A stretch of DNA of 64,000 bases from contig NZ_RXOZ01000022.1 of NCBI RefSeq assembly GCF_003991205.1, positions 186,001-250,000 on the forward strand, in the 5' to 3' direction. The notes below the pieces were generated by a model. It searched no databases, had not been told where the DNA came from, and was given only the letters and a program-made list of their open reading frames with translations. Each line of letters opens with the position of its first letter. The stretch's first letter is position 1. Positions 1 through 64,000 of the stretch are shown here, piece by piece. This DNA comes from Georgenia sp. SYP-B2076. Lineage in GTDB: Bacteria; Actinomycetota; Actinomycetes; Actinomycetales; Actinomycetaceae. A program made the position numbers and the translations under genes.

Positions 1-104
1 GCAGCACGCGCAGCTCACGCTGGACGGGGACCGTCCACTCGCGGGCCGCGCGGCCACGCCTCACCGGCGAGTCGGCCGGGCCTCTCCCCTGACGTGCGGT
101 CGGG

Positions 105-1250
105 CTACGCCCGGGACACGAGCTCGCTGAGCTCGGCCGCCTCCTCGAGGAGCTGCTCGGCCCACCGCTCAGCCGTCGACCGCGTGCGCATGGCCGTCTT
201 GCCCGGCACCAGACTGAGACCGAGCACGGCGGTGCCCTGAGGTCCGAGGACCGGGGCGTGGAGGCTCCGGATCTCTGCGAAGTCGTCCAGGGACGCGTCC
301 GGCGGATCGTAGGGCAGATCGATGAGCACGCTCCAGGCCTCGTCGGTCAGCTCGTCCGCGGGTCGGGAGAGGAGGCCCTGGCGCCACATCCGCTCGAACT
401 CGGCGTGCCCCTGCCCCCGCCGCAAGCTCAACGAGTAACCGCGACGTCGGACGTCCTCCATGCGACGCACCAGGTCGGCGCGCTCCTCGGGGTTTCGCGT
501 GCGCCCGAGCCAGTGCTCTCGCGTCGCGTCATTCCCGTACGCACTGAACAGGACCGCCGGCGGCCCGACTGCCGGCAGCCAACGACCCACGTAGGTGTGA
601 ACCGCGGGCGTGGTCACCCCGGCGGTCGCCGCCATGATGATCTGTTCACCCACCTTGACGGTCGCGTTCGCCTTCGCCTCGTGTGTCCTGGCCAAGCGCT
701 CGAGTGTCGGCCGTGCCACGTCGAGGTGACGGAGGTCCGCATCGGTGAGGGGGTCGTCGATGGTGATGGAGGGCGTGGAGAACGCCCCGTACCCACCCTG
801 GAAGAAGAGCAGCGGCAGGCTGCCTGCCTGGACGTCGAGGGCGTTGACCTTACCGGTCACGAAGTAGTGATCGCCCGCCACGCTCACGCCGTGCAGGTCG
901 CAGTCGATCCACGACACCGCGTCGTCCAGGATCGGTGCACCACCCGGCGTCCGCCGCGAGGCGATGCGATCGAGCGCGCCGGGCTCCTTGCGGGTGACTG
1001 CCCGGCACAGGTCCTCCTGGCCAGCGCCCAGCACGTTGACGCAGAACCGGCCGACCTCCTGGATACGCGGCCACGTGGTCGACGTCCGAGCCGGCAGGAA
1101 TCCCACGAGCGGGGGGTACAGGGACACCGACGTGAACGTCCCGACGACCATGCCGAACGGCGTCCCGTCCTCACCGGAGGCTGTCACCACCACCACACCC
1201 GTCGGGTACCAGGACATCACCTCACGGAACCACATCGGGTCGATCGTCAT
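105..1250 (-). CDS. Flavin reductase-like protein with C-terminal IclR-effector-like domain
   Basis: The N-terminal ~165 residues look like a flavin reductase (FMN-binding split barrel): the start PMWFREVMSWYPTGVVVVTA, then FGMVVGTFTSVSLYPPLV and a GDHYFVTGKV segment. These enzymes supply reduced flavin to two-component monooxygenases. The C-terminal ~190 residues resemble an IclR ligand-binding domain (LHAPVLGPQGTAVLGLSL near the end), with no helix-turn-helix in between. I chose the ATG at 1250 because GGAGG lies 6 bases upstream; an in-frame start at 1280 has no such site. It is the last gene of a unit with the crotonase gene upstream. Likely role: feeding FMNH2 to the luciferase-like oxygenases of the island, perhaps gated by a ligand. 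The reductase call is firm and the IclR-like call is moderate. Confidence 0.82.
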   Translation of the reverse strand: MTIDPMWFREVMSWYPTGVVVVTASGEDGTPFGMVVGTFTSVSLYPPLVGFLPARTSTTWPRIQEVGRFCVNVLGAGQEDLCRAVTRKEPGALDRIASRRTPGGAPILDDAVSWIDCDLHGVSVAGDHYFVTGKVNALDVQAGSLPLLFFQGGYGAFSTPSITIDDPLTDADLRHLDVARPTLERLARTHEAKANATVKVGEQIIMAATAGVTTPAVHTYVGRWLPAVGPPAVLFSAYGNDATREHWLGRTRNPEERADLVRRMEDVRRRGYSLSLRRGQGHAEFERMWRQGLLSRPADELTDEAWSVLIDLPYDPPDASLDDFAEIRSLHAPVLGPQGTAVLGLSLVPGKTAMRTRSTAERWAEQLLEEAAELSELVSRA

Positions 1251-1310
1251 GCCGCCTCCAACCGTGGGGTGCTGTCTCAAGGGTCATCGGATCCGAGAGT
1301 GCGCGAGCGC

Positions 1311-2099
1311 CTACTCGTCACGATCCCCACGGGACGCGCCGAGCACGCCGTGCAGGCGGGACCGGAACGCCGGGGAGTTGACGAGCTGGGGGATCGTCCG
1401 CGCCTCGTGGTCGGCGGCGGCCCGCCATGGGGCCAGCGTCACCAGATCAACGGCCTCGATCGACGCCCTCAGCCCGTCGGCCGAGCTCGCGCGCAAGGTG
1501 CTCAGCACGCGCTCGAGGGTCTCGTCGAGGTGGGTCTTCGCCACCACGTAGGTGACGAGTCCCGCGCGTTCCGCCTCGTACGCGGACAGCGGCTCGGCCA
1601 GCAGCGTCATCCGCAGCGCACGCATCCGGCCCGTCGAGGCGGCGAGGAGGAGGCTGGCGTTGCCTTCGGGCATGAGGCCGAGGCGCGAGAAGGCGATCAT
1701 GAAGCTCGCCGATTCGGCCGCGATGACCACGTGTGAGGCCAGGGCCAGCGCTACGCCGAGACCCGCTACCGGCCCGTCCAACACGGCCACGACGGGCTTG
1801 GCGCACCGTGCGATCGACCCGACCAGCCGCTCGACGTCACGTGACTGGATGGTGGGGCGCCCCGCGAGGGCCGCGTCCACCCCCTCGGTGAAGTCCGCCC
1901 CTGAACAGAAGGCGCCTCCAGCTCCACGCAGGACGACCACCCGTACTCCCGGATCGCTCGATGCCGCGTCGAACAGCTCGGGAAGCCCCCGGATCATCTC
2001 GTTCGTCAGCGCGTTCTTGCGTCGCGGGCGGTCGAGCAGGATCTCGAAGGCCTCGTCCGTCAGACGAGTCCGCACGCCAGCCGGCTCTGCCGCATCCAT
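1311..2099 (-). CDS. Enoyl-CoA hydratase/isomerase (crotonase family)
   Basis: A 262-residue crotonase-fold protein. The N-terminal RPRRKNALT motif, the oxyanion-hole segment GAGGAFCSGADF and the GPVAGLGVALALASHVVIA helix are clear. The first catalytic Glu of true hydratases is replaced in GVALALA, while the LMPEGNAS segment keeps an acidic residue. It may therefore be an isomerase or another crotonase activity rather than a standard hydratase. It is the first gene of a short minus-strand unit with the flavin reductase 60 bases downstream. A copy of the island's palindromic promoter motif lies 34 bp upstream of the chosen ATG. A GTG at 2075 is an alternative start. Confidence 0.85.
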   Translation of the reverse strand: MDAAEPAGVRTRLTDEAFEILLDRPRRKNALTNEMIRGLPELFDAASSDPGVRVVVLRGAGGAFCSGADFTEGVDAALAGRPTIQSRDVERLVGSIARCAKPVVAVLDGPVAGLGVALALASHVVIAAESASFMIAFSRLGLMPEGNASLLLAASTGRMRALRMTLLAEPLSAYEAERAGLVTYVVAKTHLDETLERVLSTLRASSADGLRASIEAVDLVTLAPWRAAADHEARTIPQLVNSPAFRSRLHGVLGASRGDRDE

Positions 2100-2132
2100 A
2101 CCGCCAGACTGGCAGACCAGACGCGACGGTCC

Positions 2133-2149
2133 TGTCTCTTACTGCGACA
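2133..2149 (-). promoter_or_regulatory. Island motif copy 1
   Basis: TGTCTCT-TAC-TGCGACA, a 17-bp imperfect palindrome of the TGTCGCA-N3-TGCGACA type. The right half is perfect. It lies upstream of the crotonase gene at 1311-2099, but I see no good -10 box at the spacing found for other copies. Confidence 0.45.
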
Positions 2150-2327
2150 CGTCCCGGGCGCGATCGGGGGTCCGGTTGTGAGCACACGAGGTCGGGCACG
2201 AGAATGAGCACGACCATGGCGTCCATCCCAAGGTGGTGTCGATGGTCCCAGATCCGGGTGCTGGACCGCCCCGTCCACCATCGCCGGGCTTCAGGGGGCG
2301 CCCGCCCCGCCCCTGTCTCGCGTCGGT

Positions 2328-2594
2328 TTAGTCGCTGCCGGCCCCGACGCCGGTCACCGGAGGCACGACCGAGGTGACGATCGGCGGGTCAGCGGCCCGG
2401 ATGAGCGTGGCGCGGACGACCTCAGCGTCAGCATCCACGACCAGCGTCAGGTCCACGCGCACCGCCACCGCGCCGGTCGTGACTCGCGTCGCCGCGCGGA
2501 ACAGCACCTCCTCGAGGAGTGCTTTTCCCCAGGACGCGAGGTCCACCTCGTCTGGCGCGACGCCGTCGAAGCTCGAGGTCGGCTGCTCATGCAT
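2328..2594 (-). CDS. Small protein coupled to a phosphotransferase gene
   Basis: An 88-residue acidic protein of unknown function. Its ATG lies inside the last codons of the upstream kinase gene (8-base overlap, ATGCATGA), so it is probably translationally coupled. It has no signal peptide, membrane segment or cysteine cluster. The middle (SWGKALLEEVLFRAATRVTTG) looks helical. By position it parallels the small LvaB/DUF6285 subunit that partners the LvaA kinase, but the sequence is not recognisably DUF6285. It is the last gene of the transporter operon. Confidence 0.55.
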   Translation of the reverse strand: MHEQPTSSFDGVAPDEVDLASWGKALLEEVLFRAATRVTTGAVAVRVDLTLVVDADAEVVRATLIRAADPPIVTSVVPPVTGVGAGSD

Positions 2595-3741
2595 CGAGGG
2601 CCCCCGTGTCGGCGATGGCGGCGGTCAGCCGCTCGATCATGAGCAGGGACATGTCTTGCGGTTGCATGTCCGGCATGGACGGCGGGTGGACAAGCGTAGG
2701 AGTCCACATGAGCAGCGCGGTGAACAGCTGCAGCCGATACGCCTGCCACGCGTCGTCGAAGGAGATGCGGACGTCGAACCTGTCCCGCAGCCGGTCGAGA
2801 TAACGGCGGAGGAGGTCGAGTTCCCACTCCCGGCGGTCGCCGGCCGCGAGCGTCGTCGCCACCGCGTATGCGACGTCCCTGGCCCAGTGCCCGGCACAGA
2901 TGTCGCCCCAGTCCGCCAAGCCCATCCTGCCCTGGCTCGTTCGATACCAGTTCCCGAGATGGACGTCAGAGTGCAGGAACGTCCGGGGAGCAGATGCATG
3001 AGCGGCGACTGCCTTATCCGTCTGCGCCCAGATCTCTCCCCACCGCTCCCGGACGATGGGCGGGATGACGTCGACAGCCAGGTCGCGTGCTCCCTCGTGC
3101 CCGTCCCGGACCCCCAGCCGGACCATCGCCTGCATGAACGTCTCGTAGTGCGGTAACCAGCCGCCCTCACCCCAGAGCCGGGCGTCGCCGAAGTGGGGTC
3201 CGTGCAGGTCCGCGAGGAGGTCGACGACCTGCTCGGCCTCTGCTCTGGACACGTGCGCCGAGGGCATGAGGAATGTCGCCCCCTTTCCGACGACCAGGTC
3301 CTCCATGAGGTGGAACGATCGGCCCGAGGCCGGGTCTGCGCCCGAGTAGCGACTGACCGGTGCCTCGACGTCCAGGGCAGGGCGGACCTCCCGATAGAAC
3401 CGGACCTCCGGGATCCCACCCATCCAGGTGGACAGGCGATTGAGGACACCCGGCGACGCCCGAGCGAACAGTGCTTCCGGCAGTCCGGCCGAGCGTCCGA
3501 CGTCGTTGTACCGCACCGCGACGGAGCGCCGGACGGTCGAGCCGGTGTCCGCCGCGCCGACGGAGAAGTCCTCGACCGTCGCGCCGCCCACGCCGACGCA
3601 GAGAACGTCCGTCAGCCACGCCGGCGTCAGCGCCTCGACGCTCCACGGAACCTCACCGATCTCCGCGGACGGGGACGTGAGATGGTCCCAGATCACCTGA
3701 GTGCTGATCCGGGCTCGCGCCCGCAGCCGGGGCGCGATCAA
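2587..3741 (-). CDS. APH-type phosphotransferase (kinase 1 of 5)
   Basis: A 384-residue aminoglycoside-phosphotransferase/choline-kinase fold protein. The catalytic loop FLHSDVHLGNWY gives H257, D259 and N264, and the metal-binding DWGD follows at 277-280. These are the residues needed for ATP-dependent phosphoryl transfer. It belongs with the kinase at 15074-16276 (both have a HxDVHxGNW loop and an RFYRxVRP motif). It overlaps the ABC ATPase gene by 4 bases (TTGA), so the annotated start is a TTG; the true start may be further in. Its place in the importer operon suggests it phosphorylates the imported compound or a CoA-bound hydroxy intermediate. An antibiotic-resistance role is unlikely in this context. 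Confidence 0.8.
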   Translation of the reverse strand: MIAPRLRARARISTQVIWDHLTSPSAEIGEVPWSVEALTPAWLTDVLCVGVGGATVEDFSVGAADTGSTVRRSVAVRYNDVGRSAGLPEALFARASPGVLNRLSTWMGGIPEVRFYREVRPALDVEAPVSRYSGADPASGRSFHLMEDLVVGKGATFLMPSAHVSRAEAEQVVDLLADLHGPHFGDARLWGEGGWLPHYETFMQAMVRLGVRDGHEGARDLAVDVIPPIVRERWGEIWAQTDKAVAAHASAPRTFLHSDVHLGNWYRTSQGRMGLADWGDICAGHWARDVAYAVATTLAAGDRREWELDLLRRYLDRLRDRFDVRISFDDAWQAYRLQLFTALLMWTPTLVHPPSMPDMQPQDMSLLMIERLTAAIADTGALDA

Positions 3742-5228
3742 TGGACCGCCGCAAACATGATCTGTTCCTCGGTCACGCTCTCGCCCTCGAACTCTGCGAC
3801 GACGCGCCCACTGCGGGCCACCAGGACCCGGTCGCCCAGCGCCATGACCTCGGGAAGGTAGGACGAGATGACGACGACGGCGGCGCCCTGGTCGGCGATC
3901 TCCCGGATCGCCGTGTGGATGTCCTGGATGGAGCCGACGTCCACACCGCGTGTGGGCTCGTCGAAGATGACGATCTTGGGTGTGCGAGTGAGGGACTTCG
4001 CGAGCATCGTCTTCTGCTGGTTGCCGCCCGACAGCTCGACGAGCAGTGCCTTCTCAGGACGTAATGTGCGGATCGAGAACTTCTCCACGAGGTCCGCCAC
4101 GAGCCGGCTCATCGGCCGTGGCCTGATGACGGGCTGGATCAGCCGCTGCGTCCCCAGCCGGCCGGCTGCGATGTTGTCGGCGATCGTGAGATTGGTGAAG
4201 ATTCCTTTCGCCTTGCGGTCCTCGGTGATGTAGACCAGCCCCGCGCGAATAGCGGCCCGGGGCGTCCTGAAGCGCACCGTGCGTCCGTCCACCCGGATCT
4301 GTCCACCCCCCACGCGCCGTCGCTTCAAGGCGCCCGCAGCGATCATGGCCGCCTCGGACCTCCCCGCACCGACGATGCCGGCGAGCGCGACGATTTGCCC
4401 CGGGTACACCGAGAAGGACATGTTCTGCACGACCGGCGGCAAGGTGACGTTGTCGAGCTCGAGTGCTGGCTCGACGCCGGCCTCGAACGTGCGCGGCTTG
4501 CGACCCAGGGCCACGTCCCGACCGACCATGAGGCGGACGATCTTCTCCCTGGTCATCTCGGCGGCCGGCTCGGTGGCACGTAGCACCCCGTCCCGCATCA
4601 CGGAGATGCGATCCGCATGCGTGAGCGCCTCCTCCAGGTTGTGGGTGATGAAGATGATGCCCGCGCCGTTCTGCTTGAGGCTGTTCATCGACAGGAACAG
4701 CTGACGCGACTCCTCCGGAGTGATCGACGCGGTGGGTTCGTCGAAGATGATGACCCGCGCGGACCGCGCCACGACACGGGCGATCTCCACCATCTGCTTC
4801 TGCGCTGCGCCCAGCGCGGAGACGGGCGAGGTCGGCTCGATGTGGAAGTTCTGCGATGCGAGCAGGATCCTGGCCTTGATGTGCAAGTCATGGAGGTTGT
4901 TCAACAGCCCACTGTCCATCAAGAACAGGTTGTGAGTCACCGTGAGAGAGTCGACCAACGAGTTCTCCTGGTAGACCATGCCGATCCCCGCGTCGACCGC
5001 GTCACGGGGCTCGTCGAAACTGACCTCGGCCCCCTCCAGGCAAAGGACCCCGGCATCCGGCTTCGTCGCTCCCGAGATGATCTTCGCGAGAGTCGACTTG
5101 CCCGCGCCGTTCTCACCGACGACGGCGTGAATCTCCCCCGCCCCGACGTCGAAGTCGACGTCGTCGACGGCGAGTTGTCCCGAATAGTGCTTGGTAAGTC
5201 CGGACACGCTCAACAGGGGCTCGCTCAT
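3738..5228 (-). CDS. Sugar-type ABC importer, double ATPase subunit
   Basis: A 496-residue RbsA/MglA/XylG-type protein with two tandem ABC domains. Domain 1 has Walker A GENGAGKST (38-46), Walker B IIFDEPTAS (160-168) and a degenerate signature (SALGAAQKQ). Domain 2 has the degenerate Walker A GIVGAGRSE (284-292), a full LSGGNQQK signature (399-406) and IFDEPTRGVDVGS. This asymmetry is normal for the family. The ATG at 5228 overlaps the upstream stop as ATGA. It energises the two permeases and the lipoprotein encoded upstream. Ribose-type importers also carry non-sugar ligands, so the substrate need not be a sugar. Confidence 0.93.
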   Translation of the reverse strand: MSEPLLSVSGLTKHYSGQLAVDDVDFDVGAGEIHAVVGENGAGKSTLAKIISGATKPDAGVLCLEGAEVSFDEPRDAVDAGIGMVYQENSLVDSLTVTHNLFLMDSGLLNNLHDLHIKARILLASQNFHIEPTSPVSALGAAQKQMVEIARVVARSARVIIFDEPTASITPEESRQLFLSMNSLKQNGAGIIFITHNLEEALTHADRISVMRDGVLRATEPAAEMTREKIVRLMVGRDVALGRKPRTFEAGVEPALELDNVTLPPVVQNMSFSVYPGQIVALAGIVGAGRSEAAMIAAGALKRRRVGGGQIRVDGRTVRFRTPRAAIRAGLVYITEDRKAKGIFTNLTIADNIAAGRLGTQRLIQPVIRPRPMSRLVADLVEKFSIRTLRPEKALLVELSGGNQQKTMLAKSLTRTPKIVIFDEPTRGVDVGSIQDIHTAIREIADQGAAVVVISSYLPEVMALGDRVLVARSGRVVAEFEGESVTEEQIMFAAVH

Positions 5229-6295
5229 GATTGCCTCTCGACGGTCACGACGGTTCGTGCGCCGGCTGAGCCCACGACGACCGTACCCTCCAGCTCGCAG
5301 ACGGCGGTGATTCCGTGGATGCGCCCGGACGTTCGGGAATGCGCGCTCTCGACCACTCGCCCCTCGGCATCGAACCGCAGCAGGAGGCCGTAGCTCCGCG
5401 GAGGCGCCCACGGCTTGATCTCGCCCATCTCTCGCGCCTGCCCGAGCTGGAGAGGCGCGTGGATGTCCTTCTCGACCGTCAGTCGCGGGATCAGCCAGGC
5501 TCGCTCCGGCAGGTCCGACACCATCTCGTTCAACACGTCGTCCTCGTCGAGGAGCAGCTCGAACGCGCGGCTCCGAGGGTACGGGACCGCCGCCCACCAG
5601 TCGGCGCCCGTGGCGCAGATCCGACCCGGATAGCCCGGCAGGTTGGCGATCAGCTCTCGGCGCGCGCGGCCACCGCCCGCGCCGAGGACGACGATCGCAT
5701 GGTCGTGGCTCAGTGACACCAAGTACCCGCCGTCCGTGAACGGGGCAGCTCCCGCCGGCCAAGCCAGCCCGTCAGCGATCATCTCCACCGAGTCGCCCGC
5801 AATACGCGCGAGGGCTCCGTCCGACACGCCGGAGACCAGCGCGCGGGACCACGAGAGACCGCTCGTGGACCCGACACATGCCAGCAGGGCGCCGTCAGGC
5901 ATCACGGACAGTGCCGTGACGCACTGCCTGACGACCGGGTCGGCGCACACGACGACCACCGACCCGTCAAGGGTCACCGCACAGATGCCAGTTCCTTGCA
6001 CCGCGACGAGGAGCCCGCGCCTCCCGCCGTCGACAGCCAGCGCCTTTGCTCGGCCAGGTAGCGCGATCACGCGCTCCCACGTGCCGCCGTCCCACCGCCT
6101 CAACGCCGTCCCGTCGGTTGCGATGACGGAGCCGTCGAGCGAGACGATGTCATCGACATCGAAGGTCGACCCAAGCGCCACGCTCCGGTCCAGCCGGTCG
6201 TTCGGTGTCAGCCGGCCCTCCATGGGCGGGATCGTCGGACGGTGCACGCGCGAAGGAGCCAGCCACTCCATGACGTCTGACAGGCGAACCCTCAT
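5225..6295 (-). CDS. SMP-30/strictosidine synthase-like beta-propeller
   Basis: A 356-residue protein with repeated blade-like segments (VDDIVSLDGSVIATDG, CVTALSVMPDGALLACV, DGLAWPAGAAPFTDGGYLVSL, IHGITAVCELEGTVVVG), suggesting a six-bladed propeller of the SMP-30/strictosidine synthase group. Members include lactonases and non-catalytic forms. It has no signal peptide, so it is probably cytoplasmic. It overlaps the genes on both sides by ATGA. It is related to the propeller fused to the upstream permease, so the operon encodes both a fused and a free propeller. Function is inferred: ligand sensing or lactone hydrolysis at the transporter. Confidence 0.72.
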   Translation of the reverse strand: MRVRLSDVMEWLAPSRVHRPTIPPMEGRLTPNDRLDRSVALGSTFDVDDIVSLDGSVIATDGTALRRWDGGTWERVIALPGRAKALAVDGGRRGLLVAVQGTGICAVTLDGSVVVVCADPVVRQCVTALSVMPDGALLACVGSTSGLSWSRALVSGVSDGALARIAGDSVEMIADGLAWPAGAAPFTDGGYLVSLSHDHAIVVLGAGGGRARRELIANLPGYPGRICATGADWWAAVPYPRSRAFELLLDEDDVLNEMVSDLPERAWLIPRLTVEKDIHAPLQLGQAREMGEIKPWAPPRSYGLLLRFDAEGRVVESAHSRTSGRIHGITAVCELEGTVVVGSAGARTVVTVERQS

Positions 6296-8481
6296 CGTGC
6301 GACGACCTCTCCGACAGCAGACGTGTCGCCCGCGACCGTCCCCGGCACCTTGTACGGGTCGATCGGCCCGACGTCGGCGGGATCGAGGGCAAGCCGTCCG
6401 ACGCGATTGTTGTGCAGGCCGCCGAGGTAGAGGTAGCCGTTCCGCTCGCTCATCGATGTCACCATCGAGTGCCGCTCCTGCGTGCTGTCCCACAGCACGC
6501 GCACGATCTCACCCGCCTCCGTGAACTTGGCGACGCATGACACGTTCGTCTGCCCGAACACCAGGTCGTCGACGGGCAGCTGCCTGATCATCCTGCGGCG
6601 AAACTCGGGATGCTTGAGGATCAGGTCCGAGAATCCGGTGCGCATACCGGTGAAGCTGAGCCAGTACCCGCCGTCGGACGCCCTGTTGATGTTGTCGGGA
6701 TTGCCCGGCAGATTCTCCATGAAGGGTTCGAGCTGCCCTTGCTTCGGACCCGCGATCCAGAGGCGGTCGACCCGGCACGAGAAGGTGCTGGCGATGAGGA
6801 TCGACATGCCGTCGTGGGCAGTGGCGATCCCGTTCGGACCCATCATGTTCCTCACGACCGTCTCCACCGACCCGTCAGGGTCGATGCGCAGCAGCCGCCC
6901 GTCCGGACGGAACTCGGCAGCGAGCAGGTGATGGTTGCTGGCCTGCAGTCTCGTCGAGGCATCACTGACGTAGATGGACCCATCGGCGGCGATGTCGAGA
7001 TCGTCGGCGAATCTGATGGCGGAGTCGTCGAAGACCCGAAATCGCGTCCGCCGCGTCTTCGTCGCCACCCACTCGATCGACCGATCGGGGGCGATCCGGC
7101 CCACGCCGATGCCTCCCACGGCGACGACGAGGTTCCCGCTCGGGTCGAAGACGTGGCCGAGTGGCAGACCGCCCGTTCTGACGAAGATCTCGGAGTCCTC
7201 GAAGTTCTCGCCAGAGAAGCGCCAGATCCAGCCGCGCCGATCGCCACAGTAGAGGCGACCCGCATCGTCGACGACGCAGTCCTCCGGCCCTTCGACAACC
7301 CCCAGCCCGATCGGTTCGGCGGAGGTCAGGTCCTCGTTGAGCTTCCACACCGACTGCGAGGTGTAGTCGAGCAACGGACCGGACTCGTACCGGAAGGGTG
7401 ACATGGCGAGCTTCTGGACGAGGTTTCCGCGATACTTGTAGAACTTCTCGTCAAGAATGGCGAAGACGATCAGCGTGAGCGCGAGAGCGAACGAGTACCA
7501 CTCCTGGTCGAGACCTTGGCGGAAGATCGACTGGCTGAGGATCGCCACGACGAGGGCTCCGACGGCGGCTCGGATGGCAGAGCCGCGTCCACCGCCCAGG
7601 CTCACCCCTCCCAGCACGACCGCGGTGAGTGCGACGATCTCATAGCCGACGCCCACGGACGCGCTGGTACTTCCCTGCCGGGCCGAGATGAAGACTCCTG
7701 CCGATGCGCTGAGCACTCCACTGATGACGTAGGTGAGGAACGTGACACGGCCGATCGAGATCCCATTGCGGCGAGCCGACCGGCGATCAGTCCCGACAGC
7801 AGCCAACCACCACCCCCACCGGGATCGGGTGAGGACGACGTGGGTGACTGCGACGACCGCCACCATAACCCACAGCCCCACGGAGACGCCCGCGATGGCG
7901 CCGTGGCCCACGAACTCCCACGACAGGCTCTCGACCGGGGCGACCAGCCGTGCGGAGTAGTGCGACTGCACGAGCTGCAGCATCGCGAAGAGCGCCACCA
8001 TCATGACAAGAGTGGTGATCAACGGGCGGGTCTTCGCGACGGCGATGAAGAACCCGTTCAACGACCCGAGGAGCGCTCCACCGATGAGCACCACCACGAT
8101 AGTGAGCGTCGCCGGGAGCTCATACACACGCAGGAGCACCAGACTCCCGATCGCCGCGTTGCCCATGATGGCGCCGACCGACAGGTCGAAGCCACCGCCG
8201 AGGAGAACGATCGTCATGGCCACCGCGAGAAGACCGACCTCGACGAACTGAGAGAGGATGACGTGTCGGTCACTCGACGACAGGATGGCCGGCGTCGTCA
8301 TGGCGAATGCTGCTGCCAGTGCAACGGCGAGGACGACGGGAAGCCCGCCCTCCATCCATGGCTTCGCCAGGACATCACTGACCGTGCGTCCGGGAGCGAG
8401 GCGTCGAATCCGCGGCTGACCGGTGGTCCAGTACCCGTCGACAGCCTTCTGTCTCGCCATTGGCTTACCCTGCACACTCAT
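6292..8481 (-). CDS. ABC permease fused to an SMP-30/strictosidine synthase-like beta-propeller
   Basis: A 729-residue two-part protein. Residues ~45-355 are a ribose-type (BPD_transp_2) permease with about ten hydrophobic segments, including LLGGGFDLSVGAIMG and LGGVSLGGGRGS. Residues ~385-710 are a soluble beta-propeller (VEGPEDCVVDDAGRLYCGDRRG, MMGPNGIATAHDGMSILIAS, MENLPGNPDNINRASDGGYW), matching the strictosidine synthase/SMP-30 pattern. There is no frameshift or internal start between the parts. I chose ATG 8481 because GAGGTG lies just upstream; an in-frame start at 8529 would overlap the lipoprotein gene. The C-terminal domain probably lies on the cytoplasmic side, where it could bind or open a lactone as it enters. 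The fusion is clear from sequence; its role is inference. Confidence 0.88.
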   Translation of the reverse strand: MSVQGKPMARQKAVDGYWTTGQPRIRRLAPGRTVSDVLAKPWMEGGLPVVLAVALAAAFAMTTPAILSSSDRHVILSQFVEVGLLAVAMTIVLLGGGFDLSVGAIMGNAAIGSLVLLRVYELPATLTIVVVLIGGALLGSLNGFFIAVAKTRPLITTLVMMVALFAMLQLVQSHYSARLVAPVESLSWEFVGHGAIAGVSVGLWVMVAVVAVTHVVLTRSRWGWWLAAVGTDRRSARRNGISIGRVTFLTYVISGVLSASAGVFISARQGSTSASVGVGYEIVALTAVVLGGVSLGGGRGSAIRAAVGALVVAILSQSIFRQGLDQEWYSFALALTLIVFAILDEKFYKYRGNLVQKLAMSPFRYESGPLLDYTSQSVWKLNEDLTSAEPIGLGVVEGPEDCVVDDAGRLYCGDRRGWIWRFSGENFEDSEIFVRTGGLPLGHVFDPSGNLVVAVGGIGVGRIAPDRSIEWVATKTRRTRFRVFDDSAIRFADDLDIAADGSIYVSDASTRLQASNHHLLAAEFRPDGRLLRIDPDGSVETVVRNMMGPNGIATAHDGMSILIASTFSCRVDRLWIAGPKQGQLEPFMENLPGNPDNINRASDGGYWLSFTGMRTGFSDLILKHPEFRRRMIRQLPVDDLVFGQTNVSCVAKFTEAGEIVRVLWDSTQERHSMVTSMSERNGYLYLGGLHNNRVGRLALDPADVGPIDPYKVPGTVAGDTSAVGEVVAR

Positions 8482-8522
8482 CGGGGGCACCTCATTCGTC
8501 GTGGGGGCACCGGGGGTCGCAC

Positions 8523-9560
8523 CTAGCACATGTCCGAGTGCCCGGCGATGTTGGCTTGGTCCAGCATGGTGAACGGGACGTACCCGACGCCCCGGTTCGA
8601 CCCGGGACCCTCACCGGAGATGAGCAGGTCCTGAACAGCCCACGCCGCCGCCGTCGCGAGGGCGGTCTCGGAGTTGCCCACGGTGGCGGTCAGCCGACCT
8701 TGGGCGATGGCTTCGCACCCGACCGCGGATACGCCCGTGGCGTAGACCCCGACATCTCCCTCCAGGCCGGCCACCGAAACGGCTTCCGCCACTCCAAGTG
8801 CGGTCTGGTCGTGGATCACCGCGAAGCCGCACAGGTCGCTGTGCTGCTGCAGGACTGTCGATGCGACGTTGTTCGCGTTGACAGGCAGGTAGTCGGTGTT
8901 CTGGTGGGACACCACGTCCAGACCTCTCTCGTCGAAGGCGCGCTCGAATCCGGCGCTGGTGGCGATCGACATCCCGTCCGTTCCCGTCCCGCTGACGATC
9001 GCGACCTTGTCGCTGCCGGCGGCCTCGCAGCTGTCCGCGAGTCGCAGGGCGACGGTGTAGGCCATGTTCTCGAAGTCGGGGCCCACGAAAGCGTCCGGTG
9101 ACCGGTTGGCCGGGTTGTAGATGTCGACGACATAGATGCCAGCCGCTTGCGCGCGTTCCACCTGGCTGCCGAAGATGCCGGCATCCGGCTGCTGGATGAT
9201 GAGGACATCGACCTCGTCGCCGATGAGGGAGTCGATGATGCGGCCCTGCGCCGCCACGTCATAACCCGGGTCGTGCTCCTCATAGCGCATGCCGTTGGCC
9301 TCGAATACCGACCTGAAGACATCACCCCAGGCACGCGGCTGCGGATTGTCCAAGATCATCGGGACGTACGCGACCACCTTTCCCTCGAGCATCTCGCTGA
9401 CGAGAGCTCGCTTCTCCCCGAAGTCGGCGACCGCGGGAATCGCAGGGCTGTCCTCCGGCGACTCCGCGTCCCTCTGTGAGGAGTTCACCGTGCACCCGGC
9501 CAGGTAGGCCGGCAGGGCGGCAGCGGCCAGGACGGCGGCGATTCGCTTGCGTAGCAGCAT
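8523..9560 (-). CDS. ABC importer substrate-binding lipoprotein
   Basis: A 345-residue periplasmic-binding-protein-like (ribose/galactose type) lipoprotein. The signal peptide MLLRKRIAAVLAAAALPAY ends in a lipobox LAGC with C23 as the lipidated residue. The body has the two-lobe pattern of sugar-type binding proteins: GKVVAYVPMILDNPQPRAW, DVLIIQQPDAGIFGSQVERA, IVSGTGTDGMS and DLCGFAVIHDQTALG. It sits between the two permease genes of the operon and should deliver ligand to them on the outer face of the membrane. Confidence 0.92.
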   Translation of the reverse strand: MLLRKRIAAVLAAAALPAYLAGCTVNSSQRDAESPEDSPAIPAVADFGEKRALVSEMLEGKVVAYVPMILDNPQPRAWGDVFRSVFEANGMRYEEHDPGYDVAAQGRIIDSLIGDEVDVLIIQQPDAGIFGSQVERAQAAGIYVVDIYNPANRSPDAFVGPDFENMAYTVALRLADSCEAAGSDKVAIVSGTGTDGMSIATSAGFERAFDERGLDVVSHQNTDYLPVNANNVASTVLQQHSDLCGFAVIHDQTALGVAEAVSVAGLEGDVGVYATGVSAVGCEAIAQGRLTATVGNSETALATAAAWAVQDLLISGEGPGSNRGVGYVPFTMLDQANIAGHSDMC

Positions 9561-9625
9561 TCTCTCGACCTTTCGGTTGGACGGTGTCGAGCCATGGGTT
9601 GATGACGCACGACAAGCGGTCGACG

Positions 9626-10648
9626 TCAGAGATCGCCCGCCCGGGAGGTCTCCTCATCGCGCGGGTGCAACGACGAATCGATCGCCAGCGCGGCAAGGAG
9701 CAGCCCGCCTCGAAGGACGGAGCTCATCACCACACTGACGTCGAGGAGAATCATCAGATTGACGAAGATCGAGATGAACGCGGTCCCGGCCAGAACCCCG
9801 AGGATCGTTCCTCGCCCACCGGAGAGGGACACGCCTCCGATGACGGCCGCAGTGATCGCGTTGAACATCAGATCGAGTCCCGGAGCATACGCTCGGGAGT
9901 ACGAGCCACTGACTCCTAGGTACAGGGCGCCGGACACGGCCGCCAAGAGCGCGACGACAACGAAGACGCCGATGACGATCGAGCGTATCGGCAGCCCCGT
10001 GAACCGAGCCGCTTCCGGGCTGTCGCCCGCGGCCTTGATCAGTTTGCCGTACGTGACATGCCGCATCGCGAAGGCGGCTGCCACGAACACCGCTGCCGCC
10101 ACGAGGATGACGAGATCAACCCCGAGGAGCCGGCCGGTTCCTATCTGCCGGACGATCGCCTGCTGGGGCAGCGTGAAGACGATGTCGCCGCTCAGGAGGG
10201 TGGCATTGAAGAGGCCCTCGAAGAGGATCCATGTTCCCAAGGTCGCGACGAGCGAGGAGATTCCTACGAACGCCACGAGCCATCCGTTGATCAGACCGAT
10301 CACCACGGCGATGACCAGCACCGCGAGGAAGGCTTCGAGCTCGCTCAGTCCGTGTGCCGTCTGGAGCCGGACACCGGCCATCGCAGAGATGCCGACGACG
10401 GCAATACCGGAAAGGTCGATGTTCTTGCTCATGAGAGCGATGGAGGCTGCGACAGCAAGTACTCCAAGCGGGGCGGCGAGACGCGCGATGGACCGGAGAT
10501 TCTCGACGGTCAGCACCCCGTCGATCGTGAGACCACCGATCAGCAGGAGCGCAATGGCGAACACGCCGATGAGATGTCCCTGATCCATCGACACGACGCG
10601 GTCCCGCCAGGAAGGCGCTGCTGGAGTGACGTGCATCACGGTCGACAT
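9626..10648 (-). CDS. ABC importer permease (ribose type)
   Basis: A 340-residue BPD_transp_2 permease with about nine to ten membrane segments and the family motifs LMSKNIDLSG and AVIGGVSLSGGRGT. It lacks the propeller domain of its partner at 6292-8481, so the importer is an asymmetric heterodimer. It is the first gene of the transporter operon. Supporting the ATG at 10648, a TACCTT -10 box ends 7 bases upstream, so the transcript may be leaderless. The coding-like reading upstream of this ATG is only out-of-frame shadow of the neighbouring kinase gene. Confidence 0.92.
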   Translation of the reverse strand: MSTVMHVTPAAPSWRDRVVSMDQGHLIGVFAIALLLIGGLTIDGVLTVENLRSIARLAAPLGVLAVAASIALMSKNIDLSGIAVVGISAMAGVRLQTAHGLSELEAFLAVLVIAVVIGLINGWLVAFVGISSLVATLGTWILFEGLFNATLLSGDIVFTLPQQAIVRQIGTGRLLGVDLVILVAAAVFVAAAFAMRHVTYGKLIKAAGDSPEAARFTGLPIRSIVIGVFVVVALLAAVSGALYLGVSGSYSRAYAPGLDLMFNAITAAVIGGVSLSGGRGTILGVLAGTAFISIFVNLMILLDVSVVMSSVLRGGLLLAALAIDSSLHPRDEETSRAGDL

Positions 10649-10654
10649 GCCGGA

Positions 10655-10704
10655 AAGGTAGACGTTGCGCACCCCTCGCAGCGCCGGTGCGCCAAGATGA
10701 GACA
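10655..10704 (-). promoter_or_regulatory. Island motif copy 2 and promoter of the transporter operon
   Basis: On the plus strand the motif reads TGCGCCA-AGA-TGAGACA at 10688-10704. On the minus strand a TACCTT box (10660-10655) starts 36 bp from the motif centre. The first transcribed base would fall at or next to the ATG at 10648. Confidence 0.62.
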
Positions 10705-10865
10705 CACCCTTGCGGTTGGCACACAGAACGTCGACGCACGACGACGAGAAGAGTGCAGACCGAGTGCTCGGACCGTGAACCACCCAGTCGGCGCGACGGT
10801 GCATCAATCGGCAACTTGCGGACGGTCTCGTCGGGGTTTGCTCGACCGCGCAAGCCCACGCGGGC

Positions 10866-11900
10866 TCAGCGTCGCGCACCACCACCCGTGCCGGCGGCCA
10901 TGTCACGTCGGAGCAGCATGAGCAGGTCCCACTCCACCTCGGGGATACGTCGCCCGCTCGCCGCCCACACGATGTTGTCGGAGGTCCCCGTGACGACCGG
11001 CCGAGCGAGGTCTGCGAGGCCCAGGGCCCAGCGAAGGGCCCACAGCACCTTCCACCACTCGAACCGGGCGACGTCGAAGGTCCCGCCCTCGGCCTCGTAC
11101 GCCTCCACGAGGTCGGAGCGGCCGCCCAGACCACCGACCTCGAGGTCGTCCACCCCGAACCGCCACATCCGGTTCGCCGCCCACGCCAGGTCCTCCATCG
11201 GGTCGCCGCCACGGATCGCACGTTCCCAGTCGAGGACGGCTGCCAGGCCGTCGTCGTCGACGATGATGTTGCCGTTGCGGACGTCGGTGTGCACGATCGC
11301 TGTCGATCCGATCGGGTGGGGCAGGTTGCGCTCCAGCCAGAGCAACCCCAGCTCGAGCACCGGCCGGGGGCTCTCGAGCCCGCCCACCGACTCCCGTACG
11401 GCCGCCAGGGCAGCGCTTGCCGGCGACGGCGCGTCGGGATAGCTCCGGAGGTCGACCGGCGCTCTTGCCACATCGATGCCGTGCAGTCTCGCCATCGCGT
11501 GGCCCAGCTGTCCGATGATGGCGCGCCCGGTCCCCCGCTCCTTGGCCAGCCGCAGGACGCGTCGGGGGATCGACTCCCCCGCGATGAAGTCACTGATGAT
11601 GACCGCGCGTCCCAGGTCGGCCGCATCCTCGACGACCGCGTGGACGGCGGGCACGGGGACGCCGTGCTCCGCCGCGAGTCGGATGATCCCGGCCTCCGCT
11701 GTCGCCGGGTTTCCCTGGATGTGCTCGGGCATGAGCGTCGCGACGAGCTTCCGGCGTCGATCGCCGACGACCGCGACGAAGCTGTGGATCTCGCGATGCG
11801 CGCCGGCAGTGGGGCGTGCTAGATCGCGGATCTCCACCGCGCCCGCTCCCCAGAGGTCCGACAGCGTCTCGGCCAGGACGTCGGTGAGGGCGCGGGTCAT
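10866..11900 (-). CDS. LvaA-like APH phosphotransferase (kinase 2 of 5)
   Basis: A 344-residue kinase-fold protein. Catalytic loop VHTDVRNGN gives H204, D206 and N211; metal-binding D224 sits in VLDWERA, followed by GGDPMEDLAW. I chose ATG 11900 because it forms an ATGA overlap with the DUF6285-like gene upstream and has GGAG at proper spacing. The kinase plus small-protein pair matches the LvaA-LvaB pair of Pseudomonas putida, which phosphorylates 4-hydroxyacyl-CoA. By analogy this pair may phosphorylate a hydroxyacyl-CoA intermediate. The kinase fold is sure; the substrate is inference. Confidence 0.83.
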   Translation of the reverse strand: MTRALTDVLAETLSDLWGAGAVEIRDLARPTAGAHREIHSFVAVVGDRRRKLVATLMPEHIQGNPATAEAGIIRLAAEHGVPVPAVHAVVEDAADLGRAVIISDFIAGESIPRRVLRLAKERGTGRAIIGQLGHAMARLHGIDVARAPVDLRSYPDAPSPASAALAAVRESVGGLESPRPVLELGLLWLERNLPHPIGSTAIVHTDVRNGNIIVDDDGLAAVLDWERAIRGGDPMEDLAWAANRMWRFGVDDLEVGGLGGRSDLVEAYEAEGGTFDVARFEWWKVLWALRWALGLADLARPVVTGTSDNIVWAASGRRIPEVEWDLLMLLRRDMAAGTGGGARR

Positions 11901-12262
11901 TCTCCGCTCCATTCGTCGTGCCCGGGCCGCGCGATGCGCAGGTCGCCTCGCGTGACGTCCACCAGAGCACTCCAGGCCTCGTGGACGAACTCCGGACCGG
12001 GATCATTGCGGAGCTGCTCGACGACACGGCGCGACACCTCCTCCGGGTCGGCCTCACCAGGGGCGTCGACCAGGCCAGCGAGCGCTCTGGTCTCGGCCGC
12101 GCGGACCTCGTCCCCGAGCACCTCCTCCCGGTGCAGGATGCCGAGCAGGCTCGAGGCCACCCGCATCCGGTGTCTGTCCGCGTCGGGCACCACGGCCACG
12201 CACTCGTCCACGACGTGCTTGACGACCTCGAGCAACCGCGCGCGGTCGGGAGCAGGCTGCAT
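11897..12262 (-). CDS. DUF6285-like small subunit (LvaB-like)
   Basis: A 121-residue, mostly helical protein: LLEVVKHVVDECVAVVPDADRHRMRVASSLLGI, then a charged middle and an ending with VHEAWSALVDVTRGDLRIARPG. This pattern fits the DUF6285 family, small proteins coded beside APH-type kinases and acyl-CoA dehydrogenases. LvaB, needed for LvaA kinase activity in levulinate catabolism, is of this kind. It overlaps the kinase gene by ATGA. I recognised the family from pattern memory only, so the family name is moderate confidence. Confidence 0.7.
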   Translation of the reverse strand: MQPAPDRARLLEVVKHVVDECVAVVPDADRHRMRVASSLLGILHREEVLGDEVRAAETRALAGLVDAPGEADPEEVSRRVVEQLRNDPGPEFVHEAWSALVDVTRGDLRIARPGHDEWSGE

Positions 12263-12267
12263 CCGGC

Positions 12268-13272
12268 CTAGACCTCCCCCATCCCCTCGGGGACCCCGTC
12301 CAGCATCCGGTCGTGATACTCGGCGAAGCCGTGGGTGGTGAAGCCCGCGAGCTCACAGCGGAAGATCACCTCCGCGATACGTGCGACCTCGTCGCCCTTT
12401 CGATGGCGCAGCGGCGCGACCCTGAGCGCCTCACCCGTGACCTCCACGTCCCCGTCGGGATGGTGCAGCGTCAGGCGGACGGTCTCCGGATAGTGGGGAG
12501 TCTCAGCGCTGTAGGTGGAGGTGATGTCGAACTTGTCGACGAAGCGCACGTTCCCGTTCTCGCACACGACGCCGAAGTCGGGGAGCAGGTGGCCCTCGAC
12601 CTTCATCACCAGCACCTCGAACCAGTTGTCCTGGTCGGCGATGCCGGAGATCCAGCGCCAGTAGTTGGGGCTGTTCCACTGCCGGGGGCCCCACGAGTGG
12701 TCGCGGAAGCCGAAGCCGCGGACCTCCTCGAGCTCACCGTCGAAGCCGATCACGCCGGTGACCGAGTTCGGGCCCCGGAAGTGTCCGGTCGCGAGCGTGG
12801 AGGCCATGGCGTCGGCGTTCTCGTCGCCCGGCTCGTGGTTGAGCCCCTCGTAGACGTGCAGCGTCGTGTACTCCAGGTCCATGGTCAGCTGACGAACGGG
12901 CGCCTTCGTGAACTCCTTCGCCGGCAGCTCCAGGTCGAACGAGCTCGCAAGCATGTGCAGGGGGCCGGAGTAGCGCACGCGCGTCTTCCGCAGGGGCTCG
13001 ATGACGTCGAAGCGCAGCCCCCCGGCGTCGAAGCCGGAGTTGTCGGAGATCGGCACGCGGTCGAACCGGAACCCGGCGGAGCCGTCCGGGAAAAACGCCA
13101 AGATCGTCAGCTCGGCATGCCCCTCGTTGACACGGTTACCCATCCGCACCAGGTAGTACGTCTGGGAAGCGTCGTAGAACTGGTAGTACGCCGACTCGTT
13201 GAACTGCGGATGGTCGGTCGGGGTGTGCATGTACTCGTCCTGCGGGACGATCGTGGCCTCGGCTGACAGCAT
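12268..13272 (-). CDS. AttH/CrtC-like lipocalin-fold protein (DUF7064/7065 type)
   Basis: A 334-residue protein rich in beta strands with the signature GFGFRDHSWGPRQWNSPNYW in its second half, typical of the double-barrel AttH/hydroxyneurosporene-synthase-like group (DUF7064/DUF7065 in actinobacteria). Such proteins often occur in steroid and terpenoid catabolic clusters; most are uncharacterised, some act as hydratases or cyclases. No signal peptide is seen. ATG 13272 has GAGGGG upstream and begins a reasonable N-terminus; longer in-frame readings run into an Arg-rich non-coding stretch. It starts the operon that continues with the DUF6285-like and kinase genes. Confidence 0.72.
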   Translation of the reverse strand: MLSAEATIVPQDEYMHTPTDHPQFNESAYYQFYDASQTYYLVRMGNRVNEGHAELTILAFFPDGSAGFRFDRVPISDNSGFDAGGLRFDVIEPLRKTRVRYSGPLHMLASSFDLELPAKEFTKAPVRQLTMDLEYTTLHVYEGLNHEPGDENADAMASTLATGHFRGPNSVTGVIGFDGELEEVRGFGFRDHSWGPRQWNSPNYWRWISGIADQDNWFEVLVMKVEGHLLPDFGVVCENGNVRFVDKFDITSTYSAETPHYPETVRLTLHHPDGDVEVTGEALRVAPLRHRKGDEVARIAEVIFRCELAGFTTHGFAEYHDRMLDGVPEGMGEV

Positions 13273-13375
13273 TCTGCCCCTCTTCTCCTCAACTGCTGCG
13301 CGGTCGCACTCGCTGCGGGTACACCGGGATCCCGTTCCTCCGAGGCTTCCACGGTTGGCCCCCACGACCGCGGCT

Positions 13376-13392
13376 CGTTGCGAAATGCGACA
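13376..13392 (-). promoter_or_regulatory. Island motif copy 3
   Basis: CGTTGCG-AAA-TGCGACA between the ligase stop and the lipocalin-like gene. The right half is perfect and the left half matches 4 of 7. I see no -10 box at the usual spacing. Confidence 0.35.
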
Positions 13393-13394
13393 CC

Positions 13395-14939
13395 TCAGCC
13401 GTCGACGATCGCGTCTCGTACGCGGAACTTCTGGAGCTTGCCGGATGCGGTACGGGGAAAGGCCGCGTCGCGGAAGTGCCACCGCTTGGGAACCTTGAAC
13501 TTCGACAGGCGCTCGGCAGCGTAGGCGGCGAGCTCCTCCTGCGACACCTCACCGTCGGGCACGACGACGGCCACGGGGGTCTCGCCCCAGTCCGGGTCCG
13601 GCACGCCGAAGACGACGGCCTCGCGCACCCCCGGGTGCCCGTTGAGGACGCGCTCGACCTCGGCGGGGTAGATGTTGATCCCCCCGCTGATGATCATGTC
13701 CTTGGAGCGGCCCACGATGAAGACGAAGCCGTCCTCGTCGACCGTCGCCAGGTCGCCGGAGTGGAACCACCCATCACGGAACGCGGCGGCTGTCTGCTCC
13801 GGACGGTTCCAGTAGCCCTGTGCGGTGTGTGGTGACCGAAAGACGATCTCCCCCACCTGCCCGGGGGACACCACGGAGCCCGACGCGTCGAGGATCCTGA
13901 CCTCGCACAGCAGCGACGGCCTCCCGACCGAGCCGACCCTGGCGACTGCGTCCGCGCCCCGCAGCCGCAGGACGCTGGCAGGGGCTTCACTCATCCCGTA
14001 GGACTGCACGACCTCGCAGCGGGGCAGCGCCTGGTGCACCGCCCGGAGGAGGTCGACCGGGACCGGCTCGGACCCGGTGATCATGAGTCTGAGCGTGCCC
14101 GCCATCTCGCTCGACAGGTGGCCTCCGTCGATCAGCCGTCGCAGCAACGTCGGGACGACCGCCCCCAGGGTGACCCGGTCCTTCGCCCAGGCCCGGACGA
14201 GCTCCTCCGGCTTGATCCGGTTGACGTCGGGGTACATCGCCACCCGGCCGCCCACGAGAAGCGTCGCCAGGGTCAGGAAGTGAAAGCCGGCGACCCAGCA
14301 CATGGCGACCATGAGCAGGTACACGTCGTCCTCGGTCAGTGCGTACTCGTGCACCATGAGGAGCGTGTTGTACATGAGGGTCGACTGCGTGTGGACGGCC
14401 GCCTTCGGGGTCCCGGTCGTGCCTGAGGTGTACTGCAGCAGGAACGGGTCGTCGGGAGCGACCTCCTCGTCGACGTCCGCCGGGTCGACTGCTCCGGGAT
14501 CGATCTCGTCGATCGCCGTCCACCCTGCCCGCTCCCCTCCGACAAGGACCAGCCTGCTCCCGAGGACCTCGTGACCCAGGAGGAAGTCGAGCGCGGGAGA
14601 GAGGTCGGGGTCCGACACGACCAACGACGCGCCCGCATCCTCCACGATGTACGTCAGCTCCTCGCCGACGGAGAAGTTGTTGGCCGGCACCATGACGACG
14701 CCGAGCTTCGCGCACGCGAACAGCAGGTCGAACCACTCGACCCTGTTGTTCATGAGGATGAGCAGTCTGTCGCCGCGCTGAAGACCAGCCGCACGCAGCC
14801 GGCGCGCCGTGAGCACGGCCCGTTCCTCGAGGTCGAGGAACGTCACGTCCCCGTTCCGGGTCGACAACGCAGCTCGGCCGCCGCCGTCGACCGACCCGAT
14901 GTGCCGCCTGACCACCTGATCCAACCGCACGTGTGTCAT
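13395..14939 (-). CDS. AMP-forming acyl-CoA synthetase
   Basis: A 514-residue ANL-family ligase. The ATP-binding loop YTSGTTGTPKAAV, the QSYGMSEAP motif, the GWFHSGDLATVDEDGFVFIVGR segment and the C-terminal catalytic lysine region TASGKLQK are intact. It should activate a carboxylic acid to its CoA thioester via an acyl-adenylate in the cytoplasm, the entry step for the CoA-dependent enzymes here. It is transcribed from its own promoter with a good island motif. Chain-length or ring specificity cannot be read from sequence. Confidence 0.92.
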   Translation of the reverse strand: MTHVRLDQVVRRHIGSVDGGGRAALSTRNGDVTFLDLEERAVLTARRLRAAGLQRGDRLLILMNNRVEWFDLLFACAKLGVVMVPANNFSVGEELTYIVEDAGASLVVSDPDLSPALDFLLGHEVLGSRLVLVGGERAGWTAIDEIDPGAVDPADVDEEVAPDDPFLLQYTSGTTGTPKAAVHTQSTLMYNTLLMVHEYALTEDDVYLLMVAMCWVAGFHFLTLATLLVGGRVAMYPDVNRIKPEELVRAWAKDRVTLGAVVPTLLRRLIDGGHLSSEMAGTLRLMITGSEPVPVDLLRAVHQALPRCEVVQSYGMSEAPASVLRLRGADAVARVGSVGRPSLLCEVRILDASGSVVSPGQVGEIVFRSPHTAQGYWNRPEQTAAAFRDGWFHSGDLATVDEDGFVFIVGRSKDMIISGGINIYPAEVERVLNGHPGVREAVVFGVPDPDWGETPVAVVVPDGEVSQEELAAYAAERLSKFKVPKRWHFRDAAFPRTASGKLQKFRVRDAIVDG

Positions 14940-14978
14940 CGATGGCCTCCCACGCTGTCGGCTGTCTCGTCAGCGTCG

Positions 14979-15028
14979 ACGTTAATGAGCGCTGGCACTG
15001 TGGCGCAGCGGTGTCGCACAGTGGTACA
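14979..15028 (-). promoter_or_regulatory. Island motif copy 4 and promoter of the acyl-CoA synthetase gene
   Basis: Motif TGTCGCA-CAG-TGGTACA at 15012-15028 with a perfect left half. On the minus strand a TAACGT -10 box (14984-14979) starts 36 bp from the motif centre. The leader to ATG 14939 is about 33 bases. Confidence 0.7.
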
Positions 15029-15073
15029 CCTCGTCCGCCCACCTTCTAGCGAGGTGGCAGGTGAGCGGATGCG

Positions 15074-16276
15074 TCACGCCCGGCTCAGCGCCTCGAAGGT
15101 CTCGAGGTCGAGCACCGCCTGCGCCATCCGCTCGATGTTGATGCGTGACACCTCGTCGGGCTGCATCGAGGGCTGGAGCATGCCCTGCCCGAGTGTGTAG
15201 AGCCAGTAGCCGAACCCGTGGAGGGTCTGGCGGCGGTAGGCGGTCCACACGGTCTCGGGGTCCTGCCCGATCCCGGAGACCTCTCCGACCCGCTCTGCGT
15301 ACAGCTCGACGAGCGAGCGCTCCCACGTGCGCCGGTCCTCGATGGTGAGGGCGGACATGAGGGCGTATGCGAGGTCGCGGGAACCCTGGCCCCGCGCCAG
15401 GGCAGCCCAGTCGTACAGCCCCATCCGCTCACCGTCCTGGGCGAACCAGTTCCCCGAGTGGACGTCGGTGTGGACGATCCCGAGGGGGCCGAGGGCATCC
15501 AGCTCCAGGGCGCGCATCAGGCCCGGTTGCACGTCGTTCCGGCGGCCGTGGAGAGCAGCGGGGATGATGCCCCTCGCCCGGTCGAACCCCACGAGCGTCC
15601 GTTTCTCGACGTCGACAGCCGCGTTGAGGTGCACCTGCAGAGCCTTGGAGGTGATGATCCAGCGCAGCTCGCTCTCCAAGCGCGGGCTGCCGAGGAAGGA
15701 CCCGTGCAGGATGGCGAGGTTGTCGACGAGGCTCTCGGCCATCGCCCGCGTCGTGTATACCGTTCGGATGTCCCCGTACGTCACGCCTGACCGTGTGCGG
15801 TCCATGTCCTCCAGGAGGACGAGCGCGCGACCCGTCGACCTGTCCGAGGCGCCAAAGTAGCCCCTCGGAGCCCTGAGGTCGGGAATCAGCGGTCGGACGT
15901 CACGGTAGAAGCGCGTCTCGGCCCAGATCGCGCCGGTGATACCAACCTGCATGCGGTTGCCGAAGGACGGGGCGTCCTTGACGAATACGGTCGCCGGCAG
16001 CTCGGCGACGTCATCCGCCGGGCCCTCGTACGTGAGGTGGAGTCGGCTCCGGCCGGACGTTCCGTCGCTCACCGGCTCCCGTCGCACGGCGATCACTCTC
16101 GCCGCCGTGCCCGAGCACACGGCGGCCGTGGCCCATTCCGGGGTGACGTCCGCGGCGGAGGCGGGCACGTCGTCGAGCGTGAGCGGCCGGGTCGGCGCTA
16201 CGGCGTCCTTGAGAACCCCCTGAGCCACCCGCGCCACGCGGCGCAGAGAGGCGAACTGCGTACTCACATCGGTCAT
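15074..16276 (-). CDS. APH-type phosphotransferase (kinase 3 of 5)
   Basis: A 400-residue kinase-fold protein. The catalytic loop GIVHTDVHSGNWF gives H269, D271 and N276; the metal-binding Asp is D289 in GLYDWAAL. It shares the RFYRDVRP motif and loop pattern with the kinase at 2587-3741, so the two form a subfamily. ATG 16276 follows a strong GGAGGA site. It is the last gene of the thiolase-TetR-hydratase-kinase operon. It probably phosphorylates a hydroxy or CoA-ester metabolite of the pathway. Confidence 0.82.
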   Translation of the reverse strand: MTDVSTQFASLRRVARVAQGVLKDAVAPTRPLTLDDVPASAADVTPEWATAAVCSGTAARVIAVRREPVSDGTSGRSRLHLTYEGPADDVAELPATVFVKDAPSFGNRMQVGITGAIWAETRFYRDVRPLIPDLRAPRGYFGASDRSTGRALVLLEDMDRTRSGVTYGDIRTVYTTRAMAESLVDNLAILHGSFLGSPRLESELRWIITSKALQVHLNAAVDVEKRTLVGFDRARGIIPAALHGRRNDVQPGLMRALELDALGPLGIVHTDVHSGNWFAQDGERMGLYDWAALARGQGSRDLAYALMSALTIEDRRTWERSLVELYAERVGEVSGIGQDPETVWTAYRRQTLHGFGYWLYTLGQGMLQPSMQPDEVSRINIERMAQAVLDLETFEALSRA

Positions 16277-16316
16277 GGCGATCCTCCAGATCGGGCGCCT
16301 GGGCCCTCGGGCGCGC

Positions 16317-17183
16317 TCACGAGAACGTGGGCTCGCTCCACCATGGGTAGAAGCCGGGCATGTCAGTGCTGACCTTGTTGGTGAAGAAGGGCGTGCGCCT
16401 CTCCAGGAACGCGCGCACGCCCTCCCGGGCGTCGGGTGACGCTCCCCTCGAGAGCACGCCACGAGACTCCAGCTGGTGCGCCTCCATCGGGTGAGAGGCT
16501 CCCAGCATCTGCCACAGCATCTGCCTGCTCAGCGCGACCGACACAGGCGCTGCTCCGTCGGCGATCTCGCGCGCCAACCGGTAGGCCGCCGGCAGGAGGT
16601 CCTGCGGCTCGTGCAGCTGGTGCACAAGCCCCCGGGTGTACGCCTCGTCGGACCCGATCATCCGGCCGGTGAGGACCCACTCCTGTGCGGCTGCGATACC
16701 GACGATGCGTGGCAGGAACCAGCTGGAGCAGCCCTCGGGGGTGATCCCACGTCGGACGAACGGGAATGCGTAGCGCGCGTCGGTCGAGCAGAGCCGCACG
16801 TCCATCGGCAGGGTCAGCGACGCCCCGCCACCGATCGCGGGCCCGTTGACCGCCGCGATGATCGGCTTGGTAGAGGCGAAGATCCGCAGTGCCAGGACGC
16901 CTCCCGCATCGCGCACGGATTGCGGTTCGCCGGCAGCTGCCTGCCCCGACGTGCCGGCGATGTGTTCCGCGGCGAACGAGTCCTCCCCGGCGGAAAGGTC
17001 GGCACCGGCACAGAAGGCTGTTCCTCTCCCGGTCACCACGACCGCTCGGACGTCGTCGTCGGCGTCGGCGCGATCGAGCGCGCGCACGATGTCGAGCATC
17101 CCATCGAGAGTCAGCGCGTTGCGCTTCTCCGGACGGTCGAGCGCGATGGTCATCACGCGCTCGTCGGTCTCGACCGAGATCAT
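16317..17183 (-). CDS. Enoyl-CoA hydratase/isomerase family protein
   Basis: A 288-residue crotonase-fold protein: RPEKRNALT at the start, GRGTAFCAGADLS oxyanion loop, AIGGGASLTLPMDVRLC helix and FVRRGITPEGCSSWFLPRIVG. The first catalytic Glu of rat hydratase is absent (GASLTL), whereas TPEG carries a Glu. It closely resembles the paralogue at 29569-30405 (FARRGLMPE...SSWFLPRLVG). ATG 17183 overlaps the TetR stop by ATGA and has GAGGT upstream. Confidence 0.87.
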   Translation of the reverse strand: MISVETDERVMTIALDRPEKRNALTLDGMLDIVRALDRADADDDVRAVVVTGRGTAFCAGADLSAGEDSFAAEHIAGTSGQAAAGEPQSVRDAGGVLALRIFASTKPIIAAVNGPAIGGGASLTLPMDVRLCSTDARYAFPFVRRGITPEGCSSWFLPRIVGIAAAQEWVLTGRMIGSDEAYTRGLVHQLHEPQDLLPAAYRLAREIADGAAPVSVALSRQMLWQMLGASHPMEAHQLESRGVLSRGASPDAREGVRAFLERRTPFFTNKVSTDMPGFYPWWSEPTFS

Positions 17184-17854
17184 GGGACCTCTACCCGGGA
17201 ACGCGCGGCGCTGATCCCGCCGATGATCAGGCGGAGCATCTCCTCGATGATCTGCTCGGGCGTGGCCGGCCCCTCGGGCCGGTACCACTGGTACACGGAG
17301 TTGAGCATGCCGATCACGCCCTGAGCGGACAGGTCGGGGTCGAGGTCCGACCGGAAGACCCCGCCGTCACGCCCTTCGGTGAGCAGACCGACGACGTACG
17401 TCATGTAGCGATCACGTTCGGTGATGATGCGCTCTCGCCTCTCGGGACTGAGCCGGTTGACATCACGGAGGTAGACGGAGACGAAGTCTCGGTCGTCCCG
17501 TAGCGACCGGGCGTAGCCACGCACCAGGGCCGCTAGCCGGACATCCGCCGGGCCGTCGATCGCCTTACAGGTCGCGACGAGGTCGAGGATCGACTGGTGC
17601 TGGCGCAGGATCACCGCCCAGAGGAGGTCGTCCTTGGAGTTGATGTAGTGGTACAGGCTCCCCTTGAGCAAGCCGAGCTCGTCCGCGATCTCCTGCAGGC
17701 TGGTCGCGTCGTACCCGCGGCTACGGAACTGCCGAACGGCGACGTCGACAAGCGCTTGCTCGCGGTCGGAACGGGCCTCGACCTCCTGCTGCCCGCCATC
17801 TGTCGCCAAGGTAGACAACGCCTTGTGCCGCGTCCGCGTCTTCCGCTGGGTCAT
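17180..17854 (-). CDS. TetR-family transcriptional regulator
   Basis: A 224-residue regulator. The N-terminal helix-turn-helix is at about residues 30-75 (VAVRQFRSRGYDATSLQEIADELGLLKGSLYHYINSKDDLL). The C-terminal ligand domain (WYRPEGPATPEQIIEEMLRLIIGG) looks like the group that senses acyl-CoA esters, such as KstR2. It lies within the thiolase operon, overlapping the crotonase gene by ATGA. A TetR-type palindrome sits in the divergent promoter 1.2 kb upstream, its probable operator. Likely a repressor of both the 15-19 kb and 19-24.6 kb units. Confidence 0.9.
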   Translation of the reverse strand: MTQRKTRTRHKALSTLATDGGQQEVEARSDREQALVDVAVRQFRSRGYDATSLQEIADELGLLKGSLYHYINSKDDLLWAVILRQHQSILDLVATCKAIDGPADVRLAALVRGYARSLRDDRDFVSVYLRDVNRLSPERRERIITERDRYMTYVVGLLTEGRDGGVFRSDLDPDLSAQGVIGMLNSVYQWYRPEGPATPEQIIEEMLRLIIGGISAARSRVEVP

Positions 17855-17902
17855 GGATCCTTCCCTTCGTCGTCACGCACGTGGTAGCCGGCAGCGTCCG
17901 GG

Positions 17903-19048
17903 TCAGAGCCGCTCCAGGATCGTCGCGTTCGCGAGCCCACCGCCCTCGCACATGGACTGCAGTCCGTAGCGGATGTTCTCGCGCTGCATATGGTGCACGA
18001 GCGTCGTCATGAGACGTGTTCCCGAGCCGCCGATCGGATGACCGATCGCCACCGCACCTCCGAGCGTGTTGACGAGCCCCTCGTCGGCGCCGATCTCCCG
18101 CAGCCAGGCCAGCACCACCGAGGCGTACGCCTCGTTGATCTCGAAGGCGCCGATGTCCTCCAGCGAGAGCCCCGCCTTGGCCAGCGCCTTCCGGGTCGCC
18201 GGGATCGGCGCACTGAGCATCATCTCCGGGTCGTCCCCCACGACCACGGCGGTGTGGACCCTGGCGAGCGGCCGGACCCCCAGCTCCTCCGCCTTCGCCG
18301 AGGTCATCATGAGGAGGGCGGACGAGCCGTCGGTGACCTGCGAGGAGTTGGCAGCCGTGATGTCATCACCCTCCCGGTATGCGCTACGCAGACGCCCGAG
18401 GATCTCGACGGTGCTCTCAGGCCGGATCCCCTCGTCGCGCGTCACCTCGATCCCGTCCGGATTGACGATCGGTGCGATCTCCCCGGCGAACAGCCCAGCA
18501 TCCGTCGCCGCCCGTGCCCGCTGGTGGGAACGGACCGAGTACTCATCCATGGCTGAACGAGAGACGCCCCAGCGGTCGGCGACCTTCTGCGCACTGATGC
18601 CCTGGTTGAACGGAAGCCCCGGGTAGCGCTTTTCCACGAGCGGGCCGTAGGGCACGCCGCCCTGAGCGGTCGCACCCATCGGCACCCGGCTCATCGACTC
18701 GACGCCGCCAGCGACGACGACGTCGTAGTGGCCGGCGACGAGGCCGGCCGCGGCGAAGTGCACCGCCTGCTGGGACGACCCGCACTGCCGGTCGATGGTC
18801 ACGCCTGGCACGGATTCCGGCCACCCGGCACCGAGGACCGCGCTGCGCGCCACGTTCATGGCCTGGTCCCCCACCTGGCCTCCACAGCCCCAGATGACGT
18901 CGTCGACGTGAACGGGGTCGACCCCCGAGCGCTCCGCGAGCGCGGTGAGGACGTGCGCGGACAGCTGGGCGGGGTGGATTCCCGCCAGGGCTCCGTCGCG
19001 CTTCCCCAGCGGGGTGCGGACGGCTTCAACGATCACGGCGTCGGTCAT
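17903..19048 (-). CDS. Acetyl-CoA C-acyltransferase (thiolase)
   Basis: A 381-residue thiolase with the full catalytic set: nucleophile C89 in DRQCGSSQQA, H337 in GGAVAIGHPIGGSGTR and C367 in QSMCEGGGLANA. It should cleave 3-ketoacyl-CoA with CoA, the last step of beta-oxidation. Start ATG 19048 has AAAGGAG upstream. It is the first gene of the minus-strand operon and faces the thiolase-like genes at 19194. It is the only one of the three thiolase-fold proteins here with an intact active site. Confidence 0.94.
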   Translation of the reverse strand: MTDAVIVEAVRTPLGKRDGALAGIHPAQLSAHVLTALAERSGVDPVHVDDVIWGCGGQVGDQAMNVARSAVLGAGWPESVPGVTIDRQCGSSQQAVHFAAAGLVAGHYDVVVAGGVESMSRVPMGATAQGGVPYGPLVEKRYPGLPFNQGISAQKVADRWGVSRSAMDEYSVRSHQRARAATDAGLFAGEIAPIVNPDGIEVTRDEGIRPESTVEILGRLRSAYREGDDITAANSSQVTDGSSALLMMTSAKAEELGVRPLARVHTAVVVGDDPEMMLSAPIPATRKALAKAGLSLEDIGAFEINEAYASVVLAWLREIGADEGLVNTLGGAVAIGHPIGGSGTRLMTTLVHHMQRENIRYGLQSMCEGGGLANATILERL

Positions 19049-19098
19049 GGTGTCTCCTTTTGGCCAAGCCCTTGCCCGATGGGCCCTAGAGTTGATAG

Positions 19099-19118
19099 AA
19101 CCAAACTATCGGTTGGTT
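19099..19118. promoter_or_regulatory. Putative TetR operator in the divergent promoter
   Basis: AACCAAACTATCGGTTGGTT is a 20-bp imperfect palindrome (AACCAA and TTGGTT arms; 16 of 20 positions self-complementary). It lies in the 145-bp gap between two divergent operons, one of which encodes a TetR repressor. Length and symmetry suit a TetR dimer. No island motif is present in this gap, so these two operons appear to be under separate control. Confidence 0.65.
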
Positions 19119-19193
19119 GTCAGGTCCGGCAAGTATGTGTCGAGGTCACAAAAACCCGTGGCAGCGAGATCCGCGCAAGGAGGAGCAGACCCT

Positions 19194-20300
19194 ATGTCCG
19201 ACGTCTACCTGGTGGGCTCGGCTTGGCAACAAGTCGAGCAGGACACCGAGCTGCAACTTGACGAGTCGGTGTTTGCCACCGTCTCGAACGCCTTGAAGTC
19301 CGCTGGTATCGCGCGGCACCAGGTCGGCCTGACGGTCATCTCGTCCCTCGACCTGTACGACGGCCGTTCGATCTCCAACGCGCTCATCGCACCGGCCGCC
19401 GCCGGGTACCTCAACGAGGAGTACCGGGTCGAGGGTGACGCGATGGCGGCAACCCTCTTCGCGACGGCCGCCATCGTCGCAGGCCAGGTCGACGTCGCGA
19501 TCGTCCTCGCCGCACAGATCCCCGAGATCGGGGCGGCAGACGAGCAGAAGCTGCGGCGGTTCCGCGAGAAGATCAGCAGCTACACGGTGGACGCCCACCT
19601 CAACCGCCCCGTCGGAGTGACGGCCGAGGCAACTCTCGGGATGCATGCGAGCGCTCGGGTGGCCTCGGGTCAGGCAGACCTGTCAGAGATGGCGGCGCGC
19701 AGCGCGGACGACATCACCCGCGGCGCCCAGAAGCGCGGCGCTCGCCCGGCCGTCAGTGCCGACGCCGTGGCGTCAGCCCTGCGCGTGGTCGACCCCCTGA
19801 CCGAGCTCATGCTCCCCGCGCCGACGATGAGCGTCGGAGCACTCGTCCTGGCGACGGGCGCCGTGGCCCGGCGCTCCCCCCGTCCCCTCGCACGGATCAC
19901 CGGCTGGGGATCGGCGACAGCACCCGACACCGACTCCGCCGGGTGGCTCGACTCCCCGGCGGCCGCCACGGAGGCCGCTGCCCGGCGCGCGTACGAGGTG
20001 GCCGGCATCTCTGACGCCGCACGGGAGATCGACGTCCTGGAGATGACGGACCTCTCTCCCGCGCTGAGCGCCGAGCTGCTCGCAGCGCTGCAGCTCAGCA
20101 GCCTGCCCCGGGACAGGGTGAACCCCTCGGGCGGCGTCCGTAGCAACTACCCCGGGATCGTCAACGGTGTGCTTCGGGTGATCGAAGTCGCCGAGGCGAT
20201 CAAGGACGGGACGGCGACTCGCGGTGTGGCCCACACACTCGACGATCTCGCCGGCCTGCCCACCTCGACCGCATCCGTACTGGTGATGGAGGAAATGTGA
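19194..20300 (+). CDS. Thiolase-like protein lacking the catalytic cysteine (subunit A)
   Basis: A 368-residue thiolase-superfamily protein of the SCP-x/Ltp type. The usual nucleophile region reads YRVEGDAMAATLFATAA, with no Cys, and the C-terminal NPSGGVRSNYPG segment lacks the usual GHP histidine. It is therefore unlikely to be a standard thiolase. The trio with the next two genes (a second thiolase-like protein and a DUF35 protein) resembles Mycobacterium tuberculosis Rv3521-Rv3523 and heteromeric thiolase/aldolase complexes. ATG 19194 follows AAGGAGGAG. The stop overlaps the next start as GTGA. Confidence 0.8.
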   Translation: MSDVYLVGSAWQQVEQDTELQLDESVFATVSNALKSAGIARHQVGLTVISSLDLYDGRSISNALIAPAAAGYLNEEYRVEGDAMAATLFATAAIVAGQVDVAIVLAAQIPEIGAADEQKLRRFREKISSYTVDAHLNRPVGVTAEATLGMHASARVASGQADLSEMAARSADDITRGAQKRGARPAVSADAVASALRVVDPLTELMLPAPTMSVGALVLATGAVARRSPRPLARITGWGSATAPDTDSAGWLDSPAAATEAAARRAYEVAGISDAAREIDVLEMTDLSPALSAELLAALQLSSLPRDRVNPSGGVRSNYPGIVNGVLRVIEVAEAIKDGTATRGVAHTLDDLAGLPTSTASVLVMEEM

Positions 20301-21463
20301 GACAGCACGCGGCAGTCACCGGTGTGGGCTTCACACCGACAACGTCTCCCCGGCGCCAGCAGCTCTCGAAGGACGAGCTGTGCCGCATGGCAGTCGACAT
20401 CGCGATCGAGCACTCGGGGATCGACCGACGGCAGATCGACACGGTGATCATCGGGGACATCGCGGGGTTCGAGGCCCACTCGGTCCAGTCCAAGACCCTC
20501 GCTCCGCGGCTCGGCCTCGCGCCCCTGACGCCGGTCCTGCCGATCAGCACCGGCGGCACCTCGGGCGGGCACCTGGTGAACCAGGCAGCGACCCTCGTCC
20601 GTGCGGGCTTCGCGCGCAATGTGCTCTGCGTGGCTCCGAACACGTTCGACGGCCCGCTGGACCTCCAGGAGGTCATCAACACGAACTCACCGATGGTGAT
20701 GGAGCAGCCGCTCGGCATGGGCGCACTGCACATGGGCGCCTTCTTCCCCGCCGCGTACCAGGAGCAGTGGGGGACGCCGGACTCCGACTTCGAGGCCCTC
20801 GCCGAGAAGAACCGCGCGAACGCCGACCACAACCCGTACGCGCACGTGACCACGTCGCTCGATCCCGCGCATGCGCAGCGCATGCTGTCGACACCGTTGC
20901 GGCTCGGCATGGTGTGCCCGGTCAGCTCGGGGGCGGTCGCGATGGTCGTGTCGGCCGAGGACGACGCGCGCGCCGTGGCGAAGAACCCCGTCGTGAGGAT
21001 CGCAGCGCACGGCTCGGTCAGCGACGGCTACCTCGGTGGAACGCGCCGGGACTTCTCCCGGTTCGAGGTCGTCGAGCTGCTTGCACGTCGCGTGTACCGC
21101 GAGGCAGGGGTCGTCGACGCGGCTCGCGACATCGACTACGCCGAGCTCTTCAACCCGTACTCCCCCATGGAGTTCCTCCTCATGGAGGACTTCGGCCTCT
21201 GCGAGAAGGGCGGCGCCGCACGGGCCCTGCACGACGGCGTCACCAGCTACGGCGGCCGCCTGCCGATCAACCTGTCCGGCGGCGTGACGTGCACCAACCC
21301 GGGTGTCTCCGGCCAGATGGCACCCGCGGCGCACGCCGCGCTCCAGGTCATGGGGCAGTCCGCGACCCGACAGGTCGACGGTGCCCAGCGAGCCCTCGCC
21401 CACAGCTCCGGCGGGACCTTCTTCCAGTTCCACACAGCAACGATCTTCGAACGAGTCTCGTGA
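20297..21463 (+). CDS. Thiolase-like protein (subunit B, Ltp3-like)
   Basis: A 388-residue thiolase-superfamily protein starting with GTG inside the previous stop. The nucleophile position reads PISTGGTSGGHLVNQA (Ser/Thr/Gly, no Cys). The C-terminal motif NLSGGVTCTNPGVSG again lacks the GHP His, though a Cys is present in it. Similar proteins act with a DUF35 partner in retro-aldol or thiolytic side-chain cleavage in steroid catabolism. It probably forms a heteromer with the protein at 19194-20300 and the DUF35 protein downstream. The exact reaction is not assignable. Confidence 0.82.
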   Translation: MRQHAAVTGVGFTPTTSPRRQQLSKDELCRMAVDIAIEHSGIDRRQIDTVIIGDIAGFEAHSVQSKTLAPRLGLAPLTPVLPISTGGTSGGHLVNQAATLVRAGFARNVLCVAPNTFDGPLDLQEVINTNSPMVMEQPLGMGALHMGAFFPAAYQEQWGTPDSDFEALAEKNRANADHNPYAHVTTSLDPAHAQRMLSTPLRLGMVCPVSSGAVAMVVSAEDDARAVAKNPVVRIAAHGSVSDGYLGGTRRDFSRFEVVELLARRVYREAGVVDAARDIDYAELFNPYSPMEFLLMEDFGLCEKGGAARALHDGVTSYGGRLPINLSGGVTCTNPGVSGQMAPAAHAALQVMGQSATRQVDGAQRALAHSSGGTFFQFHTATIFERVS

Positions 21464-21495
21464 CCGACCTCCGTCCAACCCAAGGGAGAGACACC

Positions 21496-21972
21496 ATGAC
21501 CAGCACTGAGCCGCTCTACCACTCGGTTAACTGGAACCTCGACTACAACCTGCGACTGGGGAAGGCATGGTCGCGCTTCATGCGGGGCCTGCAGAACCAG
21601 CAGCTGTGGGCCAGTCGATGCGACGCATGCGACCGGACGTACGTCCCGCCGAAGAGCTTCTGCGAGTCCTGCTTCGAGGCCGTGGCCGACGAGGACTGGC
21701 GGCAGGTCGAGCCGGTCGGCACCATCAAGGCCGCCACGATCGTCTACCAGGGCTTCGACGGAGGCCCGGAGGCGCCCTACGCCGTGGGCGCCATCGAGGT
21801 GGACGGGACCGACACGATGCTCATGCACTTCGTCGGCGGCGTCGACCTCACCGACGCCGAGGGGGCGCGGACGACCATCGCTCCCGGTACGCGGGTCCGC
21901 GCGGTCTGGTCGCAGAGCCCCGATGCCTCGATCACCGACATCGAGCACTTCGTCGTCGACCCTTCTGCCTGA
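21496..21972 (+). CDS. DUF35 OB-fold zinc-ribbon protein
   Basis: A 158-residue protein with a rubredoxin-like zinc ribbon (C42, C45, C56, C59 in CDACDRTYVPPKSFCESC) followed by an OB fold (GTIKAATIVYQGFDGGPEAPYAVGAI). DUF35 proteins bind CoA esters and pair with thiolase-fold enzymes (ChsH2/Ltp2, BbsA/BbsB). The position right after two thiolase-like genes fits this. ATG 21496 has a GGGAGAG site. Confidence 0.92.
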   Translation: MTSTEPLYHSVNWNLDYNLRLGKAWSRFMRGLQNQQLWASRCDACDRTYVPPKSFCESCFEAVADEDWRQVEPVGTIKAATIVYQGFDGGPEAPYAVGAIEVDGTDTMLMHFVGGVDLTDAEGARTTIAPGTRVRAVWSQSPDASITDIEHFVVDPSA

Positions 21973-22005
21973 TCCGGCCGACACCGAGCGGCTGAGGAGA
22001 TACCC

Positions 22006-23553
22006 ATGCGTGACACCCTCTGGCATGCCTACCGTCACTCGCTGGACGTCCATCGCGGACGAACGGCGATCGAGCTCGAGTCGGGTGACAGGTACACCTA
22101 CGACGACCTCGACGTGTGGTCCGCCGCCGTCGCGGAGCAGCTCGCCGACACGGGCGTCGGGACGGGTGACGCCGTCGCCCTCTACCTCCGTAACGGCGTG
22201 GAGTTCGTCGTCGCCGACATCGCCATCGCCCGGCTCGGCGCAGTCAAGGTGCCCGTGAACTACATGCTCCCCGAGTCGACGGTTCGATACATCGTCGAGA
22301 CGTCCGGAGCAACGGCCGTCGTCGCCAGTGAGAGCCTGATCGCCCCGCTCGCCGATCGAGCCGACGGCGCCGACGGGCCGGCGTTGTTCCAGGTCGGCGG
22401 GCAGACCGCCGCGGCGCCGTCGGTGCAGATGCTGGCCGGTCGGGAACACCGACGCGGCGACGACGTGCGCTCGACCGCGACGGCGAGCTCACCAGCCGCG
22501 ATCTACTTCACGGGGGGCACCACCGGACGCCCCAAGGGCGTCGTCCACACTCAGGCGTCGACGGTCTCGCTGCACTACGCCCAGATGCTCGAGGCAGAGA
22601 TCACCGACTCCGAGCGACTCCTTCTTATGACGCCGCTGGCGCACGCAGCAGGGCTGTTCACCCAGACAGCCCTGCTGCGCGGGGCGACGGTGATCCTCAC
22701 CGACGGGTTCGACGCGGCAAAGGCGCTCCTTGCGATCCGCAACGCGGGCATCACCTGGACCTTCCTGGTCCCGACGATGATCTACCGGATCTTGGACCTT
22801 GTGACGCCGGACGACTATCAGGGAGCACTGCGTACCGTCGTCTATGGTGCGGCGCCGATGGCCCCCGTCCGCCTCGAGCAGGCGCTGTCGGTCTTCGGAC
22901 CCGTCTTCATCCAGCTCTACGGACAGACCGAGAACCCCAACTGGGGGACCCGGCTCTCGAAGGCCGATCACGACACCGCGCGACCCGGGCTCCTCGCGTC
23001 ATGCGGCCAGGCCTCAATCATGTGCGACGTCCAGATCGTCGATCCGGACGGGAACCCGGTCCCCGCCGGCACGACCGGTGAGATCTGCCTGTCCAGCCCC
23101 TACACACTCGACAGCTACCTCGACGACGCGCCGGCGACCGAGGACAAGTTCATCGGCTCCTGGATCCGCACCGGCGACATCGGCGTCATGGACGACGCCG
23201 GCTACGTCTACCTCAAGGATCGCAAGAACGACATGATCATCTCCGGAGGCATGAACGTCTACGGCAGAGAGGTCGAGGACGCGATCGCGACCCACCCCGG
23301 CGTCGTCGACGTCGCGGTCATCGGTATCCCCCACGAGGACTGGGGCGAGGCGGTCCATGCGTGCGTCGTCACCTCCGATCCCGCGATGACCCCCGAGGAC
23401 CTGCTCGCGTGGGTCCGGCCTCGCCTCGCCGCCTACGCCCGGCCGAAGTCGGTGGAGATCCTCAGTTCCCTGCCTGAGACGCCGTTCGGGAAGATCGACA
23501 AGAAGACGTTGCGCGCCCCGTACTGGGTGGGCGCAGAGCGCGCCATCGGCTGA
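22006..23553 (+). CDS. AMP-forming acyl-CoA synthetase
   Basis: A 515-residue ANL ligase with the ATP loop YFTGGTTGRPKGVVHTQ, the QLYGQTENPNWG motif, the SWIRTGDIGVMDDAGYVYLKDRKNDMIISGG hinge and a C-terminal FGKIDKKTL lysine. It activates an acid to acyl-CoA and supplies the adjacent thiolase-like complex or downstream beta-oxidation. It is only distantly similar to the ligase at 13395-14939, so probably acts on another substrate. Strong GAGGAGA site upstream. Confidence 0.92.
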   Translation: MRDTLWHAYRHSLDVHRGRTAIELESGDRYTYDDLDVWSAAVAEQLADTGVGTGDAVALYLRNGVEFVVADIAIARLGAVKVPVNYMLPESTVRYIVETSGATAVVASESLIAPLADRADGADGPALFQVGGQTAAAPSVQMLAGREHRRGDDVRSTATASSPAAIYFTGGTTGRPKGVVHTQASTVSLHYAQMLEAEITDSERLLLMTPLAHAAGLFTQTALLRGATVILTDGFDAAKALLAIRNAGITWTFLVPTMIYRILDLVTPDDYQGALRTVVYGAAPMAPVRLEQALSVFGPVFIQLYGQTENPNWGTRLSKADHDTARPGLLASCGQASIMCDVQIVDPDGNPVPAGTTGEICLSSPYTLDSYLDDAPATEDKFIGSWIRTGDIGVMDDAGYVYLKDRKNDMIISGGMNVYGREVEDAIATHPGVVDVAVIGIPHEDWGEAVHACVVTSDPAMTPEDLLAWVRPRLAAYARPKSVEILSSLPETPFGKIDKKTLRAPYWVGAERAIG

Positions 23554-23592
23554 CCGCCGAGGACCACCGCCCCACGAGAAGGAGCCGGAGAC

Positions 23593-24633
<1,041 letters not shown>

Positions 24634-24648
24634 GAGCTGCGCGCCGGC

Positions 24649-25419
24649 TCAGCCGTTGGTGAACTCCGGCGGCGTGCCGTTCCGGAACGAGTCGACACCC
24701 ACGCGCGCATCGGTCGAGCCGATGACCCGCGTGTTGAGTCTGTGCTCGAGCTCGTACGCGTCGCCGAGACGCAGGCTCCGCAGGGCTGCCTCTTTGACCG
24801 TGCGTGTCGCCAGCGGACCGTTCTGCGCGATGCGCGCGGCGACGGCCATGGCGCGATCGAGCACGTCGTCCGGTGCGACGACCTCACTCACGAGACCGAG
24901 CCGGAGCGCGGTCGTCGCATCGATGGGCTCGCCTGTGAGCATCAGCTGCATCGCGGGCGCCCACCCGATCTGGCGCGGCAGACGCACCGTCGAGCCACTC
25001 CCGGGGATCAGCCCGACGCCCACCTCGGGCAGGCCGAAGGTCGCATCGTCTGACGCGATGCGCACGTCCGTGCCGAGCATGATCTCCAAGCCCCCGCCCA
25101 GGCACAGGCCGCGCACTGCCGCCACCACCGGGGTGTAGACGCCGCTGAAGAACCGATTCGACGGATCCGGGTTGAGGATGTCCCAGCCTGCGTCGAGCAC
25201 CTGCGGAAGCAGGCTGACCAGGTCCCCACCGACACTGAAGGCGCGCTCACCGGCTCCACGGACGACGATCACCCGCACCTCGGGGTCCTGGTCCAGCCGC
25301 CTCGACTCCTCCCGGAGCTGCTCGATCATCTCAAGTGTCAGCGCATTGAGCTTGTGTGGTCGTTCGAGCGTGAGCACACCGATGCGATCCTCGATCTCGC
25401 TCGTGACGACACCGTCCAT
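24649..25419 (-). CDS. Enoyl-CoA hydratase
   Basis: A 256-residue crotonase-fold protein keeping both catalytic-Glu positions: GGGLEIMLGTDV and FGLPEVGVGLIPGSGST. It also has GAGERAFSVGGDL for the oxyanion hole, although Ala/Cys is replaced by Val. It is the most hydratase-like of the seven crotonase genes. Its ATG shares one base with the stop of the upstream dehydrogenase gene (TGATG), so the two are coupled and probably act in sequence. Confidence 0.9.
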   Translation of the reverse strand: MDGVVTSEIEDRIGVLTLERPHKLNALTLEMIEQLREESRRLDQDPEVRVIVVRGAGERAFSVGGDLVSLLPQVLDAGWDILNPDPSNRFFSGVYTPVVAAVRGLCLGGGLEIMLGTDVRIASDDATFGLPEVGVGLIPGSGSTVRLPRQIGWAPAMQLMLTGEPIDATTALRLGLVSEVVAPDDVLDRAMAVAARIAQNGPLATRTVKEAALRSLRLGDAYELEHRLNTRVIGSTDARVGVDSFRNGTPPEFTNG

Positions 25420-26582
25420 CAGTAGCTCCGGGGCAGCCCGAGAATGTGCTCGGCGATGTAGTTGAGGACCATCTCGTTGTTGAGCGGAGCGATGCGAAGC
25501 AACCGGATCATCGGCCAGAGGGTGACGATGTCGCTGTCCTCGTCGAAGGCGGATCCACCGTGAGCCTGGAGCGCGGCGTCGACGGCCGCATACGAGGCCT
25601 CCGACGCCAGGTACTTCGCCACGTTCGAAAGGTCGCCCGCCTGCCCGCCGGCGTCGAAGACCCGGGCGGCCTCGTACGTCACAAGCCGGGCCGCGACCAG
25701 CTGAGCCTTGGCCCTCGCCAGCGGGTGCGCGACGCTCTGGTAGCTCCCGATCGGGGCGCCCCAGGGAGCTCTCTCCCGCGCATAGGCCACTGCCTTGGCG
25801 ACCGCGCGGGTGCCGAGGCCCAGGGTCCAGGCCGCGATGACGACACGTTCGGAGTTCAACGACTGGAACATCGCTGCGACGCCCTTCCCCTCCTCCCCCA
25901 CCAGCGCTTCCGGGGGCAGAAGGACGTCGTCGAACCAGACGCTGAACTGTTTCTCCGGCGCCTTCCAGTCGATCGCCATCCGGTCCATCGAGACACCGGC
26001 GGTGTCTCGCGGCAGGACGAAGAGGGAGATTCCGTCGGCCTTGCGCTCCACCGACTCAGCCGGCGTGGTCCGCGCGACGAGCAGCATGTGGTCCGCCTGG
26101 TCGGCACCGGAGATGAACACCTTCTGCCCGTTGACCCGGTAGGAGCCATCGGCTTGGCGATCGGCGCGTGTCCGCATCGCGAAGGAGTTGGTGCCGGCCT
26201 CCGGTTCGGTCATGGCGAACGAGAACGTGCGCTCGGCCGTCAGGGACGGCACCACATGGTCGGTGACCTGCTGCGACGAGCCGCTGTGCAGGATCGCCTG
26301 GCGGGCGAACGAGGTGAGTGAGAACAGCAACGGAGGCATCCCTGCCTCCGACATCGCCTCCATGGCGGCCGCCGTCGCGACGAGCCCACCGCCGGCGCCC
26401 CCGTGCTCCTCCGGCACTCCGAGTGCGAAGAGCCCCTGCTCGGCCATGGCTGCGTACATCTCCACCGGAGCGTCGCCCGTGCGCGTCTTCTCGCGGTAGT
26501 AGTCACGGTCCCAGCGCCCCGTGACGCCTTCGACCGCGGTGCGGACGCTTCCGATGAGGTCCTCCACGTCGTCAGACGCCAT
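25419..26582 (-). CDS. Acyl-CoA dehydrogenase
   Basis: A 387-residue flavoprotein of the acyl-CoA dehydrogenase fold. FAMTEPEAGTNSFAMRTRA is the FAD/substrate loop, VNGQKVFISGADQADHMLLVART follows, and YARERAPWGAPIGSYQSVAH is the dimer/FAD motif. QAHGGSAFDEDSDIVTLWPMIRLLRIAP is at the end. The usual YEGT-type catalytic Glu position reads IAPLNNEM, so the base may lie elsewhere. It is the first gene of a two-gene unit with a hydratase and has a strong island promoter. Confidence 0.9.
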   Translation of the reverse strand: MASDDVEDLIGSVRTAVEGVTGRWDRDYYREKTRTGDAPVEMYAAMAEQGLFALGVPEEHGGAGGGLVATAAAMEAMSEAGMPPLLFSLTSFARQAILHSGSSQQVTDHVVPSLTAERTFSFAMTEPEAGTNSFAMRTRADRQADGSYRVNGQKVFISGADQADHMLLVARTTPAESVERKADGISLFVLPRDTAGVSMDRMAIDWKAPEKQFSVWFDDVLLPPEALVGEEGKGVAAMFQSLNSERVVIAAWTLGLGTRAVAKAVAYARERAPWGAPIGSYQSVAHPLARAKAQLVAARLVTYEAARVFDAGGQAGDLSNVAKYLASEASYAAVDAALQAHGGSAFDEDSDIVTLWPMIRLLRIAPLNNEMVLNYIAEHILGLPRSY

Positions 26583-26636
26583 CTGCAGCCAACCTCTCGT
26601 GTCCCACGGCGCATGCTGCAGCCGCGGTCTCCGGCC

Positions 26637-26687
26637 ACGCTAGGCGGGTCGGCTCGGGCTTCCGAGGAGCTGTTCCAGAGTGCGACA
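26637..26687 (-). promoter_or_regulatory. Island motif copy 5 and promoter of the dehydrogenase-hydratase operon
   Basis: TGTTCCA-GAG-TGCGACA at 26671-26687 with a perfect right half. On the minus strand a TAGCGT -10 box (26642-26637) starts 37 bp from the motif centre. The leader to ATG 26582 is about 48 bases. Confidence 0.7.
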
Positions 26688-26760
26688 GCGAACGCCGGTG
26701 GGCGGCGTCCTTCGGAGCTCCGGCACACCGCCGGGTGTCCGCTCACGAGCGTCCGTGTAG

Positions 26761-27218
26761 CAGTTCGATGCATCCGTCCGCGCCGGTCGAGCCCCGCTGC
26801 CCAGCTCACTCACGACCGTGCGAGACCACGTCGCGACCTACGAGGCGACCAACGGGGCCGAGGGCTGATGGACCCCACCTCTGGCGAGTACCCCGTCGTC
26901 ATCGTCACTCACCGCGGCCGGCGCACGGGCGCAATCCGCAAGAGCCCGCTCATCCGTGTGGTCCACGACGACACGTACGTCCTCGTCGGCTCGTTCGGAG
27001 GTGCACCGCGCGACCCGCTCTGGGTGGACAACCTCCGCGCAGCCCCTCGGATCCGACTGCGGGATCGAGACCTGGTCATCGACGCGGTCGCGACCCTCCT
27101 GGAGGGCGCTGACCGCGCGCCCGTCTGGGAGACGGCGGTGCGGACCTTCCTGCCCTTCGCCAGCTACCAGACACGGACAACCCGAGAGCTGCCCGTCTTC
27201 CGGTGCACACGCTCCTGA
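26761..27218 (+). pseudogene. Frameshifted F420-dependent nitroreductase-like (Ddn family) gene
   Basis: The downstream part, from ATG 26868, codes GEYPVVIVTHRGRRTGAIRKSPLIRV...PLWVDNLRAAP...FASYQTRTTRELPVF, clearly a deazaflavin-dependent (Ddn-type) split-barrel protein without its N-terminus. The missing N-terminal piece is in another frame just upstream: TTVRDHVATYEATNGAEG ends at a TGA at 26866-26868. In family members these two pieces are continuous, so a one-base indel near 26860-26868 splits the gene. A 116-residue protein could still be made from 26868. Either a true pseudogene or a sequencing error. Confidence 0.72.
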
Positions 27219-27229
27219 GCAGGCAAGCG

Positions 27230-27246
27230 TGTGTCAATCTCGGACA
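27230..27246 (+). promoter_or_regulatory. Island motif copy 6
   Basis: TGTGTCA-ATC-TCGGACA, 5 of 7 matches in each half, 130 bp upstream of the flavin-dependent monooxygenase-like gene at 27376. No clear -10 box at 36-38 bp. Confidence 0.45.
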
Positions 27247-27375
27247 CCTCGCCCGCCGCTCGCTCTGAAACACTGACGGCGTCAAGGGTGATGCAGATCA
27301 CGTGACGAGTCCTGAGTGCGCCCCCACCGACGGGCCAAGCCGCTCGACTCCACGGATTCCAGAAGGGAACCATTC

Positions 27376-28566
27376 ATGACCTCTACCACTGCCGAACTCA
27401 GCGTGCCGAAGACAGGTGACGAGGCGCTGGAGTGCGCCAAGCAGCTGGCACCCCTCATCGAGAGCGAGGCCACGAAGGCCGAGGCTGATGCTGCGATCAC
27501 CCAGCCGGTCATCGACGCCTTCGCCCAGACCCGTTTGCACTCGATCCTCGTCCCATCGGACCTGGGCGGCCTGGGCCTCTCGATCATCGACGAGGTCCGG
27601 GTGATCGAGGAGCTGGCACGGGCTGACGCATCCACGGCGTGGTCCTACATGGTGCCGGCGCACAACGCAGGCCTTCTCTGCGGGTTTCTCGAGCCGCGGA
27701 TGGCGCAGTCGATGTACGCCGCGGGACAGCCGCCGCGCATCGCGGGCCAGCTGCTCCCGAAGGGAACGGCTCCTCGGGTCGACGGCGGATATGTCGTCAA
27801 CGGCAGGTGGGGTTTCGCCAGCGGGTCGAACTACGCGGACTGGATGGGCGCGGGCTTCCTCGTCGGTGACGCCGACGGCAACCCCATCATCGACGAGAAC
27901 GGCATGCCCGACGCGCGCATCGCGTTCATGCGGCCGGACGAGGTCGAGCTGCACGACAACTGGAACGTCTGGGGCCTGGCAGCCACGGCGAGCCGCGACT
28001 ACACCATCCGGGAGCTGTTCGTCCCGGAGGACAGAACCATGCCCTTGACCGCGACGCCCCAGCGCCCCGAGGCCTTCTACCGCATCGGTCCGGTGGGGCT
28101 CGGCGTCATCGTGCACGCTCCGGTCGCGCTCGGTACGGCCCAGCGCGCCCTGGAGGAGGTCGCGTCGATCACCGCCAACAAGGTCCGCCCTGGGCAGACG
28201 GCGATCGTCGGCGATTCGGATCTGTTCCGGTACGGCTTTGCCGTCCAGGAGGCCAACCTGCGAGCTGCGCGGCTCCTGCTCTACACGGTTCTCGAGGAGA
28301 TGCTCAGCATTGCCGAGACGTCCGAGCACGTCCTCACCGCTGAGCAGCTCGCGCCGCTGCACCAGGTGGTGAGCTGGAGCCACATCGTCGCCAAGGGTGT
28401 CGCGGACTTCGCCCACCTGTGGACGGGAAGCTCCTCCATCCGCGACGGCAGCGCCATGGGCCGCGCCTTCCGCGACATCTCGGCGACGACGCAGCACCTT
28501 CTCGTCGAGCCGGCGACCTTGGTGTCCGCCGCCGGCGGGATCCTTCCCAAGTACCAGATCCGATAG
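27376..28566 (+). CDS. Acyl-CoA dehydrogenase-fold monooxygenase/hydroxylase (HsaA/DszC-like)
   Basis: A 396-residue protein of the acyl-CoA dehydrogenase fold, but of the group D flavin monooxygenase type (HsaA, HpaB-like oxygenases): LVPSDLGGLGLSIIDEVRVIEELARADASTAWSYMVPAHN, VNGRWGFASGSNYADWMGAG, LHQVVSWSHIVAKGVADFAHLWTGSSSIRDGSAMGRAFRDISATTQH. These enzymes use reduced flavin from a separate reductase, and one is encoded at 105-1250. Start ATG 27376 has AGAAGGGA upstream. Hydroxylation of the substrate is the likely role; a dehydrogenase role is the alternative. Confidence 0.85.
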   Translation: MTSTTAELSVPKTGDEALECAKQLAPLIESEATKAEADAAITQPVIDAFAQTRLHSILVPSDLGGLGLSIIDEVRVIEELARADASTAWSYMVPAHNAGLLCGFLEPRMAQSMYAAGQPPRIAGQLLPKGTAPRVDGGYVVNGRWGFASGSNYADWMGAGFLVGDADGNPIIDENGMPDARIAFMRPDEVELHDNWNVWGLAATASRDYTIRELFVPEDRTMPLTATPQRPEAFYRIGPVGLGVIVHAPVALGTAQRALEEVASITANKVRPGQTAIVGDSDLFRYGFAVQEANLRAARLLLYTVLEEMLSIAETSEHVLTAEQLAPLHQVVSWSHIVAKGVADFAHLWTGSSSIRDGSAMGRAFRDISATTQHLLVEPATLVSAAGGILPKYQIR

Positions 28567-28581
28567 CAAAGGAGCATCGCG

Positions 28582-29490
28582 ATGACCGAGTCAACGACGG
28601 TAGTCGGGGGTTTCACGACCGTCCTCAAGGACCGGCACTTCCTCGAGGGGCCCCGGTGGCGGGACGGCCGCATCTGGGTGTCCGACTTCCACGCCCACGA
28701 GGTGCTCTCCGCCAACGCGGATGGCACAGACGTCCGGGTCGAGGCGGAGCTCAACGACCTCCCCTCCGGTCTGGGCTGGCTGCCCGATGGCCGGCTGCTG
28801 GTCGTGTCGATGGCCGACCGCGCGGTGCTCCGGCGTGAGCACTCCGGGGAGCTCGTCGTCCACGCCGACCTGTCGAGCTTCAGCGACGCCGACTTCAACG
28901 ACATGCTGGTCGACGCCGACGGCAGGGCGTACGTCGGGTCGACCGGGTTCGACTCCAACATCCCCGAGCCCGTGCGGACCGCACCCGTCGTCCTGATCCA
29001 GCCCGACGGCTCAGCGAGCATCGCTGCCGACGACCTCTACATGCCGAACGGGATGACGATGGTCACCGACGGCGTCCTCGTCGTCGCAGAGACCCTGGGG
29101 AACCGCCTCAGTGCCTTCGACGTCGCTGCGGACGGCACGCTCGGCCCGCGCCGCGACTGGGCGCGGTTCGGTAGCCCCCCGGTGAGCGACGACCTCATGG
29201 AGGTCATGCCCGGCGTGGTGGTGGGGTCCGATGGCATCGTCTCGGACTCCGAAGGAGCCATCTGGGTCGCCGACGCGCTCAAGCCGCGGGTCATCCGGGT
29301 CGCCGAGGGCGGTGAGATCCTCCAGGAGATCTCGACCGAGGCGCTCGGGATGGGCGCCTACTCGTGCACGCTCGGCGGGCCGGACGGGCGGACGCTGTTC
29401 ATCTGCGCTGCGCCGGACTTCTACTACGCGGCCCGTGCTGCTGCAGCCGAAGCCGTGCTGTTGTCGGTGACCGTGGACGTGCCGGCCTGA
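28582..29490 (+). CDS. SMP-30/gluconolactonase family lactonase
   Basis: A 302-residue six-bladed propeller with the metal ligands of active SMP-30 lactonases: E22 (FLEGPRW), N106 (FNDMLVD), N156 (MPNGM) and D217 (SDGIVSD). It should hydrolyse a lactone using a divalent metal in the cytoplasm. It follows the monooxygenase-like gene by 15 bases, suggesting oxidation followed by ring opening. A strong terminator hairpin follows. Confidence 0.9.
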   Translation: MTESTTVVGGFTTVLKDRHFLEGPRWRDGRIWVSDFHAHEVLSANADGTDVRVEAELNDLPSGLGWLPDGRLLVVSMADRAVLRREHSGELVVHADLSSFSDADFNDMLVDADGRAYVGSTGFDSNIPEPVRTAPVVLIQPDGSASIAADDLYMPNGMTMVTDGVLVVAETLGNRLSAFDVAADGTLGPRRDWARFGSPPVSDDLMEVMPGVVVGSDGIVSDSEGAIWVADALKPRVIRVAEGGEILQEISTEALGMGAYSCTLGGPDGRTLFICAAPDFYYAARAAAAEAVLLSVTVDVPA

Positions 29491-29499
29491 TCCGGACCG

Positions 29500-29538
29500 A
29501 CGGGCTTGCCTGGTGGACTACCCACCAGGCAAGCCCGT
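29500..29538 (+). terminator. Hairpin terminator after the lactonase gene
   Basis: A perfect 17-bp stem (29500-29516 with 29522-29538) around a 5-base loop, 10 bases after the lactonase stop. The stem is GC-rich and lacks a long T run, as is common in actinomycetes. It ends the 27376-29490 unit and shows that the next gene starts downstream at 29569. Confidence 0.8.
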
Positions 29539-29568
29539 TGCCATATCCGCACGATGACGAGGGGCAGG

Positions 29569-30405
29569 ATGACCTTCGACCTGAGCATCGACGACGGGAT
29601 CGCCGTCGTCACGCTGCGTCGGCCGGAGCAGCTGAACACGCTGACCCGAGCAACGACGCTCGAGCTGGCGGCCGTGTTCGACGAGACCGATCGCGACGAC
29701 ACGGTCCGCGCGGTCGTCGTCACCGGCCGGGGGCGGGCGTTCTGCGCGGGAGCGGACCTGGCGGCCATGGCCTCCGGGGGCGGAGTGGCGGAGGCGAACG
29801 AGACCCGCGACTTCGGCGGCATCCTCACGATGCGCATCTTCGAGAGCGTCAAGCCGGTCATCGCCGCAGTGAACGGCGTCGCCGCAGGCATGGGCGCGAC
29901 GATGCAGCTGCCGATGGACTTCCGGCTCGCGTCCACCGACGCGCGCTTCGGCTTCGTGTTCGCCCGGCGGGGGCTCATGCCGGAGTCCGCGTCGTCGTGG
30001 TTCCTGCCGAGGCTCGTTGGACCCTCGAAGGCCCTCGAGTGGCTGTACTCGGGGCGAGTCTTCTCGGCTCAGGAGGCGTTGGACGCCGGCCTGGTGCACT
30101 CCTTGTACGAGCCCTCGGAACTTCTTGACGCCGCCGTCGCCCTCGGTCATGCGCTGACCGATCGGTCGGCACCGGTTTCCGTCGCTCTGACTCGACGAAT
30201 GGTCTGGCGGATGATGACGGCCGACCACCCGATGGTCGCCCATCTCATGGAAAGCTCGCTGCTACCGGATCGCGCCCTCTCCGCAGATACTGCCGAGGGC
30301 ATGGAGGCGTTCCTCACCAAGCGTGAGCCGGTCTGGCGGGACAAGGTGTCGGACGGGCTGCCGCCGATCGCGCGGAACCTCGGCAGTTTCGCGTCGACGC
30401 TGTAG
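29569..30405 (+). CDS. Enoyl-CoA hydratase/isomerase family protein
   Basis: A 278-residue crotonase-fold protein: RPEQLNTLTR, GRGRAFCAGADL, AGMGATMQLPMDFRLAS and FARRGLMPESASSWFLPRLVG. The first catalytic Glu is absent. It is a paralogue of 16317-17183. I chose ATG 29569 because GAGGGG is 4-9 bases upstream; longer readings begin inside the terminator stem. Confidence 0.87.
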   Translation: MTFDLSIDDGIAVVTLRRPEQLNTLTRATTLELAAVFDETDRDDTVRAVVVTGRGRAFCAGADLAAMASGGGVAEANETRDFGGILTMRIFESVKPVIAAVNGVAAGMGATMQLPMDFRLASTDARFGFVFARRGLMPESASSWFLPRLVGPSKALEWLYSGRVFSAQEALDAGLVHSLYEPSELLDAAVALGHALTDRSAPVSVALTRRMVWRMMTADHPMVAHLMESSLLPDRALSADTAEGMEAFLTKREPVWRDKVSDGLPPIARNLGSFASTL

Positions 30406-30420
30406 TGCGTCCCGGGCGGT

Positions 30421-31458
30421 CTACGGCAGCCAGCTCTTCACCTTGGAGAGCAGCTCCGGGTCGTCGACGAGCGGGTTGGCGTTGAGGATCGTCACGCCGG
30501 CCTCGTCGTAGGCGGCGATACGCTCTCGGATGAAGGCCTCCGACCCGACCAGGTTGGCGTTCTCCAGGACCGTGAGCGGGATCGCGGCCTCGGCCTGCGC
30601 CTTCTTGCCGTCGAGGAACAGGTCCTGAATCAGCCGTGCCTCGTCGGCATAACCGTAGGAGACGAAGAGGTCGTTGTAGAAGTTCTTCGTCCGGGCACCC
30701 ATTCCACCGATGTACAGCGCCAACTGCGCACGGCTCCGGTCGAGCATCCGGACCCGTTCTTCCCCCTCGGCCACTGCCAGGAAGCCACCGGCCGCGATGG
30801 CAAGGGGCCCCAGTCCCGGATCGCGCTTGGCGAGCCCCTTCGCGAGCGGCTCCCTGTAGGCCTCGGCGGCACGTTCGGGGATGAAGAACGCCGGCAGCCA
30901 GCCGTCAGCGAGCTCGGCCGTCATCGCCACGCTCGCGTTGGTGACCGACGCGAGGAAGATCGGAAGGGTCGGCCGCTCAGGGTGGTTGATCAGCTTGAGA
31001 GGCTTTCCGAGCCCTGTGCCCTGCTCCTCGGGGAGCGGGATCGTGACCGTCGCCCCGGCATGAACGAGTGGCTCATCGCGCCGCAACACCTTGCGGATGA
31101 CCTCGACCGTGTCGCGGACCCGCGAGAGAGGCCTGGTGTACGGGACGCCATGGAAACCCTCGACGACCTGGGGACCCGAGGCACCCAGCCCGAGGATCGC
31201 CCGCCCTCCCGAGACGTTGTCCAGGCCGGCAGCGGTTTGAGCCATGGCGGAGGGCGTGCGGGAGAAGACGTTCATGATGTCCGAACCGACCTGCAGCCGC
31301 TCGGTCTTCGCCGCCAGGTATCCCATCATCGTGGGAGCATCGAACCCCCAGGCCTCGGAGACCCACATGACGTCGACCCCGGCGCGTTCCCGCACCGACG
31401 CCAGGGCGGCAGAGGTGGTCGGATCACCCGCGTAGTCGAGGTTGTTGCCCAGCTGCAT
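30421..31458 (-). CDS. LLM-class F420-type oxidoreductase (Rv3520c-like)
   Basis: A 345-residue luciferase-like TIM barrel, near-twin of 23593-24633 (MQLGNNLDYAGDPTTSAALA, VWVSEAWGFDAPTMMGYLA, NVFSRTPSAMAQTAAGLDNVSGGRAILGLGASGPQVVEGFHG, IPLPEEQGTGLGKPLKLINHPERP). Two such copies suggest two related oxidation steps or two substrates. It converges on the hydratase gene at 29569, with 15 bases between stops, and follows the thioesterase gene. Confidence 0.89.
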   Translation of the reverse strand: MQLGNNLDYAGDPTTSAALASVRERAGVDVMWVSEAWGFDAPTMMGYLAAKTERLQVGSDIMNVFSRTPSAMAQTAAGLDNVSGGRAILGLGASGPQVVEGFHGVPYTRPLSRVRDTVEVIRKVLRRDEPLVHAGATVTIPLPEEQGTGLGKPLKLINHPERPTLPIFLASVTNASVAMTAELADGWLPAFFIPERAAEAYREPLAKGLAKRDPGLGPLAIAAGGFLAVAEGEERVRMLDRSRAQLALYIGGMGARTKNFYNDLFVSYGYADEARLIQDLFLDGKKAQAEAAIPLTVLENANLVGSEAFIRERIAAYDEAGVTILNANPLVDDPELLSKVKSWLP

Positions 31459-31513
31459 GTCAACGCTCCTTGTGTCGTGACTTCGGTCGAGGGAGCGCGG
31501 GTTGGGGCCGCGA

Positions 31514-32248
31514 TCATCGGCTCACGTACGCCTGGATCCTGCCCCGCTCGCCCGCAGTGAGAGGTCGTGAGGACCCCAACTCACGGTCGAAACCGGCGAC
31601 CACCGCACGACTGCGGGCGTAGACGGCGTGCGCGTCGCCGAGCTCACCGGCGAACGTGACCGACGAGCTGCCCACTGCCTCGACCCACGTCCGCACGGTG
31701 TACGGGTCGGGGGTCCACACAAGCGGTTCACCGAACCAGCATGCGCTGTGCACGACGACGGTGTGCCTCGACGGCTCGGGCACCTCCGCGAGCCGCTGCA
31801 GGCGCGCGCGCGCCTCCTGGAAGAAGGTGAAGACACCGGAGGGAGGGATCTGACGGTCGGGACCGATGTCGCTCGGCCTGACGACATGAGACGTCGCCAT
31901 GCCACCTCGGCCCCAAGCGCGTTCGAACCGCCCCGGCGAGCCCAGCTCGGTCCGGACCCTGGCCGCGATCTGCTCCCCCTCGGCACCGGCGGTGAGCATC
32001 TCCTGCTCGACGACGCCGTCGCCGAGCGTCGACACGACGCGGACCATCTCGTGGTCCAGGTCCACGGGACGCACGTAGTCCACGTGCATGGCGACGGGGG
32101 ACAATTCCGGGCGAAGCATCCCCTCGCTCCTCATCACCGCCAGCGCATCCGTCGCGAACTCGGTGTACACCACGTTCGTGACGTGCTCGAGGAAATCCAG
32201 GTCACGCCACCGGATCGGAATCTCGTAGGTGTGCGTCGATGGTGTCAC
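31514..32248 (-). CDS. Acyl-CoA thioesterase with two hotdog domains
   Basis: A 244-residue protein with two 4HBT-like halves: residues 1-120 (YEIPIRWRDLDFLEHVTNVVY) and residues ~125-244 (VRPSDIGPDRQIPPSGVFTFFQEARARLQRLAE). The first half keeps the Asp-Leu/His-Val-Asn-like hotdog active-site pattern. It should release acids from CoA. I chose GTG 32248, which puts the hotdog start near residue 8 as is usual. Longer in-frame readings to 32314 run through an Arg/Lys-rich stretch that contains a promoter motif, so they are less likely. Confidence 0.75.
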   Translation of the reverse strand: MTPSTHTYEIPIRWRDLDFLEHVTNVVYTEFATDALAVMRSEGMLRPELSPVAMHVDYVRPVDLDHEMVRVVSTLGDGVVEQEMLTAGAEGEQIAARVRTELGSPGRFERAWGRGGMATSHVVRPSDIGPDRQIPPSGVFTFFQEARARLQRLAEVPEPSRHTVVVHSACWFGEPLVWTPDPYTVRTWVEAVGSSSVTFAGELGDAHAVYARSRAVVAGFDRELGSSRPLTAGERGRIQAYVSR

Positions 32249-32288
32249 TCCCCCAGCATCGCAATGGACCAACCCTTTGCGTCCGCGG

Positions 32289-32339
32289 TGTTTCAGGATG
32301 GGACGACGGGCCATCACGCCCTATTCGCGTGGTTAACCT
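32289..32339 (+). promoter_or_regulatory. Island motif copy 7 and promoter of the SDR-phosphotriesterase-like operon
   Basis: TGTTTCA-GGA-TGGGACG at 32289-32305 matches 5 of 7 in each half. A TAACCT -10 box (32334-32339) starts 37 bp from the motif centre. The leader to the TTG start at 32386 is about 40 bases. Confidence 0.55.
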
Positions 32340-32340
32340 G

Positions 32341-32360
32341 CACATGGGTTTTCCCACGTG
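32341..32360. repeat. Imperfect inverted repeat in the divergent promoter
   Basis: CACATGGG-TTTT-CCCACGTG, 8-bp arms with one mismatch, located at or just after the predicted transcription start for the SDR gene. It differs from the island motif and could be a second operator site. Confidence 0.4.
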
Positions 32361-32385
32361 TGTGCCGTCGTCGAAGGGACGTGCC

Positions 32386-33141
32386 TTGACTCAGAACCGA
32401 ACTGCGATCGTCACCGGCGGGGCCAGAGGCATCGGTGCCGCTGTGTGCCGGAGGCTGGTCCACGATGGACTGCGTGTTGCCGTCCTCGACATCGACGAGG
32501 CGGCGTGCGCCAGGCTCGTCGACGAGCTCGACGGCCAGGGCGCACAGATGCTCGCCGTGGGAGTCGACGTGAGCGACGAGGCGGCCGTTGAGGACGCCGT
32601 GGCGCGCGTCGCGGACGAGCTGGGCCCCCCGACCGTCGTCGTCAACAACGCGGGTATTCTGCGCGACAACCTGCTGCACAAGATGTCGGTCGCCGACTGG
32701 GACGCGGTCATGAACGTGCACCTGCGCGGCGCCTTCCTCATCACCCGGGCAGCGCAGCGCTACATGGTCGAGGCGCGGTTCGGTCGGATCGTCAACATGT
32801 CGAGCATCGGCGCGCTCGGTAACCGTGGGCAGTCGAACTACTCGGCCGCAAAGGCGGGGCTTCAGGGACTGGCGAAGACCTGGGCGATCGAGCTGGGCAA
32901 GTTCGGCGTGACGGCCAACGCCATCGGACCGGGGTTCATCGAGAGCGACATGACGCGCATCACGGCCGAGCGCATGGGCATCTCGTTCGAGGAGCTCAAG
33001 GCAGCCGGGGCGAAGGAGATCCCGGTTCGGCGGGTCGGGCAGCCAGACGACATCGCACACACGGTCTCCTTCCTCGTCAGCGAGGCCGCCGGGTTCGTCT
33101 CCGGTCAGGTGCTGTACGTATCCGGCGGACCGGCCGGCTGA
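32386..33141 (+). CDS. SDR-family oxidoreductase (FabG-like)
   Basis: A 251-residue short-chain dehydrogenase: NAD(P) motif TGGARGIG, NNAG at ~88, catalytic Ser in MSSIGALG and YSAAKAG. It should oxidise or reduce a 3-hydroxy/3-keto group on an acyl-CoA or ring. Start is TTG 32386, with GAAGGGAC at good spacing; an ATG at 32344 lies inside an inverted repeat with no such site. The stop overlaps the next ATG as TGATG. Confidence 0.88.
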   Translation: MTQNRTAIVTGGARGIGAAVCRRLVHDGLRVAVLDIDEAACARLVDELDGQGAQMLAVGVDVSDEAAVEDAVARVADELGPPTVVVNNAGILRDNLLHKMSVADWDAVMNVHLRGAFLITRAAQRYMVEARFGRIVNMSSIGALGNRGQSNYSAAKAGLQGLAKTWAIELGKFGVTANAIGPGFIESDMTRITAERMGISFEELKAAGAKEIPVRRVGQPDDIAHTVSFLVSEAAGFVSGQVLYVSGGPAG

Positions 33142-34172
33142 TGCGACCACAACCACACGTGGAGACATCCGCCGTGTTGCTCCCGACCGCGTCCGGCTCC
33201 CCGGTCGCCTCGACCGATCTAGGGTTCGTGCTTCCGCACGAGCACATCTTCACGCTGAGTCCCGAGATCAACCAGAACTTCCCAGCGACGTGGGGCGACG
33301 AGGACACGCGCATCGCCGCGGCCGTGGACAAGCTGGTCGCGGCGAAGAACGCGGGTGTCGACACCATCGTGGACCTCACGGTGATCGGCCTGGGCAGGTT
33401 CATCCCGAGGATCCAGCGGGTGGCGGCCGAGGTCGACATCAACATCCTCGTCGCCACGGGGGTCTACGCGTGGTCCAGCCTCCCCATGCACTTCGCGATC
33501 ACCGGCCCCGGGACCACCTTCGGGGGACCCGAGTTCATCGATGACCTGCTCGTCCGGGAGATCGAGGACGGAATCGCCGACACCGGCATCCGGCCAGCGG
33601 TGCTCAAGTGCGCCATCGGACCACCGGGCCCCAATGCCGACGTGACCCGTGTGCTCCGGGCCACCGCTTCGGCTCACCGCCGAACCGGCGTGCCGATCGT
33701 GGTCCACACGCATGAGATCCCGAACGCCGTCGACGCCCAGCGGATCCTCGAGGCCGAGGGTGTCGACCTCTCCCGCGTCATGCTCAGCCATCTCGACGGG
33801 GTCCTGCTCCACGACGAGGATCTCGACTACGTCGAGTCGCTCGTCGACCGCGGCTCGTGGATCGCGGTGGACCAGATCGGGATTCCCTGGGTCGAGGACG
33901 CGGACGAGAAGCGGATGGACGCCATTGCGGAGCTCGTCCGCCGGGGACACTCCGACCGGATCCTCCTCTCGCACGACAGCCACGCCTTCTCGGACATGGT
34001 GCCCGCTGCCATGCTGTCTGGTGAGCTGGCGCCGAACTGGAAGTACACGACAGTCGCCGAGATCATCGTGCCCGGGCTTCGGGAACGAGGCGTGTCCGAC
34101 GAGGCGATCTCCACGATGACTCGCGACAACCCGCGCCGGCTGCTCGAGACGACGGGCGCCGGACCCTACTGA
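33141..34172 (+). CDS. Phosphotriesterase-like metallohydrolase (lactonase candidate)
   Basis: A 343-residue amidohydrolase-fold protein with the full phosphotriesterase metal set: H33 and H35 (LPHEHIF), K156 (VLKCAIG, the bridging lysine), H189 (VVHTHE), H217 (LSHLDG) and D279 (SHDSHA). Native members are mostly lactonases. It is coupled to the SDR gene by TGATG, which suggests that a keto/hydroxy step precedes or follows ring opening. Substrate unknown. Confidence 0.88.
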   Translation: MRPQPHVETSAVLLPTASGSPVASTDLGFVLPHEHIFTLSPEINQNFPATWGDEDTRIAAAVDKLVAAKNAGVDTIVDLTVIGLGRFIPRIQRVAAEVDINILVATGVYAWSSLPMHFAITGPGTTFGGPEFIDDLLVREIEDGIADTGIRPAVLKCAIGPPGPNADVTRVLRATASAHRRTGVPIVVHTHEIPNAVDAQRILEAEGVDLSRVMLSHLDGVLLHDEDLDYVESLVDRGSWIAVDQIGIPWVEDADEKRMDAIAELVRRGHSDRILLSHDSHAFSDMVPAAMLSGELAPNWKYTTVAEIIVPGLRERGVSDEAISTMTRDNPRRLLETTGAGPY

Positions 34173-34246
34173 TCCGGCGCGGAGTACGACCGTTTGCCAG
34201 CACCCTCGCTCGGAGGGCGACGATGCCCGCTGCGCGTGGCCTCGCG

Positions 34247-35095
34247 CTAGCTGGGCGATCCGGACGGCGTGGCCCTACGGATCCGACCGTCGGCGTCGAG
34301 CATGAGCCCGACGCTGGTGAGGTAGCGACGAAAGTGGACCATCCGGTCCGGCGCGTGGAGGGTGCTCGCGTGGGACACCGGCTCGTGCTCGAAGAGCGCC
34401 TCCGTCATGGGCCGGTGGCCGGCATTGACGATCATGTCGCGTGCCCGCGAGACGGCGAGGGGCGAGGAGTCCGCGATGGCTCGGGCCATCGCCATCGCAC
34501 GTCCGACCGGATCGTCATCCACCACGGTCAGCAGGCCGGCCGCTGCCGCCTCGGACGCCTCCATCCATCGTCCGGTGAGGACGAGATCGAGCGCGCGAGA
34601 CGTCCCGACGATCTGGGGCAGGGTCACGGTGATCCCCACGTCCGGGGTCAGACCGAGGGCGACATACGGGATGCGGAAGCGAGACGTCGGCGATCCCACG
34701 CGAAGGTCGCAGGCGGCGGCGATCCCGACGCCGCCGCCGATCGCGACGCCGTCGATCGCCGCGATCGACGGGACGGGGGCGTCTCGTAGGAGCGCGGGGA
34801 AGCGGTTGACCCGTTCGATCAGCGCGATGGTCTCGGGCTCCGTGGAGCGCGAGAAGCCGTCGCTGTCCAGCTCCGCTCCCCCACAGAACGTCCCGTCCGC
34901 TCCGGTGATGACGATGACGCGTACATCGGCGCGACCGGTGAGCTCCTCGGTCACCCGCGGCAGGTCGTCACCGAACGTCAGGTGCGAGAGCGCGTTCTGA
35001 CGCCGCGGGTTGTTCAGGGTGATGACGGCGACGCCGTCGTCGATCTCGACGATCAGCTGCTCGTACCTCACGGCTATCGCGACCTCCGTCGACAT
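34247..35095 (-). CDS. Enoyl-CoA hydratase/isomerase family protein
   Basis: A 282-residue crotonase-fold protein: NPRRQNALSH, GADGTFCGGAELD, AIGGGVGIAAACDLRVG and VALGLTPDVGITVTLPQIVG. The hydratase Glu positions are replaced (GVGIAA; TPDVG has Asp), so the reaction may not be hydration. It is last in a three-gene unit with the two dehydrogenase genes upstream. The start region is weakly supported by a ribosome-binding site. Confidence 0.85.
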   Translation of the reverse strand: MSTEVAIAVRYEQLIVEIDDGVAVITLNNPRRQNALSHLTFGDDLPRVTEELTGRADVRVIVITGADGTFCGGAELDSDGFSRSTEPETIALIERVNRFPALLRDAPVPSIAAIDGVAIGGGVGIAAACDLRVGSPTSRFRIPYVALGLTPDVGITVTLPQIVGTSRALDLVLTGRWMEASEAAAAGLLTVVDDDPVGRAMAMARAIADSSPLAVSRARDMIVNAGHRPMTEALFEHEPVSHASTLHAPDRMVHFRRYLTSVGLMLDADGRIRRATPSGSPS

Positions 35096-35113
35096 GGACC
35101 CCGAAGGGCGGGG

Positions 35114-36223
35114 CTAGGCGTTCAGGCCAAGGAGAGCCGCGAGCCGCTCGCGGTGCCCGTAGGGATTGCCGAGGAGCGCTTCGGCGCCTCGTGCACGTCG
35201 GTAGAAGAGGTGGGCGTCGTGCTCCCACGTGTAGCCGATCCCGCCGAGCAGACGCAGCCCCTCCGTGGCGACTGTGACCGAGGCCGGGCCGACGAACGCA
35301 GCCACGGACACGGCGGCGAGACTGCGCGCCGCGGCTGGGCCGTCGAAGGCGAGCACCGCGGCATCGAGCATCGCTCGCGACTGCTCGAAGAGACAGGCGA
35401 ACTCGGCGAGCTGGTGCTTCACCGCCTGGAAGGACCCGATCTCGCGGCCGAACGCTGTCCGTTCCAGGGCGTAAGCCACGTCGCGATCGAGGACCTCCCG
35501 CAGCAGTCCGAGCTGCTCTGCGCCGACCAGGACGCTCGCCAGGTCGAGGAGCTCGACGACGTCGTCGTCATCGAGTGGGACCGTCCGCGCGGACGCTCCC
35601 GACAGCGTGACCGTGCTCATCGGGGTGGTGAGGTCGAGCGCATCGAGCTGCTCGACGTCCACCTCGGCGGCCGCGAGGTCCACCACCGCCAGCCGCCACT
35701 GGGAAGGAGCCCCGATCAGCAGCACCAGGACGTGGCTCCCAGCGGCGTGCGCGACTGCGGGGACCGTCCCGTCGAGGACGACCTCGTCACCGGGCCCCGC
35801 CATCGAAACCAGCCCTGAGGGGTCCACCGTGCCCTCGAGCGTCACCTGCGGCAGGGCAGTCGTCACCACGATGCTTCCGTCGAGGAGCCCGGCGATCTCT
35901 GGCCCGAACCGCTGCGCCCCGTGCCAGGACAGCGCGAAGGCCGCCAGCGTCGAGCCGAGGTAGGGCCCCGGGAGCAGTGCGGCGCCGAGCTCCTCGTGCG
36001 CGACGACAGCCACGGCGACGTCCGCGCCCGAGCCGCCGAGGTCCTCCGGCACGAGCAGACCCTGGAGGCCGAGCTGCTCCGCAGCACGTGCCCAGGCGAC
36101 GGCGTCGACCCCGTCCGAGGACGAGAAGCTCTCTCGCACACGGTCGCTCGTGGCGTGTGAACGGACGAACGCCTTGACGGCATCGCGGTAGGCGGTGAGC
36201 TCCTCGGCGAGCACTGCGCTCAT
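35114..36223 (-). CDS. Acyl-CoA dehydrogenase, likely subunit of a heteromer (short partner)
   Basis: A 369-residue acyl-CoA dehydrogenase-fold protein: LLVPEDLGGSGADVAVAVVAHEELGAALLPGPYLGSTLA, AYALERTAFGREIGSFQAVKHQLAE, RLLGGIGYTWEHDAHLFYRRA. The C-terminal IGYTWEHDAHL motif carries a Glu/Asp pair at the catalytic region, while the FAD loop (FxMTEP) is missing. Its start overlaps the upstream dehydrogenase stop by ATGA. Adjacent unlike subunits form the alpha2-beta2 dehydrogenases of steroid side-chain catabolism (ChsE1/ChsE2 type). The same is inferred here. Confidence 0.86.
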   Translation of the reverse strand: MSAVLAEELTAYRDAVKAFVRSHATSDRVRESFSSSDGVDAVAWARAAEQLGLQGLLVPEDLGGSGADVAVAVVAHEELGAALLPGPYLGSTLAAFALSWHGAQRFGPEIAGLLDGSIVVTTALPQVTLEGTVDPSGLVSMAGPGDEVVLDGTVPAVAHAAGSHVLVLLIGAPSQWRLAVVDLAAAEVDVEQLDALDLTTPMSTVTLSGASARTVPLDDDDVVELLDLASVLVGAEQLGLLREVLDRDVAYALERTAFGREIGSFQAVKHQLAEFACLFEQSRAMLDAAVLAFDGPAAARSLAAVSVAAFVGPASVTVATEGLRLLGGIGYTWEHDAHLFYRRARGAEALLGNPYGHRERLAALLGLNA

Positions 36224-37434
36224 CGGGCGACGTCCTTCCTGCGTGAGTCGAGATCACTGAACGGTGTGTGGAGATCCGGTTGCGGCTCCCGAGGGAGACC
36301 CAGGACGCGCTCACCGATGATCGACAGCTGGATCTCGTTGGTCCCGCCCCCGATCGGCAGGGCGAAGGACCGCAGCGTGGCGTCGGTCCTCCGAGGTGAG
36401 GCACCCGCATCGAAGTCAGCCGCAGGTCCGATGAGCCGCGTCGTCAGCCCGGCTGCCGCCACCTCGCGGCGCGCCTTGAGGAGCTTGCCGATCGAGCCGC
36501 GGGCACCGGGATCGATGCCGGAGTCGTACTCCCGGGAGAGCCGCTCGTTGAAGACGTTGACCGAGCGCTCGAGCAGGTAGAGGTCCACGAGGCTCTCCCG
36601 TGCCCCACTGCTGCGCAGCGTGCCTGCGCCGCGTGCGGCCTCGACCAGGCCGTGGAAGGAGAGCGGGCCCGACGCGCCACCCTCGATTCCCGACCCTCCA
36701 CCGGAGACGGCGAGGCGCTCGAACGACAGGAGGAGCCGGGCGGCTTCCCACCCCTTGTCGATCTCACCGACGACGGCGTCCAGGCCGACCTGCACGTCGT
36801 CCAGGAACACCTCGTTGAAGTGGGCTTGCCCCGACATGTCGCGCAGCGGGCGGACGACGACCCCGGGGGCCTTCATGTCCACGATGAACATCGTGATTCC
36901 CCGATGCTTGGGAACATCCGGGTCGGTTCGCGCCAAGAGGATGCCAAAGTCGCAGAAGTGGGCCCCGGTGGTCCAGACCTTCTGCCCGGTGATGGCATAC
37001 CCGTCACCGGAACGCACCGCCCGGGTCCGCAGAGCCGCTACGTCGGACCCCGCCGCAGGCTCCGAGAACAGCTGGCACCAGATCTCCGTGCCCTCCAGCA
37101 GCGGCGGGAGGTAGCGCGTGCGCTGAGCCTCGGTCCCCAGAGCGAGGATGATGGGCCCGCACATGCCCAGGCCGATGTCGTAGATACCCATCGGCACCGG
37201 CACCTTGCTCGCCTCCTCGCGCCAGATCTGCTGGTGGCTCGGGCCGAGCCCTTGCCCGCCATAGGCTCGCGGGACCTCGAGGCCGGCGAGCCCGGCGTCG
37301 AAGAGCTTCTTGGTGAAACGCTTCGAGCGTTCCACGGCTTCATCGCCGGTGGCGAGGGTCACCGGCGGCACGTTCTGTGCCAGCCACTCCCGTACATGCG
37401 TGCGGAACTCCTCGACATCGCGGAAGTCGGACAC
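36220..37434 (-). CDS. Acyl-CoA dehydrogenase, likely subunit of a heteromer (FAD-loop partner)
   Basis: A 404-residue acyl-CoA dehydrogenase: EVPRAYGGQGLGPSHQQIWREEASK, LFSEPAAGSDVAALRTRAVR (FAD loop), ITGQKVWTTGAHFCDFGILLART and LPIGGGTNEIQLSIIGERVLGLPREP. The ending GGGTNEIQ lacks the usual Glu of YEGTNEIQ, so catalysis may depend on its partner at 35114. I chose GTG 37434, which has GGAGG 8 bases upstream; ATG 37440 would be too close to that site. First gene of its unit. Confidence 0.88.
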   Translation of the reverse strand: MSDFRDVEEFRTHVREWLAQNVPPVTLATGDEAVERSKRFTKKLFDAGLAGLEVPRAYGGQGLGPSHQQIWREEASKVPVPMGIYDIGLGMCGPIILALGTEAQRTRYLPPLLEGTEIWCQLFSEPAAGSDVAALRTRAVRSGDGYAITGQKVWTTGAHFCDFGILLARTDPDVPKHRGITMFIVDMKAPGVVVRPLRDMSGQAHFNEVFLDDVQVGLDAVVGEIDKGWEAARLLLSFERLAVSGGGSGIEGGASGPLSFHGLVEAARGAGTLRSSGARESLVDLYLLERSVNVFNERLSREYDSGIDPGARGSIGKLLKARREVAAAGLTTRLIGPAADFDAGASPRRTDATLRSFALPIGGGTNEIQLSIIGERVLGLPREPQPDLHTPFSDLDSRRKDVAR

Positions 37435-37495
37435 GCACATCACCTCCATCAGTGTTCTCGGTGCGTCCGTACGTCGTCCGTCCGCTGGCAGTTCG

Positions 37496-37546
37496 ACAGT
37501 AGGCGGTACCCGCAGCCTCCGACCCCGTGTGCACTGAAGTGCGACA
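37496..37546 (-). promoter_or_regulatory. Island motif copy 8 and promoter of the paired dehydrogenase operon
   Basis: TGCACTG-AAG-TGCGACA at 37530-37546 with a perfect right half and a weak left half. On the minus strand a TACTGT -10 box (37501-37496) starts 37 bp from the motif centre, which supports the site despite the poor left arm. Confidence 0.58.
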
Positions 37547-37551
37547 TGCCC

Positions 37552-38355
37552 TCAGGCGTCGGCGAGCGGTGGGCCGGGCGGGTCGGCGTGCGTCTCCGTG
37601 CGGTTCCGCGCGACCACCGCGCTTCGTCTCGGTGCCCACTGCGAGGAGTCGAAGGCCTCGGCAAACTGCCGTGCCCGGACCCGTTCGAGCTCGAGCGCGT
37701 CACTGTGCCCGACGTCCAGCCCGGAGTCGATGAGATCTCGGACTGCGGCGACGGTCGCGCGATCGTTGGCGGCGATCGTCCGGGCGAGCTCCAGCGCTGA
37801 ATCGACGGCAGGCTCGGGCACGATCCTGTTGAGCAGTCCCCATCGTTCGGCCTCCTCGGCGAAGACGATCCGTCCGCTCAGGGAGATCTCCTTGGCGCGT
37901 CCCACCCCGACCACCCGGGGCAGCGTCGCCGACGCACCACCGCCCGGGGGCACGCCCACCCGCACGTGCGTATCGGCCAGGAGCGCGCCGGACGAGCCCA
38001 GTCGCATGTCGCACGCGAGGGCCAGCTCGAGGCCGCCCGTGATCGCGGGCCCGTCCACCGCCGCGATGGTCGGGTAAGGAAGCCCGCGCACAGCCTCGCA
38101 GAACGAGCCGTCGAGCCGGAGGTCGCCGCTGCCCAGCGCCTCGAGATCGAGTCCGGCGCAGAATGCGCCCCCCGCGCCCGTGATCACGACGGCGCGCACG
38201 TCAGGGTCGTCGGCGATCTCCGCGCAGACCTCGCGCATCAGGTCCATGACTTCCTGTGTCAACGCGTTCTTGCGCTCGGGCCGGTTGAGGCGGATGACCA
38301 CCACGTCGGCCCGCTGCTCGACCTCGACGACACCACCGGAACGGGTCCTGACCAT
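37552..38355 (-). CDS. Enoyl-CoA hydratase/isomerase family protein
   Basis: A 267-residue crotonase-fold protein: RPERKNALTQ, GAGGAFCAGLDLEAL, AITGGLELALACDMRLG. The first catalytic Glu is kept (GLELAL); the second position reads DTHVRVGVPPGGGA with no Glu. It lies 2 bases after the LLM gene stop and is in the same unit. Starts at ATG 38355. Confidence 0.88.
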   Translation of the reverse strand: MVRTRSGGVVEVEQRADVVVIRLNRPERKNALTQEVMDLMREVCAEIADDPDVRAVVITGAGGAFCAGLDLEALGSGDLRLDGSFCEAVRGLPYPTIAAVDGPAITGGLELALACDMRLGSSGALLADTHVRVGVPPGGGASATLPRVVGVGRAKEISLSGRIVFAEEAERWGLLNRIVPEPAVDSALELARTIAANDRATVAAVRDLIDSGLDVGHSDALELERVRARQFAEAFDSSQWAPRRSAVVARNRTETHADPPGPPLADA

Positions 38356-38357
38356 GG

Positions 38358-39371
38358 TCAGCCCACCGTCGTCGCGGCGCGGTCGAAGCCGGCACGGATC
38401 CGCCTGTAGCACTCCGGCCCGAGCTCGTCGAGCGACTGCAGGACTGCGACCTCGTCGGCGAGGCCCTCGAATCGGCGCACCATCTCGCGCCCCACGTCCT
38501 CCGGCGGTCCGCAGACGGCGTAGGTGTCGAGCACCTCGTCATCGACCAGCGCCGTCATCGTGGACCACTGCCGCTCCCGGGCCAAGGCCGACAGCTTCTC
38601 CCCGAGCGACTCCCAGCCGTGGACCTCGAGCACCGGCCGGTATGCCGGGGTCGATGCGTAGAACGCGACCTGCTGACGTGCGCGCTCGCGGGCGGCGTCG
38701 AGGCCTGAGGGATCGGCGCTGGTTCCCATGAGCACCGGGATCACCACTGAGATCGAGTCCCGGTCACGGTCACGGACCAGTTCGGGGATCACGTGGTCCC
38801 GGACATAGGTGGGAGATCCGAAACCGTGCACGAGGAAGCCGTCGGCGATCCGACCGGCAAGACGACACATCTGCCGGTTGACCCCACCGAGGTAGACGGG
38901 CGGTGCCGCGCCGCCGGCCTCGGCCTGGAAAATCGGGGCCGTGAGGTCGAGGTTGAACGTCTCGCTCTCGAACGCGAGCGGCCCCCCGTCGGTCCAGTGC
39001 CGCCAGATCGCGCGCAGTGCTCCCACGTAGTCACGGGTGTATCCCACCGGGGACTCCCACCTGCCGCCGAACCGTCGCTCGACGTGCGCCCTCACCTGGG
39101 TACCCAGACCGAGGACGAATCGCTGGCCGGACATCTGGTGGAGGTCCCAGGCGACCTGGGCGGTCGCCCACGGCGTGCGAGCAAAGGAGATCGCCAGGGA
39201 GGTGCCGATGGACAGGACGTCGGAGCGGTCCGCCACCAGCGCGAGAGGGAGGAACGGGTCGTGCGCCAGCTCGGAGGTCCAGAGCCGATCGAGGCCGACG
39301 TCCTCCGCCCACGACACGTTCTGGGCGATCGTGCGCACGGGGCCTTGTCCCAGATATCCGGTGAGTTTCAC
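38358..39371 (-). CDS. LLM-class F420-type oxidoreductase (MSMEG_2256-like)
   Basis: A 337-residue luciferase-like protein: QNVSWAEDVGLDRLWTSELAHDPFLPLALVA, SIGTSLAISFARTPWATAQVAWDLHQMSGQRFVLGLGTQVRAHVERRFGGRW. This matches the pattern of the MSMEG_2256-type family (TIGR03617 as I recall), predicted F420-dependent. A paralogue is at 47969-49000. I chose GTG 39371 because GAGGGA precedes it; longer reading frames have no site and cross a promoter motif. Confidence 0.87.
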   Translation of the reverse strand: MKLTGYLGQGPVRTIAQNVSWAEDVGLDRLWTSELAHDPFLPLALVADRSDVLSIGTSLAISFARTPWATAQVAWDLHQMSGQRFVLGLGTQVRAHVERRFGGRWESPVGYTRDYVGALRAIWRHWTDGGPLAFESETFNLDLTAPIFQAEAGGAAPPVYLGGVNRQMCRLAGRIADGFLVHGFGSPTYVRDHVIPELVRDRDRDSISVVIPVLMGTSADPSGLDAARERARQQVAFYASTPAYRPVLEVHGWESLGEKLSALARERQWSTMTALVDDEVLDTYAVCGPPEDVGREMVRRFEGLADEVAVLQSLDELGPECYRRIRAGFDRAATTVG

Positions 39372-39437
39372 GCCTGTTCCCTCCGCGACCTGCCGCCGGC
39401 ACAAAGACTGTCGTCCTCGACCCGGCCTCGACAGCGC

Positions 39438-39487
39438 ACGGTAGGCCCCGTCGGGCGGCGGGACGGCTCTGGTCGCGAATTGCGACA
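39438..39487 (-). promoter_or_regulatory. Island motif copy 9 and promoter of the LLM-hydratase operon
   Basis: GGTCGCG-AAT-TGCGACA at 39471-39487. On the minus strand a TACCGT -10 box (39443-39438) starts 36 bp from the motif centre. One of two copies in the 249-bp divergent gap at 39372-39620. Confidence 0.7.
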
Positions 39488-39527
39488 TCCGTGACGCGCA
39501 CGTCGCCGAGAACGCGTCGCGCACCGG

Positions 39528-39579
39528 TGTCGCAGTGTGAAACAAGGGGGGCCCGACACCGCGACGGGCTGGCTAACTT
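39528..39579 (+). promoter_or_regulatory. Island motif copy 10 and promoter of the dehydrogenase gene at 39621
   Basis: TGTCGCA-GTG-TGAAACA at 39528-39544 with a perfect left half. A TAACTT -10 box (39574-39579) starts 38 bp from the motif centre. It serves the plus strand, while copy 9 serves the minus strand. Confidence 0.7.
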
Positions 39580-39620
39580 CGCATCAACAAGCATCACTAC
39601 GTTGATACCCGAGGTACGCC

Positions 39621-40883
39621 GTGGCCATCACCAGTGCAGACATCGACCAGACGACGACCGCCGACGAGGACGCAATCCTCGAAGGATTGATGAGCTTCAT
39701 CGACAAGACGGTCCTCCCCATCCAGGCGGAGGTGCAGGCGTACTTCAACGACATCCGGCTGTACTTCGACAACGACGGCAAGGAAGCGATTGCCGTCTCG
39801 GAGGCGCGTCGACGGGTTCGTCGGGCGTCCGCTCAGGCCGGGTACTACAACATCTTCACGCCGACCGAGCTCGGCGGCGAGGGCATGAGCATGCGCTTCT
39901 TCGTGCGCGTGACCGAGGCCCTGTATGAGAAGTACGGCCCGAGCGAGCCCCAGGAGCTGCTGGCCTACGACGCGCTGGCGAACGTGTTCACCGGGGCAGG
40001 CCCGATCTGGAACCATGCGTCGGACGAGCTCAAGGCGATCGCGCTGCCGAAGGTTCTGGCCGGGGAGTGGCAAGGCTCCTTCGGCATGTCCGAGCCCGAC
40101 GCTGGGTCCGATCTGTGGAGCATGCGCACGACCGCCGTCCGCGACGGCGACCACTGGGTCATCAACGGTGGCAAGCAGTGGACGTCGTGGGTCGCCCACG
40201 CGGACTACCTGTTCGTCTTCGCCATCACGGACCCGGAGAAGTTCGCCGCGCGCAAGGGCGGGATCAGCTGCTTCTTCGTTCCCACCGACACCCCTGGCTA
40301 CAAGCTGGAGTCGACGATCCGGCTGTTCCAGGACGCCGGCGGCAACGAGGGCATCACCTCCTACACCGACGTCCGCGTCCCCGACGCCTACCGGATCGGC
40401 GACGAGGGCGACGGCCTCGCCATGGGGTTCCTCACACTGACGACGACCCGCCTGTGGGTTGTCGCGCGCGGGATCGGCGAGGGCAGGTGGGCGTTCAACA
40501 AGTGCCGCGACTACTCCCAGGTGCGCAAGACGTTCGGAAAGACGATCTCGCAGCACCAGTCGGTGCAGAACCTCCTCGCCGACATGGCGACCGAACTCTA
40601 CGCCGCACACAGCATGACGATGAACTGCGCCGCTCGCGCCGACGCCGGCGACGATGTCCGGCTGGAGACGCACATCGTCAAGTACTTCGGGACGAACGCG
40701 TGCACCCGGGTGTTCGACAACGCGATCCAGCTGCACGGCGGCATGGGGGTGACGGCGGAGACCAAGATGGTCGACGGCTGGCGTTACTCGCGGATCTGCC
40801 GGATCACCGAGGGCACCGACCAGATCATGCAGCGCTCGATCGCTGCACACACGTTGCGTGAGGGTCTGCCGTCCTGGAGCTGA
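39621..40883 (+). CDS. Acyl-CoA dehydrogenase
   Basis: A 420-residue acyl-CoA dehydrogenase: FGMSEPDAGSDLWSMRTTAVR (FAD loop), INGGKQWTSWVAHADYLFVFA, QVRKTFGKTISQHQSVQNLLADMA, QLHGGMGVTAETKMVDGWRYSRICRITEGTDQIMQRSIA. The Glu of TEGTDQI is at the usual catalytic place. GTG start 39621 has GAGGTA upstream. It is a single-gene unit ended by a strong hairpin. Confidence 0.9.
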   Translation: MAITSADIDQTTTADEDAILEGLMSFIDKTVLPIQAEVQAYFNDIRLYFDNDGKEAIAVSEARRRVRRASAQAGYYNIFTPTELGGEGMSMRFFVRVTEALYEKYGPSEPQELLAYDALANVFTGAGPIWNHASDELKAIALPKVLAGEWQGSFGMSEPDAGSDLWSMRTTAVRDGDHWVINGGKQWTSWVAHADYLFVFAITDPEKFAARKGGISCFFVPTDTPGYKLESTIRLFQDAGGNEGITSYTDVRVPDAYRIGDEGDGLAMGFLTLTTTRLWVVARGIGEGRWAFNKCRDYSQVRKTFGKTISQHQSVQNLLADMATELYAAHSMTMNCAARADAGDDVRLETHIVKYFGTNACTRVFDNAIQLHGGMGVTAETKMVDGWRYSRICRITEGTDQIMQRSIAAHTLREGLPSWS

Positions 40884-40894
40884 ACCCGCTCAGG

Positions 40895-40941
40895 AAGGTC
40901 CCCCCTTCCTCAACCGAACCGGTTGAGGAAGGGGGGACCTT
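40895..40941. terminator. Bidirectional hairpin terminator
   Basis: A perfect 21-bp stem (40895-40915 with 40921-40941) with a 5-base loop lies between the convergent dehydrogenase (stop 40883) and regulator (stop 40959) genes. Its symmetry and position suit termination from both sides. Confidence 0.88.
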
Positions 40942-40958
40942 CTTGTGTCCCGGCTGGC

Positions 40959-42770
40959 TCAGTAAGCGGTGTGGTCGAGGTCGAACCCCAGGGCCCGAAC
41001 CTTGCGGTAGAGGGTCGACCGGGCGATCCCGAGGTTGGCGGCCGCGAGCTTCTTGTTGCCGTCGGCCGCCTTCATGGCCGCGACGATCGCCTGCGCCTCG
41101 AGTCGCTCGAGCGTTGACAGGTCCCGACGGGTCGCCCCGGCCAGGACGTCGGACGGGAGGTGCTCGCGTCGGATGTACGGTCCGACGTGTCGACTGAGCA
41201 TGGTGTTCACCAGGCTCTCCAGCGACCGCAGGTTGCCCGACCAGCCGATCCTGCTCAGCACCTGAACCGCCTCCCGGGTCCAGACCGGGCGGTTCCACAA
41301 CGTCGCCCTCGATGCAGTGATGGCGTCGAGAAGCAGCGGGATGTCACCGAGCCGCTCCCGCACCGGTGGTACGCGAACCGACGTCCCGGGCCAGCCCGAG
41401 AACGACTCCATGAACTCCGGGTCGAGCGTGTCAGCGAAGTCGTGAGGTCCGCTCGCCAGCACGTGCGGAGCGCCGTCGCCCATCGACCGGACCGCCTCCG
41501 CCGTCGCCACCAGCAGGGGACGGGGCAGCAGCAGCACGTTGTCGAGCACGACGTAGTCCAGGTCGGACGTCAGTGCCGGGATGAGCCGCGACAGCCAGGT
41601 CGCGTGCGCATCCGGATCAGGGCTCGCACCGTCGAGCGTGAGCGTCCTCGCGTCGGCCGTGAGGCGTTTGAGGATCGTCGTCTTCCCGACGCCGGGCTCA
41701 CCGACGAGGAGTACCGACCGGTCGCTGGCCAAGCCGTCGCGCAGCTGGTGCCGGAACGTCCGCCACGCGAGGCTGGTGCCAGGCATGTCGTCGAGCACCG
41801 GCGCCGGCGCCGGCGCCGGCGCACGACTTGACCGCCCGGGCGATGCGCTCCCGAGCTGGGGGACATCGAGGCGGAGCATCGCGCCCACAGCGCGGTCACC
41901 GTTGAGGACTGGCTGGCAGGTGACCTTGATGTGCCCCTCACGCTCGGTGCTCGCGAGCGACAGGACACTCTCCCGCCTGGATCGGATCACGTCGCTCGCG
42001 GCGTCCCAGAGCAGACCGCGGTCAAGGCCGTCCATCAGACGGGCGGCCGCCGCGTTGCCGATCATCGTGTGGTCGTTGAGGCACACCACTGGTTGCCGGC
42101 GGTCGCGCTTGACCGCTAGGTACACATCGAGCAGGTGCCGCTCGTCCTCGGTGCTCGCGTTGAGCATCTCGCGCTCGATCAGCGCGCCGACCTCCTTGAT
42201 CCACTGGAGCATGATGGGTGAGGAGTCAGCGATGTCGCAGCTGATGTTGAGGGTCCCAGCACATCGCTGGGTGAGAGGGTGGCGGATCGGCACGCTCGCC
42301 GAGGACATCCGGTAGCCCTTGTCCGTGTACTGCTCCCAGCCCCTGACGAAGGTCCCCTGCCCGGTTTCCAGGGCGATTCCCACGCTCGCCGTACCGATCG
42401 CGTTCTCGGCGATGCTGAACCCTGGCAGCACCGACCGCACGCGCAGCCTGTGCGCGAAGCCTTCCCCGGTCGTCCAGCTCTCCAGCACGACGCCCTCGCT
42501 GTTGGTGAGCGTGAGTCCGCACTCGAGGTCGACCAGCCAGTCCAACCGCGACTCGATGACCGGCCGAGCCACCCGCGTGAGCTGGTTGTCATGCTCGATG
42601 GTGGCGACAGCCACCGGTCGGACGGAGCCAGGATCCAGGCCGTACAGCAGTGATCTCTTCCACGAGTCCACGATGACTGGACGGACCACCTCGGGGGGAG
42701 GGACCAGCCCTTCGCCGAAGAAGGACTCCCGGGCCCTCCTGACGCGGTCCAACACCTCGATGTCCACCAT
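40959..42770 (-). CDS. GAF-AAA-Fis transcriptional regulator without GAFTGA (AcoR/MimR-like)
   Basis: A 603-residue activator-type protein. The N-terminal part (1-60) has the SWKRSLLYGLDP signature of AcoR-type regulators. A GAF sensor spans ~65-200, and a PAS-like section follows to ~300. An Ala-Pro linker (316-325) precedes an AAA region with Walker A GEPGVGKTT (357-365) and VPPVRERLGDIP. The C-terminal Fis-type helix-turn-helix is GNKKLAAANLGIARSTLYRK (~572-591). The GAFTGA loop that contacts sigma-54 is missing, as expected in actinobacteria, which lack sigma-54. A near-perfect palindrome lies 109 bp upstream of its start. It is the best candidate to recognise the island motif, through TGT-N11-ACA. 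Confidence 0.9.
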   Translation of the reverse strand: MVDIEVLDRVRRARESFFGEGLVPPPEVVRPVIVDSWKRSLLYGLDPGSVRPVAVATIEHDNQLTRVARPVIESRLDWLVDLECGLTLTNSEGVVLESWTTGEGFAHRLRVRSVLPGFSIAENAIGTASVGIALETGQGTFVRGWEQYTDKGYRMSSASVPIRHPLTQRCAGTLNISCDIADSSPIMLQWIKEVGALIEREMLNASTEDERHLLDVYLAVKRDRRQPVVCLNDHTMIGNAAAARLMDGLDRGLLWDAASDVIRSRRESVLSLASTEREGHIKVTCQPVLNGDRAVGAMLRLDVPQLGSASPGRSSRAPAPAPAPVLDDMPGTSLAWRTFRHQLRDGLASDRSVLLVGEPGVGKTTILKRLTADARTLTLDGASPDPDAHATWLSRLIPALTSDLDYVVLDNVLLLPRPLLVATAEAVRSMGDGAPHVLASGPHDFADTLDPEFMESFSGWPGTSVRVPPVRERLGDIPLLLDAITASRATLWNRPVWTREAVQVLSRIGWSGNLRSLESLVNTMLSRHVGPYIRREHLPSDVLAGATRRDLSTLERLEAQAIVAAMKAADGNKKLAAANLGIARSTLYRKVRALGFDLDHTAY

Positions 42771-42878
42771 CGCTCACGCTCCTTCGCCATGACTGCAAGT
42801 GGGTGCCGACCTGCGCGCCGACACCGTCGTCGCATGCGCTGGTCGCTCCGATGGTGACACGGGCCACACGCAACCGGG

Positions 42879-42895
42879 TGTCCCATCCTGGGACA
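42879..42895 (-). promoter_or_regulatory. Island motif copy 11, perfect palindrome before the regulator gene
   Basis: TGTCCCA-TCC-TGGGACA is a fully symmetrical 7-3-7 palindrome between the SDR stop (42956) and the regulator start (42770). No -10 box is found at 36-38 bp, so it may mediate autoregulation by another arrangement. Confidence 0.6.
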
Positions 42896-42955
42896 CCCGG
42901 TGGGGCTCGTCGGACACGGCCAGCTGCGTCACGGCCGCAGACGTGCGCCGGCCGG

Positions 42956-43744
42956 TCAGTCCGGGAGCGGGTCCAGTTCCGCCATGCGCCGGGCGAAGCC
43001 ACGCATGCCGCGGATCCACCGCCCGGTGTCCTTCGCCCTGAACTGGTAGTACTCGTGGACCTCCGGGTGGGGCAGGATGAGGAACCGATCGTCGGCCATG
43101 GCCTCCCAGACGGTGGCTGCGACGTCACGCGGGGTGAGGATCGTCTGCTCGCCGAACACGTCGGTCACGCCGACCGTGTCGTCGAGCATGCGCGTCTTCA
43201 CGAGCTGGGGGCAGATCACCTGGAACACCACGCCGCGGTCGCCGTACGAGATGGACATCGACTCTGCGAACGCCACCGCAGCGTGCTTGCTCGCGGTGTA
43301 GGGGGCGTTTCCGACCATCGTCACCAGTCCGGCGGACGAGGCGGTCAGGATGAAACGACCCGACCCCCGCTCCCCCCAGGCGGGCAGCAAGTGGCGTGCA
43401 GCGCGCACGTGTGCCATGAGGTTGACCTCCAGCGCCTCGTGCCACACCTCGTCCGTGGGTGCCTCGCCGCGGCCCCCCGGGTAGCCGGCGTTCCCGACGA
43501 ACGTGCCCACGCTGCCCAGGCGCCGAGAGGACTCCTCGATCACCGCGTCGACCCCCTCGGCCGTGCCGACGTCAGCCGCGACCGCCCAGACGCCGAGCCG
43601 GTCGGCTGCCTGGTCGAGGGCCTCGCCCGGCAGGTCGGCCAGGAGGACCTCGGCGCCCTCTGCGACGAGACGCTCCGCGATCGCGAACCCGATTCCCCTC
43701 GCGCCGCCCGTGACGACGACCCCACCGTCTCCCCATCGCTGCAT
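42956..43744 (-). CDS. SDR-family oxidoreductase
   Basis: A 262-residue short-chain dehydrogenase: TGGARGIG cofactor motif, GNAGYPGG in place of NNAG, ASSAGLVTMVGNAPYTASKHA with Ser and Tyr-x3-Lys. The C-terminus is long (LPHPEVHEYYQFRAKDTGRWIRGMRGFARRM). It is last in the SDR-dehydrogenase-kinase-SDR operon. ATG 43744 follows GGAGGAGA. Probably oxidises a hydroxyacyl-CoA or ring alcohol. Confidence 0.87.
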   Translation of the reverse strand: MQRWGDGGVVVTGGARGIGFAIAERLVAEGAEVLLADLPGEALDQAADRLGVWAVAADVGTAEGVDAVIEESSRRLGSVGTFVGNAGYPGGRGEAPTDEVWHEALEVNLMAHVRAARHLLPAWGERGSGRFILTASSAGLVTMVGNAPYTASKHAAVAFAESMSISYGDRGVVFQVICPQLVKTRMLDDTVGVTDVFGEQTILTPRDVAATVWEAMADDRFLILPHPEVHEYYQFRAKDTGRWIRGMRGFARRMAELDPLPD

Positions 43745-43777
43745 CCGTTGTCTCCTCCTCGCCGATCTCACCGTGGG

Positions 43778-44860
43778 TCATGCACCGTGCACGTGCTGCC
43801 TGTCGAGCAGCCGGGCGGCCATCCTCGCCGCAACCGGGACGACGGTGGCGTAGTACGCCATGCGCGAGTCCGTGCTCTCCCCGCGCTCGAAGCGCGCGGT
43901 GAGCTGCTGCAGCTGGATGGCGGTCTTCCACGCCGCCATCGCCTCGTACCAGGGCAGCCGTCGCAGGTCCAGGTCGAAGGCCTCTGCGTACACCGACGTC
44001 AGACGCGCCTTCGACTCCAGGCCCATCCTCTGCTGCCCCGGCCAGAGCATCCGTGCCAGTTCTCCCAGCTCGCCGTCGTCGGGCCAGTAGTTCAGCATCA
44101 CGCCGAGGTCGAGCAGCGGGTCGCCGATCGTCGTCATGTCCCAGTCGAAGATGGTGCGGACCCGGTCCGGATCACCCACGCGGAACTGGCAGTTGTCGAG
44201 CTTGAGGTCGTTGTGGACGAGCGAGACGCGTTGAGGTTGCGGGACGTCCGTCGCGAGCGCCCGCCCCACCTCGTCCATCAACGACGACGTCTCGGGGTCG
44301 CCCGGGCGAACTGCGTCCCAGCGCCGCGTCCAGCCCTCGAGCTGACGCAGCACGAATCCGTCCGGACGACCGAGGTCGCCCAGACCGATGGCGTCCGGCT
44401 CGATCCGGTGCAGCTCGGCGACCGCCGTGGCAAAGGCCTTCGTCAGTCGCGGGCCCACGTCCGGGAGGTCGCTCATCGACACGGGTACCTCGTCACGGAC
44501 CACCTCACCGTCGGCGCGGTACTCCATGACGAAGAACGGTGCGCCGAGGACTGCCGTGTCCTCGCAGTACGCCAGGGTCTGAGCAGCACGGTCGAACGCC
44601 TGGGACAGTGCGCTGAGCACGCGGTACTCGCGGCGCATGTCGTGAGCCCCAGGAGCGACACGCCCGAAGGGTGGCCGCCGGAGAACAGCACGCCAGGCGC
44701 CGTAGGCGATGAGGTACGTGAGGTTCGCCGACCCGTTGGGGAACTGCCGCACCGACAGCTCGCCGGTGACGGCGAGGGTGTCGCGGAGGTACGTGTCCAG
44801 TGCCGTCCAGTCGAGCTCCTCGCGGATCTCACCGATCTCCGGGTCGGCTGCCCGGCTCAT
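43778..44860 (-). CDS. ACAD10/11-type APH phosphotransferase (kinase 4 of 5)
   Basis: A 360-residue kinase. The nucleotide/substrate loop is FPNGSANLTYLI; the catalytic loop SLVHNDLKLDNCQF gives H216, D218 and N223; D239 is in IFDWDMTTIGDPLLDLG. This last signature is that of the kinase domain of human ACAD10/ACAD11 and of LvaA. It overlaps the acyl-CoA dehydrogenase gene by ATGA, so kinase and dehydrogenase are the split form of that fused enzyme. Predicted reaction: ATP-dependent phosphorylation of a hydroxyacyl-CoA. Confidence 0.9.
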   Translation of the reverse strand: MSRAADPEIGEIREELDWTALDTYLRDTLAVTGELSVRQFPNGSANLTYLIAYGAWRAVLRRPPFGRVAPGAHDMRREYRVLSALSQAFDRAAQTLAYCEDTAVLGAPFFVMEYRADGEVVRDEVPVSMSDLPDVGPRLTKAFATAVAELHRIEPDAIGLGDLGRPDGFVLRQLEGWTRRWDAVRPGDPETSSLMDEVGRALATDVPQPQRVSLVHNDLKLDNCQFRVGDPDRVRTIFDWDMTTIGDPLLDLGVMLNYWPDDGELGELARMLWPGQQRMGLESKARLTSVYAEAFDLDLRRLPWYEAMAAWKTAIQLQQLTARFERGESTDSRMAYYATVVPVAARMAARLLDRQHVHGA

Positions 44861-46161
44861 GACCGGTCCCCCACGACGGCGTCGACGAGGTCGGGATACA
44901 GCCGGGCCGCGTGCTCGCGGCGCCGCGGCAGGTGACGGCTCGGCCACATGTCGGGCGCCGGCTCATAGCCCTTGAGCACCTCCCGAGCCAGGGTCACGAG
45001 GTGGACCTCCGTGGGTCCGTCACCGAGCGACAGCGCGACCGCCTCATCGAGCAGGTACTTGAACGGCATCTCCGTGGAGACACCGAGCGACCCGTGCAGA
45101 CGCATCGCCGCCAGCACGACTTCCTGGAGGACGGTCGGCATCGCGGCCTTCACCGCGGCAATGTCACCGCGCACCCGGCGGTAGTCGTTCAGCTCGTCGA
45201 TCCGCGCAGCCGTACGCAGGACGAGAAGGCGGAAGGACTCCAGCTTGATCCAGGACTCCGCGATGGCAGCTTGGGTCAGCTGCTTGGCAGCGAGCGACTC
45301 TCCCCGGGTCTCGCGTGACAGCGCACGCTCGCACATCATGTCGAAGGCGAGTCTCACCTGTCCGACCGTTCGCATCGCGTGGTGAACGCGGCCGCCGCCC
45401 AGGCGCGTCTGCGCCACCACGAAGCCCTGCCCGCGCTCACCGAGCAGGTTGTCCCTCGGGACGCGGACGTGGTTGAACCGGACGTAGGCGTGATCGCCGT
45501 CGTCCGCCGGCTCGCCGCCGTACGCGACGTGACGAACGAACTCGATCCCCGGCGTCGTGGCGTCGACGAGAAGCGCGGAGATCCGGTCGTGCGCCTTGGG
45601 CGCCTGCGGGTCGGTCAGCGCCATGACGATGAGGAACGACGCGAACCGGGCGTTCGAGACGAACCACTTCTCCCCGGAGATGACCCACTCGTCGTTCTCG
45701 AGCCGCGCCGTCGTCTCCATCATCAGCGGATCTGCTCCGCCCTGCGGCTCGGTCATGGCGAAGCACGACACGATGTCGTTGGCGAGCAACGGCTCGAGGT
45801 ATCGCTCCTTCTGCTGCGACGTTCCGTAGTGCGCGAGGATCTCCGCGTTCCCCGAGTCGGGAGCCTGAGCCCCGAACACGATCGGGCCCCAGCGTGTCTG
45901 GCCGATGATCTCGTTGAGGAGTGCGAGCTGGACCTGGCCGTAGCCCGGTCCCCCGAGTTCGGGTCCGAGGTGGCAGGCCCACAGTCCCTGCTCTCGTACC
46001 TCCTCCTGGAGCGGCGGGATGAGCCGCTGTCGAAGCGGGGAACTCATGTCGAAGGCATGGAAGTCCACGTGCTCGAGTGGCTCGACCTTCTCCCGGACGA
46101 ACTCCTCCACCCAGTCGAGCTTCTTCTGATACTCCGGATCGGTACTGAAGTCCCACGCCAT
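44857..46161 (-). CDS. ACAD10/11-type acyl-CoA dehydrogenase
   Basis: A 434-residue acyl-CoA dehydrogenase: APDSGNAEILAHYGTSQQKERYLEPLLANDIVSCFAMTEPQGGADP, ISGEKWFVSNARFASFLIVMA, MRTVGQVRLAFDMMCERALSRE, RLHGSLGVSTEMPFKYLLDEAVALSLGDGPTEVHL. This resembles the ACAD10/ACAD11 and LvaC branch, and the kinase partner follows directly. In that branch the flavoprotein removes phosphate from the phosphoacyl-CoA and rearranges the hydroxyl position. Role by analogy. Confidence 0.88.
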   Translation of the reverse strand: MAWDFSTDPEYQKKLDWVEEFVREKVEPLEHVDFHAFDMSSPLRQRLIPPLQEEVREQGLWACHLGPELGGPGYGQVQLALLNEIIGQTRWGPIVFGAQAPDSGNAEILAHYGTSQQKERYLEPLLANDIVSCFAMTEPQGGADPLMMETTARLENDEWVISGEKWFVSNARFASFLIVMALTDPQAPKAHDRISALLVDATTPGIEFVRHVAYGGEPADDGDHAYVRFNHVRVPRDNLLGERGQGFVVAQTRLGGGRVHHAMRTVGQVRLAFDMMCERALSRETRGESLAAKQLTQAAIAESWIKLESFRLLVLRTAARIDELNDYRRVRGDIAAVKAAMPTVLQEVVLAAMRLHGSLGVSTEMPFKYLLDEAVALSLGDGPTEVHLVTLAREVLKGYEPAPDMWPSRHLPRRREHAARLYPDLVDAVVGDRS

Positions 46162-46210
46162 GCAAGCACTCCTGTCAGGTCAACTCAGCGGTCAGCGAGG
46201 TGCGGCGGGA

Positions 46211-46954
46211 TCACGGCCAGCCACCGTCAACACGCAGCAGGGCACCGGTCGTGAAGGAGGAGGTCGCGCCCGCGAGGTGGAGGGCCGCACCGACGACCTC
46301 CTCCGGCTCGGCACACCGGCCCAGTGCCAGCGTCGCCTCCAGCTTCTGGCGATACTCGGCGTCCCAGTGCGCGGAGACGTCGGTGAGGAACGGACCGACC
46401 TGGATGGTGTTCACCCTGACGGCAGGTCCGAAAGCACGGGCGAAGCCCTCCGTCAGTGCGTGCAGCCCGGCCTTCGCCGCGGCGTACGGCAGGGCGATGG
46501 GGTCGGGTCGCATCGCACCGATCGAGCTGATGTTGATGATCGACCCGCTGCCCTGTTCCGCCATCCTCGTCCCGATGAGCGAGCTGAGCCGGAACGGCCC
46601 TCTCAGGTTGATGGCGATCGTCTTGTCGAACAGCTCCTCGCTCACCTGGTCCAAGGTGTCGTAGAGCGGAGAGAGCCCCGCGTTGTTGACCAGCACGTCG
46701 ACCCCTCCGAAGGCGTCGAACGCCGCTTCGACCAGCGCATCGCACTCCGCCCACCGGCTCACGTTGAAGGCGTAGGGCATCGACTCCGCGCCGTAGGTGC
46801 GGGTGAGCCGCTCACTGACCTCACGGCACGCCTCGAGCTTCCGGCTCGCCACGATCGTCCGTGCTCCTTGAGCGGCGAAGCCCTCCGCCATCGCCAGGCC
46901 CAGGCCACGGCTACCGCCGGTCACCAGGACGACCTTGTTCTCGAGTTCGTGCAC
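46211..46954 (-). CDS. SDR-family oxidoreductase
   Basis: A 247-residue short-chain dehydrogenase: TGGSRGLG, NNAGLSPLYD, ISSIGAMRPDPIALPYAAAKAG, with VRVNTIQVGPF after it. Start GTG 46954 has GGAG upstream. It is first in the operon with the dehydrogenase, kinase and second SDR. In LvaD-like modules the SDR oxidises the 3-hydroxyacyl-CoA formed after phosphate elimination; that is a plausible role here. Confidence 0.88.
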   Translation of the reverse strand: MHELENKVVLVTGGSRGLGLAMAEGFAAQGARTIVASRKLEACREVSERLTRTYGAESMPYAFNVSRWAECDALVEAAFDAFGGVDVLVNNAGLSPLYDTLDQVSEELFDKTIAINLRGPFRLSSLIGTRMAEQGSGSIINISSIGAMRPDPIALPYAAAKAGLHALTEGFARAFGPAVRVNTIQVGPFLTDVSAHWDAEYRQKLEATLALGRCAEPEEVVGAALHLAGATSSFTTGALLRVDGGWP

Positions 46955-47032
46955 CGCAGCTCCGTCTCCTCGTTGCGGAGGACCACCATCGTCCTCACGC
47001 CGTCACCGTAGGCGGAGCCGCGGGCCGCACCA

Positions 47033-47049
47033 TGTCCCAATCTCGATCA
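47033..47049. promoter_or_regulatory. Island motif copy 12 (weak)
   Basis: TGTCCCA-ATC-TCGATCA in the divergent gap between the SDR (46954, minus) and hydratase (47114, plus) genes. The left half matches 6 of 7; the right half is poor. A TACGGT box on the minus strand begins 31 bp from its centre, off the usual spacing. Confidence 0.3.
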
Positions 47050-47113
47050 TCGGCTGGCGCGCACGAGAGCGCGGCCCCCATCGTCGGACGGACCGAGAGG
47101 AGCCCCGAGGACC

Positions 47114-47929
47114 ATGGACGACTCCACGATCGTCACGGCCGACGATCGGCAGGTTCGGGTCATCACCCTGAACCGGCCGGATCGGCGTAACGCGTTCACG
47201 CTCCGTCTGCTGAGTGAGCTCAACGACGCGCTCCGCACGGCGGACGCCGACGACACCGTGCGCGCCGTCGTCGTCACGGGCGCGGGCACTGCGTTCTGCG
47301 CCGGCTTGGACACGACCGAGGACCGTGACAGCTTCGAGCGCGACATCGACGAGCTGGACGAGCTCCGCGCGTGGACGCTCGACACCCCCGTCATCGCCGC
47401 GATCAACGGGGCTGCCATCGGGGTTGGCCTCACCCTCCCCATCCAGTGGGACCTCCGCGTCGTCGCCGAGGATGCCCCGCTGAGCTTCGCGTTCTCGCGC
47501 CTCGGTCTCCTGCCCGAGGCAGGTGCCCACTGGTTCCTGCCTCGTCTGGTCGGGGCGGCGACCGCCATGGATCTCCTCCTGACGGGACGCCGGTTCAGCG
47601 GCCGGGAGGCGGTGAGCATGGGGCTGGCGTCCCGTGCCGTCCCACGTAAGCAGGTTCTCGACGCAGCGATGACGATCGCCCATGACATCGCCGACCATGT
47701 CTCCCCTCTGTCCGCTGCCCTGGTCAAGCGCCTGCTCTGGCAGTTCCAGGGGGTGAGCGACCCGGCGTGGGCCGTCGACAGGGAGAACGAGATCCTGGGC
47801 TGGCTGGGGAACCTGCCCGACGCGCAGGAAGGCATCTCCGCGATGCTGGAGCGGCGCAAGCCGTCCTGGGTCACGAGCAAGCACGCAGTCGAGCCCGAGC
47901 CACGGGTACCGCGCTCTCCCCGACGCTGA
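47114..47929 (+). CDS. Enoyl-CoA hydratase/isomerase family protein
   Basis: A 271-residue crotonase-fold protein: RPDRRNAFTL, GAGTAFCAGLDT, AIGVGLTLPIQWDLRVVAED, FSRLGLLPEAGAHWFLPRLVG. The first hydratase Glu is missing; LLPEAG has one. It belongs with 16317 and 29569 by its HWFLPRLVG segment. First gene of a two-gene unit with an LLM enzyme. Confidence 0.87.
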   Translation: MDDSTIVTADDRQVRVITLNRPDRRNAFTLRLLSELNDALRTADADDTVRAVVVTGAGTAFCAGLDTTEDRDSFERDIDELDELRAWTLDTPVIAAINGAAIGVGLTLPIQWDLRVVAEDAPLSFAFSRLGLLPEAGAHWFLPRLVGAATAMDLLLTGRRFSGREAVSMGLASRAVPRKQVLDAAMTIAHDIADHVSPLSAALVKRLLWQFQGVSDPAWAVDRENEILGWLGNLPDAQEGISAMLERRKPSWVTSKHAVEPEPRVPRSPRR

Positions 47930-47968
47930 CCGTGGTCCAAGCCCCAGGCACGGAAAGGACGTCCTCTC

Positions 47969-49000
47969 ATGACGAACACGACAACCCGGCTCATGGTCGA
48001 CGCCATGCTGCCGAGCCAGGTGAGCGTCGGCGACGATGCACGGACACTCGAGGAGCTGGGTTATGACGCCGGCTGGGTGACGGAGACCGCATGGGATCCC
48101 TTCGTCTCGGTCACCGCGGCAGCCCTCGGCACCGAGCGACTCGACCTCGGCACCTCGATCGCGGTCGCGCTGGCACGGAACCCGATGTCCCTGGCCACCA
48201 CCGCGAACCACCTCCAGCAGCTCTCCGGCGGGCGCTTCACGCTGGGGCTCGGAAGCCAGGTCAAGGCGCACATCGAGCGCCGTTTCGGCATGCCGTGGTC
48301 GCGCCCCGCCGAGAGGATGCGGGAGTTCGTGCTGGCCGTGCGGGCGATCTGGCACGCGTGGGACTCCGGCGAGCCACTCGAGTTCACCGGTGAGTTCTAC
48401 AGGCACACCCTGATGACGCCGCTGTTCGACCCGGGACCCAACCCATTCGGGCCACCTCCGGTGTTCCTGGCAGCGGTCGGTCCGTCGATGACCGCGGTCG
48501 CAGGTGAGGTCGCCGACGGCTTCCTCGTGGCGCCCCTGGCACCTCCCACCTACATCGCCGACCACGTCCTGCCGGACCTCCGGCGCGGGGCCGAGCGCTC
48601 CGCTGCTCCCCGCCCGGGCTTCACCGTCTCCGGCATGCCCTTCGTCTCGTCCGGTCGAGACCAGGCCGAGCTCGATGCTGCCGTCGAGGCGAACCGGGCG
48701 CGAGTGGCTTTCTACGCGTCCACGCCCAGCTACTTCCCCGTGATGGACCACCTCGGGCTCGGCGGCCTGCAGCAGAAACTGACCGCACTGTCCAAGCGGC
48801 GCGAGTGGGCGGCGATGACCGCCGCGGTCAGCGACGACGTCCTCGAGATCTTCTCGGTGGTGGGGCGGCCCGACGACGTGGTCCCCGAGCTGAACCGTCG
48901 CTACGCCGGCCTCGTGGACCGGGTGACGCTCTACTCCGCCGAGCCGTTCGCCGTGGAGCTCCTTGCCGCGATCCTGGCCGCTCCGGCACGGACGACGTAG
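47969..49000 (+). CDS. LLM-class F420-type oxidoreductase (MSMEG_2256-like)
   Basis: A 343-residue luciferase-like protein, paralogue of 38358-39371: LEELGYDAGWVTETAWDPFVSVTAAAL, LGTSIAVALARNPMSLATTANHLQQLSGGRFTLGLGSQVKAHIERRFGMPW. Both copies are linked to a crotonase gene (here upstream, there downstream). This repeated pairing suggests they act on successive CoA intermediates. Confidence 0.88.
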   Translation: MTNTTTRLMVDAMLPSQVSVGDDARTLEELGYDAGWVTETAWDPFVSVTAAALGTERLDLGTSIAVALARNPMSLATTANHLQQLSGGRFTLGLGSQVKAHIERRFGMPWSRPAERMREFVLAVRAIWHAWDSGEPLEFTGEFYRHTLMTPLFDPGPNPFGPPPVFLAAVGPSMTAVAGEVADGFLVAPLAPPTYIADHVLPDLRRGAERSAAPRPGFTVSGMPFVSSGRDQAELDAAVEANRARVAFYASTPSYFPVMDHLGLGGLQQKLTALSKRREWAAMTAAVSDDVLEIFSVVGRPDDVVPELNRRYAGLVDRVTLYSAEPFAVELLAAILAAPARTT

Positions 49001-49033
49001 CGCGCCGGTGGGGCAGCACCGCGAGCCCGCCGG

Positions 49034-49786
49034 TCAGGCGCGGAGCATCAGCCCGCCGTCGACATCGACCACCTGCGCAGTCATCCCACGGGATCGTTCG
49101 CTGCACAGGAACACGGCGGCGTCGGCCACCGCGGCGGCGTCGGCTGCGGGCTGGAGCGGGGAGTTCCTGGCAGCGGCGGCGACCACCTCCTCCGGGGTGA
49201 TATTCGGACCGACCATGGCCCCAAACGCCTTCGTGTCCATCGGACCGAACCCAAGTGCGTTCACGCGCACCCCGCGGGGACCGAGCTCGAAGGCCAGGTA
49301 GCGCACGATCGCCTCCGCGGCCGCCTTCGCCACACCGACCAGACCGTACTTCGGCACGACTCGGGTGGACCCCTTGCTCGTGAGGTAGACGATCGACGTC
49401 GTGTCGGTGAAGAGCGTGTCGAACGCCTCCACGGCCCTCACCAGGGACACCGCCGAGACGTCGAGCGCCTCGAGCAACGGGCCGGCCGCTCCCGTCAGGG
49501 GGGTCCGCTCGGCCTTGACCGCAGCATGGACGAGCGCGTCGATGGTGTGCCCAGCTTCCTCGACGCGTCGTGCCAGGGCACGGAGCGACTCAGGATTCGT
49601 GACGTCACACTGGACGGCCTCACCCCTACCGACCTCCTCGCACAGCGCCCTTGCTGCGGCATCGTCGGTCGCGTACGCCACCCACAGGGGCGCACCGGCG
49701 AACTCCTTCGTGAATGCACGGACGATCTCGCCGCCGACACCCGCGGCTCCTCCGAGGAGCACGAGCGCTCCGTTCTTCTGGTTCAC
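49034..49786 (-). CDS. SDR, enoyl-reductase-like
   Basis: A 250-residue Rossmann protein starting with GTG 49786 (AGAGG upstream). The N-terminal GGAAGVGGEIVRAF is a variant nucleotide loop. TSKGSTRVVPKYGLVGVAKAAAEA has Tyr-x6-Lys spacing, as in FabI-type enoyl reductases, rather than Tyr-x3-Lys. The end VDVDGGLMLRA is typical. It may reduce an enoyl thioester or other conjugated double bond. It has its own promoter within a shared divergent gap. Confidence 0.82.
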   Translation of the reverse strand: MNQKNGALVLLGGAAGVGGEIVRAFTKEFAGAPLWVAYATDDAAARALCEEVGRGEAVQCDVTNPESLRALARRVEEAGHTIDALVHAAVKAERTPLTGAAGPLLEALDVSAVSLVRAVEAFDTLFTDTTSIVYLTSKGSTRVVPKYGLVGVAKAAAEAIVRYLAFELGPRGVRVNALGFGPMDTKAFGAMVGPNITPEEVVAAAARNSPLQPAADAAAVADAAVFLCSERSRGMTAQVVDVDGGLMLRA

Positions 49787-49830
49787 TACGAGCCTCTCTG
49801 TAGTCCGCAGGCGTTCCGCCGCGCGGTGAC

Positions 49831-49915
49831 ACGCTACTGACCAGGCCGGACGCCGCGGCGCCCTCGTCGCAAAATCGAACAGCCCCGCACCGGCGAGCAC
49901 TCCGTCATATTCAAT
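49831..49915. promoter_or_regulatory. Island motif copy 13 with divergent promoters
   Basis: CGTCGCA-AAA-TCGAACA at 49865-49881. On the minus strand TAGCGT (49836-49831) starts 37 bp from the motif centre. On the plus strand TATTCA (49908) or TTCAAT (49910) starts 35 or 37 bp away. One central site could thus drive both the SDR at 49034-49786 and the kinase operon at 49923. Confidence 0.65.
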
Positions 49916-49922
49916 GCACAGC

Positions 49923-50957
49923 ATGTCCACGCACACCCACGACCTCGTCCGCCTGGACCGACTCGGCCCGGCCCTGGCGGTGGCGACCGGAGACGACGCC
50001 TGGCTGCACGTCAGCGCCTCCCTCATCAGTGGCGGCAAGTCCAACCTCACGTTCACACTGTCCAGCGCGGCCGGCGAGCTGGTGCTGCGGCGACCTCCCA
50101 CGGGGGTCCTGCTGCCAAGCGCGCACGACATGGGCCGAGAGGCTCGGGTGCAGCGGGGCCTGGCCGGTAGCAGGGTCCCGGTGGCGCGGGTCGTGCTCGA
50201 GGACGAGGGCGACCTCATCGGCATCAGGTGCTACGTGATGGAGAAGGTGCCGGGCCACATCATCCGGGACGAGCTGCCCGCCGGCTTCGCCACGACCCCA
50301 GCCGAGCGCGAGCAGCTGGCGTCCGCGTTCGTCGACACCCTCGCCGCCCTCCACGCCGTGGTCCCGGAGGCACTGGGGCTGGACGACTACGGCCGCCCGG
50401 CGGGGTTCATGGAACGCCAGGTGCGGCGATGGACCGGCCAGTGGGAAAGGAGCAAGACCCACGACGTCCCCGAGATCGACGAGCTGGGGCGCCGGTTGGC
50501 GACGCGGGTCCCCCACCAGCAGCGCGGCACCATCGTCCACGGCGACTACCGGATGGACAACGTCGTGGTCAGCCCGACCGACCCGGGACGGATCAATGCC
50601 GTGCTGGACTGGGAGCTCTCCACCCTCGGGGACCCGCTGACCGACGTTGCGTTCTTGACGCTCTTCTGGCGCGGCGCCGAGGAGCCGCAGCTCAGTCTCG
50701 CGCCTGGCGTGAGCCACCTGCCGGGCTTCCCTGACCGCGCCGCACTGCTGGAGCGGTATGCCACCGCCTCCGGAGCCGACCTGTCCGACATCGGCTACTA
50801 CCAAGCGTTCGCCCACTACAAGTTCGCGATCATCGTCCAGGGTGTGGCGGCCCGCTCCGCCGCCGGTGCGATGGGCGGCCAGGACTTCGGTGACCTCGAC
50901 GACGAGATCCTCGGTCTGGCGCAGGCCGGGCTCGACCACATCCAAGGAGACAGTTGA
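49923..50957 (+). CDS. ACAD10/11-type APH phosphotransferase (kinase 5 of 5)
   Basis: A 344-residue kinase: loop LISGGKSNLTFTL, catalytic loop TIVHGDYRMDN (H206, D208, N213) and VLDWELSTLGDPLTDVAFL (D229). This is the classic ACAD10/ACAD11/LvaA signature. Its stop overlaps the next dehydrogenase start (TGATG), and an SDR follows, giving a kinase-dehydrogenase-SDR order. ATG 49923 is only about 10 bases from the predicted -10 box, with no ribosome-binding site, so the mRNA may be nearly leaderless. ATG 49914 is the alternative. Confidence 0.9.
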   Translation: MSTHTHDLVRLDRLGPALAVATGDDAWLHVSASLISGGKSNLTFTLSSAAGELVLRRPPTGVLLPSAHDMGREARVQRGLAGSRVPVARVVLEDEGDLIGIRCYVMEKVPGHIIRDELPAGFATTPAEREQLASAFVDTLAALHAVVPEALGLDDYGRPAGFMERQVRRWTGQWERSKTHDVPEIDELGRRLATRVPHQQRGTIVHGDYRMDNVVVSPTDPGRINAVLDWELSTLGDPLTDVAFLTLFWRGAEEPQLSLAPGVSHLPGFPDRAALLERYATASGADLSDIGYYQAFAHYKFAIIVQGVAARSAAGAMGGQDFGDLDDEILGLAQAGLDHIQGDS

Positions 50958-52162
50958 TGGACTTCGCCCTGTCGGCCAAGGCCCAGGAGACCTGCGAGGA
51001 CATGTGGGACTTCATGCGGTCCCACGTCTTCCCGTCCGAACCGGTCTGGGACGCCCACCTCGCCGAGCACGGCGCGCACTCGACCCCGCCGGTCATCGAG
51101 GACCTCAAGGCCGAGGCACGCCGGCGGGGACTGTGGAACCTTTTCCTCCCCAAGCTGTCTGGCCTGTCCAACCTCGAGTACGCAGCCGTCGCGGAGATCT
51201 CCGGCTGGTCCCCCGTCATCGCCCCGGAAGCGATCAACTGTCAGGCTCCCGATACGGGGAACATGGAGACCCTCGAGCTCTTCGCGACGCCGGAGCAGCG
51301 CGAGCGCTGGCTCGATCCGCTCCTCGCCGGGACGATCCGGTCTGCCTTCGCCATGACCGAGCCGGATGTCGCGTCCTCCGATGCCACGAACATCACGACG
51401 AGCATCACCCGTGACGGCGACGACTACGTCATCAACGGCCGGAAGTGGTGGATCACCGGAGTCGCCGACCGGCGTTGCGAGATCTTCATCGTGATGGGCA
51501 AGACCAACCCGGACGCGGAGACCCACCGACAGCAGTCGATGATCCTGGTCCCGCGCGACACGGCCGGAGTGACGGTCGAGCGCCACCTCCCCGTCTTCGG
51601 CTTCCAGGACCAGCACGGCCACTCCGAGATCACCTTCGACGACGTTCGTGTCCCGGTCACCAGCCTGCTCGCCGACGAAGGCGACGGCTTCACGATCGCC
51701 CAGGCCCGCCTCGGCCCCGGACGCATCCACCACGCGATGCGCGCGATCGGGATGGCCGAACGCGCCTTGGCCCTCATGGTCGACCGCGCCAAGAACCGAG
51801 TGGCGTTCGGCAAGCACCTCTCCGAGTACGCCAACGTGCAGGACATGATCGCGGACTCCCGCATCGAGATCGACCAGGCACGCCTGCTCGTCTACAACGC
51901 CGCCTGGCTCATCGACAAGCACGGCGCCAAAGGTGCGCGGACGGAGATCTCCGAGATCAAGGTCGCCGCCCCCGCCGTGGCCATCGGAGTCATCGACCGC
52001 GCCATCGAGGTCTTCGGCGCCATGGGGGTCTCCAACGACACGGTCCTGGCTGGTCTGTACGCCTGGGCCCGAGCGCTCCGCGTCGTCGACGGACCCGATG
52101 CCGTCCATCGCCGCACCATCGCCCGCAGGGAACTCAAGAAGAGCCCGCCGTTCATCGGCTGA
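50957..52162 (+). CDS. ACAD10/11-type acyl-CoA dehydrogenase
   Basis: A 401-residue acyl-CoA dehydrogenase of the same branch as 44857-46161: AINCQAPDTGNMETLELFATPEQRERWLDPLLAGTIRSAFAMTEPDVASSDATNI, INGRKWWITGVADRRCEIFIVMGKT, NRVAFGKHLSEYANVQDMIADSRIEI. The start shares TGATG with the kinase stop, with AAGGAG upstream. The tight coupling to the kinase fits phosphorylation followed by phosphate elimination on one CoA substrate. Confidence 0.9.
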   Translation: MDFALSAKAQETCEDMWDFMRSHVFPSEPVWDAHLAEHGAHSTPPVIEDLKAEARRRGLWNLFLPKLSGLSNLEYAAVAEISGWSPVIAPEAINCQAPDTGNMETLELFATPEQRERWLDPLLAGTIRSAFAMTEPDVASSDATNITTSITRDGDDYVINGRKWWITGVADRRCEIFIVMGKTNPDAETHRQQSMILVPRDTAGVTVERHLPVFGFQDQHGHSEITFDDVRVPVTSLLADEGDGFTIAQARLGPGRIHHAMRAIGMAERALALMVDRAKNRVAFGKHLSEYANVQDMIADSRIEIDQARLLVYNAAWLIDKHGAKGARTEISEIKVAAPAVAIGVIDRAIEVFGAMGVSNDTVLAGLYAWARALRVVDGPDAVHRRTIARRELKKSPPFIG

Positions 52163-52177
52163 GAGTCGGAGGCAAGC

Positions 52178-52966
52178 ATGACACAGGCATTCAGCACGGT
52201 GGACCTCTTGGAACGATTCCGTCTCGATGACAAGGTCGTCGTCATCACGGGCGCGAGCTCAGGCCTGGGTCTCGGGTTCGCCCGGGCCTTGGCCGCTGTG
52301 GGCGCGACCCTCGTGCTCGCCGCCCGACGGGAGGACCGCCTCACTGCCCTGGCGGACGAGCTGCGCGCCGCAGGGACGAGCGTGCTCGTGCACCGGACCG
52401 ATGTCTCCCTCCAGGCGGAGTGCGAAGCGCTGGCCAGTGCCGCGGTCGCGGAGTTCGGGCGCATCGATGTCCTGGTCAACAACGCCGGCGTCGGACCTGC
52501 CGGTCCTGCGCTGCGCGAGGACCCGCAGGTCTTCCAGGACACCATCGACATCAACCTCGTCGGCACCTACCGTGTCGCGGTTGCCTGCGCCCCGCACATG
52601 CCCAAGGGGTCATCGATCGTCAACATCGCGAGCGTCGTGGGACTGGTGGCATCCCTGTCCCCCCAGGCGCACTACGCCGCGAGCAAGGCCGGCGTCCTCG
52701 GTCTCACCCGCGACCTTGCACAGCAGTGGTCGGCTCGGCGCGGGATACGGGTAAACGCCCTGTGCCCGGGATACTTCGCCAGCGAGATGACGACGTCCAA
52801 GGGGGAGGACTTCCTCCGCGAGATGGTCGCAGACAACAGCATCCTGGGCCGGTTCGGCGAGCAGGAGGAGCTTGACGCAGCACTCCTCTTCCTCGCCTCG
52901 CGGGCCTCGTCCTACATGACCGGAGGGTCCTTGGTCGTCGACGGCGGCCTCACCGCGACTCTGTGA
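52178..52966 (+). CDS. SDR-family oxidoreductase
   Basis: A 262-residue short-chain dehydrogenase: TGASSGLG, NNAGVGPAGPA, NIASVVGLVASLSPQAHYAASKAG, RVNALCPGYFASEMT. It is third in the kinase-dehydrogenase-SDR module (GGAGG before ATG 52178), matching the place of LvaD. Likely a 3-hydroxyacyl-CoA dehydrogenase. Confidence 0.9.
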   Translation: MTQAFSTVDLLERFRLDDKVVVITGASSGLGLGFARALAAVGATLVLAARREDRLTALADELRAAGTSVLVHRTDVSLQAECEALASAAVAEFGRIDVLVNNAGVGPAGPALREDPQVFQDTIDINLVGTYRVAVACAPHMPKGSSIVNIASVVGLVASLSPQAHYAASKAGVLGLTRDLAQQWSARRGIRVNALCPGYFASEMTTSKGEDFLREMVADNSILGRFGEQEELDAALLFLASRASSYMTGGSLVVDGGLTATL

Positions 52967-52978
52967 CCCCGCCTGGTG

Positions 52979-53845
52979 TCAGGGCATCGGGTCGGCTTCG
53001 CGGAGGACCGGACGATGGTCGTGTGGCTCGCTCCCCACGATGCGGTCGACCCACTGCTCGAGCTGTGCCTCACTGACCCCCCTCATGGTCAGCCAGCCCC
53101 GCACGCCCCCGTAGGTTCGGTCGACATGGCCAAGAACCGCCTCGATGGCTGCCGGCGTGACGAAGTCAGCGTCGAGGGGGACCGATCCCAGCGCACCGGC
53201 CCGTGCCAGACGCGCCATGCACGCCTTGATGTTGCCCTCGGTCCTGCGGTAGTCCGCAACGATCTCGCCGGCTTCCACCCCCGCGGCGCGCAGCAGCAGA
53301 GCCACGACGACGCCGGTTCTGTCGCGGCCCGCCGCGCAGTGGACCAGGGTGGGCCCAGGGCTGTCCAGGACGGCCGCGACTGCGGCGGTCACCGCGTCTC
53401 CGCGCCTCTCCAGCCAGCGGATGTACATGGTGGTGAAGTAGGCGCCGAGGTCTGCGTTCCCGGGCAGCTCTCGACCCGCCGCGGCACCCCTGTCGACCTC
53501 GTCGGTGACCACGGGGCGCCGGCGGACCTCTGCAGCATCCGCCAGCGGGTGGGCGCTGCCACGCCACTCGCCAGGAGACCGCAGGTCCACGACCGTCCTG
53601 GGCGGCCACACCGCCGCGCCCTCCGGCACGTCGTCACCAGCGAGCGGCACATCGCTGCGGTACAGCACGCCACTCCTCGTCGGGCTGCCTGCGGCGGTGA
53701 GCAGCCCACCGACGTCTCGGAAGTTGGTGAGGCCGGTCTCGCTCCGTTGCACGGACTCGCCGTACCTCACCGCCGCGACCGCTCGGGCAGCCCGACCCTG
53801 GTCAAGCACATGGAGATCGCCTTTCACCGCGACAATAGTCAGCAC
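52979..53845 (-). CDS. Tyrosine/serine phosphatase-like protein (DSP/PtpB type)
   Basis: A protein-tyrosine-phosphatase-fold protein of about 288 residues: GLTNFRDVGGL near the start, LYRSDVPL, VDLRSPGEW, then the P-loop VHCAAGRDRTG with the catalytic Cys and Arg. The family includes PtpB-like phosphatases acting on phosphoproteins and small phosphates. In this island it might remove phosphate from a metabolite, but that is speculation. The start is uncertain: GTG 53845 gives a suitable length, while in-frame TTG 53902 and GTG 53827 also exist, none with a strong ribosome-binding site. Confidence 0.75.
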   Translation of the reverse strand: MLTIVAVKGDLHVLDQGRAARAVAAVRYGESVQRSETGLTNFRDVGGLLTAAGSPTRSGVLYRSDVPLAGDDVPEGAAVWPPRTVVDLRSPGEWRGSAHPLADAAEVRRRPVVTDEVDRGAAAGRELPGNADLGAYFTTMYIRWLERRGDAVTAAVAAVLDSPGPTLVHCAAGRDRTGVVVALLLRAAGVEAGEIVADYRRTEGNIKACMARLARAGALGSVPLDADFVTPAAIEAVLGHVDRTYGGVRGWLTMRGVSEAQLEQWVDRIVGSEPHDHRPVLREADPMP

Positions 53846-53951
53846 TCCCGAGGGTAGACCGACTCTCCTTGTGCAGTAGGTCGCGCATTCCAGGTGTTTC
53901 AATTCGGCACACTCGGGAGAAATCCTTGGACAGGGGGCCGGGCGGCCGTTT

Positions 53952-54001
53952 CATCGCAATGTGCGACAGTCGGTCCCTCGCCATCGGGGGGCCGCTACGA
54001 T
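53952..54001 (+). promoter_or_regulatory. Island motif copy 14 and promoter of the MBL-fold gene
   Basis: CATCGCA-ATG-TGCGACA at 53952-53968 with a perfect right half. A TACGAT -10 box (53996-54001) starts 36 bp from the motif centre and ends 7 bases before ATG 54009, so the transcript is likely leaderless. It is the last copy in the window. Confidence 0.7.
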
Positions 54002-54008
54002 CGGGCCG

Positions 54009-55010
54009 ATGATCGAGATCACGGGCTCCGCGCAGTACGACGCCTGGCACGCCCGCACACTCCCACCGGTGGAGCAGCTGGCCGCGAACGTGTGGGTCGT
54101 TCCCGTTCCGTGTCCGTACAGCATTCGCCACACCTTCAGCTATGTGCTGAGCAATGACGCCGGGGAATTCCTCGTCGTCGATCCCGGCTGGGACGAGGAC
54201 ACCGGGCGTCACCAGCTCACCAGCGCCATCGAGAAAGCAGGTTTGCGGCTGTCACGGCTGGTCGGAGTCGTCGTCACCCACGCCCACTCCGACCACCTGG
54301 CCATGGCGCCCTGGCTGGCCTCGGCGAGCGGTGCGTGGGTCGGCACGCACCGGGTCGAGGCCGCCAGCATCCGGCGCCTCATGACGAGCGACCGGACCAC
54401 CCGGGCGCAGGCCGACCGGCTGTGGCTGGAGGACGGGGGAACTCCGGCACAGGTCACCGCCGAGCTCCTCCGGGCCGAACCGTGGGTGCCACGGGCGCTC
54501 GAGACCTCTCTGCGAGAGCTCGAGCACGACGAGCTGCTCCCCCTGGAGGGACGCGACGTCCGCGTCCTCTTCACCCCCGGGCACACCGCGGGTCACCTCA
54601 GCGTCGTCGACGCGGACAACCGTGTCATCCTCACCGGGGACCACGTGCTGCCGACGATCTCATCCAACGTCGGCGTCGGGCCGCACGAACCGGACCGCAA
54701 CTCCGTCGCCGAGTATCTCGGCTCGCTCGCCACGGTGGAGCCGTGGGCGGACTTCGAGGTCCTTCCCGCCCACCAGTACCGGTTCCGTGGGTTGGCCGAC
54801 CGAACGGCCGAGCTCCGGGCGCACCAGGCAGAGCGCTCCGCGGAGATCCGTGAGCTGCTCGGCGACCAGCCACACGCGACGGTCTGGCAGATCGCCGAGA
54901 GGATCACGTGGTCCCGTGGCTGGGAGAACCTCGACTCGCCCAACCGCCGGATGGCTCTCATGGAGGTCACGGCCCACCTGCGACACCTGCGGATGCGGAG
55001 CCTCGCCTGA
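54009..55010 (+). CDS. Metallo-beta-lactamase-fold hydrolase
   Basis: A 333-residue MBL-fold protein with the metal motif THAHSDH (H91, H93, D95, H96), then FTPGHTAGHLSVVD, LTGDHVLP and EVLPAHQYRF. The C-terminal extension with predicted helices is of the type seen in CoA-thioester or lactone hydrolases of this fold. It has its own island promoter. It may hydrolyse a lactone or thioester. It is the last gene of the catabolic island. Confidence 0.87.
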   Translation: MIEITGSAQYDAWHARTLPPVEQLAANVWVVPVPCPYSIRHTFSYVLSNDAGEFLVVDPGWDEDTGRHQLTSAIEKAGLRLSRLVGVVVTHAHSDHLAMAPWLASASGAWVGTHRVEAASIRRLMTSDRTTRAQADRLWLEDGGTPAQVTAELLRAEPWVPRALETSLRELEHDELLPLEGRDVRVLFTPGHTAGHLSVVDADNRVILTGDHVLPTISSNVGVGPHEPDRNSVAEYLGSLATVEPWADFEVLPAHQYRFRGLADRTAELRAHQAERSAEIRELLGDQPHATVWQIAERITWSRGWENLDSPNRRMALMEVTAHLRHLRMRSLA

Positions 55011-55049
55011 GCCGTCGGCACGCACTCTCGGGTCGCCGTCGTCTCCCCG

Positions 55050-55206
55050 TCAGGCCGTCGCGTCCGCCCCTGCCATCACTGCCGCCCGTCCGGCCTCCAA
55101 CCGCGCGACCGGTACCCGATAGGGCGAGCAGGAGACGTAGTCCAGCCCGGCCCGGTGGAAGAAGTGGATGGACTCGGGGTCGCCGCCGTGCTCCCCGCAC
55201 ACGCCC
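55050..55206 (-). pseudogene. ppdK: 3' remnant of pyruvate phosphate dikinase
   Basis: Only the last ~50 residues remain: [20 protein letters not shown], then [20 protein letters not shown] and a stop at 55050. This is the conserved C-terminal end of PPDK, including the catalytic Cys of CGEHGGDP. Homology stops at about 55206, where an unrelated hsdR remnant begins on the other strand. A non-functional fragment. Confidence 0.85.
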
Positions 55207-55208
55207 GG

Positions 55209-55503
55209 TAAGTCCGACACCGCAGTGATCGACTTCGACACCGCCGACGAGATCCGGGCGGCGTTCGAGCCGTACTACCGCACCACCGTTCTGACCGGAG
55301 AGACCGACCCCGACAAGCTCCACGATCTGCAGGCCGCGCTCGCCCGCGCCGGGGTGTACTCGGACGAGGACGTCGATCGGTCGCAGCTTGACCCGATCCT
55401 CGACCGCTGCGCAGCCGAGTACATCGAGCAGTTCGACGAGGATGAGCAGATCTAGTTCAAGAGCCAGGCCAAGGCCTTCGTGCGGACGTACTCGTTCCTG
55501 CAG
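55209..55503 (+). pseudogene. hsdR: C-terminal remnant of type I restriction subunit HsdR
   Basis: The translation reads [62 protein letters not shown], an in-frame TAG at 55453-55455, then FKSQAKAFVRTYSFLQ. These blocks match the end of HsdR, in order, with part between VDR and LDP missing. The 5' part is cut off at about 55209. Truncation, an internal gap and a stop codon make it a pseudogene. Confidence 0.8.
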
Positions 55504-55694
55504 GGAGTCGATCAGGTCAAGGACGTCCCCGTAGTCGTGCAGGTGCTCGGCGGTCGCGGTCTCGGCGAGCGCACAAAAGTCATCACGCGTTCCCTTCCGA
55601 TTATGACCAGAACGACCTCTGCCCTGTTCTCGGCGGACAGGTGTGCGCGTCGGACCAACGGCTACTGCACCGGCCACCGCTGGTAGGCCTCCAC

Positions 55695-56024
55695 TCAGCG
55701 CTCGGTGCGACGGCGTACGGTCCGGTAGACCCAGACGACCGGGCTGCGGATGGCGACGTGGGCGAACTTGATCGTGTTTATCACGCCCCACAGCGTCGGC
55801 ACCCACCACCAGCCTGAGCCGGCAGCGTCCAAGTACTCCCCGCTCCAGGTCATCGCCAGGTAGTACACGGGCGTCAGAGCGACGCCGACGGGAAGGCCCC
55901 ACTTGATCCAAGGGTCGGTGCTGGCCCAGCGGACCGGGTAATTCGTTGGCATCCATACCTGGAAGAAGGCGTAGGCGCGGAGCCCGAGTGCGAACCAGAA
56001 CCGGAGGATGACGTAGAAGAGCAC
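55695..56024 (-). CDS. Small hydrophobic membrane protein of unknown function
   Basis: A 109-residue protein with about two to three membrane segments: VILRFWFALGLRAYAFFQVW, GLPVGVALTPVYYLAMTW and WWVPTLWGVINTIKFAHVAI, and a basic C-terminus (YRTVRRRTER). GTG start 56024 has GAGGGG upstream. It is not recognisable as a known family. It sits among gene remnants but appears intact. Confidence 0.55.
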   Translation of the reverse strand: MLFYVILRFWFALGLRAYAFFQVWMPTNYPVRWASTDPWIKWGLPVGVALTPVYYLAMTWSGEYLDAAGSGWWWVPTLWGVINTIKFAHVAIRSPVVWVYRTVRRRTER

Positions 56025-56160
56025 GATGTCGCCCCTCGTTCATGGCCGGTTCGCGAGAGCCGGCCTCTCGCGAAGGGTGCGCACAAACGGTCCCGTCGGG
56101 CGTGGGCGGACGGTGAGGTTGTGGACAACTCGCTCCTGTGGACGGCCCTAACCGGCTCCT

Positions 56161-56364
56161 GTGACCCGATGCGCGCCGGGGCGACGAGACGAGCGGTTCC
56201 TGGTCACCGCTCGCGGCGGTCCGGCGCTCGGGTCGGATTGCGGCGCGCTCCGCCCCCGGGCCGGCCGCGAGCTCGCGGAGATGGTCGCCGACGGGGAGAA
56301 CGGCGGGCCGGCGGACCTCTACGCCGACGTCCCCTCCTTCGACCAGATGCTCGGCGGCATGTAG
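56161..56364 (+). CDS. Small hypothetical protein or 3' gene remnant
   Basis: A 67-residue reading frame. The second half (RELAEMVADGENGGPADLYA, ending FDQMLGGM) looks coding, while the first half is Arg/Gly-rich like chance high-GC reading. No family recognised. It may be the end of a lost gene. A hairpin follows its stop. Confidence 0.3.
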   Translation: MTRCAPGRRDERFLVTARGGPALGSDCGALRPRAGRELAEMVADGENGGPADLYADVPSFDQMLGGM

Positions 56365-56416
56365 CCCGAGCCCCAGACCGGCCGGCGCAGGCAGCCCCCG
56401 CCCGCGCCGGCCGAGC

Positions 56417-56451
56417 ACGATGGCCGCGTCCCACAGGGACGCGGCCATCGT
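56417..56451. terminator. Hairpin terminator
   Basis: A perfect 16-bp GC-rich stem (56417-56432 with 56436-56451) and a 3-base loop, between the small gene at 56161 (stop 56364) and the sugar dehydrogenase stop at 56497. Likely acts for both. Confidence 0.75.
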
Positions 56452-56496
56452 CGTCCCCCAGCCCCTCGCGTGCCGGTGCCGCGCGCTGTGCGGTCC

Positions 56497-57966
56497 TCAG
56501 TCGGTTGACCCGTCGTAGCGGAAGGTGAGGATCGCTCCGGGGTTCTGGAGCTCGGACGTGGCATCGCCGTTGGTGCCGCGGGCGAGGCCGCCGCTGTCGG
56601 TGGCGACGTAGATTGTGCTCCCGTCAGGGCTGACGGCGGTGTCCCGGTACCGGTTGACGCTGGTGAACAGGGGCAGCGCACCGTTGACCCGGGTGCCGTT
56701 ACCGTCGAGCAGCGGCAGGCGGTAGAGGGTGCCGTTCTTGAGAGTGGGCATGAGGAACGAGTTCTCCCACCCGGGGATCGCGTCGTCGGAGTAGAAGTCC
56801 AGGCTGGCCGGGGCGACGGTGGGGTAGCAGATGAAGAAGAACCCTGACGGCGCGCACGCCGCGCCGCGGAAGTTGTAGTCGGGCGGCACGGTGTAGAAGG
56901 TCCGCAGCGGGGGCACGAACGCGGGGTCGTTGAACTCGTGCTCGGCCATCTGGGGGACAGCGTCGGGGATCTCGAAGGCGTTGTACTTCTCCGGGGTGCA
57001 CTCGGGCCATGCGGCCCAGTTCCCAAAGACGTATGCGCTGTCGTCCTTGTACCCGGCGACGTTCGGCCAGCCGTAGTTGCCGCCAGCCCGGAGGAGGTTC
57101 AGCTCGTCGTCGCTCTTGGGTCCCTGCTCGGAGGAGTAGATCCGGTCCTTGGGGCCCACCACGAGGCCCTGGGCGTTGCGATGCCCGTAGGTGAAGATGT
57201 GGCTGCGCACGCCCTTGAGCTTGGGGTTATCCCTGGGGATGGAGCCGTCCGGGTTCAGCCGCAGCGTCTTGCCCTGGTAGGCGGTCCAGTCCTTGTTCTC
57301 GATCTCGTTCTGCGTGGGCAGGCGCTGGGCCTGGTTCACCTTGCAGGCGTTGAGGTCCTGAAGGTTGCCGCGGTCGCCGATCGTGTAGTGGAGGGTGCCG
57401 TCGGGGCGGAAGATCAGTCGGCCGGAGTTGTGGTCGTCGCTCGCGATCAGGTTCTCGATGAGGACCTTCGGCTCGCCCAGGGTCTCGGTATCCGCGTCGT
57501 AGGTGTACCGGACGATGCGCTGGCGCCGGTCGATCTGCTCACCCTCGGGGCCTTGCCCGCCGCCGTCGTAGGTGTAGGAGAGGTACACGTACTGGTTCCG
57601 GTTCCCGTCGAGCAGGTCCGGGTGCAGGGCCATGCCCAGCAGGCCGTCCTGCTCGCCGGGCGTCGTCAGGACGTCGGGGATGGTCAGCGCCGTCTTCTTC
57701 TCGCCGGTCTCGGGATTGACGCGGGTGACCCGGCCGGCTGTGCGCTCGGTCGTCCAGATCATCCCGTCGGGCCCGAACGTGATCTCGAACGGGTCGGACA
57801 GGCCGGTCGCCAGCACCGACCGGGTGAAGTCGGCGTCGGTCGCCGGCTGCTCCTGGGCGAGGTCCTCAGGGTGTTCTTGGTCGCGGTCCTGTGCGGCTGC
57901 GCTGGGTAGCCCCAGGGCGAGCGGGATGATAGCGGCCCCCAGGGCCGCCGCCCGAATACGTTTCAT
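56497..57966 (-). CDS. Secreted PQQ-dependent sugar dehydrogenase-like protein
   Basis: A 489-residue protein with a signal peptide (MKRIRAAALGAAIIPLALGLPSAAAQ). The propeller body matches soluble glucose/aldose dehydrogenases: PFEITFGPDGMIWTTERTAGRV, EQDGLLGMALHPDL, DDHNSGRLIFRPDGTLHYTIGDRG, YGHRNAQGLVVGP, SSEQGPKSDDELNLLRAGGNYGWP. It should oxidise a sugar outside the cell with PQQ, if PQQ is available. I chose ATG 57966, which gives the signal peptide at the N-terminus. It is monocistronic, with no link to the upstream island. Confidence 0.87.
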   Translation of the reverse strand: MKRIRAAALGAAIIPLALGLPSAAAQDRDQEHPEDLAQEQPATDADFTRSVLATGLSDPFEITFGPDGMIWTTERTAGRVTRVNPETGEKKTALTIPDVLTTPGEQDGLLGMALHPDLLDGNRNQYVYLSYTYDGGGQGPEGEQIDRRQRIVRYTYDADTETLGEPKVLIENLIASDDHNSGRLIFRPDGTLHYTIGDRGNLQDLNACKVNQAQRLPTQNEIENKDWTAYQGKTLRLNPDGSIPRDNPKLKGVRSHIFTYGHRNAQGLVVGPKDRIYSSEQGPKSDDELNLLRAGGNYGWPNVAGYKDDSAYVFGNWAAWPECTPEKYNAFEIPDAVPQMAEHEFNDPAFVPPLRTFYTVPPDYNFRGAACAPSGFFFICYPTVAPASLDFYSDDAIPGWENSFLMPTLKNGTLYRLPLLDGNGTRVNGALPLFTSVNRYRDTAVSPDGSTIYVATDSGGLARGTNGDATSELQNPGAILTFRYDGSTD

Positions 57967-58397
57967 GGCTGCTCTCCGGTTCGTCGGGCGGTGCGCCCGT
58001 GCCTGCTGGTCCCGGGCGCGCTCGAGGAGGACGCCCGCCGGTGTGGTCGTGCCCGGGCGGCCCCTCTCCCCTCGCCGACGCCGGCGCCCGGAGGTCCTTG
58101 CGGGGGTGGGCGACGCGTGGAGGTCGTGAAACGAGTGCTGCCCGAGGGTTGGGTGGCCTCGGCGTTCATTGCCCTCGGGGAGCGGACGGCGCACCGTAGT
58201 GGGCGCCATGGCGCAGGCGGTCGGCCGTGTCTGAGAGGCCGGACGAACCCGGGCGCTATGCCACCGCGCCGGGTCCTCTCTCGCCGGGAGGCACGCTACT
58301 CCTCCACCGGTCCCGGGCACAGGGCCGACGGGACAGGACGACCGCGAGGCCCAATTAGGGGCTGGTGACCTCGCCCGGGGTGCCGTGGCGCGCCGGG
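57967..58397. other. Intergenic region without recognisable gene
   Basis: 431 bp between the start of the sugar dehydrogenase gene and the end of the MFS remnant. I see no convincing coding frame, no island motif and no large repeat. It presumably holds the sugar dehydrogenase promoter. Confidence 0.5.
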
Positions 58398-58942
58398 TCA
58401 GGCGGGCAGGTGCCAACTGGTGACCGGCTCATCGCGCGCCAGATCCCGCGCTCGGGCCAGCAGCTTGCGGTCCTCGCCCGTGGTCCGGTCCCGCTCCTGG
58501 CGGATGTGCTCACGCCAGGTGGGCAGGGTGTAGACCTCGGTGAACACGTTTGGGTCTTCCAGGGAGCGGGTCATCCTCCAACTGGTGGCACCGGTGCGCA
58601 GCCGGAAGAGGCGCACCTGGGCCATCGCGCGCACGGAGTCGGCCTCGTGCTCGGCGTCGACCCGATAGGTCGTGACGACCGTAACCGGGCCGGCGCAGGG
58701 GTCCGCCCTCTCCTGCGGGTCGATCAGCGCGTCCTTGGCCGGCTCGATGGTGCGGTCCAGGTTGCCCATGGTCGCCGGCAAGGGCCACATCGCGATGCTC
58801 AGGGGGATGAGCAGGAGCAGCAGCCCACTCGCCGCGAGCCTGACCGGGTACCCGAAGGCTGGGGCGGCGACACCCACACGGCGGACCCCGCCGCCTGAGC
58901 GCCCTGCATGACGAACATGTAGGCCGCCAGGCTCCGGGCACG
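58398..58942 (-). pseudogene. 3' remnant of an EntS-type MFS exporter, frameshifted
   Basis: From about 58942 the minus strand codes RSLAAYMFVMQGAQAAGSAVW, then the frame shifts (one base lost near 58873) to GVAAPAFGYPVRLAASGLLLLL. It continues with two further blocks ending TSWRMTRSLEDPNVFTEVYT and DEPVTSWHLP. This is the last third of an MFS_3/EntS-type transporter with its C-terminal monooxygenase-like domain. The 5' two-thirds are missing at the junction with the conjugation remnant near 58938. Confidence 0.8.
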
Positions 58943-59426
58943 CACCCACGGTGCCCACCACGCCGTGCTGTGGATCTCCGAATGGCCGCGCTCCCTGGTC
59001 TACCCCGACTTCCTCCACCCCGTACTCCTCGCCTCCGGCGTGCGGCGAACGTTCTCCATGCTGTTCACGCCCGTCCGCGCCGACGTCGCCGCGCGCGACA
59101 TCCGTAAAAAGAAGACCGAGCACATCTCCGACGCGGCCCAACGCGCCCGCATCGGTCAGATGGAAGACGCCGCCCAGTCCGCCGAGAACACCGACGTCCT
59201 CCAGCAGGAGACCGACCTCACCACCGGGCACGGCATCCTGCGCGCCGTCGGCCTCGTCTCGGTCAGCGCCCCCACTCCAGACGAGCTCGAACGCGCAGTC
59301 GCCTCCATCGAGCAAGCCGCGATCCAGGCGTCGTGCGAGACCCGGCGCCTGTGGGGCCAGCAGGCCCAGGCGTTCGCCGCAGCAGCGCTCCGCTGTGCCG
59401 AGCGGTCTAGCGCTGTGGACGCATGA
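58930..59426 (+). pseudogene. 3' remnant of SCO6880-family conjugation protein
   Basis: The plus strand reads HGAHHAVLWISEWPRSLVYP, RRTFSMLFTPVRADVAARDI, KKKTEHISDAAQRARIGQME and ETRRLWGQQAQAFAAAAL, a match in order to the C-terminal part of the actinobacterial SCO6880 family (type IV secretion-like conjugal transfer). The usual end (LPLCR) is found only in another frame, so a base is lost near 59385. The 5' portion is cut off at the junction with the MFS remnant. Confidence 0.82.
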
Positions 59427-59695
59427 AACACCGGACGCTAGATCTCGAACCTTGGAAGAGTCGACCTATGTCGACCCACTGTCTTGACCACCGTGACGAC
59501 TACGCCGGGGGCGAAGCCGGCAGTGGTGATCGTCAGCGTGCGCTGCGGTTGTGGGCGAGGATGAGACGAGGGACAAGGCAGAGCGGCACCCCGACAACTC
59601 CAAGGTCGGTGGGTAGCTCTGCACCCGGTCTGACCGTCCGATCGACCGTTCGCCTCGTCCGGGACCCGCTTGAGTCGCGGCTCGCCGGGAGGTGT

Positions 59696-61123
59696 CTACG
59701 TCAGCGTGCGCTCTCCGCGGGAGGTTGCCCAGCCCTCTGGTCCGTTGGAGCCGGCGGGATAGGTCTCGAGGGGGACGGTGTCTGCGGCCCACGCCGCGAG
59801 GGTTGGCTCCACGATTCGCCAGCACTCGACCGCGGCGTCCCCCCGGACGAACAACAGCGGGTCACCGGTGAGCACCCCCTCCAGCACCTGTCCGTACGGG
59901 AGCAGGTCCGACTCCGCCAGGTGTGTCCGCAGCACGACCCGGTCCAGGGAGAACACGTCACCCGGGCTGTTGACGTCGAACTCGATACCGACGATCTCGG
60001 GGGCGAAGCCGATGCGGATGCGGGCCGGTGACTGGTGGCCCGCGAAACCCGTGGGCAGGTGGGGCACGGGCTTGAAGGTGACGATTGCCTCTTTGTGGTA
60101 ACGCGCCAGCGACTTCCCCGAGCGCAGGATGAAGGGCACCCCCGCCCACCGCCAGTTGTGGATCCCGACCTTAACCTCGGCCAGCGTCTCGGTCTTCCCG
60201 TCCGGGTCGACGCCGGGCTCGTCCAGGTAGTTCGGCACCCACCGGTCGCCGATGGTTCCGGCGGTGTAACGGGCCCGCCTGGTGCTCCCGGCAAGGTCGT
60301 CGCCGATCGCGGCGGCACGCAGGACGGTGGTGATCGCGTCTCGCACGTCGCGCTGGTCCAGGGTGGCGGGAGGCTCCATGGCGAGAAGCGCCATGACGAT
60401 GAGCAGGTGGCTCTGGATCATGTCCCGCAGAGCACCGGTCGAGTCGTAGTAGCCGGCGCGTCCCTCCAGGGTCAGGTCCTCGTCGAAGGTGATCTCTACC
60501 TTCTCGACGTACCTTCCGCTCCATACCGGCTCGAGCAGGGGGTTGGCGAAGCGGAGACCGAGGATGTTCACGACCGTGGGGGAGGCCAGCCAGTGGTCGA
60601 CCCGGAACACGTGGTCCTCGGGCACCAGGGTCGCCAGCGTGGCGTTCAGGGAGCGCGCCGCCTCCTGGCTGGTCCCGAAGGGCTTCTCCAGGGCGAGGCG
60701 GGTGCCTGCCGGTAGGTCGGCGGGTGTGAGCAGCTCGCTCGCCTGCTGGGTGACCTGGGGTGGCAGCGCGAAGTACAGGGCGACGGGTGGCTCGACCGAC
60801 GCGATCAGTCCGGCCAGTGCGCCCGGCGCCGTGACGTCGAGCTCGTGATAGGTGGCGGAGTCCACCATCCGTTCCAGCGCAGCGCGTTGCGTCGCGTCGC
60901 TGTCCGCGGCGGTTGTCGCGAAGGACTCCCGGACCCGGTCCTGCCACTGCTCGTCCGTCCAGTCGCTGGTGCTGGTTCCGACCAGCCGGAGGCCGGGCGC
61001 CGAGCCACGGCCCACCAGGCTGGCCAGGCCCGGTAGCAGCAGGCGGCCGGTCAGGTCTCCGGACGCACCGAGGATCACGAGCGTCCGGATCTGGGGCTTG
61101 CCCTGCCCCGTCGTGTCAGTCAA
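59696..61123 (-). CDS. zwf: Glucose-6-phosphate dehydrogenase
   Basis: A 475-residue enzyme: nucleotide-binding GASGDLTGRLLLPGL (19-33), EKPFG (146-150), then FRVDHWLAS at 173-181 in place of the usual RIDHYLGKE, so the Tyr and the K-E pair are changed. WRWAGVPFILRSGKSLARYH, GQVLEGVLTGDPLLFVRGDAAVECWRIVEP are intact. It should make 6-phosphogluconolactone and NADPH. Starts at ATG 61123, overlapping the sugar MFS gene end by 8 bases; the two form an operon. The divergent active-site motif suggests an atypical branch. Confidence 0.9.
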   Translation of the reverse strand: MTDTTGQGKPQIRTLVILGASGDLTGRLLLPGLASLVGRGSAPGLRLVGTSTSDWTDEQWQDRVRESFATTAADSDATQRAALERMVDSATYHELDVTAPGALAGLIASVEPPVALYFALPPQVTQQASELLTPADLPAGTRLALEKPFGTSQEAARSLNATLATLVPEDHVFRVDHWLASPTVVNILGLRFANPLLEPVWSGRYVEKVEITFDEDLTLEGRAGYYDSTGALRDMIQSHLLIVMALLAMEPPATLDQRDVRDAITTVLRAAAIGDDLAGSTRRARYTAGTIGDRWVPNYLDEPGVDPDGKTETLAEVKVGIHNWRWAGVPFILRSGKSLARYHKEAIVTFKPVPHLPTGFAGHQSPARIRIGFAPEIVGIEFDVNSPGDVFSLDRVVLRTHLAESDLLPYGQVLEGVLTGDPLLFVRGDAAVECWRIVEPTLAAWAADTVPLETYPAGSNGPEGWATSRGERTLT

Positions 61124-62499
61124 GGACCTTCACCTTCGTCTCCGGCAGCACCCGCAGCGCGAAGATCAGCGCCAGCACCGCGAACGCGGTGTAGATCCCG
61201 TACGCGAAGCTGAGCCCCACACCGGCGAGCACGGGGAAGGTGAAGGTCACGGCCCAGTTGGTCAGCCAGTTCACGGCGGTGCACAGCGCCACCGCGATGG
61301 TGCGCGTGCCGCTGTCGAACAGCTCTGCGAGCATCAGCCACATCACCGGTCCCCAGGTCACGCCGAAACCCACGGCGAACACGTTGATCGCGATCAGAGC
61401 GGCGATCCCGGCGCCCTGACCGATGGCGAGACCACCTCCGGCCCCCGTCGGGGTGGCGGAGGCGAAGCACACTGTCAGGGTGCCGAGCGCCGGCACCATG
61501 ACTGCCGCCCCAGCCACGAGCAGCGTCCGCCGACCGACCCTGTCCATCACGAGTATCGCGACAACGGTCGAGGCGATGCTCACACAGACCGTGAAGATGC
61601 TGATCCCGAACGAGGCGCCCGTCGAGAACCCGACGACCTGCCATAGCGTGTTCGAATAGCTCTTGACGATGTTGATTCCGACGAGCTGCTGGAACGCGGC
61701 CAGCAGGAGGCCGACCCACACGATCGGCTTCAGCCCGAACCGGGACCCGCGCAAGACCTTGAGCGAGGGCACCTTGCTCGTTCCCGCCAGGCTCTCCTTC
61801 ATGGCCGCCAGGTGGTCGCGAACCCCCTGGCCCCGGCCACCGACCTTGACCACCAGGGCCCCTGCCTGCGACTCCCTCCCCCGGCGCAGCAGATCCGCCG
61901 GGGACCTCGGCAGTAAATGGGTGATCACCACGTAGCCCGACGCGAGAACCGCCACCACGACGAACATCCACCGCCACGCGGCTCCGCCCCACCACAGGGG
62001 CGCCGACTCGGAGCCGGCCCATCGCGCCAGCGCGTAGCCAGAGAGCAGGCCGAGCAGCTGCCCGATCACGATGGCGAACTGCCAGAACGTGCCGAGACGT
62101 CCCCGGATGCTCGTCGGCGCGATCTCGGACACGTAGGACGGCACGACGGCGCTGGCCGCGCCGACGCCCACGCCGGTCACCAACCGGCAGACCGTCAGCA
62201 GCCCCGGAGAACCAGTGAATGCGGCACCGACCGATCCGAGCACGATCGCGATGCCGGCCATGAGCACCCGTCCGCGCGGCAACCGGGCCAGCGAACCAGG
62301 CGCCGACGGCGCAGCCGATCAACGAGATCGCGGTCACGAAACCGACTTCACCGGCGCGCAGCGCCATCGTCTCCCGGATGCCGTTGATCGCCGAGTTCAT
62401 CGTCGAGGTGTCGAACCCGAAGAGCAGGCCCCCGACGGCGGCTCCCGCCGCGACCAGCGTCACATACGTGTACGAGTGCGTACCGGTGGAGGTCGACAT
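61116..62499 (-). pseudogene. Sugar-type MFS transporter split by a frameshift
   Basis: The first part, from ATG 62499, is in one frame (MSTSTGTHSYTYVTLVAAGA, GGLLFGFDTSTMNSAINGI, ISLIGCAVGAWFAGP). The rest continues in another frame from about 62285 (RGRVLMAGIAIVLGSVGAAF, SYVSEIAPTSIRGRLGTFWQ, GPVMWLMLAELF, ending RVLPETKVKVLD). The GPxxDRxGRR loop between helices 2 and 3 is where the frame is lost; it is also shortened there. Otherwise it is a complete sugar-porter (about 460 residues). A pseudogene or a sequence error. Confidence 0.8.
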
Positions 62500-62595
62500 G
62501 GAGTTCCCCCGTCTCTCGTGGGACGCCCCGACCCGAAGACTCTAGAACTGGGAGCCCGGCTGGGCATCCTGGGCACCCGGCGTAGGACTCGTCGG

Positions 62596-64000
62596 GTGGT
62601 CGGTGTCATCCTCACCGGGCTCGGCGCGACGGCCTGGGGGGTGTGGCGGCTGTTCCGCCGCGACAAGACCGGGGTCCCGCGTGATGACCCGCGCCGGCTC
62701 GCCGGAACCGCCACCGGCCGCGACGTCGCCAAGGCCGCATCCACCAAGGCCCTGCTCGCCCGCTCCCGAGCCCTGCGCCCGTCGCTAATCAAGCCGGCCC
62801 CGTCCGACGTCGGCTATCTGCTCGGCTCCTCCAAGGGGAAGGACGTGTGGGCGTCCGTCGAGGACTCCGTCCTAGTGCTCGGCCCGCCCCGGTCGGGAAA
62901 GGGCCTGCACGTGGTCATCAACTCGATCCTCGACGCGCCCGGGGCCGTCATCACCACCTCGACCCGCCCGGACAACCTCACCGCCACCATGAAGGCGCGC
63001 GAGCGACGCGGCCCGATCGCCGTCTTCGATCCCCAGCACCTGGCCCACGGACTGCCCACCGGGCTGCGCTGGTCTCTCGTGCGCGGGTGCGAGAACCCCC
63101 TCACGGCCATGATCCGCGCCACCGGGTTCAGCTCGGCCACCGGGCTATCCACGGGCGGAGTCGAGTCCGGCGGCTTCTGGGAAGGCAAGACCCGCACGGC
63201 CCTGCAAGCCCTGCTGCATGCCGCCGCCCTCGGGCAGTGCTCACCGCGCGACCTGTTCGCCTGGTCCCTGTCCCCCTCGGCCGCGGCGGACGCCGTCGCC
63301 ATCCTGTCCTCACAGCCCCACGCCGCGCCCGGCTGGGCCGAGTCGCTGGAATCCACCATCCACTCCGACCCGCGCACCCGAGACTCGATCTGGATGGGCG
63401 TCTCCCTCGCGCTGACCTGCCTGGCGGACCCCCGCGTCATGGACGCCGTCTCCCCCGGCCCGGCGAGTCGTCCGACCCGGCCGAGTTCCTGCGCGGCAAC
63501 GGGACGATGTACCTGCTGGCCACCGGGGCCGGCGCCTCGGCGTCCTGGTCACTCGTCGCGGCGTTCATCGAGGACCTCGTCGAGACCGCCCGCGCCTTGG
63601 CCGCCGCCTCGCCGGGTGCGCGGCTGGACCCGCCGCTGCTCCTCGCGCTCGACGAGATCGGCAACCTCTCCCCCTTGCCGTCACTGCCCGTGCTCATGGC
63701 CGAAGGCGGAGGCACCGGGCTCACCACCATGACGGTCCTCCAGTCCCTGTCCCAAGCACGCGCCAGGTGGGGCGACCACAACGCCGGAGCCATCGGGGAC
63801 GCATCCATCGTCAAGATCGTCCTCGGCGGGGCGTCCGTCGCCAAAGACCTCCAGGACGTCTCCGCGCTCATTGGCGAGCGTGACGAGATCACAGAGTCCG
63901 TCTCCGTCGGCGACCACGGCTCCCGCTCCGTCCAACGATCCATGCGCCGCGTCCCCGTCATGCCACCTGAGACCATCCGCATGCTTCCCTTCGGCACCGC
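62596..64000 (+). pseudogene. TraG/VirD4-type conjugative coupling protein, frameshifted, runs off the window
   Basis: The first part codes VGVILTGLGATAWGVWRLFR, LVLGPPRSGKGLHVVIN (Walker A), STRPDNLTATMKARERRGPI and ALTCLADPRVMDAVSP. Near 63457-63465 the frame is lost and continues in another frame: DPAEFLRGNGTMYLLATGAG, PPLLLALDEIGNLSPLPSLP (Walker B), RVPVMPPETIRMLPFGT to the end. This is the ATPase that couples DNA to a conjugation channel. The N-terminus is uncertain: no good start codon is seen, and in-frame reading extends back to about 62521. Incomplete at the right edge. Confidence 0.8.

Follow-up and report, generated by a model that had tools for sequence, protein, structure and literature searches.

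A palindrome close to TGTCGCA-N3-TGCGACA stands before most operons of an island of degradation genes in Georgenia sp. SYP-B2076, a regulon of about 75 kb, and is very probably the binding site of activators that the island itself encodes, g39 and two paralogues (C12:175022 and C12:180495), which belong by sequence to the GAFTGA-less relatives of sigma-54 EBPs of the DhaR/AcoR type. In the island the operator centre lies 36-38 bp from a -10 box, compared with 31 bp in the clade of the regulator elsewhere. This displacement, by roughly half a helical turn, is new.

A palindrome concentrated in one island

The window, the whole stretch of 64,000 nucleotides that was analysed, had been annotated in a first pass with fourteen such palindromes, and all 14 are present where they were placed and lie between genes in our gene models. 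That annotation missed an operator at 53895 and a match of 13.3 bits inside a gene at 25179, as well as sites upstream of the window at C12:165946, 166015, 166991, 174796, 174871, 180321 and 182221. The sites in the window and their -10 boxes, with distances measured from the operator centre, are as follows.

2133..2149, minus strand: operator upstream of g2 (enoyl-CoA hydratase family), 16.4 bits; no TANNNT within 60 bp
10688..10704, minus strand: operator before g9 (ABC permease), 13.1 bits; -10 box 10655-10660 at 36 bp
13376..13392, minus strand: operator before g12 (DUF7064/7065 protein), 13.7 bits; no TANNNT within 60 bp
15012..15028, minus strand: operator before g13 (acyl-CoA ligase family), 21.0 bits, rank 3
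14979..14984, minus strand: -10 box TAACGT, 36 bp from the 15012 operator
26671..26687, no strand: operator between g24 (acyl-CoA dehydrogenase, minus) and g25 (plus), 21.1 bits, rank 2
26637..26642, minus strand: -10 box TAGCGT towards g24, 37 bp from the 26671 operator
27230..27246, plus strand: operator before g26 (acyl-CoA dehydrogenase family), 16.3 bits; no TANNNT within 60 bp
32289..32305, no strand: operator between g30 (minus) and g31 (SDR, plus), 17.0 bits
32334..32339, plus strand: -10 box TAACCT towards g31, 37 bp from the 32289 operator
37530..37546, minus strand: weak operator-like sequence before g35, 7.5 bits, rank 51; TANNNT 37496-37501 at 37 bp
39471..39487, minus strand: operator for g37 (luciferase-like oxidoreductase), 13.5 bits
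39438..39443, minus strand: -10 box TACCGT towards g37, 36 bp from the 39471 operator
39528..39544, plus strand: operator for g38 (acyl-CoA dehydrogenase), 20.5 bits, rank 4
39574..39579, plus strand: -10 box TAACTT towards g38, 38 bp from the 39528 operator
42879..42895, minus strand: operator upstream of g39, a perfect palindrome, 23.8 bits, rank 1 of 290 kb; no TANNNT within 60 bp
47033..47049, no strand: marginal operator between g43 (minus) and g44 (plus), 12.5 bits, rank 23; TANNNT at 31 bp towards g43
49865..49881, no strand: operator between g46 (SDR, minus) and g47 (APH family, plus), 13.7 bits
49831..49836, minus strand: -10 box TAGCGT towards g46, 37 bp from the 49865 operator
53895..53911, no strand: operator between g50 (minus) and g51 (plus), absent from the first-pass list, 14.7 bits
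53952..53968, plus strand: operator for g51 (metallo-beta-lactamase-fold protein), 13.6 bits
53996..54001, plus strand: -10 box TACGAT towards g51, 36 bp from the 53952 operator

The box at 10655-10660 falls within g9 as called, and ATG codons lie 24, 36 and 84 nt downstream; the true start of g9 is probably later than called.

Compared with the 14 defined letters of TGTCGCA-N3-TGCGACA, seven listed sites carry 2 mismatches, 13376 carries 3, four (10688, 27230, 32289 and 49865) carry 4, and 37530 and 47033 carry 5 each. A scan of the window at up to 3 mismatches returned 11 matches, 8 of the 14 listed sites among them, against a shuffle mean of 4.4 and maximum of 10 (0 of 100 shuffles reached 11). 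Taken alone this is only modestly above chance, and genome-wide counts and PWMs were therefore used instead. Across the 4.28 Mb genome 10 places match at up to 2 mismatches, 8 of them in C12:165946-239968, a segment of 74 kb (1.7% of the genome), and the reversed control pattern gives 4. For TGTNNCA-N3-TGNNACA at up to 1 mismatch, that segment holds 12 of the 16 places in the genome, all 4 exact ones included (control 6). This genome-wide count test is decisive for the motif being real.

We scored 290 kb of C12 with a PWM built from 141 operator sites of other genomes, which were themselves found using a window PWM, so that the matrix is free of island sequence and not of the motif idea. The top 23 places include 13 of the 14 listed sites, with 37530 as the weak exception, and all but one of the 23 places that score 12 bits or more are in the island. 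The motif had been said to be missing from 55-64 kb, and indeed the top place there, 59084, scores only 9.4 bits. As for its sharing by most operons, 26 of the 33 operon heads in the island have the operator, compared with 1 of 91 and 0 of 32 in the flanks. The operator-linked island is real; its proposed extent of 52 kb was too small, its start lying about 20 kb upstream of the window. Genome counts, PWM ranks and operon-head counts rule out chance palindromes, and the observation holds in a stronger form than first stated.

The g39 regulators and the operator of their relatives

Three paralogous regulators are encoded in the island, a feature the first-pass annotation did not foresee.

40959..42770, minus strand: g39, 603 aa, the proposed activator; DhaR-like sensor region, degenerate AAA+ with Walker A, AAA_lid_14 and Fis-type HTH_8
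C12:175022-176797, plus strand: g39 paralogue, outside the window
C12:180495-182204, plus strand: g39 paralogue, outside the window

All three possess HTH_8 and two of the three AAA_lid_14, and the regulator profile matches chains of ZraR, NtrC and FleQ, which establishes homology to the bEBPs. The GAFTGA loop is absent from an alignment of the three with four Rhodococcus relatives, and a motif search found a GAFTGA-like sequence in 0 of 66 actinobacterial relatives (two of them not fully readable) and in 6 of 8 others; the genome's 5 Sigma54_activat matches include none of the island's three regulators. The sensor region aligns with DhaR, and the score for DhaR proper is 107.6 bits, below the NCBIfam cut-off of 551. 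The island targets are acyl-CoA degradation genes, not the dihydroxyacetone or acetoin genes of DhaR and AcoR proper. In a sample of 396 genomes from the order, 11 other genomes encode homologues of g39 at E<=1e-30; stricter cut-offs gave none, either in 58 relatives, 8 of them congeners (E<=1e-40), or among 395 other genomes sampled across the phylum (E<=1e-65).

The operator accompanies this family across genera. Among 84 loci chosen by regulator homology (the best 80 of 336 relatives, plus four chosen Rhodococcus plasmid loci from 231 plasmid records), 72 carry it at 13 bits or more, compared with about 0.3 permuted palindromes per locus. Of 73 loci (one of 74 was omitted for too little upstream sequence), 39 have it in the 400 bp that precede the regulator gene, against a permuted mean of 0.77, with one of 60 permuted palindromes reaching 21 loci; the other 34 loci, several of the close clade included, have no operator within that distance. 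Partial regulator matches (L089, L090, L097, L098, L100 and L102) were excluded from the GAFTGA, upstream, g16-relative and spacing counts; L073, a partial match, and L092, with six in-frame stops, were retained. The regulator tree comprises a chosen subset of 47 regulators.

Base 5 of the half-site covaries with the recognition helix of HTH_8: regulators with the helix IARST go with G (79 G, 36 C; 28 loci) and other helix types with C (17 G, 91 C; 35 loci), an association that is confounded by descent. Within the island this base is mixed (16 G, 12 C, 8 T). Taken together, g39 and its two paralogues are most likely the proteins that bind the operator.

Distance from operator to -10 box

The first-pass annotation had placed TAnnnT boxes 36-38 bp from nine operator centres (10688, 15012, 26671, 32289, 37530, 39471, 39528, 49865 and 53952), and each is exactly where claimed. 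Over 29 island site-directions, 9 of the 16 TANNNT occurrences between +9 and +110 fall at 36-38 bp (binomial p 1.6e-10), putting the operator centre at about -48 to -50; the TANNNT pattern was chosen following that annotation. In the regulator clade elsewhere, once site-directions inside genes and near-identical promoters (at least 58 of 70 letters alike) had been removed, 20 of 62 site-directions have their -10 box at 31 bp, which puts the operator centre at about -43, and 20 of the 37 TANNNT in the close clade are at 31 bp (p 9e-31). Klenkia is among the genera with such 31-bp promoters and a regulator of its own. Loci of the host's order or Micrococcales, with 24 similarly filtered site-directions, gave no peak at 31 or 36-38 bp, which speaks neither for nor against a host-lineage cause of the shift, and 9 site-directions from non-actinobacteria gave none either. 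The first pass had not foreseen that about -48 would be exceptional in a family whose operators usually centre at about -43.

Could the half-turn difference be unreal, with the regulators and operators correct and the true island -10 boxes elsewhere, for instance at 31 bp? The box is shown by only 9 of the 29 island site-directions (11 boxes counting 10688 and 37530), the TANNNT at 47033 lies at 31 bp, five further site-directions have a partial -10 match there, and 31 bp ranks third in the soft -10 score. On the other hand, the 29 island site-directions have 0 full TANNNT at 28-33 bp versus 9 at 36-38 bp, and the close clade 25 versus 4 (Fisher p 4e-6); furthermore, the island hexamers (TAGCGT twice, TAACGT, TACCGT) are of the type seen in the 31-bp promoters. 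We consider an unreal shift unlikely.

Even less probable is that the same regulators bind the operator and mainly repress, or activate from elsewhere, with some other constraint setting the TANNNT spacing. Some operators do have no -10 box at the fixed distance, and the regulatory sign assigned here is sequence-based; against this, the logo of 33 promoters of the 31-bp type shows no -35 consensus, and a fixed operator-to-(-10) distance without one is the pattern expected of an activator that replaces -35 contacts.

A predicted sigma-70-type activator and its known relatives

TetR operators are often palindromic, and the island encodes a TetR-family protein.

17180..17854, minus strand: g16, TetR family

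TetR/AcrR genes also lie near the regulator in 3 of 4 annotated Rhodococcus loci. We nevertheless find it highly improbable that g16 represses the island through this palindrome: a relative of g16 itself, other TetR families aside, occurs in 2 of 74 regulator-fetched loci (tblastn E<1e-4) versus 72 of 84 for the operator, which in addition varies with the HTH_8 recognition helix and lies upstream of the -10 box, a position ill-suited to a simple repressor. Least credible of all is a role as upstream activating sequences for genuine sigma-54 promoters: g39 and its paralogues have no GAFTGA, the -24/-12 pattern occurs once across 290 kb of C12, within a gene, and not near the operators, and the fixed distance is to a TANNNT box instead, this despite an rpoN-like gene in the genome (424 aa, Sigma54_DBD and Sigma54_CBD), a GAFTGA-bearing activator about 7 kb from it, and the TGT-N10-12-ACA operators typical of sigma-54 activators in the part of PMC6615313 available.

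The best reading remains the one predicted in the first pass, in which an activator centred at about -48 serves sigma-70-type promoters: the motif is island-specific and stands before most operons, its -10 distance is fixed, the logo of the related promoters shows no -35 consensus, and the regulator family has no GAFTGA. A regulator dimer would bind TGTCGCA-N3-TGCGACA through its Fis-type HTH, controlled by a pathway ligand acting on the N-terminal sensor region, and would then attract ordinary polymerase of the sigma-70 type to promoters that have a -10 and no evident -35. All three paralogues may use the one operator, and we would expect activation rather than repression, from start sites that put the operator centres at about -48 to -50. 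More tentatively, and with somewhat less than even confidence, we suggest that a position-locked sigma-70 activator (centre at about -43) evolved from the GAFTGA-less EBP family in Actinomycetota, and that the promoters of the ~75-kb regulon were re-registered by about half a turn in one lineage with a tripled regulator, operator and -10 hexamer staying alike.

In class II activation, as by CRP, the activator is centred at about -41.5. The relatives at about -43 likewise abut the -35 region, whereas at -48 to -50 the island operators would present nearly the opposite DNA face. A Fis-type HTH is also found in Clostridiales sigma-54 EBPs. Their TGT-N10-12-ACA operators resemble the TGT-N11-ACA inverted repeat seen here, but the excerpted account has them using sigma-54 and GAFTGA, unlike the predicted sigma-70-type promoters of the island with the operator beside the -35 region (PMC6615313). 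GAFTGA-less bEBP relatives that work with sigma-70 include, in the portions of the sources available, E. coli TyrR and DhaR, R. capsulatus HupR and NtrC, and V. cholerae VpsR (PMC3162934, PMC10274813), with TyrR, DhaR and HupR reported as sigma-70 dependent (PMC3162934). The island regulators share with them bEBP ancestry, the missing GAFTGA and no expected dependence on sigma-54, and differ in operator, pathway and phylum, and in an island regulon with a locked -10 distance of two lengths. AcoR-like and Fis-type regulators beside actinobacterial monooxygenase genes belong to the same broad family and have similar catabolic neighbours; in the part of that paper available they are putative and sequence-based, with no operator or spacing given (PMC8784404). 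Likewise, no operator was found in the accessible part of the EtpR paper (PMC4630880). Titles and abstract openings yielded no description of the operator or the spacing rule; matches to the heptamer were covered in part, and an earlier report is possible.

The predicted arrangement would extend sigma-70 activation by GAFTGA-less EBP relatives to a new, shifted spacing. A large catabolic regulon gains a likely regulator and operator, and a little studied family of actinobacterial activators beside catabolic genes gains a usable code that links helix type with half-site base. If the regulon was truly re-registered, the activators or the host polymerase would be able to engage from nearly opposite faces of the DNA. 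The shift of about half a turn in an otherwise conserved promoter offers a natural experiment on the rigidity of activator-promoter spacing, and the mode of action of sigma-54-activator relatives in a phylum largely without sigma-54 becomes open to direct test.

Operator sites and island genes

All 14 palindromes near TGTCGCA-N3-TGCGACA listed in the first-pass annotation are present and intergenic, with 2 to 5 mismatches to the consensus, although site 37530 (sites are named by window start position) is weak, 47033 is marginal and a further site, 53895, had been overlooked. A palindrome scan of the window alone gave a modest excess over chance. The window corresponds to C12:186001-250000 (C12 being the contig) in a 4.28-Mb genome that, judging by its protein relatives, is actinobacterial. 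Genome-wide, 8 of 10 places with ≤2 mismatches, and 12 of 16 matching a relaxed pattern, lay within C12:165.9-240.0 kb, as did 22 of the 23 places in 290 kb scoring ≥12 bits with a PWM of 141 operator sites, all from other genomes. Scoring an operator between divergent genes for both, we found that 26/33 operon heads in C12:160.5-241.0 kb had an operator ≤300 bp upstream, versus 1/91 and 0/32 in the flanks. The island therefore starts about 20 kb ahead of the window and ends near 54 kb in the window. Four intergenic regions hold operator pairs (39471/39528, 53895/53952, C12:165946/166015 and C12:174796/174871), spaced by exactly 57 bp in two and by 69 and 75 in the remaining two.

The island encodes acyl-CoA dehydrogenases, enoyl-CoA hydratases, thiolases, acyl-CoA ligases and SDRs, together with a thiolase and ChsH2-like OB-fold pair, F420-type luciferase-like oxidoreductases, phosphotriesterase-like, SMP30-like and APH-family proteins and two ABC importers, a set that, we presume, may degrade an alicyclic or terpenoid-like acid. 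Gene g7 (6292-8481, start uncertain) is an unusual fusion, a single ORF with a BPD_transp_2 ABC-permease domain followed by a strictosidine-synthase/SMP30-like domain. Relatives of genes g17-g20, g23 and g24 occurred in 4-7 of 16 loci of the close clade (the clade of the proposed activator g39 in other genomes) versus 0 of 9 control loci, with up to 72% identity for g24; part of the pathway therefore travels with the regulator clade. At E≤1e-40, g39 relatives were absent from 58 related genomes, 8 of them congeners, which makes the island look accessory. The window has a GC content of 0.69, versus 0.71-0.75 in C12:1-140 kb; along C12:140000-290000 it drops from ~0.73 to 0.66-0.70, starting at ~C12:140 kb. 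With a weak type IV coupling-protein match (E 4e-6) at the window's end (62596-63732) as well, this region may be acquired DNA.

Candidate regulators

The proposed activator g39 (40959-42770, minus strand) and its two island paralogues (37% and 36% identity) carry a Fis-type HTH_8 and Walker A, with AAA_lid_14 in two of the three; GAFTGA was found in none of them. In its N-terminal region the regulator profile can be aligned with the E. coli DhaR sensor portion of known structure (4lrx, E 1e-13), and an operator lies upstream of each of the three genes. Scanning a species-genome collection with seven regulators, we kept the best 80 of 336 relatives and added four Rhodococcus plasmid loci. Of these 84 loci, 72 contained one or more operators scoring ≥13 bits, where permuted palindromes gave ~0.3 matches per locus. 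Among the best regulator matches, 39 of 73 loci had an operator no more than 400 bp ahead of the regulator gene, permuted palindromes averaging 0.77 of 73 with one permutation reaching 21. The TetR-family protein g16 is an unlikely binder, having a relative in 2 of 74 loci among the best matches.

With recognition helix IARST, half-site base 5 is mostly G (79 G, 36 C); with IARSS, ISRST or ISRSS it is mostly C (17 G, 91 C). This covariation, confounded by descent and with the island itself mixed at base 5, ties the motif to the candidate regulator protein at sequence level. A GAFTGA-like loop was seen in 6/8 non-actinobacterial relatives versus 0/66 actinobacterial ones, two of the 66 being incompletely readable. 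The Aquihabitans sp. G128 relative (L092:10001-11767) has six in-frame stops in the matched range and is broken or frameshifted.

Elsewhere the host genome carries:
C1:286208-287482 (L104:6208-7482), plus strand, rpoN-like gene, 424 aa, Sigma54_DBD (87 bits) and Sigma54_CBD
C1:294554-295942 (L104:14554-15942), minus strand, GAFTGA-bearing sigma-54 activator, ~7 kb from the rpoN-like gene

The 424-aa protein had no AID match, Sigma54_DBD was found in 0/8 congeners and 2/50 other relatives, and this analysis found no link between the rpoN-like gene and the island. Its presence is unusual because Actinomycetota are described, in passages of PMC12316311, as being without functional RpoN.

Distance from operator to proposed -10 box

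In the close clade TANNNT, the proposed -10 box, has its peak at a distance of exactly 31 bp, counted from the centre of the operator (20/62 site-directions, that is, operators read towards one side; background 0.07 per position), and it stands there in 13/109 site-directions from other actinobacteria. Counting against the proposed spacing, 24 site-directions from the host's order or Micrococcales showed no peak at 31 or 36-38, and the 9 non-actinobacterial ones had none either. By locus, a box at 31 occurs in 22/77 (76 others plus the island), 12 being close clade and the island not among them. These hexamers are mainly TAGCGT or TACCGT, and the logo of 33 promoters with a box at 31 showed no -35 consensus. 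Setting the first T of the box at -12, the operator centre of 31-bp promoters is predicted at about -43. Island boxes lie at 36-38 (9/29 site-directions, background 0.02), which predicts a centre at about -48 to -50 and fits the position near -48 first suggested.

Island and close clade differ in this distance, short versus long counts being 0 versus 9 and 25 versus 4 (Fisher p 4e-6). We think it unlikely that the true island boxes lie elsewhere, for example at 31, which would make the half-turn shift doubtful; site 47033 does have a box at 31, and five further island site-directions have partial -10 matches there. Among the 36-38 boxes are two copies of TAGCGT, a TAACGT and a TACCGT, which makes it likely that one sigma serves both the island and the 31-bp promoters. 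In a tree of 47 chosen regulators, the three from the island group together (99/98), their sister being a Klenkia and Nocardia pair (92/87), and Klenkia has four boxes at 31; the shift is therefore a property of the island's branch or of its host. At 53996-54011 the proposed -10 TACGAT stops 7 nt ahead of the g51 ATG, so the g51 transcript may be leaderless.

Relation to known systems

Passages of PMC3162934 report TyrR, DhaR and HupR as GAFTGA-less and sigma-70 dependent and argue that VpsR belongs with them; excerpts of PMC10274813 add the R. capsulatus and Caulobacter NtrC proteins as further such cases. Parts of PMC6615313 describe TGT/ACA inverted repeats, 10-12 bp apart, for many Clostridiales sigma-54 EBPs, and parts of PMC8784404 describe AcoR-like regulators adjoining actinobacterial monooxygenases. 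By analogy with these reports, the kind of regulator proposed here is already known. Three things are new, as far as the literature was searched: the island's operator with its proposed regulator, the constant spacing among actinobacterial members of the family, and the version of it that is offset by half a turn.
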